64,000 bases of DNA. Origin: Rhynochetos jubatus. Taxonomy: Eukaryota; Chordata; Aves; Eurypygiformes; Rhynochetidae. The stretch is taken from positions 13,900,404-13,964,403 of the forward strand of contig CM050657.1 in NCBI GenBank assembly GCA_027574665.1. Direction: 5' to 3'. Of this stretch, positions 1 to 64,000 are shown one piece after another. The notes beneath the pieces are model-generated. The model made no database searches. It was not told the origin of the DNA and was given only the letters and a program-made list of their open reading frames with translations. Numbering within the stretch: position 1 is the first letter of the stretch; every line of letters starts with the position of its first letter. Both the position numbers and the translations under genes were made by a program.

Positions 1-2790
1 TGCGCGGTTTCCGGCCCCGGCCCCTGTGGGTTCTGGCTAGGAAAGGTGGGGAGGCAGCAATGTGGGTGCAGTGTTTTGCTGCTCTTGACAGGCCTTTGCA
101 ATGCCAGCTAGCCCTGGAGCTGTGGGCTTTCTGGTTCTCCGGACGCTAACCCTAAGCGTAACCCTAATTGTTAGGGTGCGCGTTTTCCGGCCCAGGCCCC
201 TCTGGGTTCTGGCTAGGAAAGGTGGGGAGGCAGCAATGTGGGTGCAGTGTTTTGCTGCTCTTGGCAGGCCTTTGCAATGCCAGCTAGCCCTGGAGCTGTG
301 GGCTTTCTGGTTCTCCGGACGCTAACCCTAGGCGTAACCCTAATATTTGACGTGCGCGGTTTCCGGCCCCGGCCCCCCTGGGTTCTGGCTAATAAAGGTG
401 GGGAGGCAGCAATGTGGGTGCAGTGTTTTGCTGCTCTTGGCAGGCCTTTGCAATGCCAGCTAGCCCTGGAGCTGTGGGCTTTCTGGTTCTCCAGACACTA
501 ACCCTAAGCGTAACCCTAATTGTTAGGGTGCGCGGTTTCCGTCCCCGGCCCCTGTGGGTTCTGGCTAGGGAAGGTGGGGAGGCAGCAATGTGGGTGCAGT
601 GTTTTGCTGCTCTTGGCAGGCCTTTGCAATGCCAGCTAGCCCTGGAGCTGTGGGCTTTGTGGTTCTCCGGACGCTAACCCTAGGCGTAACCCTAATATTT
701 GACGTGCGCGGTTTCCGTCCCCGGCCCCCCTGGGTTCTGGCTAGGGCAGGTGGGGAGGCAGCAATGTGGGTGCAGTGTTTTGCTCCTCTTGGCAGGCCTT
801 TGCAATGCCAGCTAGCCCTGGAGCTGTGGGCTTTCTGGTTCTCCGGACGCTAACCCTAAGCGTAACCCTAATTGTTAGGGTGCGCGGTTTCCAGCCCCAG
901 CCCCCCTGGGTTCTGGCTAGGAAAGGTGGGGAGGCAGCAATGTGGGTGCAGTGTTTTGCTCCTCTTGGCAGGCCTTTGCAATGCCAGCTAGCCCTGGAGC
1001 TGTGGGCTTTCTGGTTCTCCGGACGCTAACCCTAGGCGTAACCCTAATATTTGACGTGCGCGGTTTCCGGCCCCGGCCCCCCTGGGTTCTGGCTAATAAA
1101 GGTGGGGAGGCAGCAATGTGGGTGCAGTGTTTTGCTCCTCTTGGCAGGCCTTTGCAATGCCAGCTAGCCCTGGAGCTGTGGGCTTTCTGGTTCTCCGGAC
1201 GCTAACCCTAAGCGTAACCCTAATTGTTAGGGTGCGCGGTTTCCATCCCCGGCCCCTGTGGGTTCTGGCTAGGGAAGGTGGGGAGGCAGCAATGTGGGTG
1301 CAGTGTTTTGCTCCTCTTGGCAGGCCTTTGCAATGCCAGCTAGCCCTGGAGCTGTGGGCTTTCTGGTTCTCCGGACGCTAACCCTAAGCGTAACCCTAAT
1401 TGTTAGGGTGCGCGGTTTCCGTCCCCGGCCCCTGTGGGTTCTGGCTAGGGAAGGTGGGGAGGCAGCAATGTGGGTGCAGTGTTTTGCTCCTCTTGGCAGG
1501 CCTTTGCAATGCCAGCTAGCCCTGGAGCTGTGGGCTTTCTGGTTCTCCGGACGCTAACCCTAAGCGTAACCCTAGTTGTTCGGGTGCGCGGTTTCCGGCC
1601 CCGGCCCCTGTGGGTTCTGGCTAGGGAAGGTGGGGAGGCAGCAATGTGGGTGCAGTGTTTTGCTCCTCTTGGCAGGCCTTTGCAATGCCAGCTAGCCCTG
1701 GAGCTGTGGGCTTTCTGGTTCTCCGGACGCTAACCCTAAGCGTAACCCTAATTGTTAGGGTGCGCGGTTTCCGGCCCCGGCCCCTCTGGGTTCTGGCTAA
1801 TAAAGGTGGGGAGGCAGCAATGTGGGTGCAGTGTTTTGCTCCTCTTGGCAGGCCTTTGCAATGCCAGCTAGCCCTGGAGCTGTGGGCTTTCTGGTTCTCC
1901 GGACGCTAACCCTAAGCGTAACCCTAATTGTTAGGGTGCGCGGTTTCCGTCCCCGGCCCCTGTGGGTTCTGGCTAGGGAAGGTGGGGAGGCAGCAATGTG
2001 GGTGCAGTGTTTTGCTCCTCTTGGCAGGCCTTTGCAATGCCAGCTAGCCCTGGAGCTGTGGGCTTTCTGGTTCTCCGGACGCTAACCCTAGGCGTAACCC
2101 TAATTGTTAGGGTGCGCGGTTTCCGGCCCCGGCCCCCCTGGGTTCTGGCTAATAAAGGTGGGGAGGCAGCAATGTGGGTGCAGTGTTTTGCTCCTTTTGG
2201 CAGGCCTTTGCAATGCCAGCTAGCCCTGGAGCTGTGGGCTTTCTGGTTCTCCGGACGCTAACCCTAGGCGTAACCCTAATTGTTAGGGTGCGCGGTTTCC
2301 GGCCCCGGCCCCTCTGGGTTCTGGCTAGGAAAGGTGGGGAGGCAGCAATGTGGGTGCAGTGTTTTGCTCCTCTTGGCAGGCCTTTGCAATGCCAGCTAGC
2401 CCTGGAGCTGTGGGCTTTCTGGTTCTCCGGACGCTAACCCTAAGCGTAACCCTAATATTTGACGTGCGCGGTTTCCGGCCCCGGCCCCCCTGGGTTCTGG
2501 CTAGGGCAGGTGGGGAGGCAGCAATGTGGGTGCAGTGTTTTGCTGCTCTTGGCAGGCCTTTGCAATGCCAGCTAGCCCTGGAGCTGTGGGCTTTGTGGTT
2601 CTCCGGACGCTAACCCTAAGCGTAACCCTAATTGTTAGGGTGCGCGGTTTCCGTCCCCGGCCCCTGTGGGTTCTGGCTAGGGAAGGTGGGGAGGCAGCAA
2701 TGTGGGTGCAGTGTTTTGCTCCTCTTGGCAGGCCTTTGCAATGCCAGCTAGCCCTGGAGCTGTGGGCTTTCTGGTTCTCCGGACGCTAAC

Positions 2791-4820
2791 CCTAAGCGTA
2801 ACCCTAATATATGACGTGCGCGGTTTCCGGCCCCGGCCCCTCTGCTTTCTGGCTAGGAAAGGTGGGGAGGCAGCAATGTGGGTGCAGTGTTTTGCTCCTC
2901 TTGGCAGGCCTTTGCAATGCCAGCTAGCCCTGGAGCTGTGGGCTTTCTGGTTCTCCGGACGCTAACCCTAAGCTTAACCCTAATATTTGACGTGCGCGGT
3001 TTCCGGCCCCGGCCCCTCTGGGTTCTGGCTAGGAAAGGTGGGGCGGCAGCAATGTGAGTGCAGTGTTTTGCTCCTCTTGGCAGGCCTTTGCAATGCCAGC
3101 TAGCCCTGGAGCTGTGGGCTTTCTGGTTCTCCGGACGCTAACCCTAACCCTAACCCTAATAGTTAGAGTGCGCGGTTTCCGGCCCTGGCCCCTCTGGGTT
3201 CTGGCTAGGGAAGGTGGGGAGGCAGCAATGTGGGTGCAGTGTTTTGCTCCTCTTGGCAGGCCTTTGCAATGCCAGCTAGCCCTGGAGCTGTGGGCTTTCT
3301 GGTTCTCCGGACGCTAACCCTAAGCGTAACCCTAATATTTGACGTGCGCGGTTTCCGTCCCCGGCCCCTCTGGGTTCTGGCTAATAAAGCTGGGGAGGCA
3401 GCAATGTGGGTGCAGTGTTTTGCTCCTCTTGGCAGGCCTTTGCAATGCCAGCTAGCCCTGGAGCTGTGGGCTTTCTGGTTCTCCGGACGTTAACCCTAAG
3501 CGTAACCCTAATTGTTAGGGTGCGCGGTTTCTGGCCCCGGCCCCTGTGGGTTCTGGCTAAAAAAAGTGGGGAGGCAGCAATGTGGGTGCAGTGTTTTGCT
3601 CCTCTTGGCAGGCCTTTGCAATGCCAGCTAGCCCTGGAGCTGTGGGCTTTCTGGTTCTCCGGACGCTAACCCTAAGCGTAACCCTAATATTTGACGTGCG
3701 CGGTTTCCGGCCCCGGCCCCCCTGGGTTCTGGCTAGGGCAGGTGGGGAGGCAGCAATGTGGGTGCAGTGTTTTGCTGCTCTTGGCAGGCCTTTGCAATGC
3801 CAGCTAGCCCTGGAGCTGTGGGCTTTCTGGTTCTCCGGACGCTAACCCTAAGCGTAACCCTAATTGTTAGGGTGCGCGGTTTCCGTCCCCGGCCCCTGTG
3901 GGTTCTGGCTAGGGCAGGTGGGGAGGCAGCAATGTGGGTGCAGTGTTTTGCTGCTCTTGGCAGGCCTTTGCAATGCCAGCTAGCCCTGGAGCTGTGGGCT
4001 TTCTGGTTCTCCGGACGCTAACCCTAAGCGTAACCCTAATATTTGACGTGCGCGGTTTCCGGCCGCGGCCCCTGTGGGTTCTGGCTAGGGAAGGTGGGGA
4101 GGCAGCAATGTGGGTGCAGTATTTTGCTTCTCTTGGCAGGCCTTTGCAATGCCAGCTAGCCCTGGAGCTGTGGGCTTTCTGGTTCTCCGGACGCTAACCC
4201 TAAGCGTAACCCTAATATATGACGTGCGCGGTTTCCGGCCCTGGCCCCTCTGGTTTCTGGCTAGGAAAGGTGGGGAGGCAGCAATGTGGGTGCAGTGTTT
4301 TGCTCCTCTTGGCAGGCCTTTGCAATGCCAGCTAGCCCTGGAGCTGTGGGCTTTCTGGTTCTCCGGACGCTAACCCTAAGCTTAACCCTAATATTTGACG
4401 TGCGCGGTTTCCGGCCCCGGCCCCTCTGGGTTCTGGCTAGGAAAGGTGGGGCGGCAGCAATGTGAGTGCAGTGTTTTGCTCCTCTTGGCAGGCCTTTGCA
4501 ATGCCAGCTAGCCCTGGAGCTGTGGGCTTTCTGGTTCTCCGGACGCTAACCCTAACCCTAACCCTAATAGTTAGAGTGCGCGGTTTCCGGCCCTGGCCCC
4601 TCTGGGTTCTGGCTAGGGAAGGTGGGGAGGCAGCAATGTGGGTGCAGTGTTTTGCTCCTCTTGGCAGGCCTTTGCAATGCCAGCTAGCCCTGGAGCTGTG
4701 GGCTTTCTGGTTCTCCGGACGCTAACCCTAAGCGTAACCCTAATATTTGACGTGCGCGGTTTCCGTCCCCGGCCCCTCTGGGTTCTGGCTAATAAAGCTG
4801 GGGAGGCAGCAATGTGGGTG
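2791..4820. repeat. 8-unit higher-order repeat (1,408-bp spacing), two copies
   Basis: Rare variants recur in the same order 1,408 bp (8 units) apart. ATATATGACG lies near 2808 and 4216. A unique AAGCTT within the telomeric core lies at 2970 and 4378. GCGGCAGCAATGTGAGTG has its GTG-equivalent at 3054 and 4462. (TAACCC)3 followed by AATAGTTAGAGTG lies at 3139 and 4547, and AATAAAGCTGG near 3384 and 4792. The copies are not fully identical: CTCTGCTTTCTGG in the first faces CTCTGGTTTCTGG in the second. This makes the duplication older than those in the array centre. Confidence 0.85.
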
Positions 4821-7640
4821 CAGTGTTTTGCTGCTCTTGGCAGGCCTTTGCAATGCCAGCTAGCCCTGGAGCTGTGGGCTTTCTGGTTCTCCGGACGCGA
4901 ACCCTAAGCGTAACCCTAATTGTTAGGGTGCGCGTTTTCCGGCCCTGGCCCCTCTGGGTTCTGGCTAATAAAGCTGGGGAGGCAGCAATGTGGGTGCAGT
5001 GTTTTGCTCCTCTTGGCAGGCCTTTGCAATGCCAGCTAGCCCTGGAGCTGTGGGCTTTCTGGTTCTCCGGACGCTAACCCTAAGCGTAACCCTAATTGTT
5101 AGGGTGCGCGGTTTCCGGCCCCGGCCCCTGTGGGTTCTGGCTAGGGAAGGTGGGGAGGCAGCAATGTGGGTGCAGTGTTTTGCTCCTCTTGGCAGGCCTT
5201 TGCAATGCCAGCTAGCCCTGGAGCTGTGGGCTTTCTGGTTCTCCGGACACTAACCCTAAGCGTAACCCTAATTGTTAGGGTGCGCGGTTTCCGGCCCTGG
5301 CCCCTCTGGGTTCTGGCTAGGGAAGGTGGGGAGGCAGCAATGTGGGTGCAGTGTTTTGCTCCTCTTGGCAGGCCTTTGCAATGCCAGCTAGCCCTGGAGC
5401 TGTGGGCTTTCTGGTTCTCCGGATGCTAACCCTAAGCGTAACCCTAATTGTTCGGGTGCGCGGTTTCCGGCCCCGGCCCCTCTGGGTTCTGGCTAGGGAA
5501 GGTGGGGAGGGAGCAATGTGGGTGCAGTGTTTTGCTCCTCTTGGCAGGCCTTTGCAATGCCAGCTAGCCCTGGAGCTGTGGGCTTTCTGGTTCTCCGGAC
5601 GCTAACCCTAAGCGTAACCCTAATATTTGACGTGCGCGGTTTCCGGCCCCGGCCCCTCTGGGTTCTGGCTAGGAAAGGTGGGGAGGCAGCAATGTGAGTG
5701 CAGTGTTTTGCTCCTCTTGGCAGGCCTTTGCAATGCCAGCTAGCCCTGGAGCTGTGGGCTTTCTGGTTCTCCGGACGCTAACCCTAAGCGTAACCCTAAT
5801 TGTTAGGGTGCGCGGTTTCTGGCCCTGGCCCCTGTGGGTTCTGGCTATGGAAGGTGGGGAGGCAGCAATGTGGGTGCAGTGTTTTGCTCCTCTTGGCAGG
5901 CCTTTGCAATGCCAGCTAGCCCTGGAGCTGTGGGCTTTCTGGTTCTCCGGACGCTAACCCTAGGCGTAACCCTAATATTTGACGTGCGCGGTTTCCGGCC
6001 CCGTCCCCTCTGGGTTCTGGCTAATAAAGGTGGGGAGGCAGCAATGTGGGTGCAGTGTTTTGCTGCTCTTGGCAGGCCTTTGCAATGCCAGCTAGCCCTG
6101 GAGCTGTGGGCTTTCTGGTTCTCCGTACGCTAACCCTAACCCTAACCCTAATATTTGACGTGCGCGGTTTCAGGCACCGGCCCCTCTGGGTTCTGGCTAG
6201 GGAAGGTGGGGCGGCAGCAATGTGAGTGCAGTGTTTTGCTCCTCTTGGCAGACCTTTGCAATGCCAGCTAGCCCTGGAGCTGTGGGCTTTCTGGTTCTCC
6301 GGACGCTAACCCTAAGCGTAACCCTAATTGTTAGCGTCCGCGGTTTCCGGCCCCGGCCCCTGTGGGTTCTGGCTAATACAGGTGGGGAGGCAGCAATGTG
6401 GGTGCAGTGTTTTGCTCCTCTTGGCAGGCCTTTGCAATGCCAGCTAGCCCTGGAGCTGTGGGCTTTCTGGTTCTCCGGACGCTAACCCTAAGCGTAACCC
6501 TAATATTTGACGTGCGCGGTTTCCGGCCCCGGCCCCTCTGCGTTCTGGCTAATAAAGCTGGGAAGGCAGCAATGTGGGTGCAGTGTTTTGCTCCTCTTGG
6601 CAGGCCTTTGCAATGCCAGCTAGCCCTGGAGCTGTGGGCTTTCTGGTTCTCCGGACGCTAACCCTAAGCGTAACCCTAATTGTTAGGGTGCGCGGTTTCC
6701 GGCCCTGGCCCCTGTGGGTTCTGGCTATGGAAGGTGGGGAGGCAGCAATGTGGGTGCAGTGTTTTGCTGCTCTTGGCAGGCCTTTGCAATGCCAGCTAGC
6801 CCTGGAGCTGTGGGCTTTGTGGTTCTCCGGACGCTAACCCTAAGCGTAACCCTAATTGTTAGGGTGCGCATTTTCCGGTCCCGGCCCGTCTGGGTTCTGG
6901 CTAATAAAGGTGGGGAGGCAGCAATGTGGGTGCAGTGTTTTGCTCCTCTTGGCAGGCCTTTGCAATGCCAGCTAGCCCTGGAGCTGTGGGCTTTCTGGTT
7001 CTCCGGACGCTAACCCTAAGCGTAACCCTAATATTTGACGTGCGCGGTTTCCAGCCCCGGCCCCTCTGGGTTCTGGCTAGGAAAGGTGGGGAGGCAGCAA
7101 TGTGGGTGCAGTGTTTTGCTCCTCTTGGCAGGCCTTTGCAATGCCAGCTAGCCCTGGAGCTGTGGGCTTTGTGGTTCTCCGGACGCTAACCCTAAGCGTA
7201 ACCCTAATTGTTCGGGTGCGCGGTTTCCGGCCCCGGCCCCTCTGGGTTCTGGCTAGGGAAGGTGGGGAGGGAGCAATGTGGGTGCAGTGTTTTGCTCCTC
7301 TTGGCAGGCCTTTGCAATGCCAGCTAGCCCTGGAGCTGTGGGCTTTCTGGTTCTCCGGACGCTAACCCTAACCCTAACCCTAATATTTGACGTGCGCGGT
7401 TTCCGTCCCCGGCCCCTCTGGGTTCTGGCTAATAAAGCTGGGGAGGCAGCAATGTGGGTGCAGTGTTTTGCTCCTCTTGGCAGGCCTTTGCAATGCCAGC
7501 TAGCCCTGGAGCTGTGGGCTTTGTGGTTCTCCGGACGCGAACCGTAAGCGTAACCCTAATTGTTAGGGTGCGCGTTTTCCGGCCCTGACCCCTCTGGGTT
7601 CTGGCTAATAAAGCTGGGGAGGCAGCAATGTGGGTGCAGT
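4816..7640. repeat. 15-unit spaced duplication (2,640 bp) with altered telomeric core
   Basis: GGACGCGAACC replaces GGACGCTAACC at about 4895 and again at about 7535, 2,640 bp (15 units) apart. In both places the next unit has GCGCGTTTTCCGGCCCTG and AATAAAGCTGG. The second copy carries two more changes, GAACCGTAAG and CCCTGACCCC. The T-to-G change breaks the first telomeric hexamer. Confidence 0.7.
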
Positions 7641-8425
7641 GTTTTGCTCCTCTTGGCAGGCCTTTGCAATGCCAGCTAGCCCTGGAGCTGTGGGCTTTCT
7701 GGTTCTCCGGACGCTAACCCTAAGCGTAACCCTAATATTTGACGTGCGCGGTTTCCGGCCCCGGCCCCTCTGGGTTCTGGCTAATAAAGGTGGGGAGGCA
7801 GCAATGTGGGTGCAGTGTTTTGCTGCTCTTGGCAGGCCTTTGCAATGCCAGCTAGCCCTGGAGCTGTGGGCTTTCTGGTTCTCCGGACGCTAACCCTAAG
7901 CGTAACCCTAATTGTTAGGGTGCGTGGTTTCCGGCCCCGGCCCCTCTGCGTTCTGGCTAGGGAAGGTGGGGAGGCAGCAATGTGGGTGCAGTGTTTTGCT
8001 CCTCTTGGCAGGCCTTTGCAATGCCAGCTAGCCCTGGAGCTGTGGGCTTTGTGGTTCTCCGGACGCTAACCCTAAGCGTAACCCTAATTGTTAGGGTGCG
8101 CATTTTCCGGTCCCGGCCCGTCTGGGTTCTGGCTAATAAAGCTGGGGAGGCAGCAATGTGGGTGCAGTGTTTTGCTCCTCTTGGCAGGCCTTTGCAATGC
8201 CAGCTAGCCCTGGAGCTGTGGGCTTTCTGGTTCTCCGGACGCTAACCCTAAGCGTAACCCTAATATTTGACGTGCGCGGTTTCCAGCCCCGGCCCCTCTG
8301 GGTTCTGGCTAGGAAAGGTGGGGAGGCAGCAATGTGGGTGCAGTGTTTTGCTGCTCTTGGCAGGCCTTTGCAATGCCAGCTAGCCCTGGAGCTGTGGGCT
8401 TTCTGGTTCTCCGGACGCTAACCCT
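6835..8425. repeat. 7-unit duplication (1,232-bp spacing)
   Basis: The unusual GCGCATTTTCCGGTCCCGGCCCGTC block near 6866 recurs near 8098, 1,232 bp (7 units) later. In both copies it is followed by a unit with CCAGCCCCGGCCCC and GGCTAGGAAAGG. The shared tract is about two units long. The first copy has AATAAAGGTGG where the second has AATAAAGCTGG, so they have diverged slightly. Confidence 0.75.
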
Positions 8426-11400
8426 AAGCGTAACCCTAATTGTTAGGGTGCGCGGTTTCCGGCCCCGGCCCCTCTGGGTTCTGGCTATGGAAGGTGGGGA
8501 GGCAGCAATGTGGGTGCAGTGTTTTGCTCCTCTTGGCAGGCCTTTGCAATGCCAGCTAGCCCTGGAGCTGTGGGCTTTGTGGTTCTCCGGACGCTAACCC
8601 TAAGCGTAACCCTAATATTTGACGTGCGCGGTTTCCGGCACCGGCCCCTGTGGGTTCTGGCTATGGAAGGTGGGGAGGCAGCAATGTGGGTGCAGTGTTT
8701 TGCTCCTCTTGGCAGGCCTTTGCAATGCCAGCTAGCCCTGGAGCTGTGGGCTTTCTGGTTCTCCGGACGCTAACCCTAAGCGTAACCCTCATATTTGACG
8801 TGCGCGGTTTCCGGCCCCGGCCCCTCTGGGTTCTGGCTAATAAAGGTGGGGAGGCAGCAATGTGGGTGCAGTGTTTTGCTCCTCTTGGCAGGCCTTTGCA
8901 ATGCCAGCTAGCCCTGGAGCTGTGGGCTTTCTGGTTCTCCGGACGCTAACCCTAAGCGTAACCCTAATTGTTAGCGTCCGCGGTTTCCGGCCCCGGCCCC
9001 TGTGGGTTCTGGCTAGGGAAGGTGGGGAGGCAGCAATGTGGGTGCAGTGTTTTGCTCCTCTTGGCAGGCCTTTGCAATGCCAGCTAGCCCTGGAGCTGTG
9101 GGCTTTCTGGGTCTCCGGACGCTAACCCTAAGCGTAACCCTAATATTTGACGTGCGCGGTTTCCGGCCCCGGCCCCTCTGGGTTCTGGCTAGGGAAGGTG
9201 GGGAGGCAGCAATGTGGGTGCAGTGTTTTGCTGCTCTTGGCAGGCCTTTGCAATGCCAGCTAGCCCTGGAGCTGTGGGCTTTCTGGTTCTCCGGACGCTA
9301 ACCCTAAGCGTAACCCTAATTGTTAGGGTGCGCGGTTTCCGGCCCCGGCCCCTCTGGGTTCTGGCTAATAAAGGTGGGGAGGCAGCAATGTGGGTGCAGT
9401 GTTTTGCTCCTCTTGGCAGGCCTTTGCAATGCCAGCTAGCCCTGGAGCTGTGGGCTTTCTGGTTCTCCGGACGCTAACCCTAAGCGTAACCCTAATTGTT
9501 AGGGTGCGCGGTTTCCGGCCCTGGCCCCTGTGGGTTCTGGCTAGGGAAGGTGGGGAGGCAGCAATGTGGGTGCAGTGTTTTGCTCCTCTTGGCAGGCCTT
9601 TGCAATGCCAGCTAGCCCTGGAGCTGTGGGCTTTCTGGTTCTCCGGACGCTAACCCTAAGCGTAACCCTAATTGTTAGCGTCCGCGGTTTCCGGCCCCGG
9701 CCCCTCTGGGTTCTGGCTAATACAGGTGGGGAGGCAGCAATGTGGGTGCAGTGTTTTGCTCCTCTTGGCAGGCCTTTGCAATGCCAGCTAGCCCTGGAGC
9801 TGTGGGCTTTCTGGTTCTCCGGACGCTAACCCTAAGCGTAACCCTAATATTTGACGTGCGCGGTTTCCGGCCCCGGCCCCTCTGGATTCTGGCTAATAAA
9901 GGTGGGGATGCAGCAATGTGTGTGCAGTGTTTTGCTCCTCTTGGCAGGCCTTTGCAAGGCCAGCTAGCCCTGGAGCTGTGGGCTTTCTGGTTCTCCGGAC
10001 GCTAACCCTAAGCGTAACCCTAATTGTTAGGGTGCGCGGTTTCCGACCTGGCCCCTCTGGGTTCTGGCTAATAAAGGTGGGGAGGCAGCAATGTGGGTGC
10101 AGTGTTTTGCTCCTCTTGGCAGGCCTTTGCAATGCCAGCTAGCCCTGGAGCTGTGGGCTTTCTGGTTCTCCGGACGCTAACCCTAAGCGTAACCCTAATT
10201 GTTAGGGTGCGCGGTTTCCGGCCCTGGCCCCTGTGGGTTCTGGCTAATACAGGTGGGGAGGCAGCAATGTGGGTGCAGTGTTTTGCTCCTCTTGGCAGGC
10301 CTTTGCAATGCCAGCTAGCCCTGGAGCTGTGGGCTTTGTGGTTCTCCGGACGCTAACCCTAAGCGTAACCCTAATATTTGACGTGCGCGGTTTCCAGCCC
10401 CAGCCCCCCTGGGTTCTGGCTAGGGAAGGTGGGGAGGCAGCAATGTGGGTGCAGTGTTTTGCTCCTCTTGGCAGGCCTTTGCAATGCCAGCTAGCCCTGG
10501 AGCTGTGGGCTTTCTGGTTCTCCGGACGCTAACCCTAAGCGTAACCCTAATTGTTAGCGTCCGCGGTTTCCGGCCCCGGCCCCTGTGGGTTCTGGCTAGG
10601 GAAGGTGGGGAGGCAGCAATGTGGGTGCAGTGTTTTGCTCCTCTTGGCAGGCCTTTGCAATGCCAGCTAGCCCTGGAGCTGTGGGCTTTCTGGTTCTCCG
10701 GACGCTAACCCTAAGCGTAACCCTAATTGTTAGGGTGCGCGGTTTCCGGCCCCGGCCCCTGTGGGTTCTGGCTAGGGAAGGTGGGGAGGCAGCAATGTGG
10801 GTGCAGTGTTTTGCTCCTCTTGGCAGGCCTTTGCAATGCCAGCTAGCCCTGGAGCTGTGGGCTTTCTGGTTCTCCGGATGCTAACCCTAAGCGTAACCCT
10901 AATATTTGACGTGCGCGGTTTCCGGCCCCGGCCCCTCTGGGTTCTGGCTAGGGAAGGTGGGGAGGCAGCAATGTGGGTGCAGTGTTTTGCTGCTCTTGGC
11001 AGGCCTTTGCAATGCCAGCTAGCCCTGGAGCTGTGGGCTTTCTGGTTCTCCGGACGCTAACCCTAAGCGTAACCCTAATTGTTAGGGTGCGCGGTTTCCG
11101 GCCCCGGCCCCTCTGGGTTCTGGCTAGGAAAGGTGGGGAGGCAGCAATGTGGGTGCAGTGTTTTGCTCCTCTTGGCAGGCCTTTGCAATGCCAGCTAGCC
11201 CTGGAGCTGTGGGCTTTCTGGTTCTCCGGACGCTAACCCTAAGCGTAACCCTAATTGTTAGGGTGCGCGGTTTCCGGCCCCGGCCCCTCTGGGTTCTGGC
11301 TAATAAAGGTGGGGAGGCAGCAATGTGGGTGCAGTGTTTTGCTCCTCTTGGCAGGCCTTTGCAATGCCAGCTAGCCCTGGAGCTGTGGGCTTTCTGGTTC

Positions 11401-11937
11401 TCCGGACGCTAACCCTAACCCTAACCCTAATATTTGACGTGCGCGGTTTCCGGCCCCGGCCCCTGTGGGTTCTGGCTAATAAAGCTGGGGAGGCAGCAAT
11501 GTGGGTGCAGTGTTTTGCTCCTCTTGGCAGGCCTTTGCAATGCCAGCTAGCCCTGGAGCTGTGGGCTTTCTGGTTCTCCGGACGCTAACCCTAAGCGTAA
11601 CCCTAATTGTTAGCGTCCGCGGTTTCCGGCCCCGGCCCCTCTGGGTTCTGGCTAATACAGGTGGGGAGGCAGCAATGTGGGTGCAGTGTTTTGCTCCTCT
11701 TGGCAGGCCTTTGCAATGCCAGCTAGCCCTGGAGCTGTGGGCTTTCTGGTTCTCCGGACGCTAACCCTAAGCGTAACCCTAATATTTGACGTGCGCGGTT
11801 TCCGGCCCCGGCCCCTCTGGGTTCTGGCTAGGGAAGGTGGGGAGGCAGCAATGTGGGTGCAGTGTTTTGCTCCTCTTGGCAGGCCTTTGCAATGCCAGCT
11901 AGCCCTGGAGCTGTGGGCTTTCTGGTTCTCCGGACGC

Positions 11938-13697
11938 TAACCCTAAGCGTAACCCTAATTGTTAGGGTGTGCGGTTTCCAGACCCCGCCCCCCTGGGTTC
12001 TGGCTAGGAAAGGTGGGGAGGCAGCAATGTGGGTGCAGTGTTTTGCTCCTCTTGGCAGGCCTTTGCAATGCCAGCTAGCTCTGGAGCTGTGGGCTTTCTG
12101 GTTCTCCTGACGCTAACCCTAAGCGTAACCCTAATATTTGACGTGCGCGGTTTCCGGCCCCGGCCCCTGTGGGTTCTGGCTAGGGAAGGTGGGGAGGCAG
12201 CAATGTGGGTGCAGTGTTTTGCTCCTCTTGGCAGGCCTTTGCAATGCCAGCTAGCCCTGGAGCTGTGGGCTTTCTGGTTCTCCGGACGCTAACCCTAAGC
12301 GTAACCCTAATATTTGACATGCGCGGTTTCCGGCCCCGGCCCCCCTGGGTTCTGGCTAGGGCTGGTGGGGAGGCAGCAATGTGGGTGCAGTGTTTTGCTG
12401 CTCTTGGCAGGCCTTTGCAATGCCAGCTAGCCCTGGAGCTGTGGGCTTTCTGGTTCTCCTGACGCTAACCCTAAGCGTAACCCTAATATTTGACGTGCGC
12501 GGTTTCCGGCCCCGGCCCCTGTGGGTTCTGGCTAGGGAAGGTGGGGAGGCAGCAATGTGGGTGCAGTGTTTTGCTGCTCTTGGCAGGCCTTTGCAATGCC
12601 AGCTAGCCCTGGAGCTGTGGGCTTTCTGGTTCTCCGGACGCTAACCCTAAGCGTAACCCTAATATTTGACGTGCGCGGTTTCCGGCCCCGGCCCCCCTGG
12701 GTTCTGGCTTGGAAAGGTGGGGAGGCAGCAATGTGGGTGCAGTGTTTTGCTCCTCTTGGCAGGCCTTTGCAATGCCAGCTAGCTCTGGAGCTGTGGGCTT
12801 TCTGGTTCTCCTGACGCTAACCCTAAGCGTAACCCTAATTGTTAGGGTGTGCGGTTTCCAGACCCCGCCCCCCTGGGTTCTGGCTAGGAAAGGTGGGGAG
12901 GCAGCAATGTGGGTGCAGTGTTTTGCTCCTCTTGGCAGGCCTTTGCAATGCCAGCTAGCTCTGGAGCTGTGGGCTTTCTGGTTCTCCTGACGCTAACCCT
13001 AAGCGTAACCCTAATATTTGACGTGCGCGGTTTCCGGCCCCGGCCCCTGTGGGTTCTGGCTAGGGAAGGTGGGGAGGCAGCAATGTGGGTGCAGTGTTTT
13101 GCTCCTCTTGGCAGGCCTTTGCAATGCCAGCTAGCCCTGGAGCTGTGGGCTTTCTGGTTCTCCGGACGCTAACCCTAAGCGTAACCCTAATATTTGACAT
13201 GCGCGGTTTCCGGCCCCGGCCCCCCTGGGTTCTGGCTAGGGCTGGTGGGGAGGCAGCAATGTGGGTGCAGTGTTTTGCTGCTCTTGGCAGGCCTTTGCAA
13301 TGCCAGCTAGCCCTGGAGCTGTGGGCTTTCTGGTTCTCCTGACGCTAACCCTAAGCGTAACCCTAATATTTGACGTGCGCGGTTTCCGGCCCCGGCCCCT
13401 CTGGGTTCTGGCTAGGGAAGGTGGGGAGGCAGCAATGTGGGTGCAGTGTTTTGCTGCTCTTGGCAGGCCTTTGCAATGCCAGCTAGCCCTGGAGCTGTGG
13501 GCTTTCTGGTTCTCCTGACGCTAACCCTAAGCGTAACCCTAATATTTGACGTGCGCGGTTTCCGGCCCCGGCCCCCCTGGGTTCTGGCTTGGAAAGGTGG
13601 GGAGGCAGCAATGTGGGTGCAGTGTTTTGCTGCTCTTGGCAGGCCTTTGCAATGCCAGCTAGCCCTGGAGCTGTGGGCTTTCTGGTTCTCCTGACGC
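11938..13697. repeat. 5-unit higher-order repeat, tandem pair (2 x 880 bp)
   Basis: Copies run 11,938-12,817 and 12,818-13,697. The order of unit types is the same in both. (1) GTGTGCGGTTTCCAGACC with CCCGCCCCCC. (2) ATTTGACGTG with CCCTGTGGG and AGGGAAGG. (3) ATTTGACATG with AGGGCTGG. (4) ATTTGACGTG with AGGGAAGG and a GCTGCTC site. (5) ATTTGACGTG with GGCTTGGAAAGG. Several units end TTCTCCTGACGC instead of TTCTCCGGACGC. Minor differences remain, for example CTGTGGG against CTCTGGG in unit 4. Confidence 0.88.
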
Positions 13698-15105
13698 TAA
13701 CCCTAAGCGTAACCCTAATATTTGACGTGCGCGGTTTCCGGCCCCGGCCCCTCTGGGTTCTGGCTAATAAAGGTGGGGAGGCAGCAATGAGGGTGCAGTG
13801 TTTTGCTCCTCTTGGCAGGCCTTTGCAATGCCAGCTAGCCCTGGAGCTGTGGGCTTTCTGGTTCTCCGGACGCTAACCCTAAGCGTAACCCTAATTGTTA
13901 GGGTGCGCGGTTTCCGGCCCCGGCCCCTGTGGGTTCTGGCTAATAAAGGTGGGGAGGCAGCAATGTGGGTGCAGTGTTTTGCTCCTTTTGGCAGGCCTTT
14001 GCAATGCCAGCTAGCCCTGGAGCTGTGGGCTTTCTGGTTCTCCGGACGCTAACCCTAACCCTAACCCTAATATTTGACGTGCGCGGTTTCCGGCCCCGGC
14101 CCCTGTGGGTTCTGGCTAATAAAGGTGGGGAGGCAGCAATGTGGGTGCAGTGTTTTGCTCCTTTTGGCAGGCCTTTGCAATGCCAGCTAGCCCTGGAGCT
14201 GTGGGCTTTCTGGTTCTCCGGACGCTAACCCTAAGCGTAACCCTAATATTTGACGTGCGCGGTTTCCAGCCCCGGCCCCTCTGGGTTCTGGCTAGGAAAG
14301 GTGGGGAGGCAGCAATGTGGGTGCAGTGTTTTGCTCCTCTTGGCAGGCCTTTGCAATGCCAGCTAGCCCTGGAGCTGTGGGCTTTCTGGTTCTCCTGACG
14401 CTAACCCTAAGCGTAACCCTAATATTTGACGTGCGCGGTTTCCGGCCCCGGCCCCTCTGGGTTCTGGCTAATAAAGGTGGGGAGGCAGCAATGAGGGTGC
14501 AGTGTTTTGCTCCTCTTGGCAGGCCTTTGCAATGCCAGCTAGCCCTGGAGCTGTGGGCTTTCTGGTTCTCCGGACGCTAACCCTAAGCGTAACCCTAATT
14601 GTTAGGGTGCGCTGTTTCCGGCCCCGGCCCCTCTGGGTTCTGGCTAATAAAGGTGGGGAGGCAGCAATGTGGGTGCAGTGTTTTGCTCCTTTTGGCAGGC
14701 CTTTGCAATGCCAGCTAGCCCTGGAGCTGTGGGCTTTCTGGTTCTCCGGACGCTAACCCTAACCCTAACCCTAATATTTGACGTGCGCGGTTTCCGGCCC
14801 CGGCCCCTGTGGGTTCTGGCTAATAAAGGTGGGGAGGCAGCAATGTGGGTGCAGTGTTTTGCTCCTTTTGGCAGGCCTTTGCAATGCCAGCTAGCCTTGG
14901 AGCTGTGGGCTTTCTGGTTCTCCGGACGCTAACCCTAAGCGTAACCCTAATATTTGACGTGCGCGGTTTCCAGCCCCGGCCCCTCTGGGTTCTGGCTAGG
15001 AAAGGTGGGGAGGCAGCAATGTGGGTGCAGTGTTTTGCTCCTCTTGGCAGGCCTTTGCAATGCCAGCTAGCCCTGGAGCTGTGGGCTTTCTGGTTCTCCG
15101 GACGC
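13698..15105. repeat. 4-unit higher-order repeat, tandem pair (2 x 704 bp)
   Basis: Copies run 13,698-14,401 and 14,402-15,105. The order in each is: an AATAAA unit with the rare GCAATGAGGGTG; an inverted-telomere unit with GCTCCTTTTGG; a (TAACCC)3 unit, again with GCTCCTTTTGG (starts 14,050 and 14,754); and an ATTTGACG unit with CCAGCCCCGG and GGCTAGGAAAGG. Single-base differences include GCGCTGTTTCC in copy 2 for GCGCGGTTTCC in copy 1. Confidence 0.88.
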
Positions 15106-15633
15106 TAACCCTAAGCGTAACCCTAATTGTTAGGGTGCGCGGTTTCCGGCCCCGGCCCCTCTGGGTTCTGGCTATGGAAGGTGGGGAGGCAGCAATGTGG
15201 GTGCAGTGTTTTGCTCCTCTTGGCAGGCCTTTGCAATGCCAGCTAGCCCTGGAGCTGTGGGCTTTCTGGTTCTCCGGACGCTAACCCTAAGCGTAACCCT
15301 AATTGTTAGGGTGCGCGGTTTCCGGCCCCGGCCCCTCTGGGTTCTGGCTAATAAAGCTGGGAAGGCAGCAATGTGGGTGCAGTGTTTTGCTCCTCTTGGC
15401 AGGCCTTTGCAATGCCAGCTAGCCCTGGAGCTGTGGGCTTTCTGGTTCTCCGGACGCTAACCCTAAGCGTAACCCTCATATTTGACGTGCGCGGTTTCCG
15501 GCCCCGGCCCCTCTGGGTTCTGGCTAATAAAGGTGGGGAGGCAGCAATGTGGGTGCAGTGTTTTGCTCCTCTTGGCAGGCCTTTGCAATGCCAGCTAGCC
15601 CTGGAGCTGTGGGCTTTCTGGTTCTCCGGACGC

Positions 15634-15811
15634 TAACCCTAAGCGTAACCCTAATTGTTTTAGGGTGCGTGGTTTCCGGCCCTGGCCCCTGTGGGTTCTG
15701 GCTAATACAGGTGGGGAGGCAGCAATGTGGGTGCAGTGTTTTGCTCCTCTTGGCAGGCCTTTGCAATGCCAGCTAGCCCTGGAGCTGTGGGCTTTGTGGT
15801 TCTCCGGACGC
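15634..15811. repeat. 178-bp unit (2-bp gain)
   Basis: This unit reads AATTGTTTTAGGGTGCGTGG where others have AATTGTTAGGGTGCGCGG, a gain of TT inside the loop of the inverted telomeric motif. It is the only 178-bp unit in the window. Confidence 0.9.
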
Positions 15812-18800
15812 TAACCCTAAGCGTAACCCTAATATTTGACGTGCGCGGTTTCCAGCCCCGGCCCCTCTGGGTTCTGGCTAATACAGGTGGGGAGGCAGCA
15901 ATGTGGGTGCAGTGTTTTGCTCCTCTTGGCAGGCCTTTGCAATGCCAGCTAGCCCTGGAGCTGTGGGCTTTCTGGTTCTCCGGACGCTAACCCTAAGCGT
16001 AACCCTAATTGTTAGGGTGCGCGGTTTCCGGCCCCGGCCCCTGTGGGTTCTGGCTAATAAAGGTGGGGAGGCAGCAATGTGGGTGCAGTGTTTTGCTCCT
16101 CTTGGCAGGCCTTTGCAATGCCAGCTAGCCCTGGAGCTGTGGGCTTTCTGGTTCTCCGGACGCTAACCCTAAGCGTAACCCTAATTGTTAGGGTGCGCGG
16201 TTTCCGGCCCCGGCCCCTGTGGGTTCTGGCTAGGGAAGGTGGGGAGGCAGCAATGTGGGTGCAGTGTTTTGCTCCTCTTGGCAGGCCTTTGCAATGCCAG
16301 CTAGCCCTGGAGCTGTGGGCTTTCTGGGTCTCCGGACGCTAACCCTAAGCGTAACCCTAATATTTGACGTGCGCGGTTTCCGGCCCCGGCCCCTCTGGGT
16401 TCTGGCTAGGGAAGGTGGGGAGGCAGCAATGTGGGTGCAGTGTTTTGCTGCTCTTGGCAGGCCTTTGCAATGCCAGCTAGCCCTGGAGCTGTGGGCTTTC
16501 TGGTTCTCCGGACGCTAACCCTAAGCCTAACCCTAATTGTTAGGGTGCGCGGTTTCCGGCCCCGGCCCCTCTGGGTTCTGGCAAGGAAAGGTGGGGAGGC
16601 AGCAATGTGGGTGCAGTGTTTTGCTCCTCTTGGCAGGCCTTTGCAATGCCAGCTAGCCCTGGAGCTGTGGGCTTTCTGGTTCTCCGGACGCTAACCCTAA
16701 GCGTAACCCTAATTGTTAGGGTGCGCGGTTTCCGGCCCCGGCCCCTCTGGGTTCTGGCTAATAAAGGTGGGGAGGCAGCAATGTGGGTGCAGTGTTTTGC
16801 TCCTCTTGGCAGGCCTTTGCAATGCCAGCTAGCCCTGGAGCTGTGGGCTTTCTGGTTCTCCAGACGCTAACCCTAACCCTAACCCTAATATTTGACGTGC
16901 GCGGTTTCCGGCCCCGGCCCCTGTGGGTTCTGGCTAATAAAGCTGGGGAGGCAGCAATGTGGGTGCAGTGTTTTGCTCCTCTTGGCAGGCCTTTGCAATG
17001 CCAGCTAGCCCTGGAGCTGTGGGCTTTCTGGTTCTCCGGACGCTAACCCTAAGCGTAACCCTAATATTTGACGTGCGCGGTTTCCGGCCCCGGCCCCTCT
17101 GGATTCTGGCTAATAAAGGTGGGGATGCAGCAATGTGGGTGCAGTGTTTTGCTCCTCTTGGCAGGCCTTTGCAATGCCAGCTAGCCCTGGAGCTGTGGGC
17201 TTTCTGGTTCTCCGGACGCTAACCCTAAGCGTAACCCTAATTGTTAGGGTGTGCGGTTTCCGGCCCCAGCCCCTCTGCGTTCTGGCTAGGGAAGGTGGGG
17301 AGGCAGCAATGTGGGTGCAGTGTTTTGCTCCTCTTGGCAGGCCTTTGCAATGCCAGCTAGCCCTGGAGCTGTGGGCTTTCTGGTTCTCCGGACGCTAACC
17401 CTAAGCGTAAACCTAATTGTTAGGGTGCGCGGTTTCCGGCCCCGGCCCCTCTGCGTTCTGGCTAGGGAAGGTGGGGAGGCAGCAATGTGGGTGCAGTGTT
17501 TTGCTCCTCTTGGCAGGCCTTTGCAATGCCAGCTAGCCCTGGAGCTGTGGGCTTTCTGGTTCTCCGGACGCTAACCCTAAGCGTAACCCTAATATTTGAC
17601 GTGCGCGGTTTCCGGCCCCGGCCCCTCTGGATTCTGGCTAATAAAGGTGGGGATGCAGCAATGTGGGTGCAGTGTTTTGCTCCTCTTGGCAGGCCTTTGC
17701 AAGGCCAGCTAGCCCTGGAGCTGTGGGCTTTCTGGTTCTCCGGACGCTAACCCTAAGCGTAACCCTAATTGTTCGGGTGCGCGGTTTCCGGCCCCGGCCC
17801 CTCTGGGTTCTGGCTAGGGAAGGTGGGGAGGCAGCAATGTGGGTGCAGTGTTTTGCTCCTCTTGGCAGGCCTTTGCAATGCCAGCTAGCCCTGGAGCTGT
17901 GGGCTTTCTGGTTCTCCGGACGCTAACCCTAAGCGTAACCCTAATTGTTAGGGTGCGCGGTTTCCGACCCGGCCCCTCTGGGTTCTGGCTAATAAAGGTG
18001 GGGAGGCAGCAATGTGGGTGCAGTGTTTTGCTCCTCTTGGCAGGCCTTTGCAATGCCAGCTAGCCCTGGAGCTGTGGGCTTTCTGGTTCTCCGGACGCTA
18101 ACCCTAAGCGTAACCCTAATTGTTAGGGTGCGCGGTTTCCGGCCCCGGCCCCTGTGGGTTCTGGCTAATAAAGGTGGGGAGGCAGCAATGTGGGTGCAGT
18201 GTTTTGCTCCTCTTGGCAGGCCTTTGCAATGCCAGCTAGCCCTGGAGCTGTGGGCTTTCTGGTTCTCCGGACGCTAACCCTAAGCGTAACCCTAATTGTT
18301 AGGGTGCGCGGTTTCCGGCCCCGGCCCCTCTGGGTTCTGGCTAGGGAAGGTGGGGAGGCAGCAATGTGGGTGCAGTGTTTTGCTCCTCTTGGCAGGCCTT
18401 TGCAATGCCAGCTAGCCCTGGAGCTGTGGGCTTTCTGGTTCTCCGGACGCTAACCCTAAGCGTAACCCTAATATTTGACGTGCGCGGTTTCCGGCCCCGG
18501 CCCCTCTGGATTCTGGCTAATAAAGGTGGGGATGCAGCAATGTGGGTGCAGTGTTTTGCTCCTCTTGGCAGGCCTTTGCAATGCCAGCTAGCCCTGGAGC
18601 TGTGGGCTTTCTGGTTCTCCGGACGCTAACCCTAAGCGTAACCCTAATTGTTGGGGTGCGCGGTTTCCGGCCCCGGCCCCTCTGCGTTCTGGCTAGGGAA
18701 GGTGGGGAGGCAGCAATGTGGGTGCAGTGTTTTGCTCCTCTTGGCAGGCCTTTGCAATGCCAGCTAGCCCTGGAGCTGTGGGCTTTCTGGTTCTCCGGAC

Positions 18801-18978
18801 GCTAACCCTAAGCGTAACCCTAATATTTGACGTGCGCGGTTTCGGGCCGCGGCCCGTCTGGGTTCTGGCTAGGGAAGGTGGGGAGGCAGCAATGTGGGTG
18901 CAGTGTTTTGCTCCTCTTGGCAGGCCTTTGCAATGCCAGCTAGCCCTGGAGCTGTGGGCTTTGTGGTTCTCCTGACGC

Positions 18979-19858
18979 TAACCCTAAGCGTAACCCTAAT
19001 TGTTAGGGTGTGCGGTTTCCAGACCCCGCCCCCCTGGGTTCTGGCTAGGAAAGGTGGGGAGGCAGCAATGTGGGTGCAGTGTTTTGCTCCTCTTGGCAGG
19101 CCTTTGCAATGCCAGCTAGCCCTGGAGCTGTGGGCTTTCTGGTTCTCCTGACGCTAACCCTAAGCGTAACCCTAATATTTGACGTGCGCGGTTTCCGGCC
19201 CCGGCCCCTGTGGGTTCTGGCTAGGGAAGGTGGGGAGGCAGCAATGTGGGTGCAGTGTTTTGCTCCTCTTGGCAGGCCTTTGCAATGCCAGCTAGCCCTG
19301 GAGCTGTGGGCTTTCTGGTTCTCCGGACGCTAACCCTAAGCGTAACCCTAATATTTGACATGCGCGGTTTCCGGCCCCGGCCCCCCTGGGTTCTGGCTAG
19401 GGCTGGTGGGGAGGCAGCAATGTGGGTGCAGTGTTTTGCTGCTCTTGGCAGGCCTTTGCAATGCCAGCTAGCCCTGGAGCTGTGGGCTTTCTGGTTCTCC
19501 GGACGCTAACCCTAAGCGTAACCCTAATATTTGACGTGCGCGGTTTCCGGCCCCGGCCCCCCTGGGTTCTGGCTTGGAAAGGTGGGGAGGCAGCAATGTG
19601 GGTGCAGTGTTTTGCTGCTCTTGGCAGGCCTTTGCAATGCCAGCTAGCCCTGGAGCTGTGGGCTTTCTGGTTCTCCTGACGCTAACCCTAAGCGTAACCC
19701 TAATATTTGACGTGCGCGGTTTCCGGCCCCGGCCCCTCTGGGTTCTGGCTAATAAAGGTGGGGAGGCAGCAATGAGGGTGCAGTGTTTTGCTCCTCTTGG
19801 CAGGCCTTTGCAATGCCAGCTAGCCCTGGAGCTGTGGGCTTTCTGGTTCTCCGGACGC
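18979..19858. repeat. Shortened relative of the 11.9-13.7 kb 5-unit repeat
   Basis: The unit order repeats the block at 11,938-13,697: GTGTGCGG with CCAGACCCCGCC, then AGGGAAGG, then GACATG with AGGGCTGG, then GGCTTGGAAAGG, then an AATAAA unit with GCAATGAGGGTG. One member, the second AGGGAAGG unit, is missing. The GCAATGAGGG copy lies 5,985 bp (34 units plus 1 bp) from its match near 13.8 kb. Confidence 0.75.
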
Positions 19859-22322
19859 TAACCCTAAGCGTAACCCTAATTGTTAGCGTCCGCGATTTCC
19901 GGCCCCGGCCCCTGTGGGTTCTGGCTAATACAGGTGGGGAGGCAGCAATGTGGGTGCAGTGTTTTGCTCCTCTTGGCAGGCCTTTGCAATGCCAGCTAGC
20001 CCTGGAGCTGTGGGCTTTCTGGTTCTCCGGACGCTAACCCTAAGCGTAACCCTAATTGTTAGGGTGCGCGGTTTCCGGCCCCGTCCCCTCTGGGTTCTGG
20101 CTAATAAAGGTGGGGAGGCAGCAATGTGGGTGCAGTGTTTTGCTCGTCTTGGCAGGCCTTTGCAATGCCAGCTAGCCCTGGAGCTGTGGGCTTTCTGGTT
20201 CTCCGGACGCTAACCCTAAGCGTAACCCTAATTGTTATGGTGCGCGGTTTCCGGCCCCGGCCCCTGTGGGTTCTGGCTAATAAAGGTGGGGAGGCAGCAA
20301 TGTGGGTGCAGTGTTTTGCTGCTCTTGGCAGGCCTTTGCAATGCCAGCTAGCCCTGGAACTGTGGGCTTTCTGGTTCTCCGGACGCTAACCCTAAGCGTA
20401 ACCCTAATTGTTAGGGTGCGCGGTTTCCGGCCCCGGCCCCTGTGGGTTCTGGCTAATAAAGGTGGGGAGGCAGCAATGTGGGTGCAGTGTTTTGCTCCTC
20501 TTGGCAGGCCTTTGCAATGCCAGCTAGCCCTGGAGCTGTGGGCTTTCTGGTTCTCCGGACGCTAACCCTAAGCGTAACCCTAATATTTGACGTGCGCGGT
20601 TTCCGGCCCCGGCCCCTGTGGGTTCTGGCTAATAAAGGTGGGGAGGCAGCAATGTGGGTGCAGTGTTTTGCTCCTCTTGGCAGGCCTTTGCAATGCCAGC
20701 TAGCCCTGGAGCTGTGGGCTTTGTGGTTCTCCGGACGCTAACCCTAAGCGTAACCCTAATATTTGACGTGCGCGGTTTCCGGCCCCGGCCCCCCTGGGTT
20801 CTGGCTAATAAAGGTGGGGAGGCAGCAATGTGGGTGCAGTGTTTTGCTCCTCTTGGCAGGCCTTTGCAATGCCAGCTAGCCCTGGAGCTGTGGGCTTTCT
20901 GGTTCTCCGGACGCTAACCCTAGGCGTAACCCTAATTGTTAGGGTGCGCGGTTTCCGGCCCCGGCCCCTCTGCGTTCTGGCTAGGGAAGGTGGGGAGGCA
21001 GCAATGTGGGTGCAGTGTTTTGCTCCTCTTGGCAGGCCTTTGCAATGCCAGCTAGCCCTGGAGCTGTGGGCTTTCTGGTTCTCCGGACGCTAACCCTAAG
21101 CGTAACCCTAATTGTTAGGGTGCGCGGTTTCCAGCCCCAGCCCCTCTGGGTTCTGGCTAGGGAAGGTGGGGAGGCAGCAATGTGGGTGCAGTGTTTTGCT
21201 CCTCTTGGCAGGCCTTTGCAATGCCAGCTAGCCCTGGAGCTGTGGGCTTTCTGGTTCTCCGGACGCTAACCCTAACCCTAACCCTAATATTTGACGTGCG
21301 CGGTTTCCGGCCCCGGCCCCTGTGGGTTCTGGCTAGGGAAGGTGGGGAGGCAGCAATGTGGGTGCAGTGTTTTGCTCCTCTTGGCAGGCCTTTGCAATGC
21401 CAGCTAGCCCTGGAGCTGTGGGCTTTCTGGTTCTCCGGACGCTAACCCTAAGCGTAACCCTAATTTTTGACGTGCGCGGTTTCCGGTCCCGGCCCCTCTG
21501 GGTTCTGGCTAATAAAGGTGGGGAGGCAGCAATGTGGGTGCAGTGTTTTGCTCCTCTTGGCAGGCCTTTGCAATGCCAGCTAGCCCTGGAGCTGTGGGCT
21601 TTCTGGTTCTCCGGACGCTAACCCTAAGCGTAACCCTAATATTTGACATGCGCGGTTTCCGGCCCCGGCCCCCCTGGGTTCTGGCTAGGGCTGGTGGGGA
21701 GGCAGCAATGTGGGTGCAGTGTTTTGCTGCTCTTGGCAGGCCTTTGCAATGCCAGCTAGCCCTGGAGCTGTGGGCTTTGTGGTTCTCCGGACGCTAACCC
21801 TAAGCGTAACCCTAATATTTGACGTGCGCGGTTTCCGGCCCCGGCCCCCCTGGGTTCTGGCTTGGAAAGGTGGGGAGGCAGCAATGTGGGTGCAGTGTTT
21901 TGCTCCTCTTGGCAGGCCTTTGCAATGCCAGCTAGCCCTGGAGCTGTGGGCTTTCTGGTTCTCCGGACGCTAACCCTAAGCGTAACCCTAATATTTGACA
22001 TGCGCGGTTTCCGGCCCCGGCCCCCCTGGGTTCTGGCTAATAAAGGTGGGGAGGCAGCAATGAGGGTGCAGTGTTTTGCTCCTCTTGGCAGGCCTTTGCA
22101 ATGCCAGCTAGCCCTGGAGCTGTGGGCTTTCTGGTTCTCCGGACGCTAACCCTAAGCGTAACCCTAATTGTTAGGGTGCGCGGTTTCCGGCCCCGGCCCC
22201 TGTGGGTTCTGGCTAATAAAGGTGGGGAGGCAGCAATGTGGGTGCAGTGTTTTGCTCCTTTTGGCAGGCCTTTGCAATGCCAGCTAGCCCTGGAGCTGTG
22301 GGCTTTCTGGTTCTCCGGACGC

Positions 22323-23026
22323 TAACCCTAAGCGTAACCCTAATATTTGACGTGCGCGGTTTCCGGCCCCGGCCCCTGTGGGTTCTGGCTAATAAAGGTG
22401 GGGAGGCAGCAATGTGGGTGCAGTGTTTTGCTCCTCTTGGCAGGCCTTTGCAATGCCAGCTAGCCCTGGAGCTGTGGGCTTTCTGGTTCTCCGGACGCTA
22501 ACCCTAAGCGTAACCCTAATTGTTAGGGTGCGCGGTTTCCGTCCCCGGCCCCTCTGGGTTCTGGCTAGGGAAGGTGGGGAGGCAGCAATGTGGGTGCAGT
22601 GTTTTGCTCCTCTTGGCAGGCCTTTGCAATGCCAGCTAGCCCTGGAGCTGTGGGCTTTGTGGTTCTCCGGACGCTAACCCTAAGCGTAACCCTAATTGTT
22701 AGCGTCCGCGATTTCCGGCCCCGGCCCCTGTGGGTTCTGGCTAATACAGGTGGGGAGGCAGCAATGTGGGTGCAGTGTTTTGCTCCTCTTGGCAGGCCTT
22801 TGCAATGCCAGCTAGCCCTGGAGCTGTGGGCTTTCTGGTTCTCCGGACGCTAACCCTAAGCGTAACCCTAATTGTTAGGGTGCGCGGTTTCCGTCCCCGG
22901 CCCCTCTGGGTTCTGGCTAGGGAAGGTGGGGAGGCAGCAATGTGGGTGCAGTGTTTTGCTCCTCTTGGCAGGCCTTTGCAATGCCAGCTAGCCCTGGAGC
23001 TGTGGGCTTTGTGGTTCTCCGGACGC
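22323..23026. repeat. Four-unit (704-bp) insertion/deletion between large repeats
   Basis: These four units are present in the first large repeat and have no counterpart in the second. They contain an ATTTGACG/AATAAA unit, an AGGGAAGG unit, a GTTAGCGTCCGCGATTT/AATACA unit (start 22,675) and another AGGGAAGG unit. The last two form one 352-bp dimer of the kind repeated just downstream (23,027), so slippage by dimers could explain part of the difference. Confidence 0.7.
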
Positions 23027-24609
23027 TAACCCTAAGCGTAACCCTAATTGTTAGCGTCCGCGATTTCCGGCCCCGGCCCCTGTGGGTTCTGGCTAATACA
23101 GGTGGGGAGGCAGCAATGTGGGTGCAGTGTTTTGCTCCTCTTGGCAGGCCTTTGCAATGCCAGCTAGCCCTGGAGCTGTGGGCTTTCTGGTTCTCCGGAC
23201 GCTAACCCTAAGCGTAACCCTAATTGTTAGGGTGCGCGGTTTCCGGCCCCGGCCCCTGTGGGTTCTGGCTAGGGAAGGTGGGGAGGCAGCAATGTGGGTG
23301 CAGTGTTTTGCTCCTCTTGGCAGGCCTTTGCAATGCCAGCTAGCCCTGGAGCTGTGGGCTTTCTGGTTCTCCGGACGCTAACCCTAAGCGTAACCCTAAT
23401 TGTTAGGGTGCGCGGTTTCCGGCCCCGGCCCCTCTGGGTTCTGGCTAGGGAAGGTGGGGAGGCAGCAATGTGGGTGCAGTGTTTTGCTCCTCTTGGCAGG
23501 CCTTTGCAATGCCAGCTAGCCCTGGAGCTGTGGGCTTTCTGGTTCTCCGGACGCTAACCCTAAGCGTAACCCTAATTGTTAGGGTGCGCGGTTTCCGGCC
23601 CCGGCCCCTCTGCGTTCTGGCTAGGGAAGGTGGGGAGGCAGCAATGTGGGTGCAGTGTTTTGCTCCTCTTGGCAGGCCTTTGCAATGCCAGCTAGCCCTG
23701 GAGCTGTGGGCTTTCTGGTTCTCCGGACGCTAACCCTAAGCGTAACCCTAATTGTTAGCGTCCGCGGTTTCCGGCCCCGGCCCCTCTGGGTTCTGGCTAA
23801 TACAGGTGGGGAGGCAGCAATGTGGGTGCAGTGTTTTGCTCCTCTTGGCAGGCCTTTGCAAGGCCAGCTAGCCCTGGAGCTGTGGGCTTTGTGGTTCTCC
23901 GGACGCTAACCCTAAGCGTAACCCTAATTGTTCGGGTGCGCGGTTTCCGGCCCCGGCCCCTGTGGGTTCTGGCTAGGGAAGGTGGGGAGGCAGCAATGTG
24001 GGTGCAGTGTTTTGCTCCTCTTGGCAGGCCTTTGCAATGCCAGCTAGCCCTGGAGCTGTGGGCTTTCTGGTTCTCCGGACGCTAACCCTAAGCGTAACCC
24101 TAATCGTTAGGGTGCGCGGTTTCCGACCCGGCCCCTCTGGGTTCTGGCTAGGGAAGGTGGGGAGGCAGCAATGTGGGTGCAGTGTTTTGCTCCTCTTGGC
24201 AGGCCTTTGCAATGCCAGCTAGCCCTGGAGCTGTGGGCTTTGTGGTTCTCCGGACGCTAACCCTAAGCGTAACCCTAATTGTTAGGGTGCGCGGTTTCCG
24301 GCCCCGGCCCCTCTGCGTTCTGGCTAGGGAAGGTGGGGAGGCAGCAATGTGGGTGCAGTGTTTTGCTCCTCTTGGCAGGCCTTTGCAATGCCAGCTAGCC
24401 CTGGAGCTGTGGGCTTTCTGGTTCTCCGGACGCTAACCCTAAGCGTAACCCTAATTGTTAGGGTGCGCGGTTTCCGGCCCCGGCCCCTCTGGGTTCTGGC
24501 TAGGGAAGGTGGGGAGGCAGCAATGTGGGTGCAGTGTTTTGCTCCTCTTGGCAGGCCTTTGCAATGCCAGCTAGCCCTGGAGCTGTGGGCTTTGTGGTTC
24601 TCCGGACGC

Positions 24610-25489
24610 TAACCCTAAGCGTAACCCTAATTGTTAGCGTCCGCGATTTCCGGCCCCGGCCCCTGTGGGTTCTGGCTAATACAGGTGGGGAGGCAGCAAT
24701 GTGGGTGCAGTGTTTTGCTCCTCTTGGCAGGCCTTTGCAATGCCAGCTAGCCCTGGAGCTGTGGGCTTTCTGGTTCTCCGGACGCTAACCCTAAGCGTAA
24801 CCCTAATTGTTAGGGTGCGCGGTTTCCGTCCCCGGCCCCTCTGGGTTCTGGCTAGGGAAGGTGGGGAGGCAGCAATGTGGGTGCAGTGTTTTGCTCCTCT
24901 TGGCAGGCCTTTGCAATGCCAGCTAGCCCTGGAGCTGTGGGCTTTGTGGTTCTCCGGACGCTAACCCTAAGCGTAACCCTAATTGTTAGCGTCCGCGATT
25001 TCCGGCCCCGGCCCCTGTGGGTTCTGGCTAATACAGGTGGGGAGGCAGCAATGTGGGTGCAGTGTTTTGCTCCTCTTGGCAGGCCTTTGCAATGCCAGCT
25101 AGCCCTGGAGCTGTGGGCTTTCTGGTTCTCCGGACGCTAACCCTAAGCGTAACCCTAATTGTTAGGGTGCGCGGTTTCCGTCCCCGGCCCCTCTGGGTTC
25201 TGGCTAGGGAAGGTGGGGAGGCAGCAATGTGGGTGCAGTGTTTTGCTCCTCTTGGCAGGCCTTTGCAATGCCAGCTAGCCCTGGAGCTGTGGGCTTTCTG
25301 GTTCTCCGGACGCTAACCCTAAGCGTAACCCTAATTGTTAGCGTCCGCGATTTCCGGCCCCGGCCCCTGTGGGTTCTGGCTAATACAGGTGGGGAGGCAG
25401 CAATGTGGGTGCAGTGTTTTGCTCCTCTTGGCAGGCCTTTGCAATGCCAGCTAGCCCTGGAGCTGTGGGCTTTCTGGTTCTCCGGACGC
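24610..25489. repeat. 352-bp dimer run (GTTAGCGTCCGCGATTT/AATACA alternating with AGGGAAGG)
   Basis: Units starting at 24,610, 24,962 and 25,314 carry GTTAGCGTCCGCGATTT with CCCTGTGGG and AATACAGG. The units between carry the inverted-telomere cassette with CCGTCCCCGG and AGGGAAGG. This gives a local 2-unit period of 352 bp. The run is copied at 29,185-30,064 (unit starts 29,185, 29,537 and 29,889) as part of the larger duplication. A shorter run begins at 22,675 and 23,027. Confidence 0.85.
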
Positions 25490-25598
25490 TAACCCTAAGC
25501 GTAACCCTAATTGTTAGGGTGCGCGGTTTCCGTCCCCGGCCCCTGTGGGTTCTGGCTAGGGAAGGTGGGGAGGCAGCAATGTGGGTGCAGTGTTTTGC

Positions 25599-28500
25599 TG
25601 CTCTTGGCAGGCCTTTGCAATGCCAGCTAGCCCTGGAACTGTGGGCTTTCTGGTTCTCCGGACGCTAACCCTAAGCGTAACCCTAATTGTTAGGGTGCGC
25701 GGTTTCCGGCCCCGGCCCCTGTGGGTTCTGGCTAATAAAGGTGGGGAGGCAGCAATGTGGGTGCAGTGTTTTGCTCCTCTTGGCAGGCCTTTGCAATGCC
25801 AGCTAGCCCTGGAGCTGTGGGCTTTCTGGTTCTCCGGACGCTAACCCTAAGCGTAACCCTAATATTTGACGTGCGCGGTTTCCGGCCCCGGCCCCTGTGG
25901 GTTCTGGCTAATAAAGGTGGGGAGGCAGCAATGTGGGTGCAGTGTTTTGCTCCTCTTGGCAGGCCTTTGCAATGCCAGCTAGCCCTGGAGCTGTGGGCTT
26001 TGTGGTTCTCCGGACGCTAACCCTAAGCGTAACCCTAATATTTGACGTGCGCGGTTTCCGGCCCCGGCCCCCCTGGGTTCTGGCTAATAAAGGTGGGGAG
26101 GCAGCAATGTGGGTGCAGTGTTTTGCTCCTCTTGGCAGGCCTTTGCAATGCCAGCTAGCCCTGGAGCTGTGGGCTTTCTGGTTCTCCGGACGCTAACCCT
26201 AGGCGTAACCCTAATTGTTAGGGTGCGCGGTTTCCGGCCCCGGCCCCTCTGCGTTCTGGCTAGGGAAGGTGGGGAGGCAGCAATGTGGGTGCAGTGTTTT
26301 GCTCCTCTTGGCAGGCCTTTGCAATGCCAGCTAGCCCTGGAGCTGTGGGCTTTCTGGTTCTCCGGACGCTAACCCTAAGCGTAACCCTAATTGTTAGGGT
26401 GCGCGGTTTCCAGCCCCAGCCCCTCTGGGTTCTGGCTAGGGAAGGTGGGGAGGCAGCAATGTGGGTGCAGTGTTTTGCTCCTCTTGGCAGGCCTTTGCAA
26501 TGCCAGCTAGCCCTGGAGCTGTGGGCTTTCTGGTTCTCCGGACGCTAACCCTAACCCTAACCCTAATATTTGACGTGCGCGGTTTCCGGCCCCGGCCCCT
26601 GTGGGTTCTGGCTAGGGAAGGTGGGGAGGCAGCAATGTGGGTGCAGTGTTTTGCTCCTCTTGGCAGGCCTTTGCAATGCCAGCTAGCCCTGGAGCTGTGG
26701 GCTTTCTGGTTCTCCGGACGCTAACCCTAAGCGTAACCCTAATTTTTGACGTGCGCGGTTTCCGGTCCCGGCCCCTCTGGGTTCTGGCTAATAAAGGTGG
26801 GGAGGCAGCAATGTGGGTGCAGTGTTTTGCTCCTCTTGGCAGGCCTTTGCAATGCCAGCTAGCCCTGGAGCTGTGGGCTTTCTGGTTCTCCGGACGCTAA
26901 CCCTAAGCGTAACCCTAATATTTGACATGCGCGGTTTCCGGCCCCGGCCCCCCTGGGTTCTGGCTAGGGCTGGTGGGGAGGCAGCAATGTGGGTGCAGTG
27001 TTTTGCTGCTCTTGGCAGGCCTTTGCAATGCCAGCTAGCCCTGGAGCTGTGGGCTTTGTGGTTCTCCGGACGCTAACCCTAAGCGTAACCCTAATATTTG
27101 ACGTGCGCGGTTTCCGGCCCCGGCCCCCCTGGGTTCTGGCTTGGAAAGGTGGGGAGGCAGCAATGTGGGTGCAGTGTTTTGCTCCTCTTGGCAGGCCTTT
27201 GCAATGCCAGCTAGCCCTGGAGCTGTGGGCTTTCTGGTTCTCCGGACGCTAACCCTAAGCGTAACCCTAATATTTGACATGCGCGGTTTCCGGCCCCGGC
27301 CCCCCTGGGTTCTGGCTAATAAAGGTGGGGAGGCAGCAATGAGGGTGCAGTGTTTTGCTCCTCTTGGCAGGCCTTTGCAATGCCAGCTAGCCCTGGAGCT
27401 GTGGGCTTTCTGGTTCTCCGGACGCTAACCCTAAGCGTAACCCTAATTGTTAGGGTGCGCGGTTTCCGGCCCCGGCCCCTGTGGGTTCTGGCTAATAAAG
27501 GTGGGGAGGCAGCAATGTGGGTGCAGTGTTTTGCTCCTTTTGGCAGGCCTTTGCAATGCCAGCTAGCCCTGGAGCTGTGGGCTTTCTGGTTCTCCGGACG
27601 CTAACCCTAAGCGTAACCCTAATTGTTAGCGTCCGCGATTTCCGGCCCCGGCCCCTGTGGGTTCTGGCTAATACAGGTGGGGAGGCAGCAATGTGGGTGC
27701 AGTGTTTTGCTCCTCTTGGCAGGCCTTTGCAATGCCAGCTAGCCCTGGAGCTGTGGGCTTTCTGGTTCTCCGGACGCTAACCCTAAGCGTAACCCTAATT
27801 GTTAGGGTGCGCGGTTTCCGGCCCCGGCCCCTGTGGGTTCTGGCTAGGGAAGGTGGGGAGGCAGCAATGTGGGTGCAGTGTTTTGCTCCTCTTGGCAGGC
27901 CTTTGCAATGCCAGCTAGCCCTGGAGCTGTGGGCTTTCTGGTTCTCCGGACGCTAACCCTAAGCGTAACCCTAATTGTTAGGGTGCGCGGTTTCCGGCCC
28001 CGGCCCCTCTGGGTTCTGGCTAGGGAAGGTGGGGAGGCAGCAATGTGGGTGCAGTGTTTTGCTCCTCTTGGCAGGCCTTTGCAATGCCAGCTAGCCCTGG
28101 AGCTGTGGGCTTTCTGGTTCTCCGGACGCTAACCCTAAGCGTAACCCTAATTGTTAGGGTGCGCGGTTTCCGGCCCCGGCCCCTCTGCGTTCTGGCTAGG
28201 GAAGGTGGGGAGGCAGCAATGTGGGTGCAGTGTTTTGCTCCTCTTGGCAGGCCTTTGCAATGCCAGCTAGCCCTGGAGCTGTGGGCTTTCTGGTTCTCCG
28301 GACGCTAACCCTAAGCGTAACCCTAATTGTTAGCGTCCGCGGTTTCCGGCCCCGGCCCCTCTGGGTTCTGGCTAATACAGGTGGGGAGGCAGCAATGTGG
28401 GTGCAGTGTTTTGCTCCTCTTGGCAGGCCTTTGCAAGGCCAGCTAGCCCTGGAGCTGTGGGCTTTGTGGTTCTCCGGACGCTAACCCTAAGCGTAACCCT

Positions 28501-30173
28501 AATTGTTCGGGTGCGCGGTTTCCGGCCCCGGCCCCTGTGGGTTCTGGCTAGGGAAGGTGGGGAGGCAGCAATGTGGGTGCAGTGTTTTGCTCCTCTTGGC
28601 AGGCCTTTGCAATGCCAGCTAGCCCTGGAGCTGTGGGCTTTCTGGTTCTCCGGACGCTAACCCTAAGCGTAACCCTAATCGTTAGGGTGCGCGGTTTCCG
28701 ACCCGGCCCCTCTGGGTTCTGGCTAGGGAAGGTGGGGAGGCAGCAATGTGGGTGCAGTGTTTTGCTCCTCTTGGCAGGCCTTTGCAATGCCAGCTAGCCC
28801 TGGAGCTGTGGGCTTTGTGGTTCTCCGGACGCTAACCCTAAGCGTAACCCTAATTGTTAGGGTGCGCGGTTTCCGGCCCCGGCCCCTCTGCGTTCTGGCT
28901 AGGGAAGGTGGGGAGGCAGCAATGTGGGTGCAGTGTTTTGCTCCTCTTGGCAGGCCTTTGCAATGCCAGCTAGCCCTGGAGCTGTGGGCTTTCTGGTTCT
29001 CCGGACGCTAACCCTAAGCGTAACCCTAATTGTTAGGGTGCGCGGTTTCCGGCCCCGGCCCCTCTGGGTTCTGGCTAGGGAAGGTGGGGAGGCAGCAATG
29101 TGGGTGCAGTGTTTTGCTCCTCTTGGCAGGCCTTTGCAATGCCAGCTAGCCCTGGAGCTGTGGGCTTTGTGGTTCTCCGGACGCTAACCCTAAGCGTAAC
29201 CCTAATTGTTAGCGTCCGCGATTTCCGGCCCCGGCCCCTGTGGGTTCTGGCTAATACAGGTGGGGAGGCAGCAATGTGGGTGCAGTGTTTTGCTCCTCTT
29301 GGCAGGCCTTTGCAATGCCAGCTAGCCCTGGAGCTGTGGGCTTTCTGGTTCTCCGGACGCTAACCCTAAGCGTAACCCTAATTGTTAGGGTGCGCGGTTT
29401 CCGTCCCCGGCCCCTCTGGGTTCTGGCTAGGGAAGGTGGGGAGGCAGCAATGTGGGTGCAGTGTTTTGCTCCTCTTGGCAGGCCTTTGCAATGCCAGCTA
29501 GCCCTGGAGCTGTGGGCTTTGTGGTTCTCCGGACGCTAACCCTAAGCGTAACCCTAATTGTTAGCGTCCGCGATTTCCGGCCCCGGCCCCTGTGGGTTCT
29601 GGCTAATACAGGTGGGGAGGCAGCAATGTGGGTGCAGTGTTTTGCTCCTCTTGGCAGGCCTTTGCAATGCCAGCTAGCCCTGGAGCTGTGGGCTTTCTGG
29701 TTCTCCGGACGCTAACCCTAAGCGTAACCCTAATTGTTAGGGTGCGCGGTTTCCGTCCCCGGCCCCTCTGGGTTCTGGCTAGGGAAGGTGGGGAGGCAGC
29801 AATGTGGGTGCAGTGTTTTGCTCCTCTTGGCAGGCCTTTGCAATGCCAGCTAGCCCTGGAGCTGTGGGCTTTCTGGTTCTCCGGACGCTAACCCTAAGCG
29901 TAACCCTAATTGTTAGCGTCCGCGATTTCCGGCCCCGGCCCCTGTGGGTTCTGGCTAATACAGGTGGGGAGGCAGCAATGTGGGTGCAGTGTTTTGCTCC
30001 TCTTGGCAGGCCTTTGCAATGCCAGCTAGCCCTGGAGCTGTGGGCTTTCTGGTTCTCCGGACGCTAACCCTAAGCGTAACCCTAATTGTTAGGGTGCGCG
30101 GTTTCCGTCCCCGGCCCCTGTGGGTTCTGGCTAGGGAAGGTGGGGAGGCAGCAATGTGGGTGCAGTGTTTTGC
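25599..30173. repeat. Large higher-order repeat, copy 2 (4,575 bp, 26 units)
   Basis: Second member of the tandem pair beginning at 20,320. Agreement with copy 1 starts at the GCTGCTC/CCTGGAACTG unit and ends where 30,174 has GCTCCTC against GCTGCTC at the corresponding place near 25.6 kb. Copy 2 therefore begins where copy 1 ends. It lacks the four-unit segment found at 22,323-23,026 of copy 1; that segment includes an extra GTTAGCGTCCGCGATTT unit and its partner. Loss from copy 2 or gain in copy 1 are both possible. Confidence 0.85.
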
Positions 30174-33100
30174 TCCTCTTGGCAGGCCTTTGCAATGCCA
30201 GCTAGCCCTGGAGCTGTGGGCTTTCTGGTTCTCCGGACGCTAACCCTAAGCGTAACCCTAATTGTTAGGGTGCGCGGTTTCCGGCCCCGGCCCCTCTGCG
30301 TTCTGGCTAGGGAAGGTGGGGAGGCAGCAATGTGGGTGCAGTGTTTTGCTGCTCTTGGCAGGCCTTTGCAATGCCAGCTAGCCCTGGAGCTGTGGGCTTT
30401 GTGGTTCTCCGGACGCTAACCCTAAGCGTAACCCTAATTGTTAGCGTCCGCGGTTTCCGGCCCCGGCCCCTCTGCGTTCTGGCTAGGGAAGGTGGGGAGG
30501 CAGCAATGTGGGTGCAGTGTTTTGCTCCTCTTGGCAGGCCTTTGCAATGCCAGCTAGCCCTGGAGCTGTGGGCTTTCTGGTTCTCCGGACGCTAACCCTA
30601 AGCGTAACCCTAATTGTTAGCGTCCGCGGTTTCCGGCCCCGGCCCCTCTGGGTTCTGGCTAATACAGGTGGGGAGGCAGCAATGTGGGTGCAGTGTTTTG
30701 CTCCTCTTGGCAGGCCTTTGCAATGCCAGCTAGCCCTGGAGCTGTGGGCTTTGTGGTTCTCCGGACGCTAACCCTAAGCGTAACCCTAATTGTTAGGGTG
30801 CGCGGTTTCCGGCCCCGGCCCCTCTGCGTTCTGGCTAGGGAAGGTGGGGAGGCAGCAATGTGGGTGCAGTGTTTTGCTCCTCTTGGCAGGCCTTTGCAAT
30901 GCCAGCTAGCCCTGGAGCTGTGGGCTTTCTGGTTCTCCGGACGCTAACCCTAAGCGTAACCCTAATTGTTAGGGTGCGCGGTTTCCGGCCCCGGCCCCTC
31001 TGGGTTCTGGCTAGGGAAGGTGGGGAGGCAGCAATGTGGGTGCAGTGTTTTGCTCCTCTTGGCAGGCCTTTGCAATGCCAGCTAGCCCTGGAGCTGTGGG
31101 CTTTCTGGTTCTCCGGACGCTAACCCTAAGCGTAACCCTAATATTTGACGTGCGCGGTTTCGGGCCGCGGCCCGTCTGGGTTCTGGCTAGGGAAGGTGGG
31201 GAGGCAGCAATGTGGGTGCAGTGTTTTGCTCCTCTTGGCAGGCCTTTGCAATGCCAGCTAGCCCTGGAGCTGTGGGCTTTCTGGTTCTCCGGATGCTAAC
31301 CCTAAGCGTAACCCTAATTGTTAGGGTGCGTGGTTTCCGACCCGGCACCTCTGGGTTCTGGCTAATAAAGGTGGGGAGGCAGCAATGTGGGTGCAGTGTT
31401 TTGCTCCTCTTGGCAGGCCTTTGCAATGCCAGCTAGCCCTGGAGCTGTGGGCTTTGTGGTTCTCCGGACGCTAACCCTAAGCGTAACCCTAATTGTTAGG
31501 GTGCGCGGTTTCCGGCCCCGGCCCCTCTGGGTTCTGGCTTGGAAAGGTGGGGAGGCAGCAATGTGGGTGCAGTGTTTTGCTGCTCTTGGCAGGCCTTTGC
31601 AATGCCAGCTAGCCCTGGAGCTGTGGGCTTTCTGGTTCTCCGGATGCTAACCCTAAGCGTAACCCTAATTGTTAGGGTGCGTGGTTTCCGACCCGGCCCC
31701 TCTGGGTTCTGGCTAATAAAGGTGGGGAGGCAGCAATGTGGGTGCAGTGTTTTGCTCCTCTTGGCAGGCCTTTGCAATGCCAGCTAGCCCTGGAGCTGTG
31801 GGCTTTCTGGTTCTCCGGACGCTAACCCTAACCCTAACCCTAATATTTGACGTGCGCGGCTTCCGGCCCCGGCCCCTCTGGATTCTGGCTAATAAAGGTG
31901 GGGATGCAGCAATGTGGGTGCAGTGTTTTGCTCCTCTTGGCAGGCCTTTGCAATGCCAGCTAGCCCTGGAGCTGTGGGCTTTCTGGTTCTCCGGACGCTA
32001 ACCCTAAGCGTAACCCTAATTGTTAGGGTGTGCGGTTTCCGGCCCCGGCCCCTCTGCGTTCTGGCTAGGGAAGGTGGGGAGGCAGCAATGTGGGTGCAGT
32101 GTTTTGCTCCTCTTGGCAGGCCTTTGCAATGCCAGCTAGCCCTGGAGCTGTGGGCTTTCTGGTTCTCCGGACGCTAACCCTAAGCGTAACCCTAATATTT
32201 GACGTGCGCGGTTTCCGGCCCCGGCCCCTCTGGATTCTGGCTAATAAAGGTGGGGATGCAGCAATGTGGGTGCAGTGTTTTGCTCCTCTTGGCAGGCCTT
32301 TGCAATGCCAGCTAGCCCTGGAGCTGTGGGCTTTCTGGTTCTCCGGACGCTAACCCTAAGCGTAACCCTAATTGTTCGGGTGCGCGGTTTCCGGCCCCGG
32401 CCCCTCTGGGTTCTGGCTAGGGAAGGTGGGGAGGCAGCAATGTGGGTGCAGTGTTTTGCTCCTCTTGGCAGGCCTTTGCAATGCCAGCTAGCCCTGGAGC
32501 TGTGGGCTTTCTGGTTCTCCGGACGCTAACCCTAACCCTAACCCTAATTGTTAGGGTGCGCGGTTTCCGACCCGGCCCCTCTGGGTTCTGGCTAATAAAG
32601 GTGGGGAGGCAGCAATGTGGGTGCAGTGTTTTGCTCCTCTTGGCAGGCCTTTGCAATGCCAGCTAGCCCTGGAGCTGTGGGCTTTCTGGTTCTCCGGACG
32701 CTAACCCTAAGCGTAACCCTAATTGTTAGGGTGCGCGGTTTCCGGCCCCGGCCCCTCTGGGTTCTGGCTAATAAAGGTGGGGAGGCAGCAATGTGTGTGC
32801 AGTGTTTTGCTCCTCTTGGCAGGCCTTTGCAATGCCAGCTAGCCCTGGAGCTGTGGGCTTTGTGGTTCTCCGGACGCTAACCCTAAGCGTAACCCTAATT
32901 GTTAGCGTCCGCGGTTTCCGGCCCCGGCCCCTCTGGGTTCTGGCTAGGGAAGGTGGGGAGGCAGCAATGTGGGTGCAGTGTTTTGCTCCTCTTGGCAGGC
33001 CTTTGCAATGCCAGCTAGCCCTGGAGCTGTGGGCTTTCTGGTTCTCCGGACGCTAACCCTAAGCGTAACCCTAATATTTGACGTGCGCGGTTTCCGGCCC

Positions 33101-33699
33101 CGGCCCCCCTGGGTTCTGGCTAATAAAGGTGGGGAGGCAGCAATGTGGGTGCAGTGTTTTGCTCCTCTTGGCAGGCCTTTGCAATGCCAGCTAGCCCTGG
33201 AGCTGTGGGCTTTCTGGTTCTCCGGACGCTAACCCTAAGCGTAACCCTAATTGTTAGGGTGCGCGGTTTCCGTCCCCGGCCCCTCTGGGTTCTGGCTAGG
33301 GAAGGTGGGGAGGCAGCAATGTGGGTGCAGTGTTTTGCTCCTCTTGGCAGGCCTTTGCAATGCCAGCTAGCCCTGGAGCTGTGGGCTTTGTGGTTCTCCG
33401 GACGCTAACCCTAAGCGTAACCCTAATATTTGACGTGCGCGGTTTCCGGCCCCGGCCCCTCTGGATTCTGGCTAATAAAGGTGGGGATGCAGCAATGTGG
33501 GTGCAGTGTTTTGCTCCTCTTGGCAGGCCTTTGCAATGCCAGCTAGCCCTGGAGCTGTGGGCTTTCTGGTTCTCCGGACGCTAACCCTAAGCGTAACCCT
33601 AATTGTTAGGGTGCGCGGTTTCCGGCCCTGGCCCCTGTAAGTTCTGGCTAGGGAAGGTGGGGAGGCAGCAATGTGGGTGCAGTGTTTTGCTGCTCTTGG

Positions 33700-36600
33700 C
33701 AGGCCTTTGCAATGCCAGCTAGCCCTGGAGCTGTGGGCTTTCTGGTTCTCCGGACGCTAACCCTAACCCTAACCCTAATATTTGACGTGCGCGGTTTCCG
33801 GCCCCGGCCCCTGTGGGTTCTGGCTAGGGAAGGTGGGGAGGCAGCAATGTGGGTGCAGTGTTTTGCTCCTCTTGGCAGGCCTTTGCAATGCCAGCTAGCC
33901 CTGGAGCTGTGGGCTTTGTGGTTCTCCGGACGCTAACCCTAAGCGTAACCCTAATTGTTAGCGTCCGCGGTTTCCGGCCCCGGCCCCTCTGGGTTCTGGC
34001 TAATACAGGTGGGGAGGCAGCAATGTGGGTGCAGTGTTTTGCTCCTCTTGGCAGGCCTTTGCAATGCCAGCTAGCCCTGGAGCTGTGGGCTTTCTGGTTC
34101 TCCGGACGCTAACCCTAAGCGTAACCCTAATATTTGACGTGCGCGGTTTCCGGCCCCGGCCCCTCTGGATTCTGGCTAATAAAGGTGGGGATGCAGCAAT
34201 GTGGGTGCAGTGTTTTGCTCCTCTTGGCAGGCCTTTGCAAGGCCAGCTAGCCCTGGAGCTGTGGGCTTTCTGGTTCTCCGGACGCTAACCCTAAGCGTAA
34301 CCCTAATTGTTCGGGTGCGCGGTTTCCGGCCCCGGCCCCTCTGGGTTCTGGCTAGGGAAGGTGGGGAGGCAGCAATGTGGGTGCAGTGTTTTGCTCCTCT
34401 TGGCAGGCCTTTGCAATGCCAGCTAGCCCTGGAGCTGTGGGCTTTCTGGTTCTCCGGACGCTAACCCTAAGCGTAACCCTAATTGTTAGGGTGCGCGGTT
34501 TCCGACCCGGCCCCTCTGGGTTCTGGCTAATAAAGGTGGGGAGGCAGCAATGTGGGTGCAGTGTTTTGCTCCTCTTGGCAGGCCTTTGCAATGCCAGCTA
34601 GCCCTGGAGCTGTGGGCTTTCTGGTTCTCCGGACGCTAACCCTAAGCGTAACCCTAATTGTTAGGGTGCGCGGTTTCCGGCCCCGGCCCCTCTGGGTTCT
34701 GGCTAATAAAGGTGGGGAGGCAGCAATGTGTGTGCAGTGTTTTGCTCCTCTTGGCAGGCCTTTGCAATGCCAGCTAGCCCTGGAGCTGTGGGCTTTGTGG
34801 TTCTCCGGACGCTAACCCTAAGCGTAACCCTAATTGTTAGCGTCCGCGGTTTCCGGCCCCGGCCCCTCTGGGTTCTGGCTAGGGAAGGTGGGGAGGCAGC
34901 AATGTGGGTGCAGTGTTTTGCTCCTCTTGGCAGGCCTTTGCAATGCCAGCTAGCCCTGGAGCTGTGGGCTTTCTGGTTCTCCGGACGCTAACCCTAAGCG
35001 TAACCCTAATATTTGACGTGCGCGGTTTCCGGCCCCGGCCCCTGTGGGTTCTGGCTAATAAAGGTGGGGAGGCAGCAATGTGGGTGCAGTGTTTTGCTCC
35101 TCTTGGCAGGCCTTTGCAATGCCAGCTAGCCCTGGAGCTGTGGGCTTTCTGGTTCTCCGGACGCTAACCCTAAGCGTAACCCTAATATTTGACGTGCGCG
35201 GTTTCCGGCCCCGGCCCCCCTGGGTTCTGGCTAATAAAGGTGGGGAGGCAGCAATGTGGGTGCAGTGTTTTGCTCCTCTTGGCAGGCCTTTGCAATGCCA
35301 GCTAGCCCTGGAGCTGTGGGCTTTCTGGTTCTCCGGACGCTAACCCTAAGCGTAACCCTAATTGTTAGGGTGCGCGGTTTCCGTCCCCGGCCCCTCTGGG
35401 TTCTGGCTAGGGAAGGTGGGGAGGCAGCAATGTGGGTGCAGTGTTTTGCTCCTCTTGGCAGGCCTTTGCAATGCCAGCTAGCCCTGGAGCTGTGGGCTTT
35501 CTGGTTCTCCGGACGCTAACCCTAGGCGTAACCCTAATTGTTAGGGTGCGCGGTTTCCGGCCCCGGCCCCTGTGGGTTCTGGCTAATACAGGTGGGGAGG
35601 CAGCAATGTGGGTGCAGTGTTTTGCTCCTCTTGGCAGGCCTTTGCAATGCCAGCTAGCCCTGGAGCTGTGGGCTTTCTGGTTCTCCGGACGCTAACCCTA
35701 AGCGTAACCCTAATTGTTAGGGTGCGCGGTTTCCAGCCCCAGCCCCTCTGGGTTCTGGCTAATAAAGGTGGGGAGGCAGCAATGTGGGTGCAGTGTTTTG
35801 CTGCTCTTGGCAGGCCTTTGCAATGCCAGCTAGCCCTGGAGCTGTGGGCTTTCTGGTTCTCCGGACGCTAACCCTAGGCGTAACCCTAATTGTTAGGGTG
35901 CGCGGTTTCCGGCCCCGGCCCCTGTGGGTTCTGGCTAATACAGGTGGGGAGGCAGCAATGTGGGTGCAGTGTTTTGCTCCTCTTGGCAGGCCTTTGCAAT
36001 GCCAGCTAGCCCTGGAGCTGTGGGCTTTCTGGTTCTCCGGACGCTAACCCTAAGCGTAACCCTAATTGTTAGGGTGCGCGGTTTCCAGCCCCAGCCCCTC
36101 TGGGTTCTGGCTAATAAAGGTGGGGAGGCAGCAATGTGGGTGCAGTGTTTTGCTGCTCTTGGCAGGCCTTTGCAATGCCAGCTAGCCCTGGAGCTGTGGG
36201 CTTTCTGGTTCTCCGGACGCTAACCCTAGGCGTAACCCTAATTGTTAGGGTGCGCGGTTTCCGGCCCCGGCCCCTGTGGGTTCTGGCTAATACAGGTGGG
36301 GAGGCAGCAATGTGGGTGCAGTGTTTTGCTCCTCTTGGCAGGCCTTTGCAATGCCAGCTAGCCCTGGAGCTGTGGGCTTTCTGGTTCTCCGGACGCTAAC
36401 CCTAAGCGTAACCCTAATATTTGACGTGCGCGGTTTCCGGCCCCGGCCCCCCTGGGTTCTGGCTAATAAAGGTGGGGAGGCAGCAATGTGGGTGCAGTGT
36501 TTTGCTGCTCTTGGCAGGCCTTTGCAATGCCAGCTAGCCCTGGAGCTGTGGGCTTTCTGGTTCTCCGGACGCTAACCCTAACCCTAACCCTAATATTTGA

Positions 36601-36950
36601 CGTGCGCGGTTTCCGGCCCCGGCCCCTGTGGGTTCTGGCTAGGGAAGGTGGGGAGGCAGCAATGTGGGTGCAGTGTTTTGCTCCTCTTGGCAGGCCTTTG
36701 CAATGCCAGCTAGCCCTGGAGCTGTGGGCTTTCTGGTTCTCCGGACGCTAACCCTAAGCGTAACCCTAATATTTGACGTGCGCGGTTTCCGGTCCCGGCC
36801 CCTCTGGGTTCTGGCTAATAAAGGTGGGGAGGCAGCAATGTGGGTGCAGTGTTTTGCTCCTCTTGGCAGGCCTTTGCAATGCCAGCTAGCCCTGGAGCTG
36901 TGGGCTTTCTGGTTCTCCGGACGCTAACCCTAAGCGTAACCCTAATATTT
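33700..36950. repeat. Higher-order repeat block A1 (matches A2 at +7,742 bp)
   Basis: About 3.25 kb whose marker order recurs 7,742 bp downstream (44 units minus 2 bp) at about 41,442-44,692. Markers: (TAACCC)3 at 33,758 and 41,500; GCAAGGCCAG near 34,239 and 41,981; the 175-bp GACCCGG unit near 34,504 and 42,246; GCAATGTGTGTGC near 34,726 and 42,468; the 352-bp dimers from 35,517 and 43,259; CCGGTCCCGG near 36,791 and 44,533. The first 0.96 kb also recurs at +5,103 bp (38,803-39,763), so that part exists in three copies. Agreement stops where GACGTG in A1 faces GACATG in A2. Confidence 0.85.
35517..36396. repeat. 352-bp dimer run (CCTAGGCG units alternating with CCAGCCCCAGCC units)
   Basis: Units at 35,517, 35,869 and 36,221 have TAACCCTAGGCG and AATACAGG. 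Units at 35,693 and 36,045 have CCAGCCCCAGCCCC, AATAAAGG and GCTGCTC. The two types alternate two and a half times. The same run is found at 43,259-44,138, and a shorter one at 40,092-40,619, as parts of larger duplicated blocks. Confidence 0.88.
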
Positions 36951-38199
36951 GACGTGCGCGGTTTCCGGCCCCGGCCCCCCTGGGTTCTGGCTTGGAAAGG
37001 TGGGGAGGCAGCAATGTGGGTGCAGTGTTTTGCTCCTCTTGGCAGGCCTTTGCAATGCCAGCTAGCCCTGGAGCTGTGGGCTTTCTGGTTCTCCGGACGC
37101 TAACCCTAAGCGTAACCCTAATATTTGACATGCGCGGTTTCCGGCCCCGGCCCCCCTGGGTTCTGGCTAATAAAGGTGGGGAGGCAGCAATGAGGGTGCA
37201 GTGTTTTGCTCCTCTTGGCAGGCCTTTGCAATGCCAGCTAGCCCTGGAGCTGTGGGCTTTCTGGTTCTCCGGACGCTAACCCTAAGCGTAACCCTAATTG
37301 TTAGGGTGCGCGGTTTCCGTCCCCGGCCCCTCTGGGTTCTGGCTAGGGAAGGTGGGGAGGCAGCAATGTGGGTGCAGTGTTTTGCTCCTCTTGGCAGGCC
37401 TTTGCAATGCCAGCTAGCCCTGGAGCTGTGGGCTTTCTGGTTCTCCGGACGCTAACCCTAACCCTAACCCTAATATTTGACGTGCGCGGTTTCCGGCCCC
37501 GGCCCCTGTGGGTTCTGGCTAATAAAGGTGGGGAGGCAGCAATGTGGGTGCAGTGTTTTGCTGCTCTTGGCAGGCCTTTGCAATGCCAGCTAGCCCTGGA
37601 ACTGTGGGCTTTCTGGTTCTCCGGACGCTAACCCTAAGCGTAACCCTAATTGTTAGGGTGCGCGGTTTCCGGCCCCGGCCCCTGTGGGTTCTGGCTAATA
37701 AAGGTGGGGAGGCAGCAATGTGGGTGCAGTGTTTTGCTCCTCTTGGCAGGCCTTTGCAATGCCAGCTAGCCCTGGAGCTGTGGGCTTTCTGGTTCTCCGG
37801 ACGCTAACCCTAAGCGTAACCCTAATATTTGACGTGCGCGGTTTCCGGCCCCGGCCCCCCTGGGTTCTGGCTAATAAAGGTGGGGAGGCAGCAATGTGGG
37901 TGCAGTGTTTTGCTCCTCTTGGCAGGCCTTTGCAATGCCAGCTAGCCCTGGAGCTGTGGGCTTTGTGGTTCTCCGGACGCTAACCCTAAGCGTAACCCTA
38001 ATTGTTAGGGTGCGCGGTTTCCGTCCCCGGCCCCTCTGGGTTCTGGCTAGGGAAGGTGGGGAGGCAGCAATGTGGGTGCAGTGTTTTGCTCCTCTTGGCA
38101 GGCCTTTGCAATGCCAGCTAGCCCTGGAGCTGTGGGCTTTCTGGTTCTCCGGACGCTAACCCTAAGCGTAACCCTAATTGTTAGCGTCCGCGATTTCCG

Positions 38200-39760
38200 G
38201 CCCCGGCCCCTGTGGGTTCTGGCTAATACAGGTGGGGAGGCAGCAATGTGGGTGCAGTGTTTTGCTCCTCTTGGCAGGCCTTTGCAATGCCAGCTAGCCC
38301 TGGAGCTGTGGGCTTTCTGGTTCTCCGGACGCTAACCCTAAGCGTAACCCTAATTGTTAGGGTGCGCGGTTTCCAGCCCCAGCCCCTCTGGGTTCTGGCT
38401 AATAAAGGTGGGGAGGCAGCAATGTGGGTGCAGTGTTTTGCTCCTCTTGGCAGGCCTTTGCAATGCCAGCTAGCCCTGGAGCTGTGGGCTTTCTGGTTCT
38501 CCGGACGCTAACCCTAAGCGTAACCCTAATTGTTAGGGTGGTCGGTTTCCGGCCCCGGCCCCTCTGGGTTCTGGCTAGGGAAGGTGGGGAGGCAGCAATG
38601 TGGGTGCAGTGTTTTGCTGCTCTTGGCAGGCCTTTGCAATGCCAGCTAGCCCTGGAGCTGTGGGCTTTCTGGTTCTCCGGACGCTAACCCTAAGCGTAAC
38701 CCTAATATTTGACGTGCGCGGTTTCCAGCCCCGGCCCCTCCGGATTCTGGCTAGGGACGGTGGGGAGGCAGCAATGTGGGTGCAGTGTTTTGCTCCTCTT
38801 GGCAGGCCTTTGCAATGCCAGCTAGCCCTGGAGCTGTGGGCTTTCTGGTTCTCCGGACGCTAACCCTAACCCTAACCCTAATATTTGACGTGCGCGGTTT
38901 CCGGCCCCGGCCCCTGTGGGTTCTGGCTAGGGAAGGTGGGGAGGCAGCAATGTGGGTGCAGTGTTTTGCTCCTCTTGGCAGGCCTTTGCAATGCCAGCTA
39001 GCCCTGGAGCTGTGGGCTTTGTGGTTCTCCGGACGCTAACCCTAAGCGTAACCCTAATTGTTAGCGTCCGCGGTTTCCGGCCCCGGCCCCTCTGGGTTCT
39101 GGCTAATACAGGTGGGGAGGCAGCAATGTGGGTGCAGTGTTTTGCTCCTCTTGGCAGGCCTTTGCAATGCCAGCTAGCCCTGGAGCTGTGGGCTTTCTGG
39201 TTCTCCGGACGCTAACCCTAAGCGTAACCCTAATATTTGACGTGCGCGGTTTCCGGCCCCGGCCCCTCTGGATTCTGGCTAATAAAGGTGGGGATGCAGC
39301 AATGTGGGTGCAGTGTTTTGCTCCTCTTGGCAGGCCTTTGCAAGGCCAGCTAGCCCTGGAGCTGTGGGCTTTCTGGTTCTCCGGACGCTAACCCTAAGCG
39401 TAACCCTAATTGTTCGGGTGCGCGGTTTCCGGCCCCGGCCCCTCTGGGTTCTGGCTAGGGAAGGTGGGGAGGCAGCAATGTGGGTGCAGTGTTTTGCTCC
39501 TCTTGGCAGGCCTTTGCAATGCCAGCTAGCCCTGGAGCTGTGGGCTTTCTGGTTCTCCGGACGCTAACCCTAAGCGTAACCCTAATTGTTAGGGTGCGCG
39601 GTTTCCGACCCGGCCCCTCTGGGTTCTGGCTAATAAAGGTGGGGAGGCAGCAATGTGGGTGCAGTGTTTTGCTCCTCTTGGCAGGCCTTTGCAATGCCAG
39701 CTAGCCCTGGAGCTGTGGGCTTTCTGGTTCTCCGGACGCTAACCCTAAGCGTAACCCTAA
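38200..39760. repeat. 15-unit-spaced block B1 (matches B2 at +2,639 bp)
   Basis: About 1.56 kb recurs at about 40,839-42,399, 2,639 bp away (15 units minus 1 bp). The best marker is GTTAGGGTGGTCGG in place of GTTAGGGTGCGCGG: it occurs only at 38,532-38,545 and 41,171-41,184. Other shared markers are CCCCTCCGGATTCTGG with AGGGACGG, (TAACCC)3 at 38,861 and 41,500, GCAAGGCCAG, and the 175-bp GACCCGG unit. Confidence 0.87.
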
Positions 39761-40838
39761 TATTTGACGTGCGCGGTTTCCGGCCCCGGCCCCCCTGGGT
39801 TCTGGCTAATAAAGGTGGGGAGGCAGCAATGTGGGTGCAGTGTTTTGCTCCTCTTGGCAGGCCTTTGCAATGCCAGCTAGCCCTGGAGCTGTGGGCTTTC
39901 TGGTTCTCCGGACGCTAACCCTAAGCGTAACCCTAATTGTTAGGGTGCGCGGTTTCCGTCCCCGGCCCCTCTGGGTTCTGGCTAGGGAAGGTGGGGAGGC
40001 AGCAATGTGGGTGCAGTGTTTTGCTCCTCTTGGCAGGCCTTTGCAATGCCAGCTAGCCCTGGAGCTGTGGGCTTTCTGGTTCTCCGGACGCTAACCCTAG
40101 GCGTAACCCTAATTGTTAGGGTGCGCGGTTTCCGGCCCCGGCCCCTGTGGGTTCTGGCTAATACAGGTGGGGAGGCAGCAATGTGGGTGCAGTGTTTTGC
40201 TCCTCTTGGCAGGCCTTTGCAATGCCAGCTAGCCCTGGAGCTGTGGGCTTTCTGGTTCTCCGGACGCTAACCCTAAGCGTAACCCTAATTGTTAGGGTGC
40301 GCGGTTTCCAGCCCCAGCCCCTCTGGGTTCTGGCTAATAAAGGTGGGGAGGCAGCAATGTGGGTGCAGTGTTTTGCTGCTCTTGGCAGGCCTTTGCAATG
40401 CCAGCTAGCCCTGGAGCTGTGGGCTTTCTGGTTCTCCGGACGCTAACCCTAGGCGTAACCCTAATTGTTAGGGTGCGCGGTTTCCGGCCCCGGCCCCTGT
40501 GGGTTCTGGCTAATACAGGTGGGGAGGCAGCAATGTGGGTGCAGTGTTTTGCTCCTCTTGGCAGGCCTTTGCAATGCCAGCTAGCCCTGGAGCTGTGGGC
40601 TTTCTGGTTCTCCGGACGCTAACCCTAAGCGTAACCCTAATTGTTAGGGTGCGCGGTTTCCGGCCCCGGCCCCTGTGGGTTCTGGCTAATAAAGGTGGGG
40701 AGGCAGCAATGTGGGTGCAGTGTTTTGCTCCTCTTGGCAGGCCTTTGCAATGCCAGCTAGCCCTGGAGCTGTGGGCTTTGTGGTTCTCCGGACGCTAACC
40801 CTAAGCGTAACCCTAATATTTGACGTGCGCGGTTTCCG

Positions 40839-42399
40839 GCCCCGGCCCCTGTGGGTTCTGGCTAATACAGGTGGGGAGGCAGCAATGTGGGTGCAGTGTT
40901 TTGCTCCTCTTGGCAGGCCTTTGCAATGCCAGCTAGCCCTGGAGCTGTGGGCTTTCTGGTTCTCCGGACGCTAACCCTAAGCGTAACCCTAATTGTTAGG
41001 GTGCGCGGTTTCCAGCCCCAGCCCCTCTGGGTTCTGGCTAATAAAGGTGGGGAGGCAGCAATGTGGGTGCAGTGTTTTGCTCCTCTTGGCAGGCCTTTGC
41101 AATGCCAGCTAGCCCTGGAGCTGTGGGCTTTCTGGTTCTCCGGACGCTAACCCTAAGCGTAACCCTAATTGTTAGGGTGGTCGGTTTCCGGCCCCGGCCC
41201 CTCTGGGTTCTGGCTAGGGAAGGTGGGGAGGCAGCAATGTGGGTGCAGTGTTTTGCTGCTCTTGGCAGGCCTTTGCAATGCCAGCTAGCCCTGGAGCTGT
41301 GGGCTTTCTGGTTCTCCGGACGCTAACCCTAAGCGTAACCCTAATATTTGACGTGCGCGGTTTCCAGCCCCGGCCCCTCCGGATTCTGGCTAGGGACGGT
41401 GGGGAGGCAGCAATGTGGGTGCAGTGTTTTGCTCCTCTTGGCAGGCCTTTGCAATGCCAGCTAGCCCTGGAGCTGTGGGCTTTCTGGTTCTCCGGACGCT
41501 AACCCTAACCCTAACCCTAATATTTGACGTGCGCGGTTTCCGGCCCCGGCCCCTGTGGGTTCTGGCTAGGGAAGGTGGGGAGGCAGCAATGTGGGTGCAG
41601 TGTTTTGCTCCTCTTGGCAGGCCTTTGCAATGCCAGCTAGCCCTGGAGCTGTGGGCTTTGTGGTTCTCCGGACGCTAACCCTAAGCGTAACCCTAATTGT
41701 TAGCGTCCGCGGTTTCCGGCCCCGGCCCCTCTGGGTTCTGGCTAATACAGGTGGGGAGGCAGCAATGTGGGTGCAGTGTTTTGCTCCTCTTGGCAGGCCT
41801 TTGCAATGCCAGCTAGCCCTGGAGCTGTGGGCTTTCTGGTTCTCCGGACGCTAACCCTAAGCGTAACCCTAATATTTGACGTGCGCGGTTTCCGGCCCCG
41901 GCCCCTCTGGATTCTGGCTAATAAAGGTGGGGATGCAGCAATGTGGGTGCAGTGTTTTGCTCCTCTTGGCAGGCCTTTGCAAGGCCAGCTAGCCCTGGAG
42001 CTGTGGGCTTTCTGGTTCTCCGGACGCTAACCCTAAGCGTAACCCTAATTGTTCGGGTGCGCGGTTTCCGGCCCCGGCCCCTCTGGGTTCTGGCTAGGGA
42101 AGGTGGGGAGGCAGCAATGTGGGTGCAGTGTTTTGCTCCTCTTGGCAGGCCTTTGCAATGCCAGCTAGCCCTGGAGCTGTGGGCTTTCTGGTTCTCCGGA
42201 CGCTAACCCTAAGCGTAACCCTAATTGTTAGGGTGCGCGGTTTCCGACCCGGCCCCTCTGGGTTCTGGCTAATAAAGGTGGGGAGGCAGCAATGTGGGTG
42301 CAGTGTTTTGCTCCTCTTGGCAGGCCTTTGCAATGCCAGCTAGCCCTGGAGCTGTGGGCTTTCTGGTTCTCCGGACGCTAACCCTAAGCGTAACCCTAA
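40839..42399. repeat. 15-unit-spaced block B2
   Basis: Second copy of 38,200-39,760. Its right part also belongs to the larger block A2, so duplications at 2,639, 5,103 and 7,742 bp are nested, and 2,639 + 5,103 = 7,742. The simplest reading is one segment duplicated twice, with later exchange. Confidence 0.85.
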
Positions 42400-44692
42400 T
42401 TGTTAGGGTGCGCGGTTTCCGGCCCCGGCCCCTCTGGGTTCTGGCTAATAAAGGTGGGGAGGCAGCAATGTGTGTGCAGTGTTTTGCTCCTCTTGGCAGG
42501 CCTTTGCAATGCCAGCTAGCCCTGGAGCTGTGGGCTTTGTGGTTCTCCGGACGCTAACCCTAAGCGTAACCCTAATTGTTAGCGTCCGCGGTTTCCGGCC
42601 CCGGCCCCTCTGGGTTCTGGCTAGGGAAGGTGGGGAGGCAGCAATGTGGGTGCAGTGTTTTGCTCCTCTTGGCAGGCCTTTGCAATGCCAGCTAGCCCTG
42701 GAGCTGTGGGCTTTCTGGTTCTCCGGACGCTAACCCTAAGCGTAACCCTAATATTTGACGTGCGCGGTTTCCGGCCCCGGCCCCTGTGGGTTCTGGCTAA
42801 TAAAGGTGGGGAGGCAGCAATGTGGGTGCAGTGTTTTGCTCCTCTTGGCAGGCCTTTGCAATGCCAGCTAGCCCTGGAGCTGTGGGCTTTCTGGTTCTCC
42901 GGACGCTAACCCTAAGCGTAACCCTAATATTTGACGTGCGCGGTTTCCGGCCCCGGCCCCCCTGGGTTCTGGCTAATAAAGGTGGGGAGGCAGCAATGTG
43001 GGTGCAGTGTTTTGCTCCTCTTGGCAGGCCTTTGCAATGCCAGCTAGCCCTGGAGCTGTGGGCTTTCTGGTTCTCCGGACGCTAACCCTAAGCGTAACCC
43101 TAATTGTTAGGGTGCGCGGTTTCCGTCCCCGGCCCCTCTGGGTTCTGGCTAGGGAAGGTGGGGAGGCAGCAATGTGGGTGCAGTGTTTTGCTCCTCTTGG
43201 CAGGCCTTTGCAATGCCAGCTAGCCCTGGAGCTGTGGGCTTTCTGGTTCTCCGGACGCTAACCCTAGGCGTAACCCTAATTGTTAGGGTGCGCGGTTTCC
43301 GGCCCCGGCCCCTGTGGGTTCTGGCTAATACAGGTGGGGAGGCAGCAATGTGGGTGCAGTGTTTTGCTCCTCTTGGCAGGCCTTTGCAATGCCAGCTAGC
43401 CCTGGAGCTGTGGGCTTTCTGGTTCTCCGGACGCTAACCCTAAGCGTAACCCTAATTGTTAGGGTGCGCGGTTTCCAGCCCCAGCCCCTCTGGGTTCTGG
43501 CTAATAAAGGTGGGGAGGCAGCAATGTGGGTGCAGTGTTTTGCTGCTCTTGGCAGGCCTTTGCAATGCCAGCTAGCCCTGGAGCTGTGGGCTTTCTGGTT
43601 CTCCGGACGCTAACCCTAGGCGTAACCCTAATTGTTAGGGTGCGCGGTTTCCGGCCCCGGCCCCTGTGGGTTCTGGCTAATACAGGTGGGGAGGCAGCAA
43701 TGTGGGTGCAGTGTTTTGCTCCTCTTGGCAGGCCTTTGCAATGCCAGCTAGCCCTGGAGCTGTGGGCTTTCTGGTTCTCCGGACGCTAACCCTAAGCGTA
43801 ACCCTAATTGTTAGGGTGCGCGGTTTCCAGCCCCAGCCCCTCTGGGTTCTGGCTAATAAAGGTGGGGAGGCAGCAATGTGGGTGCAGTGTTTTGCTGCTC
43901 TTGGCAGGCCTTTGCAATGCCAGCTAGCCCTGGAGCTGTGGGCTTTCTGGTTCTCCGGACGCTAACCCTAGGCGTAACCCTAATTGTTAGGGTGCGCGGT
44001 TTCCGGCCCCGGCCCCTGTGGGTTCTGGCTAATACAGGTGGGGAGGCAGCAATGTGGGTGCAGTGTTTTGCTCCTCTTGGCAGGCCTTTGCAATGCCAGC
44101 TAGCCCTGGAGCTGTGGGCTTTCTGGTTCTCCGGACGCTAACCCTAAGCGTAACCCTAATATTTGACGTGCGCGGTTTCCGGCCCCGGCCCCCCTGGGTT
44201 CTGGCTAATAAAGGTGGGGAGGCAGCAATGTGGGTGCAGTGTTTTGCTGCTCTTGGCAGGCCTTTGCAATGCCAGCTAGCCCTGGAGCTGTGGGCTTTCT
44301 GGTTCTCCGGACGCTAACCCTAACCCTAACCCTAATATTTGACGTGCGCGGTTTCCGGCCCCGGCCCCTGTGGGTTCTGGCTAGGGAAGGTGGGGAGGCA
44401 GCAATGTGGGTGCAGTGTTTTGCTCCTCTTGGCAGGCCTTTGCAATGCCAGCTAGCCCTGGAGCTGTGGGCTTTCTGGTTCTCCGGACGCTAACCCTAAG
44501 CGTAACCCTAATATTTGACGTGCGCGGTTTCCGGTCCCGGCCCCTCTGGGTTCTGGCTAATAAAGGTGGGGAGGCAGCAATGTGGGTGCAGTGTTTTGCT
44601 CCTCTTGGCAGGCCTTTGCAATGCCAGCTAGCCCTGGAGCTGTGGGCTTTCTGGTTCTCCGGACGCTAACCCTAAGCGTAACCCTAATATTT
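41442..44692. repeat. Higher-order repeat block A2
   Basis: Second copy of the 33,700-36,950 block, with the same order of cassette types and the same 175-bp units. Beyond its right end the two lineages are rearranged: a CCTGGAACTG marker sits 8,094 bp apart (46 units minus 2 bp) instead of 7,742, and then 7,742-bp agreement resumes near 38.0 and 45.7 kb. Two units therefore seem to have been gained or lost between. Confidence 0.82.
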
Positions 44693-46595
44693 GACATGCG
44701 CGGTTTCCGGCCCCGGCCCCCCTGGGTTCTGGCTTGGAAAGGTGGGGAGGCAGCAATGAGGGTGCAGTGTTTTGCTCCTCTTGGCAGGCCTTTGCAATGC
44801 CAGCTAGCCCTGGAGCTGTGGGCTTTCTGGTTCTCCGGACGCTAACCCTAAGCGTAACCCTAATTGTTAGGGTGCGCGGTTTCCGGCCCCGGCCCCTGTG
44901 GGTTCTGGCTAATAAAGGTGGGGAGGCAGCAATGTGGGTGCAGTGTTTTGCTCCTTTTGGCAGGCCTTTGCAATGCCAGCTAGCCCTGGAGCTGTGGGCT
45001 TTCTGGTTCTCCGGACGCTAACCCTAAGCGTAACCCTAATATTTGACGTGCGCGGTTTCCGGCCCCGGCCCCTGTGGGTTCTGGCTAATAAAGGTGGGGA
45101 GGCAGCAATGTGGGTGCAGTGTTTTGCTCCTCTTGGCAGGCCTTTGCAATGCCAGCTAGCCCTGGAGCTGTGGGCTTTCTGGTTCTCCGGACGCTAACCC
45201 TAAGCGTAACCCTAATTGTTAGGGTGCGCGGTTTCCGTCCCCGGCCCCTCTGGGTTCTGGCTAGGGAAGGTGGGGAGGCAGCAATGTGGGTGCAGTGTTT
45301 TGCTCCTCTTGGCAGGCCTTTGCAATGCCAGCTAGCCCTGGAGCTGTGGGCTTTCTGGTTCTCCGGACGCTAACCCTAAGCGTAACCCTAATTGTTAGCG
45401 TCCGCGATTTCCGGCCCCGGCCCCTGTGGGTTCTGGCTAATACAGGTGGGGAGGCAGCAATGTGGGTGCAGTGTTTTGCTCCTCTTGGCAGGCCTTTGCA
45501 ATGCCAGCTAGCCCTGGAGCTGTGGGCTTTCTGGTTCTCCGGACGCTAACCCTAACCCTAACCCTAATATTTGACGTGCGCGGTTTCCGGCCCCGGCCCC
45601 TGTGGGTTCTGGCTAATAAAGGTGGGGAGGCAGCAATGTGGGTGCAGTGTTTTGCTGCTCTTGGCAGGCCTTTGCAATGCCAGCTAGCCCTGGAACTGTG
45701 GGCTTTCTGGTTCTCCGGACGCTAACCCTAAGCGTAACCCTAATTGTTAGGGTGCGCGGTTTCCGTCCCCGGCCCCTCTGGGTTCTGGCTAGGGAAGGTG
45801 GGGAGGCAGCAATGTGGGTGCAGTGTTTTGCTCCTCTTGGCAGGCCTTTGCAATGCCAGCTAGCCCTGGAGCTGTGGGCTTTCTGGTTCTCCGGACGCTA
45901 ACCCTAAGCGTAACCCTAATTGTTAGCGTCCGCGATTTCCGGCCCCGGCCCCTGTGGGTTCTGGCTAATACAGGTGGGGAGGCAGCAATGTGGGTGCAGT
46001 GTTTTGCTCCTCTTGGCAGGCCTTTGCAATGCCAGCTAGCCCTGGAGCTGTGGGCTTTCTGGTTCTCCGGACGCTAACCCTAAGCGTAACCCTAATTGTT
46101 AGGGTGCGCGGTTTCCAGCCCCAGCCCCTCTGGGTTCTGGCTAATAAAGGTGGGGAGGCAGCAATGTGGGTGCAGTGTTTTGCTCCTCTTGGCAGGCCTT
46201 TGCAATGCCAGCTAGCCCTGGAGCTGTGGGCTTTCTGGTTCTCCGGACGCTAACCCTAAGCGTAACCCTAATTGTTAGGGTGCGCGGTTTCCGTCCCCGG
46301 CCCCTCTGGGTTCTGGCTAGGGAAGGTGGGGAGGCAGCAATGTGGGTGCAGTGTTTTGCTGCTCTTGGCAGGCCTTTGCAATGCCAGCTAGCCCTGGAGC
46401 TGTGGGCTTTCTGGTTCTCCGGACGCTAACCCTAAGCGTAACCCTAATATTTGACGTGCGCGGTTTCCAGCCCCGGCCCCTCCGGATTCTGGCTAGGGAC
46501 GGTGGGGAGGCAGCAATGTGGGTGCAGTGTTTTGCTCCTCTTGGCAGGCCTTTGCAATGCCAGCTAGCCCTGGAGCTGTGGGCTTTCTGGTTCTC

Positions 46596-46651
46596 CGGAC
46601 GCTAACCCTAAGCGTAACCCTAATTGTTAGGGTGCGCGGTTTCCGGCCCCG
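46596..46651. promoter_or_regulatory. CpG cluster of the satellite unit, representative
   Basis: The seven consensus CpGs lie at unit positions 170-171 and 174-175, then, in the next copy, 11-12, 33-34, 35-36, 42-43 and 48-49. Together they span about 56 bp across the unit boundary. The remaining 120 bp has no CpG in the consensus, although its base composition would predict several. Recurrent decay variants (GGACGC to GGATGC, GTGCGC to GTGTGC, GACGTG to GACATG, CCCCGG to CCCTGG) look like deamination of methylated CpG. In human subtelomeres, CpG-rich 61-29-37 repeats next to TTAGGG act as TERRA promoters; any such role here is only an analogy. No TATA box or other promoter motif was recognised. 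Confidence 0.45.
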
Positions 46652-46778
46652 GCCCCTCTGGGTTCTGGCTAGGGAAGGTGGGGAGGCAGCAATGTGGGTG
46701 CAGTGTTTTGCTCCTCTTGGCAGGCCTTTGCAATGCCAGCTAGCCCTGGAGCTGTGGGCTTTCTGGTTCTCCGGACGC
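46603..46778. repeat. Representative consensus monomer (176 bp)
   Basis: This copy matches the array consensus as I read it and is a good reference unit. Internal map: 1-6 TAACCC; 7-12 TAAGCG; 13-21 TAACCCTAA; 22-33 cassette 1 (here TTGTTAGGGTGC); 33-60 CpG- and C-rich block with GGCCCCGGCCCC; 61-68 TTCTGGCT; 69-76 cassette 2 (here AGGGAAGG); 77-110 G-rich start of the constant tract, including the anchor; 115-136 TTGGCA, then palindromic TTGCAA, then TGCCA; 137-142 GCTAGC; 169-176 CCGGACGC, leading into the next TAACCC. The phase of the unit is arbitrary; I begin at the first telomeric hexamer because the three-hexamer variants also start there. Confidence 0.95.
46617..46633. repeat. Inverted telomeric motif (CCCTAA facing TTAGGG), representative
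   Basis: Units with the first cassette in its TTGTTAGGGTGC form contain ACCCTAATTGTTAGGGT, a 7-bp perfect inverted repeat with a TTG loop (unit positions 15-31). The left arm is the C-rich telomeric motif and the right arm is the G-rich motif on the same strand. This form occurs across the whole window, for example at 161-177 in the first complete unit. The other cassette forms (ATTTGACG, GTTAGCGTC, GTTCGGG) break the right arm. A hairpin or cruciform is possible from the sequence, but nothing here shows that one forms. Confidence 0.85.
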
Positions 46779-49700
46779 TAACCCTAAGCGTAACCCTAAT
46801 TGTTAGGGTGCGCGGTTTCCGGCCCCGGCCCCTCTGCGTTCTGGCTAGGGAAGGTGGGGAGGCAGCAATGTGGGTGCAGTGTTTTGCTCCTCTTGGCAGG
46901 CCTTTGCAATGCCAGCTAGCCCTGGAGCTGTGGGCTTTGTGGTTCTCCGGACGCTAACCCTAAGCGTAACCCTAATTGTTACCGTCCGCGGTTTCCGGCC
47001 CCGGCCCCTCTGGGTTCTGGCTAATACAGGTGGGGAGGCAGCAATGTGGGTGCAGTGTTTTGCTCCTCTTGGCAGGCCTTTGCAATGCCAGCTAGCCCTG
47101 GAGCTGTGGGCTTTGTGGTTCTCCGGACGCTAACCCTAAGCGTAACCCTAATTGTTAGGGTGCGCGGTTTCCGGCCCCGGCCCCTCTGGGTTCTGGCTAG
47201 GGAAGGTGGGGAGGCAGCAATGTGGGTGCAGTGTTTTGCTCCTCTTGGCAGGCCTTTGCAATGCCAGCTAGCCCTGGAGCTGTGGGCTTTCTGGTTCTCC
47301 GGACGCTAACCCTAAGCGTAACCCTAATCGTTAGGGTGCGCGGTTTCCGACCCGGCCCCTCTGGGTTCTGGCTAATAAAGGTGGGGAGGCAGCAATGTGG
47401 GTGCAGTGTTTTGCTCCTCTTGGCAGGCCTTTGCAATGCCAGCTAGCCCTGGAGCTGTGGGCTTTCTGGTTCTCCGGACGCTAACCCTAAGCGTAACCCT
47501 AATTGTTAGGGTGCGCGGTTTCCGGCCCCGGCCCCTCTGGGTTCTGGCTTGGAAAGGTGGGGAGGCAGCAATGTGGGTGCAGTGTTTTGCTCCTCTTGGC
47601 AGGCCTTTGCAATGCCAGCTAGCCCTGGAGCTGTGGGCTTTGTGGTTCTCCGGACGCTAACCCTAAGCGTAACCCTAATTGTTCGGGTGCGCGGTTTCCG
47701 GCCCCGGCCCCTCTGGGTTCTGGCTAGGGAAGGTGGGGAGGCAGCAATGTGGGTGCAGTGTTTTGCTCCTCTTGGCAGGCCTTTGCAATGCCAGCTAGCC
47801 CTGGAGCTGTGGGCTTTCTGGTTCTCCGGACGCTAACCCTAAGCGTAACCCTAATATTTGACGTGCGCGGTTTCGGGCCGCGGCCCGTCTGGGTTCTGGC
47901 TAGGGAAGGTGGGGAGGCAGCAATGTGGGTGCAGTGTTTTGCTCCTCTTGGCAGGCCTTTGCAATGCCAGCTAGCCCTGGAGCTGTGGGCTTTCTGGTTC
48001 TCCGGATGCTAACCCTAAGCGTAACCCTAATTGTTAGGGTGCGTGGTTTCCGACCCGGCCCCTCTGGGTTCTGGCTAATAAAGGTGGGGAGGCAGCAATG
48101 TGGGTGCAGTGTTTTGCTCCTCTTGGCAGGCCTTTGCAATGCCAGCTAGCCCTGGAGCTGTGGGCTTTCTGGTTCTCCGGACGCTAACCCTAACCCTAAC
48201 CCTAATATTTGACGTGCGCGGTTTCCGGCCCCGGCCCCTGTGGGTTCTGGCTAATAAAGCTGGGGAGGCAGCAATGTGGGTGCAGTGTTTTGCTGCTCTT
48301 GGCAGGCCTTTGCAATGCCAGCTAGCCCTGGAGCTGTGGGCTTTCTGGTTCTCCGGACGCTAACCCTAAGCGTAACCCTAATATTTGACGTGCGCGGTTT
48401 CCGGCCCCGGCCCCTCTGGATTCTGGCTAATAAAGGTGGGGATGCAGCAATGTGGGTGCAGTGTTTTGCTCCTCTTGGCAGGCCTTTGCAATGCCAGCTA
48501 GCCCTGGAGCTGTGGGCTTTCTGGTTCTCCGGACGCTAACCCTAAGCGTAACCCTAATTGTTAGGGTGCGCGGTTTCCGGCCCTGGCCCCTGTGGGTTCT
48601 GGCTAGGGAAGGTGGGGAGGCAGCAATGTGGGTGCAGTGTTTTGCTCCTCTTGGCAGGCCTTTGCAATGCCAGCTAGCCCTGGAGCTGTGGGCTTTCTGG
48701 TTCTCCGGACGCTAACCCTAAGCGTAACCCTAATTGTTAGGGTGCGCGGTTTCCGTCCCCGGCCCCTGTGGGTTCTGGCTAGGGAAGGTGGGGAGGCAGC
48801 AATGTGGGTGCAGTGTTTTGCTCCTCTTGGCAGGCCTTTGCAAAGCCAGCTAGCCCTGGAGCTGTGGGCTTTCTGGTTCTCCGGACGCTAACCCTAAGCG
48901 TAACCCTAATATTTGACGTGCGCGGTTTCGGGCCGCGGCCCGTCTGGGTTCTGGCTAGGGAAGGTGGGGAGGCAGCAATGTGGGTGCAGAGTTTTGCTCC
49001 TCTTGGCAGGCCTTTGCAATGCCAGCTAGCCCTGGAGCTGTGGGCTTTCTGGTTCTCCGGATGCTAACCCTAAGCGTAACCCTAATTGTTAGGGTGCGCG
49101 GTTTCCGACCCGGCCCCTGTGGGTTCTGGCTAGGGAAGGTGGGGAGGCAGCAATGTGGGTGCAGTGTTTTGCTCCTCTTGGCAGGCCTTTGCAATGCCAG
49201 CTAGCCCTGGAGCTGTGGGCTTTGTGGTTCTCCGGACGCTAACCCTAAGCGTAACCCTAATTGTTAGGGTGCGCGGTTTCCGGCCCCGGCCCCCCTGGGT
49301 TCTGGCTAGGGCAGGTGGGGAGGCAGCAATGTGGGTGCAGTGTTTTGCTCCTCTTGGCAGGCCTTTGCAAGGCCAGCTAGCCCTGGAGCTGTGGGCTTTC
49401 TGGTTCTCCTGACGCTAACCCTAAGCATAACCCTAATATTTGACGTGCGCGGTTTCCGGCCCCGGCCCCTGTGGGTTCTGGCTAGGGAAGGTGGGGAGGC
49501 AGCAATGTGGGTGCAGTGTTTTGCTCCTCTTGGCAGGCCTTTGCAATGCCAGCTAGCCCTGGAGCTGTGGGCTTTCTGGTTCTCCGGACGCTAACCCTAA
49601 GCGTAACCCTAATATTTGAGGTGCGCGGTTTCCGGCCCCGGCCCCTGTGGGTTCTGGCTAATAAAGGTGGGGAGGCAGCAATGAGGGTGCAGTGTTTTGC

Positions 49701-50295
49701 TCCTCTTGGCAGGCCTTTGCAATGCCAGCTAGCCCTGGAGCTGTGGGCTTTCTGGTTCTCCGGACGCTAACCCTAAGCGTAACCCTAATTGTTAGGGTGC
49801 GCGGTTTCCGGCCCCGTCCCCTCTGGGTTCTGGCTAATAAAGGTGGGGAGGCAGCAATGTGGGTGCAGTGTTTTGCTCGTCTTGGCAGGCCTTTGCAATG
49901 CCAGCTAGCCCTGGAGCTGTGGGCTTTCTGGTTCTCCGGACGCTAACCCTAACCCTAACCCTAATATTTGACGTGCGCGGTTTCCGGCCCCGGCCCCTGT
50001 GGGTTCTGGCTAATAAAGGTGGGGAGGCAGCAATGTGGGTGCAGTGTTTTGCTGCTCTTGGCAGGCCTTTGCAATGCCAGCTAGCCCTGGAACTGTGGGC
50101 TTTCTGGTTCTCCGGACGCTAACCCTAAGCGTAACCCTAATTGTTAGGGTGCGCGGTTTCCGGCCCCGGCCCCTGTGGGTTCTGGCTAATAAAGGTGGGG
50201 AGGCAGCAATGTGGGTGCAGTGTTTTGCTCCTTTTGGCAGGCCTTTGCAATGCCAGCTAGCCCTGGAGCTGTGGGCTTTCTGGTTCTCCGGACGC

Positions 50296-50470
50296 TAACC
50301 CTAAGCGTAACCCTAATATTTGACGTGCGCGGTTTCCGGCCCCGGCCCCTTTGGGTTCTGGCTAATAAAGGTGGGGGGCAGCAATGTGGGTGCAGTGTTT
50401 TGCTCCTCTTGGCAGGCCTTTGCAATGCCAGCTAGCCCTTGAGCTGTGGGCTTTCTGGTTCTCCTGACGC
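50296..50470. repeat. 175-bp unit from a different deletion
   Basis: Here GGTGGGGAGGCAGC is shortened to GGTGGGGGGCAGC at about 50,370-50,382, an independent 1-bp loss. The same unit also has CCCCTTTGGG and GCTAGCCCTTGAGC. It is the only unit shortened at this place. Confidence 0.88.
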
Positions 50471-52054
50471 TAACCCTAAGCGTAACCCTAATATTTGACG
50501 TGCGCGGTTTCCGGCCCCGGCCCCCCTGGGTTCTGGCTAATAAAGGTGGGGATGCAGCAATGTGGGTGCAGTGTTTTGCTCCTCTTGGCAGGCCTTTGCA
50601 ATGCCAGCTAGCCCTGGAGCTGTGGGCTTTCTGGTTCTCCGGACGCTAACCCTAAGCGTAACCCTAATTGTTAGGGTGCGCGGTTTCCGTCCCCGGCCCC
50701 TCTGGGTTCTGGCTAGGGAAGGTGGGGAGGCAGCAATGTGGGTGCAGTGTTTTGCTCGTCTTGGCAGGCCTTTGCAATGCCAGCTAGCCCTGGAGCTGTG
50801 GGCTTTGTGGTTCTCCGGACGCTAACCCTAAGCGTAACCCTAATTGTTAGCGTCCGCGATTTCCGGCCCCGGCCCCTGTGGGTTCTGGCTAATACAGGTG
50901 GGGAGGCAGCAATGTGGGTGCAGTGTTTTGCTCCTCTTGGCAGGCCTTTGCAATGCCAGCTAGCCCTGGAGCTGTGGGCTTTCTGGTTCTCCGGACGCTA
51001 ACCCTAAGCGTAACCCTAATTGTTAGGGTGCGCGGTTTCCGGCCCCGTCCCCTCTGGGTTCTGGCTAATAAAGGTGGGGAGGCAGCAATGTGGGTGCAGT
51101 GTTTTGCTCGTCTTGGCAGGCCTTTGCAATGCCAGCTAGCCCTGGAGCTGTGGGCTTTCTGGTTCTCCGGACGCTAACCCTAACCCTAACCCTAATATTT
51201 GACGTGCGCGGTTTCCGGCCCCGGCCCCTGTGGGTTCTGGCTAATAAAGGTGGGGAGGCAGCAATGTGGGTGCAGTGTTTTGCTCCTCTTGGCAGGCCTT
51301 TGCAATGCCAGCTAGCCCTGGAGCTGTGGGCTTTCTGGTTCTCCTGACGCTAACCCTAAGCGTAACCCTAATTGTTAGGGTGCGCGGTTTCCGGCCCCGG
51401 CCCCCCTGGGTTCTGGCTTGGAAAGGTGGGGAGGCAGCAATGTGGGTGCAGTGTTTTGCTCCTCTTGGCAGGCCTTTGCAATGCCAGCTAGCCCTGGAGC
51501 TGTGGGCTTTCTGGTTCTCCGGACGCTAACCCTAAGCGTAACCCTAATTGTTAGGGTGCGCGGTTTCCGGCCCCGGCCCCTGTGGGTTCTGGCTAGGAAA
51601 GGTGGGGAGGCAGCAATGTGGGTGCAGTGTTTTGCTCCTCTTGGCAGGCCTTTGCAATGCCAGCTAGCCCTGGAGCTGTGGGCTTTCTGGTTCTCCGGAC
51701 GCTAACCCTAAGCGTAACCCTAATTGTTAGGGTGCGTGGTTTCTGGCCCCGGCCCCTCTGGGTTCTGGCTAGGGAAGGTGGGGAGGCAGAAATGTGGGTG
51801 CAGTGTTTTGCTCCTCTTGGCAGGCCTTTGCAATGCCAGCTAGCCCTGGAGCTGTGGGCTTTCTGGTTCTCCGGACGCTAACCCTAAGCGTAACCCTAAT
51901 TGTTAGGGTGCGCGGTTTCCGGCCCCGGCCCCCCTGGGTTCTGGCTAATAAAGGTGGGGAGGCAGCAATGTGGGTGCAGTGTTTTGCTGCTCTTGGCAGG
52001 CCTTTGCAATGCCAGCTAGCCCTGGAGCTGTGGGCTTTGTGGTTCTCCGGACGC

Positions 52055-52236
52055 TAACCCTAAGCGTAACCCTAATTGTTAGGGTGCGCGGTTTCCAGAC
52101 CCCGCCCCCCTGGGTTCTGGCTAGGAAAGGTGGGGAGGCAGCAATGTGGGTGCAGTGTTTTGCTCCTCTTGGCAGGCCTTTGCAATGCCAGCTAGCCCTG
52201 GAGCTGTGGGCTTTCTGGTTCTCCTGACGCTGACGC
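52055..52236. repeat. 182-bp unit with GACGCT duplication
   Basis: The end of this unit reads CTCCTGACGCTGACGCTAACC. GACGCT is present twice, at 52,226-52,231 and 52,232-52,237, giving 6 extra bp. The next telomeric core starts at 52,237. It is the only 182-bp unit, and a simple slippage duplication next to the telomeric motif explains it. Confidence 0.92.
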
Positions 52237-55200
52237 TAACCCTAAGCGTAACCCTAATATTTGACGTGCGCGGTTTCCGGCCCCGGCCCCCCTGGGTTCT
52301 GGCTAGGGCAGGTGGGGAGGCAGCAATGTGGGTGCAGTGTTTTGCTGCTCTTGGCAGGCCTTTGCAATGCCAGCTAGCCCTGGAGCTGTGGGCTTTCTGG
52401 TTCTCCGGACGCTAACCCTAAGCGTAACCCTAATTGTTAGGGTGCGCGGTTTCCGGCCCCGGCCCCTCTGGGTTCTGGCTAATAAAGGTGGGGAGGCAGC
52501 AATGTGGGTGCAGTGTTTTGCTCCTTTTGGCAGGCCTTTGCAATGCCAGCTAGCCCTGGAGCTGTGGGCTTTCTGGTTCTCCGGACGCTAACCCTAAGCG
52601 TAACCCTAATTGTTAGGGTGCGCGGTTTCCGTCCCCGGCCCCTGTGGGTTCTGGCTAGGGAAGGTGGGGAGGCAGCAATGTGGGTGCAGTGTTTTGCTGC
52701 TCTTGGCAGGCCTTTGCAATGCCAGCTAGCCCTGGAGCTGTGGGCTTTCTGGTTCTCCGGACGCTAACCCTAAGCGTAACCCTAATTGTTAGGGTGCGCG
52801 GTTTCCGTCCCCGGCCCCTGTGGGTTCTGGCTAGGGAAGGTGGGGAGGCAGCAATGTGGGTGCAGTGTTTTGCTGCTCTTGGCAGGCCTTTGCAATGCCA
52901 GCTAGCCCTGGAGCTGTGGGCTTTCTGGTTCTCCGGACGCTAACCCTAAGCGTAACCCTAATATTTGACGTGCGCGGTTTCCGGCCGCGGCCCCTGTGTG
53001 TTCTGTCTAGGAAAGGTGGGGAGGCAGCAATGTGGGTGCAGTGTTTTGCTCCTCTTGGCAGGCCTTTGCAATGCCAGCTAGCCCTGGAGCTGTGGGCTTT
53101 CTGGTTCTCCGGACGCTAACCCTAGGCGTAACCCTAATATTTGACGTGCGCGGTTTCCGGCCCCGGCCCCCCTGGCTTCTGGCTAGGGCAGGTGGGGAGG
53201 CAGCAATGTGGGTGCAGTGTTTTGCTGCTCTTGGCAGGCCTTTGCAATGCCAGCTAGCCCTGGAGCTGTGGGCTTTCTGGTTCTCCGGACGCTAACCCTA
53301 AGCGTAACCCTAATTGTTAGGGTGCGCGGTTTCCGGCCCCGGCCCCTGTGGGTTCTGGCTAGGAAAGGTGGGGAGGCAGCAATGTGGGTGCAGTGTTTTG
53401 CTGGTCTTGGCAGGCCTTTGCAATGCCAGCTAGCCCTGGAGCTGTGGGCTTTCTGGTTCTCCGGACGCTAACCCTAAGCGTAACCCTAATTGTTAGGGTG
53501 CGTGGTTTCTGGCCCCGGCCCCTCTGGGTTCTGGCTAGGGAAGGTGGGGAGGCAGAAATGTGGGTGCAGTGTTTTGCTCCTCTTGGCAGGCCTTTGCAAT
53601 GACAGGTAGCCCTGGAGCTGTGGGCTTTCTGGTTCTCCGGACGCTAACCCTAAGCGTAACCCTAATATTTGACGTGCGCGGTTTCCGGCCCCGGCCCCTC
53701 TGTGTTCTGGCTAGGGAAGGTGGGGAGGCAGCAATGTGGGTGCAGTGTTTTGCTCCTCTTGGCAGGCCTTTGCAATGCCAGCTAGCCCTGGAGCTGTGGG
53801 CTTTCTGGTTCTCCGGACGCTAACCCTAAGCGTAACCCTAATTGTTAGGGTGTGCGGTTTCCGGCCCCGGCCCCTCTGGGTTCTGGCTTGGAAAGGTGGG
53901 GAGGCAGCAATGTGGGTGCAGTGTTTTGCTCCTCTTGGCAGGCCTTTGCAATGCCAGCTAGCCCTGGAGCTGTGGGCTTTCTGGTTCTCCGGACGCTAAC
54001 CCTAAGCGTAACCCTAATTGTTAGGGTGCGCGTTTTCCGGCCCCGGCCCATCTGGGTTCTGGCTAGGGAACGTGGGGAGGCAGCAATGTGGGTGCAGTGT
54101 TTTGCTCCTCTTGGCAGGCCTTTGCAATGCCAGCTAGCCCTGGAGCTGTGGGCTTTCTGGTTCTCCGGACGCTAACCCTAAGCGTAACCCTAATTGTTAG
54201 GGTGCGCGGTTTCCGGCCCCGGCCCCTCTGGGTTCTGGCTAGGGAAGGTGGGGAGGCAGCAATGTGGGTGCAGTGTTTTGCTCCTCTTGGCAGGCCTTTG
54301 CAATGCCAGCTAGCCCTGGAGCTGTGGGCTTTCTGGTTCTCCGGACGCTAACCCTAGGCGTAACCCTAATTGTTAGGGTGCGCGGTTTCCGGCCCCGGCC
54401 CCCCTGGGTTCTGGCTAATAAAGGTGGGGAGGCAGCAATGTGGGTGCAGTGTTTTGCTCCTTTTGGCAGGCCTTTGCAATGCCAGCTAGCCCTGGAGCTG
54501 TGGGCTTTCTGGTTCTCCGGACGCTAACCCTAAGCGTAACCCTAATATTTGACGTGCGCGGTTTCCGGCCCCGGCCCCTGTGGGTTCTGGCTAGGGAAGG
54601 TGGGGAGGCAGCAATGTGGGTGCAGTGTTTTGCTCCTCTTGGCAGGCCTTTGCAATGCCAGCTAGCCCTGGAGCTGTGGGCTTTCTGGTTCTCCGGACGC
54701 TAACCCTAAGCGTAACCCTAATTGTTAGGGTGCGCGGTTTCCGGCCCCGGCCCCCCTTGGTTCTGGCTAATAAAGGTGGGGAGGCAGCAATGTGGGTGCA
54801 GTGTTTTGCTCCTCTTGGCAGGCCTTTGCAATGCCAGCTAGCCCTGGAGCTGTGGGCTTTCTGGTTCTCCGGACGCTAACCCTAAGCGTAACCCTAATAT
54901 TTGACGCGCGCGGTTTCCGGCCCCGGCCCCTGTGGGTTCTGGCTAATAAAGGTGGGGAGGCAGCAATGTGGGTGCAGTGTTTTGCTCCTCTTGGCAGGCC
55001 TTTGCAATGCCAGCTAGCCCTGGAGCTGTGGGCTTTCTGGTTCTCCGGACGCTAACCCTAAGCGTAACCCTAATATTTAACGTGCGCGGTTTGCGTCCCT
55101 GGCCCCTGTGGGTTCTGGCTAATAAAGGTGGGGAGGGAGCAATGTGGGTGCAGTGTTTTGCTGCTCTTGGCAGGCCTTTGCAATGCCAGCTAGCCCTGGA

Positions 55201-55756
55201 GCTGTGGGCTTTCTGGTTCTCCGGACGCTAACCCTAAGCGTAACCATAATTGTTAGGGTGCGCGGTTTCCAGCCCCAGCCCCCCTGGGTTCTGGCTAGGA
55301 AAGGTGGGGAGGCAGCAATGTGGGTGCAGTGTTTTGCTCCTCTTGGCAGGCCTTTGCAATGCCAGCTAGCCCTGGAGCTGTGGGCTTTCTGGTTCTCCGG
55401 ACGCTAACCCTAAGCGTAACCCTAATATTTGACGTGCGCGGTTTCCGGCCCCGGCCCCTGTGGGTTCTGGCTAATAAAGGTGGGGAGGCAGCAATGTGGG
55501 TGCAGTGTTTTGCTCCTCTTGGCAGGCCTTTGCAATGCCAGCTAGCCCTGGAGCTGTGGGCTTTCTGGTTCTCCGGACGCTAACCCTAAGCGTAACCCTA
55601 ATTGTTAGGGTGCGCGGTTTCCGGCCCCGGCCCCTCTGGGTTCTGGCTAGGGAAGGTGGGGAGGCAGCAATGTGGGTGCAGTGTTTTGCTCCTCTTGGCA
55701 GGCCTTTGCAATGCCAGCTAGCCCTGGAGCTGTGGGCTTTCTGGTTCTCCGGACGC

Positions 55757-58100
55757 TAACCCTAAGCGTAACCCTAATTGTTCGGGTGCGCGGTTTCCGG
55801 CCCGGGCCCCTGTGGGTTCTGGCTAGGGAAGGTGGGGAGGCAGCAATGTGGGTGCAGTGTTTTGCTCCTCTTGGCAGGCCTTTGCAATGCCAGCTAGCCC
55901 TGGAGCTGTGGGCTTTCTGGTTCTCCGAACGCTAACCCTAAGCGTAACCCTAATTGTTAGGGTGCGCGGTTTCCGGCCCCGGCCCCCCTGGGTTCTGGCT
56001 AATAAGGGTGGGGAGGCAGCAATGTGGGTGCAGTGTTTTGCTCCTCTTGGCAGGCCTTTGCAATGCCAGCTAGCCCTGGAGCTGTGGGCTTTCTGGTTCT
56101 CCGGACGCTAACCCTAAGCGTAACCCTAATTGTTAGGGTGCGCGGTTTCCGTCCCCGGCCCCTCTGGGTTCTGGCTAGGGAAGGTGGGGAGGCAGCAATG
56201 TGGGTGCAGTGTTTTGCTGCTCTTGGCAGGCCTTTGCAATGCCAGCTAGCCCTGGAGCTGTGGGCTTTCTGGTTCTCCGGACGCTAAACCTAAGCGTAAC
56301 CCTAATTGTTAGGGTGCGCGGTTTCCAGCCCCAGCCCCCTGTGTTCTGGCTAGGAAAGGTGGGGAGGCAGCAATGTGGGTGCAGTGTTTTGCTGCTCTTG
56401 GCAGGCCTTTGCAATGCCAGCTAGCCCTGGAGCTGTGGGCTTTCTGGTTCTCCGGACGCTAACCCTAACCCTAACCCTAATATTTGACGTGCGCGGTTTC
56501 CGGCCCCGGCCCCTGTGGGTTCTGGCTAATACAGGTGGGGAGGCAGCAATGTGGGTGCAGTGTTTTGCTCCTCTTGGCAGGCCTTTGCAATGCCAGCTAG
56601 CCCTGGAGCTGTGGGCTTTCTGGTTCTCCGGACGCTAACCCTAGGCGTAACCCTAATTGTTAGGGTGCGCGGTTTCCGGCCCCGGCACCTCTGGGTTCTG
56701 GCTAGGAAAGGTGGGGAGGCAGCAATGTGGGTGCAGTGTTTTGCTCCTCTTGGCAGGCCTTTGCAATGCCAGCTAGCCCTGGAGCTGTGGGCTTTCTGGT
56801 TCTCCGGACGCTAACCCTAAGCGTAACCCTAATTGTTAGGGTGCGTGTTTTCCGGCTCTGGCCCCTCTGGGTTCTGGCTAGGGAAGGTGGGGAGGCAGCA
56901 ATGTGGGTGCAGTGTTTTGCTCCTCTTGGCAGGCCTTTGCAATGCCAGCTAGCCCTGGAGCTGTGGGCTTTCTGGTTCTCCGGACGCTAACCCTAAGCGT
57001 AACCCTAATTGTTAGGGTGCGCGGTTTCTGGCCCCATCCCCTGTGGGTTCCGGCTAATAAAGGTGGGGAGGCAGCAATGTGGGTGCAGTGTTTTGCTCCT
57101 CTTGGCAGGCCTTTGCAATGCCAGCTAGCCCTGGAGCTGTGGGCTTTCTGGTTCTCCGGACGCTAACCCTAAGCGTAACCCTAATATTTGACGTGCGCGG
57201 TTTCCGTCCCCGGCCCCTCTGGGTTCTGGCTAGGAAAGGTGGGGCGGCAGCAATGTGAGTGCAGTGTTTTGCTGCTCTTGGCAGGCCTTTGCAATGCCAG
57301 CTAGCCCTGGAGCTGTGGGCTTTCTGGTTCTCCGGACGCTAACCCTAAGCGTAACCCTAATTGTTCGGGTGCGCGGTTTCCGGCCCGGGCCCCTGTGGGT
57401 TCTGGCTAGGGAAGGTGGGGAGGCAGCAATGTGGGTGCAGTGTTTTGCTCCTCTTGGCAGGCCTTTGCAATGCCAGCTAGCCCTGGAGCTGTGGGCTTTC
57501 TGGTTCTCCGGACGCTAACCCTAAGCGTAACCCTAATTGTTAGGGTGCGCGGTTTCCGGCCCCGGCCCCCCTGGGTTCTGGCTAATAAGGGTGGGGAGGC
57601 AGCAATGTGGGTGCAGTGTTTTGCTCCTCTTGGCAGGCCTTTGCAATGCCAGCTAGCCCTGGAGCTGTGGGCTTTCTGGTTCTCCGGACGCTAACCCTAA
57701 GCGTAACCCTAATTGTTAGGGTGCGCGGTTTCCGTCCCCGCCCCCTGTGGGTTCTGGCTAGGGAAGGTGGGGAGGCAGCAATGTGGGTGCAGTGTTTTGC
57801 TGCTCTTGGCAGGCCTTTGCAATGCCAGCTAGCCCTGGAGCTGTGGGCTTTCTGGTTCTCCGGACGCTAAACCTAAGCGTAACCCTAATTGTTAGGGTGC
57901 GCGGTTTCCAGCCCCAGCCCCCTGTGTTCTGGCTAGGGAAGGTGGGGAGGCAGCAATGTGGGTGCAGTGTTTTGCTGCTCTTGGCAGGCCTTTGCAATGC
58001 CAGCTAGCCCTGGAGCTGTGGGCTTTCTGGTTCTCCGGACGCTAACCCTAACCCTAACCCTAATATTTGACGTGCGCGGTTTCCGGCCCCGGCCCCTGTG
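55757..58100. repeat. 9-unit-spaced duplication (1,583 bp)
   Basis: A run of about 0.76 kb starting at 55,757 recurs at 57,340. Shared markers: TTCGGGTGCG with CCCGGGCCCC; AATAAGGGTGG (near 56,002 and 57,585); GCTAAACCTAAGCG, where the first hexamer is broken (near 56,283 and 57,866); the 1-bp-short CCAGCCCCCTGTGTTC unit; and (TAACCC)3 at 56,460 and 58,043. Differences after the last marker, AATACAGG against AGGGAAGG, show where agreement fades. Confidence 0.85.
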
Positions 58101-59280
58101 GGTTCTGGCTAGGGAAGGTGGGGAGGCAGCAATGTGGGTGCAGTGTTTTGCTCCTCTTGGCAGGCCTTTGCAATGCCAGCTAGCCCTGGAGCTGTGGGCT
58201 TTCTGGTTCTCCGGACGCTAACCCTAGGCGTAACCCTAATTGTTATGGTGCGCGGTTTCCGGCCCCGGCCCCTCTGGGTTCTGGCTAGGGAAGGTGGGGA
58301 GGCAGCAATGTGGGTGCAGTGTTTTGCTGCTCTTGGCAGGCCTTTGCAATGCCAGCTAGCCCTGGAGCTGTGGGCTTTCTGGTTCTCCGGACGCTAACCC
58401 TAAGCGTAACCCTAATTCTTAGGGTGTGCGATTTCCGGCCCCGGCCCCTCTGGGTTTTGGCTAGGAAAGGTGGGGAGGCAGCAATGTGGGTGCAGTGTTT
58501 TGCTCCTCTTGGCAGGCCTTTGCAATGCCAGCTAGCCCTGGAGCTGTGGGCTTTCTGGTTCTCCGGACGCTAACCCTAAGCGTAACCCTAATTGTTAGGG
58601 TGCGCGGTTTCCGGCCCCGGCCCCTGTGGGTTCTGGCTAATAAAGGTGGGGAGGCAGCAATGTGGGTGCAGTGTTTTGCTCCTCTTGGCAGGCCTTTGCA
58701 ATGCCAGCTAGCCCTGGAGCTGTGGGCTTTCTGGTTCTCCGGACGCTAACCCTAAGCGTAACCCTAATTGTTAGGGTGCGCGGTTTCCGGCCCCGGCCCC
58801 TCTGCGTTCTGGCTAGGGAAGGTGGGGAGGCAGCAATGTGGGTGCAGTGTTTTGCTCCTCTTGGCAGGCCTTTGCAATGCCAGCTAGCCCTGGAGCTGTG
58901 GGCTTTCTGGTTCTCCGGACGCTAACCCTAAGCGTAACCCTAATTGTTAGGGTGCGCGGTTTCTGGCCCCATCCCCTGTGGGTTCCGGCTAATAAAGGTG
59001 GGGAGGCAGCAATGTGGGTGCAGTGTTTTGCTCCTCTTGGCAGGCCTTTGCAATGCCAGCTAGCCCTGGAGCTGTGGGCTTTCTGGTTCTCCGGACGCTA
59101 ACCCTAAGCGTAACCCTAATATTTGACGTGCGCGGTTTCCGTCCCCGGCCCCTCTGGGTTCTGGCTAGGAAAGGTGGGGCGGCAGCAATGTGAGTGCAGT
59201 GTTTTGCTGCTCTTGGCAGGCCTTTGCAATGCCAGCTAGCCCTGGAGCTGTGGGCTTTCTGGTTCTCCGGACGCTAACCC
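56988..59280. repeat. 11-unit-spaced duplication (1,935 bp)
   Basis: CCCCATCCCCTGTGGG with TTCCGGCTAATAAA near 57,031 recurs near 58,966, 1,935 bp later (11 units minus 1 bp). In both copies the next unit has GGGGCGGCAGCAATGTGAGTG and a GCTGCTC site, and the unit after begins with TTCGGGTGCG. The shared run is about two units long. It interleaves with the 1,583-bp duplication. Confidence 0.8.
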
Positions 59281-60330
59281 TAAGCGTAACCCTAATTGTT
59301 CGGGTGCGCGGTTTCCGGCCCCGGCCCCTGTGGGTTCTGGCTAATAAAGGTGGGGAGGCAGCAATGTGGGTGCAGTGTTTTGCTCCTCTTGGCAGGCCTT
59401 TGCAATGCCAGCTAGCCCTGGAGCTGTGGCCTTTCTGGTTCTCCGGACGCTAACCCTAACCCTAACCCTAATATTTGACGTGCGCGGTTTCCGGCCCCGG
59501 CCCCTCTGGGTTCTGGCTAGGAAAGGTGGGGCGGCAGCAATGTGAGTGCAGTGTTTTGCTCCTCTTGGCAGGCCTTTGCAATGCCAGCTAGCCCTGGAGC
59601 TGTGGGCTTTCTGGTTCTCCGGACGCTAACCCTAAGCGTAACCCTAATTGTTAGGGTGCGTGGTTTCTGGCCCCGGCCCCTCTGGGTTCTGGCTAGGGAA
59701 GATGGGGAGGCAGAAATGTGGGTGCAGTGTTTTGCTCCTCTTGGCAGGCCTTTGCAATGCCAGCTAGCCCTGGAGCTGTGGGCTTTCTGGTTCTCCGGAC
59801 GCTAACCCTAAGCGTAACCCTAATTGTTAGGGTGCGCGGTTTCCGGCCCCGGCCCCTCTGGGTTCTGGCTAATAAAGGTGGGGAGGCAGCAATGTGGGTG
59901 CAGTGTTTTGCTCCTCTTGGCAGGCCTTTGCAATGCCAGCTAGCCCTGGAGCTGTGGGCTTTCTGGTTCTCCGGACGCTAACCCTAAGCGTAACCCTAAT
60001 TGTTAGGGTGCGCGTTTTCCGGCCCCGGCCCCTGTGGGTTCTGGCTAGGGAAGGTGGGGAGGCAGCAATGTGGGTGCAGTGTTTTGCTCCTCTTGGCAGG
60101 CCTTTGCAATGCCAGCTAGCCCTGGAGCTGTGGGCTTTCTGGTTCTCCGGACGCTAACCCTAAGCGTAACCCTAATTGTTCGGGTGCGCGGTTTCCGGCC
60201 CCGGCCCCTGTGGGTTCTGGCTAATAAAGGTGGGGAGGCAGCAATGTGGGTGCAGTGTTTTGCTCCTCTTGGCAGGCCTTTGCAATGCCAGCTAGCCCTG
60301 GAGCTGTGGCCTTTCTGGTTCTCCGGACGC
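59275..60330. repeat. 5-unit-spaced duplication (880 bp)
   Basis: GAGCTGTGGCCTTTC, in place of GAGCTGTGGGCTTTC, is found only near 59,422 and 60,302. In both places it belongs to a unit with TTCGGGTGCG, CCCTGTGGG and AATAAAGG. The spacing is 880 bp. Downstream telomeric cores differ: (TAACCC)3 at 59,451 but the ordinary core at 60,331. Confidence 0.75.
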
Positions 60331-63300
60331 TAACCCTAAGCGTAACCCTAATATTTGACGTGCGCGGTTTCCGGCCCCGGCCCCTGTGGGTTCTGGCTAA
60401 TAAAGGTGGGGAGGCAGCAATGTGGGTGCAGTGTTTTGCTGCTCTTGGCAGGCCTTTGCAATGCCAGCTAGCCCTGGAGCTGTGGGCTTTCTGGTTCTCC
60501 GGACGCTAACCCTAAGCGTAACCCTAGTATTTGACGTGCGTGGTTTCCGGCCCCGGCCCCTCTGGGTTCTGGCTAGGAAAGGTGGGGAGGCAGCAATGTG
60601 GGTGCAGTGTTTTGCTCCTCTTGGCAGGCCTTTGCAATGCCAGCTAGCCCTGGAGCTGTGGGCTTTCTGGTTCTCCGGACGCTAACCCTAAGCGTAACCC
60701 TAATATTTGACGTGTGCGGTTTCCGGCCCCGGCCCCTCTGGATTCTGGCTAATGAAGGTGGGGAGGCAGCAATGTGGGTGCAGTGTTTTGCTCCTCTTGG
60801 CAGGCCTTTGCAATGCCAGCTAGCCCTGGAGCTGTGGGCTTTCTGGTTCTCCGGACGCTAACCCTAAGCGTAACCCTAATATTTGACGTGTGCGGTTTCC
60901 GGCCCCGGCCCCTCTGGATTCTGGCTAATACAGGTGGGGAGGCAGCAATGTGGGTGCAGTGTTTTGCTGCTCTTGGCAGGCCTTTGCAATGCCAGCTAGC
61001 CCTGGAGCTGTGGGCTTTCTGGTTCTCCGGACGCTAACCCTAACCCTAACCCTAATATCTGACGTGCGCGGTTTCCAGCCCCGGCCCCTCCGGATTCTGG
61101 CTAATAAAGGTGGGGAGGCAGCAATGTGGGTGCAGTGTTTTGCTCCTCTTGGCAGGCCTTTGCAATGCCAGCTAGCCCTGGAGCTGTGGGCTTTGTGGTT
61201 CTCCGGACGCTAACCCTAAGCGTAACCCTAATTGTTAGGGTGCGCGGTTTTCGCCTCCAACCCCTCTGGGTTCTGGCTAGGGAAGGTGGGGAGGCAGCAA
61301 TGTGGGTGCAGTGTTTTGCTCCTCTTGGCAGGCCTTTGCAATGCCAGCTAGCCCTGGAGCTGTGGGCTTTCTGGTTCTCCGGACGCTAACCCTAAGCATA
61401 ACCCTAATTGTTAGGGTGCGCGGTTTCCGGCCCCGGCCCCTCTGGATTCTGGCTAATAAAGGTGGGGAGGCAGCAATGTGGGTGCAGTGTTTTGCTCCTC
61501 TTGGCAGGCCTTTGCAATGCCAGCTAGCCCTGGAGCTGTGGGCTTTCTGGTTCTCCGGACGCTAACCCTAAGCGTAACCCTAATTGTTCGGGTGCGCGGT
61601 TTCCGGCCCCGGCCCCTCTGGGTTCTGGCTAATACAGGTGGGGAGGCAGCAATGTGGGTGCAGTGTTTTGCTCCTCTTGGCAGGCCTTTGCAATGCCAGC
61701 TAGCCCTGGAGCTGTGGGCTTTCTGGTTCTCCGGACGCTAACCCTAGGCGTAACCCTAATTGTTCGGGTGCGCGGTTTCCGGCCCCGGCCCCTGTGGGTT
61801 CTGGCTAATAAAGGTGGGGAGGCAGCAATGTGGGTGCAGTGTTTTGCTCCTCTTGGCAGGCCTTTGCAATGCCAGCTAGCCCTGGAGCTGTGGGCTTTCT
61901 GGTTCTCCGGACGCTAACCCTAAGCGTAACCCTAATATTTGACGTGCGCGGTTTCCGGCCCCGGCCCCTCTGGGTTCTGGCTAGGAAAGGTGGGGCGGCA
62001 GCAATGTGAGTGCAGTGTTTTGCTCCTCTTGGCAGGCCTTTGCAATGCCAGCTAGCCCTGGAGCTGTGGGCTTTGTGGTTCTCCGGACGCTAACCCTAAG
62101 CGTAACCCTAATTGTTAGGTTGCGCGGTTTCCGACCCGGCCCCTGTGGGTTCTGGCTAATAAAGGTGGGGAGGCAGCAATGTGGGTGCAGTGTTTTGCTC
62201 CTCTTGGCAGGCCTTTGCAATGCCAGCTAGCCCTGGAGCTGTGGGCTTTCTGGTTCTCCGGACGCTAACCCTAAGCGTAACCCTAATTGTTAGGGTGCGT
62301 GGTTTCCGGTCCCGGCCCCTCTGGGTTCTGGCTAGGAAAGGTGGGGCGGCAGCAATGTGGGTGCAGTGTTTTGCTCCTCTTGGCAGGCCTTTGCAATGCC
62401 AGCTAGCCCTGGAGCTGTGGGCTTTCTGGTTCTCCTGACGCTAACCCTAAGCGTAACCCTAATTGTTAGGGTGCACGGTTTCCGGCCCCGGCCCCTCTGG
62501 GTTCTGGCTAGGGAAGGTGGGGAGGCAGCAATGTGGGTGCAGTGTTTTGCTGCTCTTGGCAGGCCTTTGCAATGCCAGCTAGCCCTGGAGCTGTGGGCTT
62601 TCTGGTTCTCCGGACGCTAACCCTAAGCGTAACCCTAATTGTTAGGGTGCGCGGTTTCCGGCCCCGGCCCCTGTGGGTTCTGGCCAATAAATGTGGGGAG
62701 GCAGCAATGTGGGTGCAGTGTTTTGCTCCTCTTGGCAGGCCTTTGCAATGCCAGCTAGCCCTGGAGCTGTGGGCTTTCTGGTTCTCCGGACGCTAACCCT
62801 AACCCTAACCCTAATAGTTAGGGTGGGCGGTTTACGGCCCCGGCCCCTGTGGGTTCTGGCTAATAAATGTGGGGAGGCAGCAATGTGGGTGCAGTGTTTT
62901 GCTCCTCTTGGCAGGCCTTTGCAATGCCAGCTAGCCCTGGAGCTGTGGGCTTTCTGGTTCTCCGGACGCTAACCCTAAGCGTAACCCTACTTGTTAGGGT
63001 GTGCGGTTTCCGGTCCCGGCCCCTGTGGGTTCTGGCTAGGAAAGCTGGGGAGGCAGCAATGTGGGTGCAGTGTTTTGCTCCTCTTGGCAGGCCTTTGCAA
63101 TGCCAGCTAGCCCTGGAGCTGTGGGCTTTCTGGTTCTCCGGACGCTAACCCTAGGCGTAACCCTAATTGTTAGGGTGCGCGGTTTCCGGCCCCGGCCCCT
63201 GTGGGTTCTGGCTAATAAAGGTGGGGAGGCAGCAATGTGGGTGCAGTGTTTTGCTCCTCTTGGCAGGCCTTTGCAATGCCAGCTAGCCCTGGAGCTGTGG

Positions 63301-63940
63301 GCTTTCTGGTTCTCCGGACGCTAACCCTAACCCTAACCCTAATATTTGACGTGCGCGGTTTCCGGCCCCGGCCCCTCTGGGTTCTGGCTAGGAAAGGTGG
63401 GGCGGCAGCAATGTGAGTGCAGTGTTTTGCTCCTCTTGGCAGGCCTTTGCAATGCCAGCTAGCCCTGGAGCTGTGGGCTTTCTGGTTCTCCGGATGCTAA
63501 CCCTAAGCGTAACCCTAAAATGTGACGTGCGCGGTTTCCGGCCTCGGCCCGTGTGGGTTCTGGCTAGGGAAGGTGGGGAGGCAGCAATGTGGGTGCAGTG
63601 TTTTGCTCCTCTTGGCAGGCCTTTGCAATGCCAGCTAGCCCTGGAGCTGTGGGCTTTCTGGTTCTCCGGACGCTAACCCTAAGCGTAACCCTAATAGTTA
63701 GGGTGGGCGGTTTACGGCCCCGGCCCCTGTGGGTTCTGGCTAATAAAGGTGGGGAGGCAGCAATGTGGGTGCAGTGTTTTGCTCCTCTTGGCAGGCCTTT
63801 GCAATGCCAGCTAGCCCTGGAGCTGTGGGCTTTCTGGTTCTCCGGACGCTAACCCTAAGCGTAACCCTAATATTTGACGTGTGCGGTTTCCAGCCCCGGC
63901 CCCTCCGGATTCTGGCTAATAAAGGTGGGGAGGCAGCAAT

Positions 63941-64000
63941 GTGGGTGCAGTGTTTTGCTCTTCTTGGCAGGCCTTTGCAATGCCAGCTAGCCACTTGAGC
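63941..64000. repeat. Last partial unit with divergent terminal bases
   Basis: The final partial unit follows the consensus except GCTCTTCTTGG for GCTCCTCTTGG and, at 63,991-64,000, CCACTTGAGC where CCCTGGAGCT is expected. This is best read as one inserted A plus a G-to-T change. Whether it marks the approach to the array edge or is only a variant unit cannot be decided from this window. Confidence 0.6.

Follow-up and report, generated by a model that had tools for sequence, protein, structure and literature searches.

Centromeric satellites in birds and other vertebrates

Acrocentric chicken chromosomes have centromeres formed by the CNM repeat together with (TTAGGG)n cores (PMC9974502). In the monk parakeet, FISH supports a centromeric satellite with a 191-bp unit (PMC8854603), and in the pale-breasted thrush TleSat01 was located by FISH on the centromeres of all chromosomes (PMC11375038). 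In hamster, marsupials and the frog Boana faber, centromeric satellites have been described, or are suspected, to include telomeric repeats, cases that come from other classes and are based mostly on FISH; in birds, telomere FISH usually yields terminal signals only (PMC9693754). On telocentric and Robertsonian chromosomes of the mouse, the head-to-tail arrays of major and minor satellites show repeat polarity (PMC7230836).

The window analysed here, a 64-kb stretch of bird DNA, is probably part of a satellite at, or directly beside, the centromere of a mid-sized chromosome, as judged from position, size and family distribution. A satellite of true owls (Strigidae), reportedly described by Yamada et al. 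in 2004 (Chromosoma 112:277-287), is said to have a 174-bp tandem unit and to be centromeric on macro- and microchromosomes. Likened by description only, it fits in unit length and in the large bird genome and may be the same family if the host is an owl, whereas no arrays of the window's family were seen on C1-C7. The chicken system resembles ours in being a bird's, with acrocentric centromeres that carry tandem arrays and include telomeric sequence, and with a repeat common to many smaller chromosomes, but CNM has a 41-bp unit with higher-order repeats, as against 176 bp without them here, and (TTAGGG)n is a separate tract there rather than a block inside each unit (PMC9974502). The difference in unit length rules out identity with CNM. 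The monk parakeet satellite shares a bird centromere and a similar unit length, and is set apart by description, the accessible part of that report giving 191 bp and mentioning no telomeric block (PMC8854603). TleSat01 has a 1,220-bp unit, and the ten satellite families of the pale-breasted thrush include no 176-bp unit, the nearest being 145 bp (PMC11375038). With the mouse satellites we draw a likeness in head-to-tail polarity (PMC7230836) and claim no sequence relation. Six short sequence words of the family gave no match in the open PMC literature, where searches on 176-bp, owl, bird and songbird satellites, polarity and CENP-A likewise returned no named satellite that matches.

A single homogeneous array

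Tandem Repeats Finder reports the whole window (1..64000, + strand) in one row, as a single head-to-tail array with a period of 176, 363.7 copies and 95% matches. With up to 5 substitutions allowed, 364 copies of a 29-bp anchor are present, separated by 363 spacings of 176 bp (344), 175 bp (17), 178 bp (1) and 182 bp (1), and the 64-kb window contains no reverse-strand anchor with up to 6 substitutions allowed. These data confirm the initial annotation of an uninterrupted 64-kb tandem satellite with 364 anchors in one orientation; the array is long, head-to-tail and built of units above 100 bp, as in satellite DNA, and the term 'megasatellite', also applied to it, is unsuited to a 176-bp unit. 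One complete 176-bp unit, in the register CAGGCC...CTTGG, occupies 89..264 (+). NheI (GCTAGC) and StuI (AGGCCT) sites occur 363 times each in the window, and its units have a mean identity of 96.6% to the consensus. The sole 182-bp unit (52173..52354, +) carries a 6-bp duplication (GACGCT) beside the edge of the telomeric block.

No fixed higher-order repeat was found: mean identity between units hardly changes with lag (0.949-0.955 over lags 1-40), and the best of lags 1-119 reaches 0.955. A 3,261-bp stretch (33693..36953, +) recurs letter for letter at 41435-44695, and a 2,588-bp stretch (23012..25599, +) recurs in the same way at 27587-30174. The 3,261-bp exact copy is a recent block duplication inside the array; as the longest repeat in 20 shuffles of unit order was only 348-525 bp, exact repeats of this length indicate homogenization within the array by block duplication. 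Unequal exchange, together with exchange between non-homologous centromeres, may maintain and spread such arrays.

A telomere-like block in each unit

TAACCC occurs 748 times in the window, compared with a mean of 46.7 and a largest value of 63 in 100 dinucleotide-preserving shuffles. It is present twice in 329 of the 363 units, three times in 28 and once in 6, so the earlier statement that every unit has two or three copies holds for 357 units and fails for the six with one. TTAGGG is found in 176 of the 363 units. To describe the array as built on telomeric hexamers was an overstatement, because just 24 of the 176 bp in each unit, a decayed block of four hexamers, resemble telomere. This block (CGCTAA CCCTAA GCGTAA CCCTAA; 144..167, +) aligns with (CCCTAA)3CCCTAG of the consensus of a related unit, type B, and in type B units the CCCTAA block is perfect. 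The block could be original to the unit, having decayed in the window's type through point changes and 6-bp slips. To our knowledge, mouse major and minor satellite units have no telomeric block. A 6-bp inverted repeat, CCCTAATTGTTAGGG, lies at 162..176 (+) in a region of unremarkable folding (z -1.6, this strand), and we claim no strong structure for the telomeric block, since z for strand folding lies between -1.6 and 1.2. Given the hexamers in the units, a TTAGGG probe in FISH could make such sites look like interstitial telomeres and point falsely to fusions.

An interior position on the chromosome

The window's array, designated type A, spans ~1.80 Mb, from ~12.30 to 14.10 Mb, of the 31.63-Mb chromosome C12. 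All pieces of it that were read share one orientation, probes beyond both edges are non-satellite, and a near-edge piece (L009) has shortened units and an insertion. A subtelomeric satellite, as first proposed, would account for the telomeric hexamers in every unit and for related arrays at an assembled end of C19-C23 and C28, but the C12 array is far from both chromosome ends (12.3 and 17.5 Mb), and 10-kb pieces taken at the beginning of C8, C12 and C17, one of them partly N, contain no type A satellite. The subtelomeric reading is refuted for the window's array and, as an explanation of the satellite, is barely credible. The initial suggestion that a telomere-motif satellite bears on chromosome-end or centromere biology stands in general; its subtelomeric version fails on the interior position on C12, and the centromeric version finds support in the array's location and size and in the spread of the family across chromosomes.

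A satellite family on many chromosomes

Further type A arrays are present on C8 (~2.38 Mb), C17 (~1.65 Mb) and C18 (0.16-0.50 Mb), the last of which rules out a confinement of type A to C8, C12 and C17, as 37 of 37 matches had at first suggested. A further ~4,000 or more type A-like copies in forward orientation are left unexplained by the arrays described here. Types B and D share about 76-89% identity with type A and form arrays on 14 chromosomes (C11, C13-C16, C19-C25, C27 and C28). These arrays are interior on the larger of these chromosomes and on C24, C25 and C27, whereas on C19-C23 and C28 they sit at an assembled end, a pattern that submetacentric and acrocentric centromeres would be expected to give. 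Family units are mostly 170-176 bp and combine a ~150-bp core with two to four telomeric hexamers in a block. One satellite family, with telomeric hexamers in its sampled units, covers at least 18 chromosomes of this bird. Among C8, C12 and C17 (702 units), mean unit identity is 0.937-0.955, close to the 0.944-0.964 seen within single pieces, and 16 of 422 distinct 176-bp units are common to more than one of the three chromosomes. The best explanation is that this is a predicted centromeric or pericentromeric family on bird chromosomes of medium and small size, the array serving as, or flanking, a putative CENP-A domain and presumably forming heterochromatin.

C11 and C22 have two arrays each, and both contig ends of C19 carry one, which rules out one array per chromosome and means that some arrays are not active centromeres. 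Not all arrays on these three chromosomes can be the centromere, and this counts against the centromeric reading. The window could instead belong to heterochromatin outside the centromere, an interstitial C-band of satellite shared with centromeres, left for example by a fusion or inversion; old fusions can be marked by telomeric motifs (PMC9693754). We regard this as unlikely: sampling by words and short probes found a single array region on each of the remaining 15 of 18 chromosomes, if the short old copies that C8 and C20 also have are set aside, and a homogeneous 1.8-Mb array is unlike a short fusion scar. Also counted against a centromeric role are the missing CENP-B box and, in contrast with chicken CNM, the missing fixed higher-order repeat. 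The CENP-B box has the consensus TTCGNNNNANNCGGG, which has no match in the 64 kb with up to one mismatch; when two are allowed there are seven, every one on the - strand. The same word and short-probe sampling saw no arrays on the largest contigs, C1-C7, just short old copies, an absence that carries little weight as a counter-argument because the sampling words also missed the array at the start of C19.

Contigs C19, C21, C22 and C23 end inside arrays. Satellites are difficult to assemble, and these breaks, together with same-strand satellite at both ends of C19 that could mean a misordered scaffold, would suit an assembly artefact, whether a collapsed or misplaced array or a contaminant. 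Such an origin is very improbable, as the units vary (207 of 363 in the window are distinct sequences) and diverged old copies of the family are embedded in other DNA on C1-C4, C6, C7 and C20.

Polarity of arrays

In 20 of 21 arrays, on 17 of 18 chromosomes, the TTAGGG strand points to whichever chromosome end is nearer, whereas scattered old copies show this direction in 6 of 15 cases. The sole exception, the start array of C19, where satellite lies on the same strand at both contig ends, rules out an exceptionless rule. Near-uniform array polarity is an unexpected tendency in an otherwise fairly ordinary kind of DNA, and provides a simple, checkable constraint on satellite spread and on the change from one-armed to two-armed chromosomes; such polarity would be lost if a one-armed chromosome underwent an inversion around its centromere. 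It is conceivable, though rather improbable, that the telomeric block has a function of its own within the centromere unit. Its copies would stem from telomere-adjacent sequence when chromosomes were one-armed and would have spread mainly between short arms, preserving polarity relative to the short-arm telomere although the centromere now lies 7-14 Mb inside; the CCCTAA block would aid shelterin-like binding or CENP-A chromatin, a role that (TTAGGG)n may play in the centromere cores of the chicken. The exception on C19 makes this reading somewhat less probable.

Other sequence searches

A plasmid search with 400 bases of the array and an Rfam search with 4 kb of it gave no match, a prokaryote genome scan with a 22-mer found none, as expected, and a six-frame reading of flanking pieces revealed nothing bearing on the verdict. 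The source genome, that of a bird, measures 1.33 Gb, and its contig sizes are bird-like. Of 197 candidates for Pfam PF02422 (Keratin), a family found in birds and reptiles, 150 were scored, giving a minimum of 150 matches, compared with 0 in 14 control genomes.

Array structure within the window

The window is a single 176-bp tandem array over all 64,000 bases (363.7 copies, 95% matches), and the spacing of a 29-bp unit marker, the anchor, is exactly 176 bp in 344/363 cases. The initial annotation had described 364 anchors in one orientation, with two or three TAACCC motifs per unit; this description was accurate, as the anchor occurs 364 times on the forward strand and not once on the reverse strand of the 64 kb, and 357/363 units carry two or three TAACCC. 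The motif occurs 748 times in the window, compared with a shuffle mean of 46.7. The same annotation saw the satellite as built on telomeric hexamers, which are present, but it overlooked their restriction to a fixed 24-bp block, CGCTAA CCCTAA GCGTAA CCCTAA; the other 152 bp of the unit are mostly non-telomeric. A linked set of letters 3' of the block, TAATATTTGACG replacing TAATTGTTAGGG, is found in over a third of units (134-136/363).

Units match the consensus at 96.6% identity, and 207/363 are distinct. Unit identity stays flat across lags 1-40 (0.949-0.955); the window therefore lacks a higher-order repeat of fixed period. Exact repeats of 3,261 bp (starts 33693 and 41435) and 2,588 bp (starts 23012 and 27587) compare with a longest repeat of 348-525 bp when unit order was shuffled 20 times. 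Such long exact repeats at varying distances are recent block duplications, the mark of unequal exchange.

Extent and chromosomal distribution

The source genome comprises 1,331,379,947 bases in 148 contigs of macro- and microchromosome-like sizes. The window occupies positions 13,900,404-13,964,403 of contig C12 (31,633,907 bp); probing with short pieces showed that its array begins between 12,297,150 and 12,300,000 on the left and ends between 14,098,150 and 14,106,000 on the right. Near the left edge, 10/53 units in one piece are 167-168 bp long, and ~600 bp of non-satellite DNA, perhaps an LTR, is inserted.

With up to two mismatches, the anchor of the window's satellite (type A) is found genome-wide 17,112 times in forward and 23,237 times in reverse orientation, equivalent to ~7.1 Mb at 176 bp per copy. 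Reverse arrays on C8 (~25.87-28.25 Mb) and C17 (~14.29-15.93 Mb) explain ~22,900-23,000 of the reverse copies. A forward array 0.16-0.50 Mb long lies on C18 between 8.60 and 9.10 Mb; together with C12 it explains at most ~13,100 forward copies, so that ~4,000 or more type A-like matches in forward orientation fall outside the arrays found. Unit identity is 0.937-0.955 between C8, C12 and C17 and 0.944-0.964 within single pieces, and 16/422 distinct units are common to more than one of these chromosomes.

Beyond C8, C12, C17 and C18, array edges are only as wide as matches and probes. The interior arrays of C8 and C12-C18 occupy a similar relative place, with a short-arm fraction of 0.31-0.41 across these eight chromosomes. 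C11, C19 and C22 have two arrays each; those of C11 and of C22 share polarity, with non-satellite probes between them. No arrays appeared in word samples of C1-C7, nor any match on C26 and C29-C35 in complete word-match lists; these absences are weakly shown, because word sampling missed the array at the start of C19.

Related satellites and evolution of the block

A related satellite, type B (100,715 word copies genome-wide, up to three mismatches), forms arrays on C11, C13, C14, C15, C16, C19, C20, C21, C22, C23, C24 and C27, and C28 has three word matches. Its C11 consensus is 84.7-85.2% identical to type A, with the block (CCCTAA)3CCCTAG. A third type, D, shares ~80-86% identity with type B and 75-82% with type A. 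It is outermost on C20-C23 and lies on both sides of type B on C21 and C24, as it probably does on C28; where the two types adjoin, the arrays are layered. C25 and C27 also carry type D. Old copies, as short arrays or singles amid other DNA, occur on C1, C2, C3, C4, C6, C7 and C20 (roughly 73-90% identity to type A or B), and C8 has word matches also outside its array.

Unit length changes in 6-bp steps along with the block. In a C11 piece, the three 170-bp units have longest hexamer runs of 3, 2 and 3, and 6/7 176-bp units have a longest run of 4; in all eight 170-bp type A units inspected from C8 and C12, the block is one hexamer shorter. Because length steps follow hexamer number, the simplest reading is that the block belonged to the unit from the outset and has decayed in type A.

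Other tandem-looking repeats were CCAAGTCCAGGAGAAATT-like on C36, CATCCGGGAGAATCTCAAGAGCAGG-like flanking the C25 array on both sides and GGCGGGGCTTAAGGGGCGAGG-like at the C20 start. On C27, a non-satellite stretch at 8.915 Mb, perhaps a mobile-element insertion, separates satellite matches.

Array polarity and the nearer chromosome end

Array polarity is that of the nearer telomere: where TAACCC lies on the + strand the nearer end is to the left, and where it lies on the - strand, to the right; the C13 start reads CCCTAA on the + strand. This rule describes 20/21 arrays on 18 chromosomes (C8, C11-C25, C27 and C28), the short arm of C21, C22 and C23, whose contigs stop inside the array, being taken to lie beyond. 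The rule was formed from the data, nine chromosomes already fitting when it was written down; ten cases were settled later (C14, C16 and C21, via length; C18, C23, C24, C25, C27 and C28; and the C19 start). With C19 counted as failing, 17/18 chromosomes fit (two-sided P = 1.4e-4), as do 9/10 later cases (one-sided P = 0.011). Only 6/15 dispersed old copies fit (Fisher's test versus 17/18, P = 0.0015). All these tests overstate independence because chromosomes share ancestry.

The type B array at the C19 start, which lies on the - strand, runs from position 1 to 100,200 or beyond and is absent at 300,000, breaks the rule; the second C19 array, likewise type B and on the same strand but at the other contig end (20.53-20.61 Mb), fits. 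Either C19 is an exception, or one array has been cut by a wrongly ordered scaffold, in which case the two, sharing a strand, would join into one. Neither count includes a diverged C36 piece that would have followed the rule (81.5% identity to type B), or scaffolds C55, C122, C125, C128 and C144, which have no assigned chromosome ends; judged by its own ends C122 would fit and C125 (2.35 Mb, matches at 1.89-2.30 on +) would not.

A probable centromeric satellite

Position, size, single orientation, between-chromosome homogeneity and the acrocentric/submetacentric pattern together argue that the window array is quite probably a centromeric or immediately pericentromeric satellite. Against this stand the lack of arrays in the C1-C7 samples, itself weakly shown, the paired arrays of C11, C19 and C22, and the lack of a CENP-B box in the 64-kb window. 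Centromeric satellites of nucleosome size that carry telomeric motifs are already known as a kind. The nearest tested precedent is chicken, in which acrocentric centromeres have 0.2-0.8-Mb tandem arrays and seven chromosomes have (TTAGGG)n centromere cores embedded in tandem arrays (PMC9974502). Six short sequence words of the present family had no match in open PMC papers. An owl satellite of 174 bp, reportedly centromeric and described by Yamada et al. in 2004, is a good candidate for membership of this family, compared by description only; the exact family, matched here to no named satellite, is possibly already known.

Exchange between non-homologous short arms would keep arrays alike and tend to preserve their polarity. 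On one-armed chromosomes, we argue, opposite polarity would favour fusion. A mouse and mole vole study reports repeat polarity in mouse telocentric and Robertsonian chromosomes and suggests that satellites of this sort may ease fusion (PMC7230836). On two-armed chromosomes either polarity would give one-centromere products, and a polarity tendency would mean one-armed ancestors without inversion around the centromere; we hypothesize such a descent for the two-armed chromosomes here.

Other features of the source genome

Keratin (Pfam PF02422) has at least 150 matches in the source genome, whereas 14 control genomes gave none; together with the contig sizes, this marks the genome as that of a bird. 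On C15, the first array match is ~67 kb away from two divergent open frames of the keratin family (C15:15281444-15283709). The first 10 kb of C12 and of C8 share closely similar long open frames, in a segment that is likely subterminal and shared between chromosomes.
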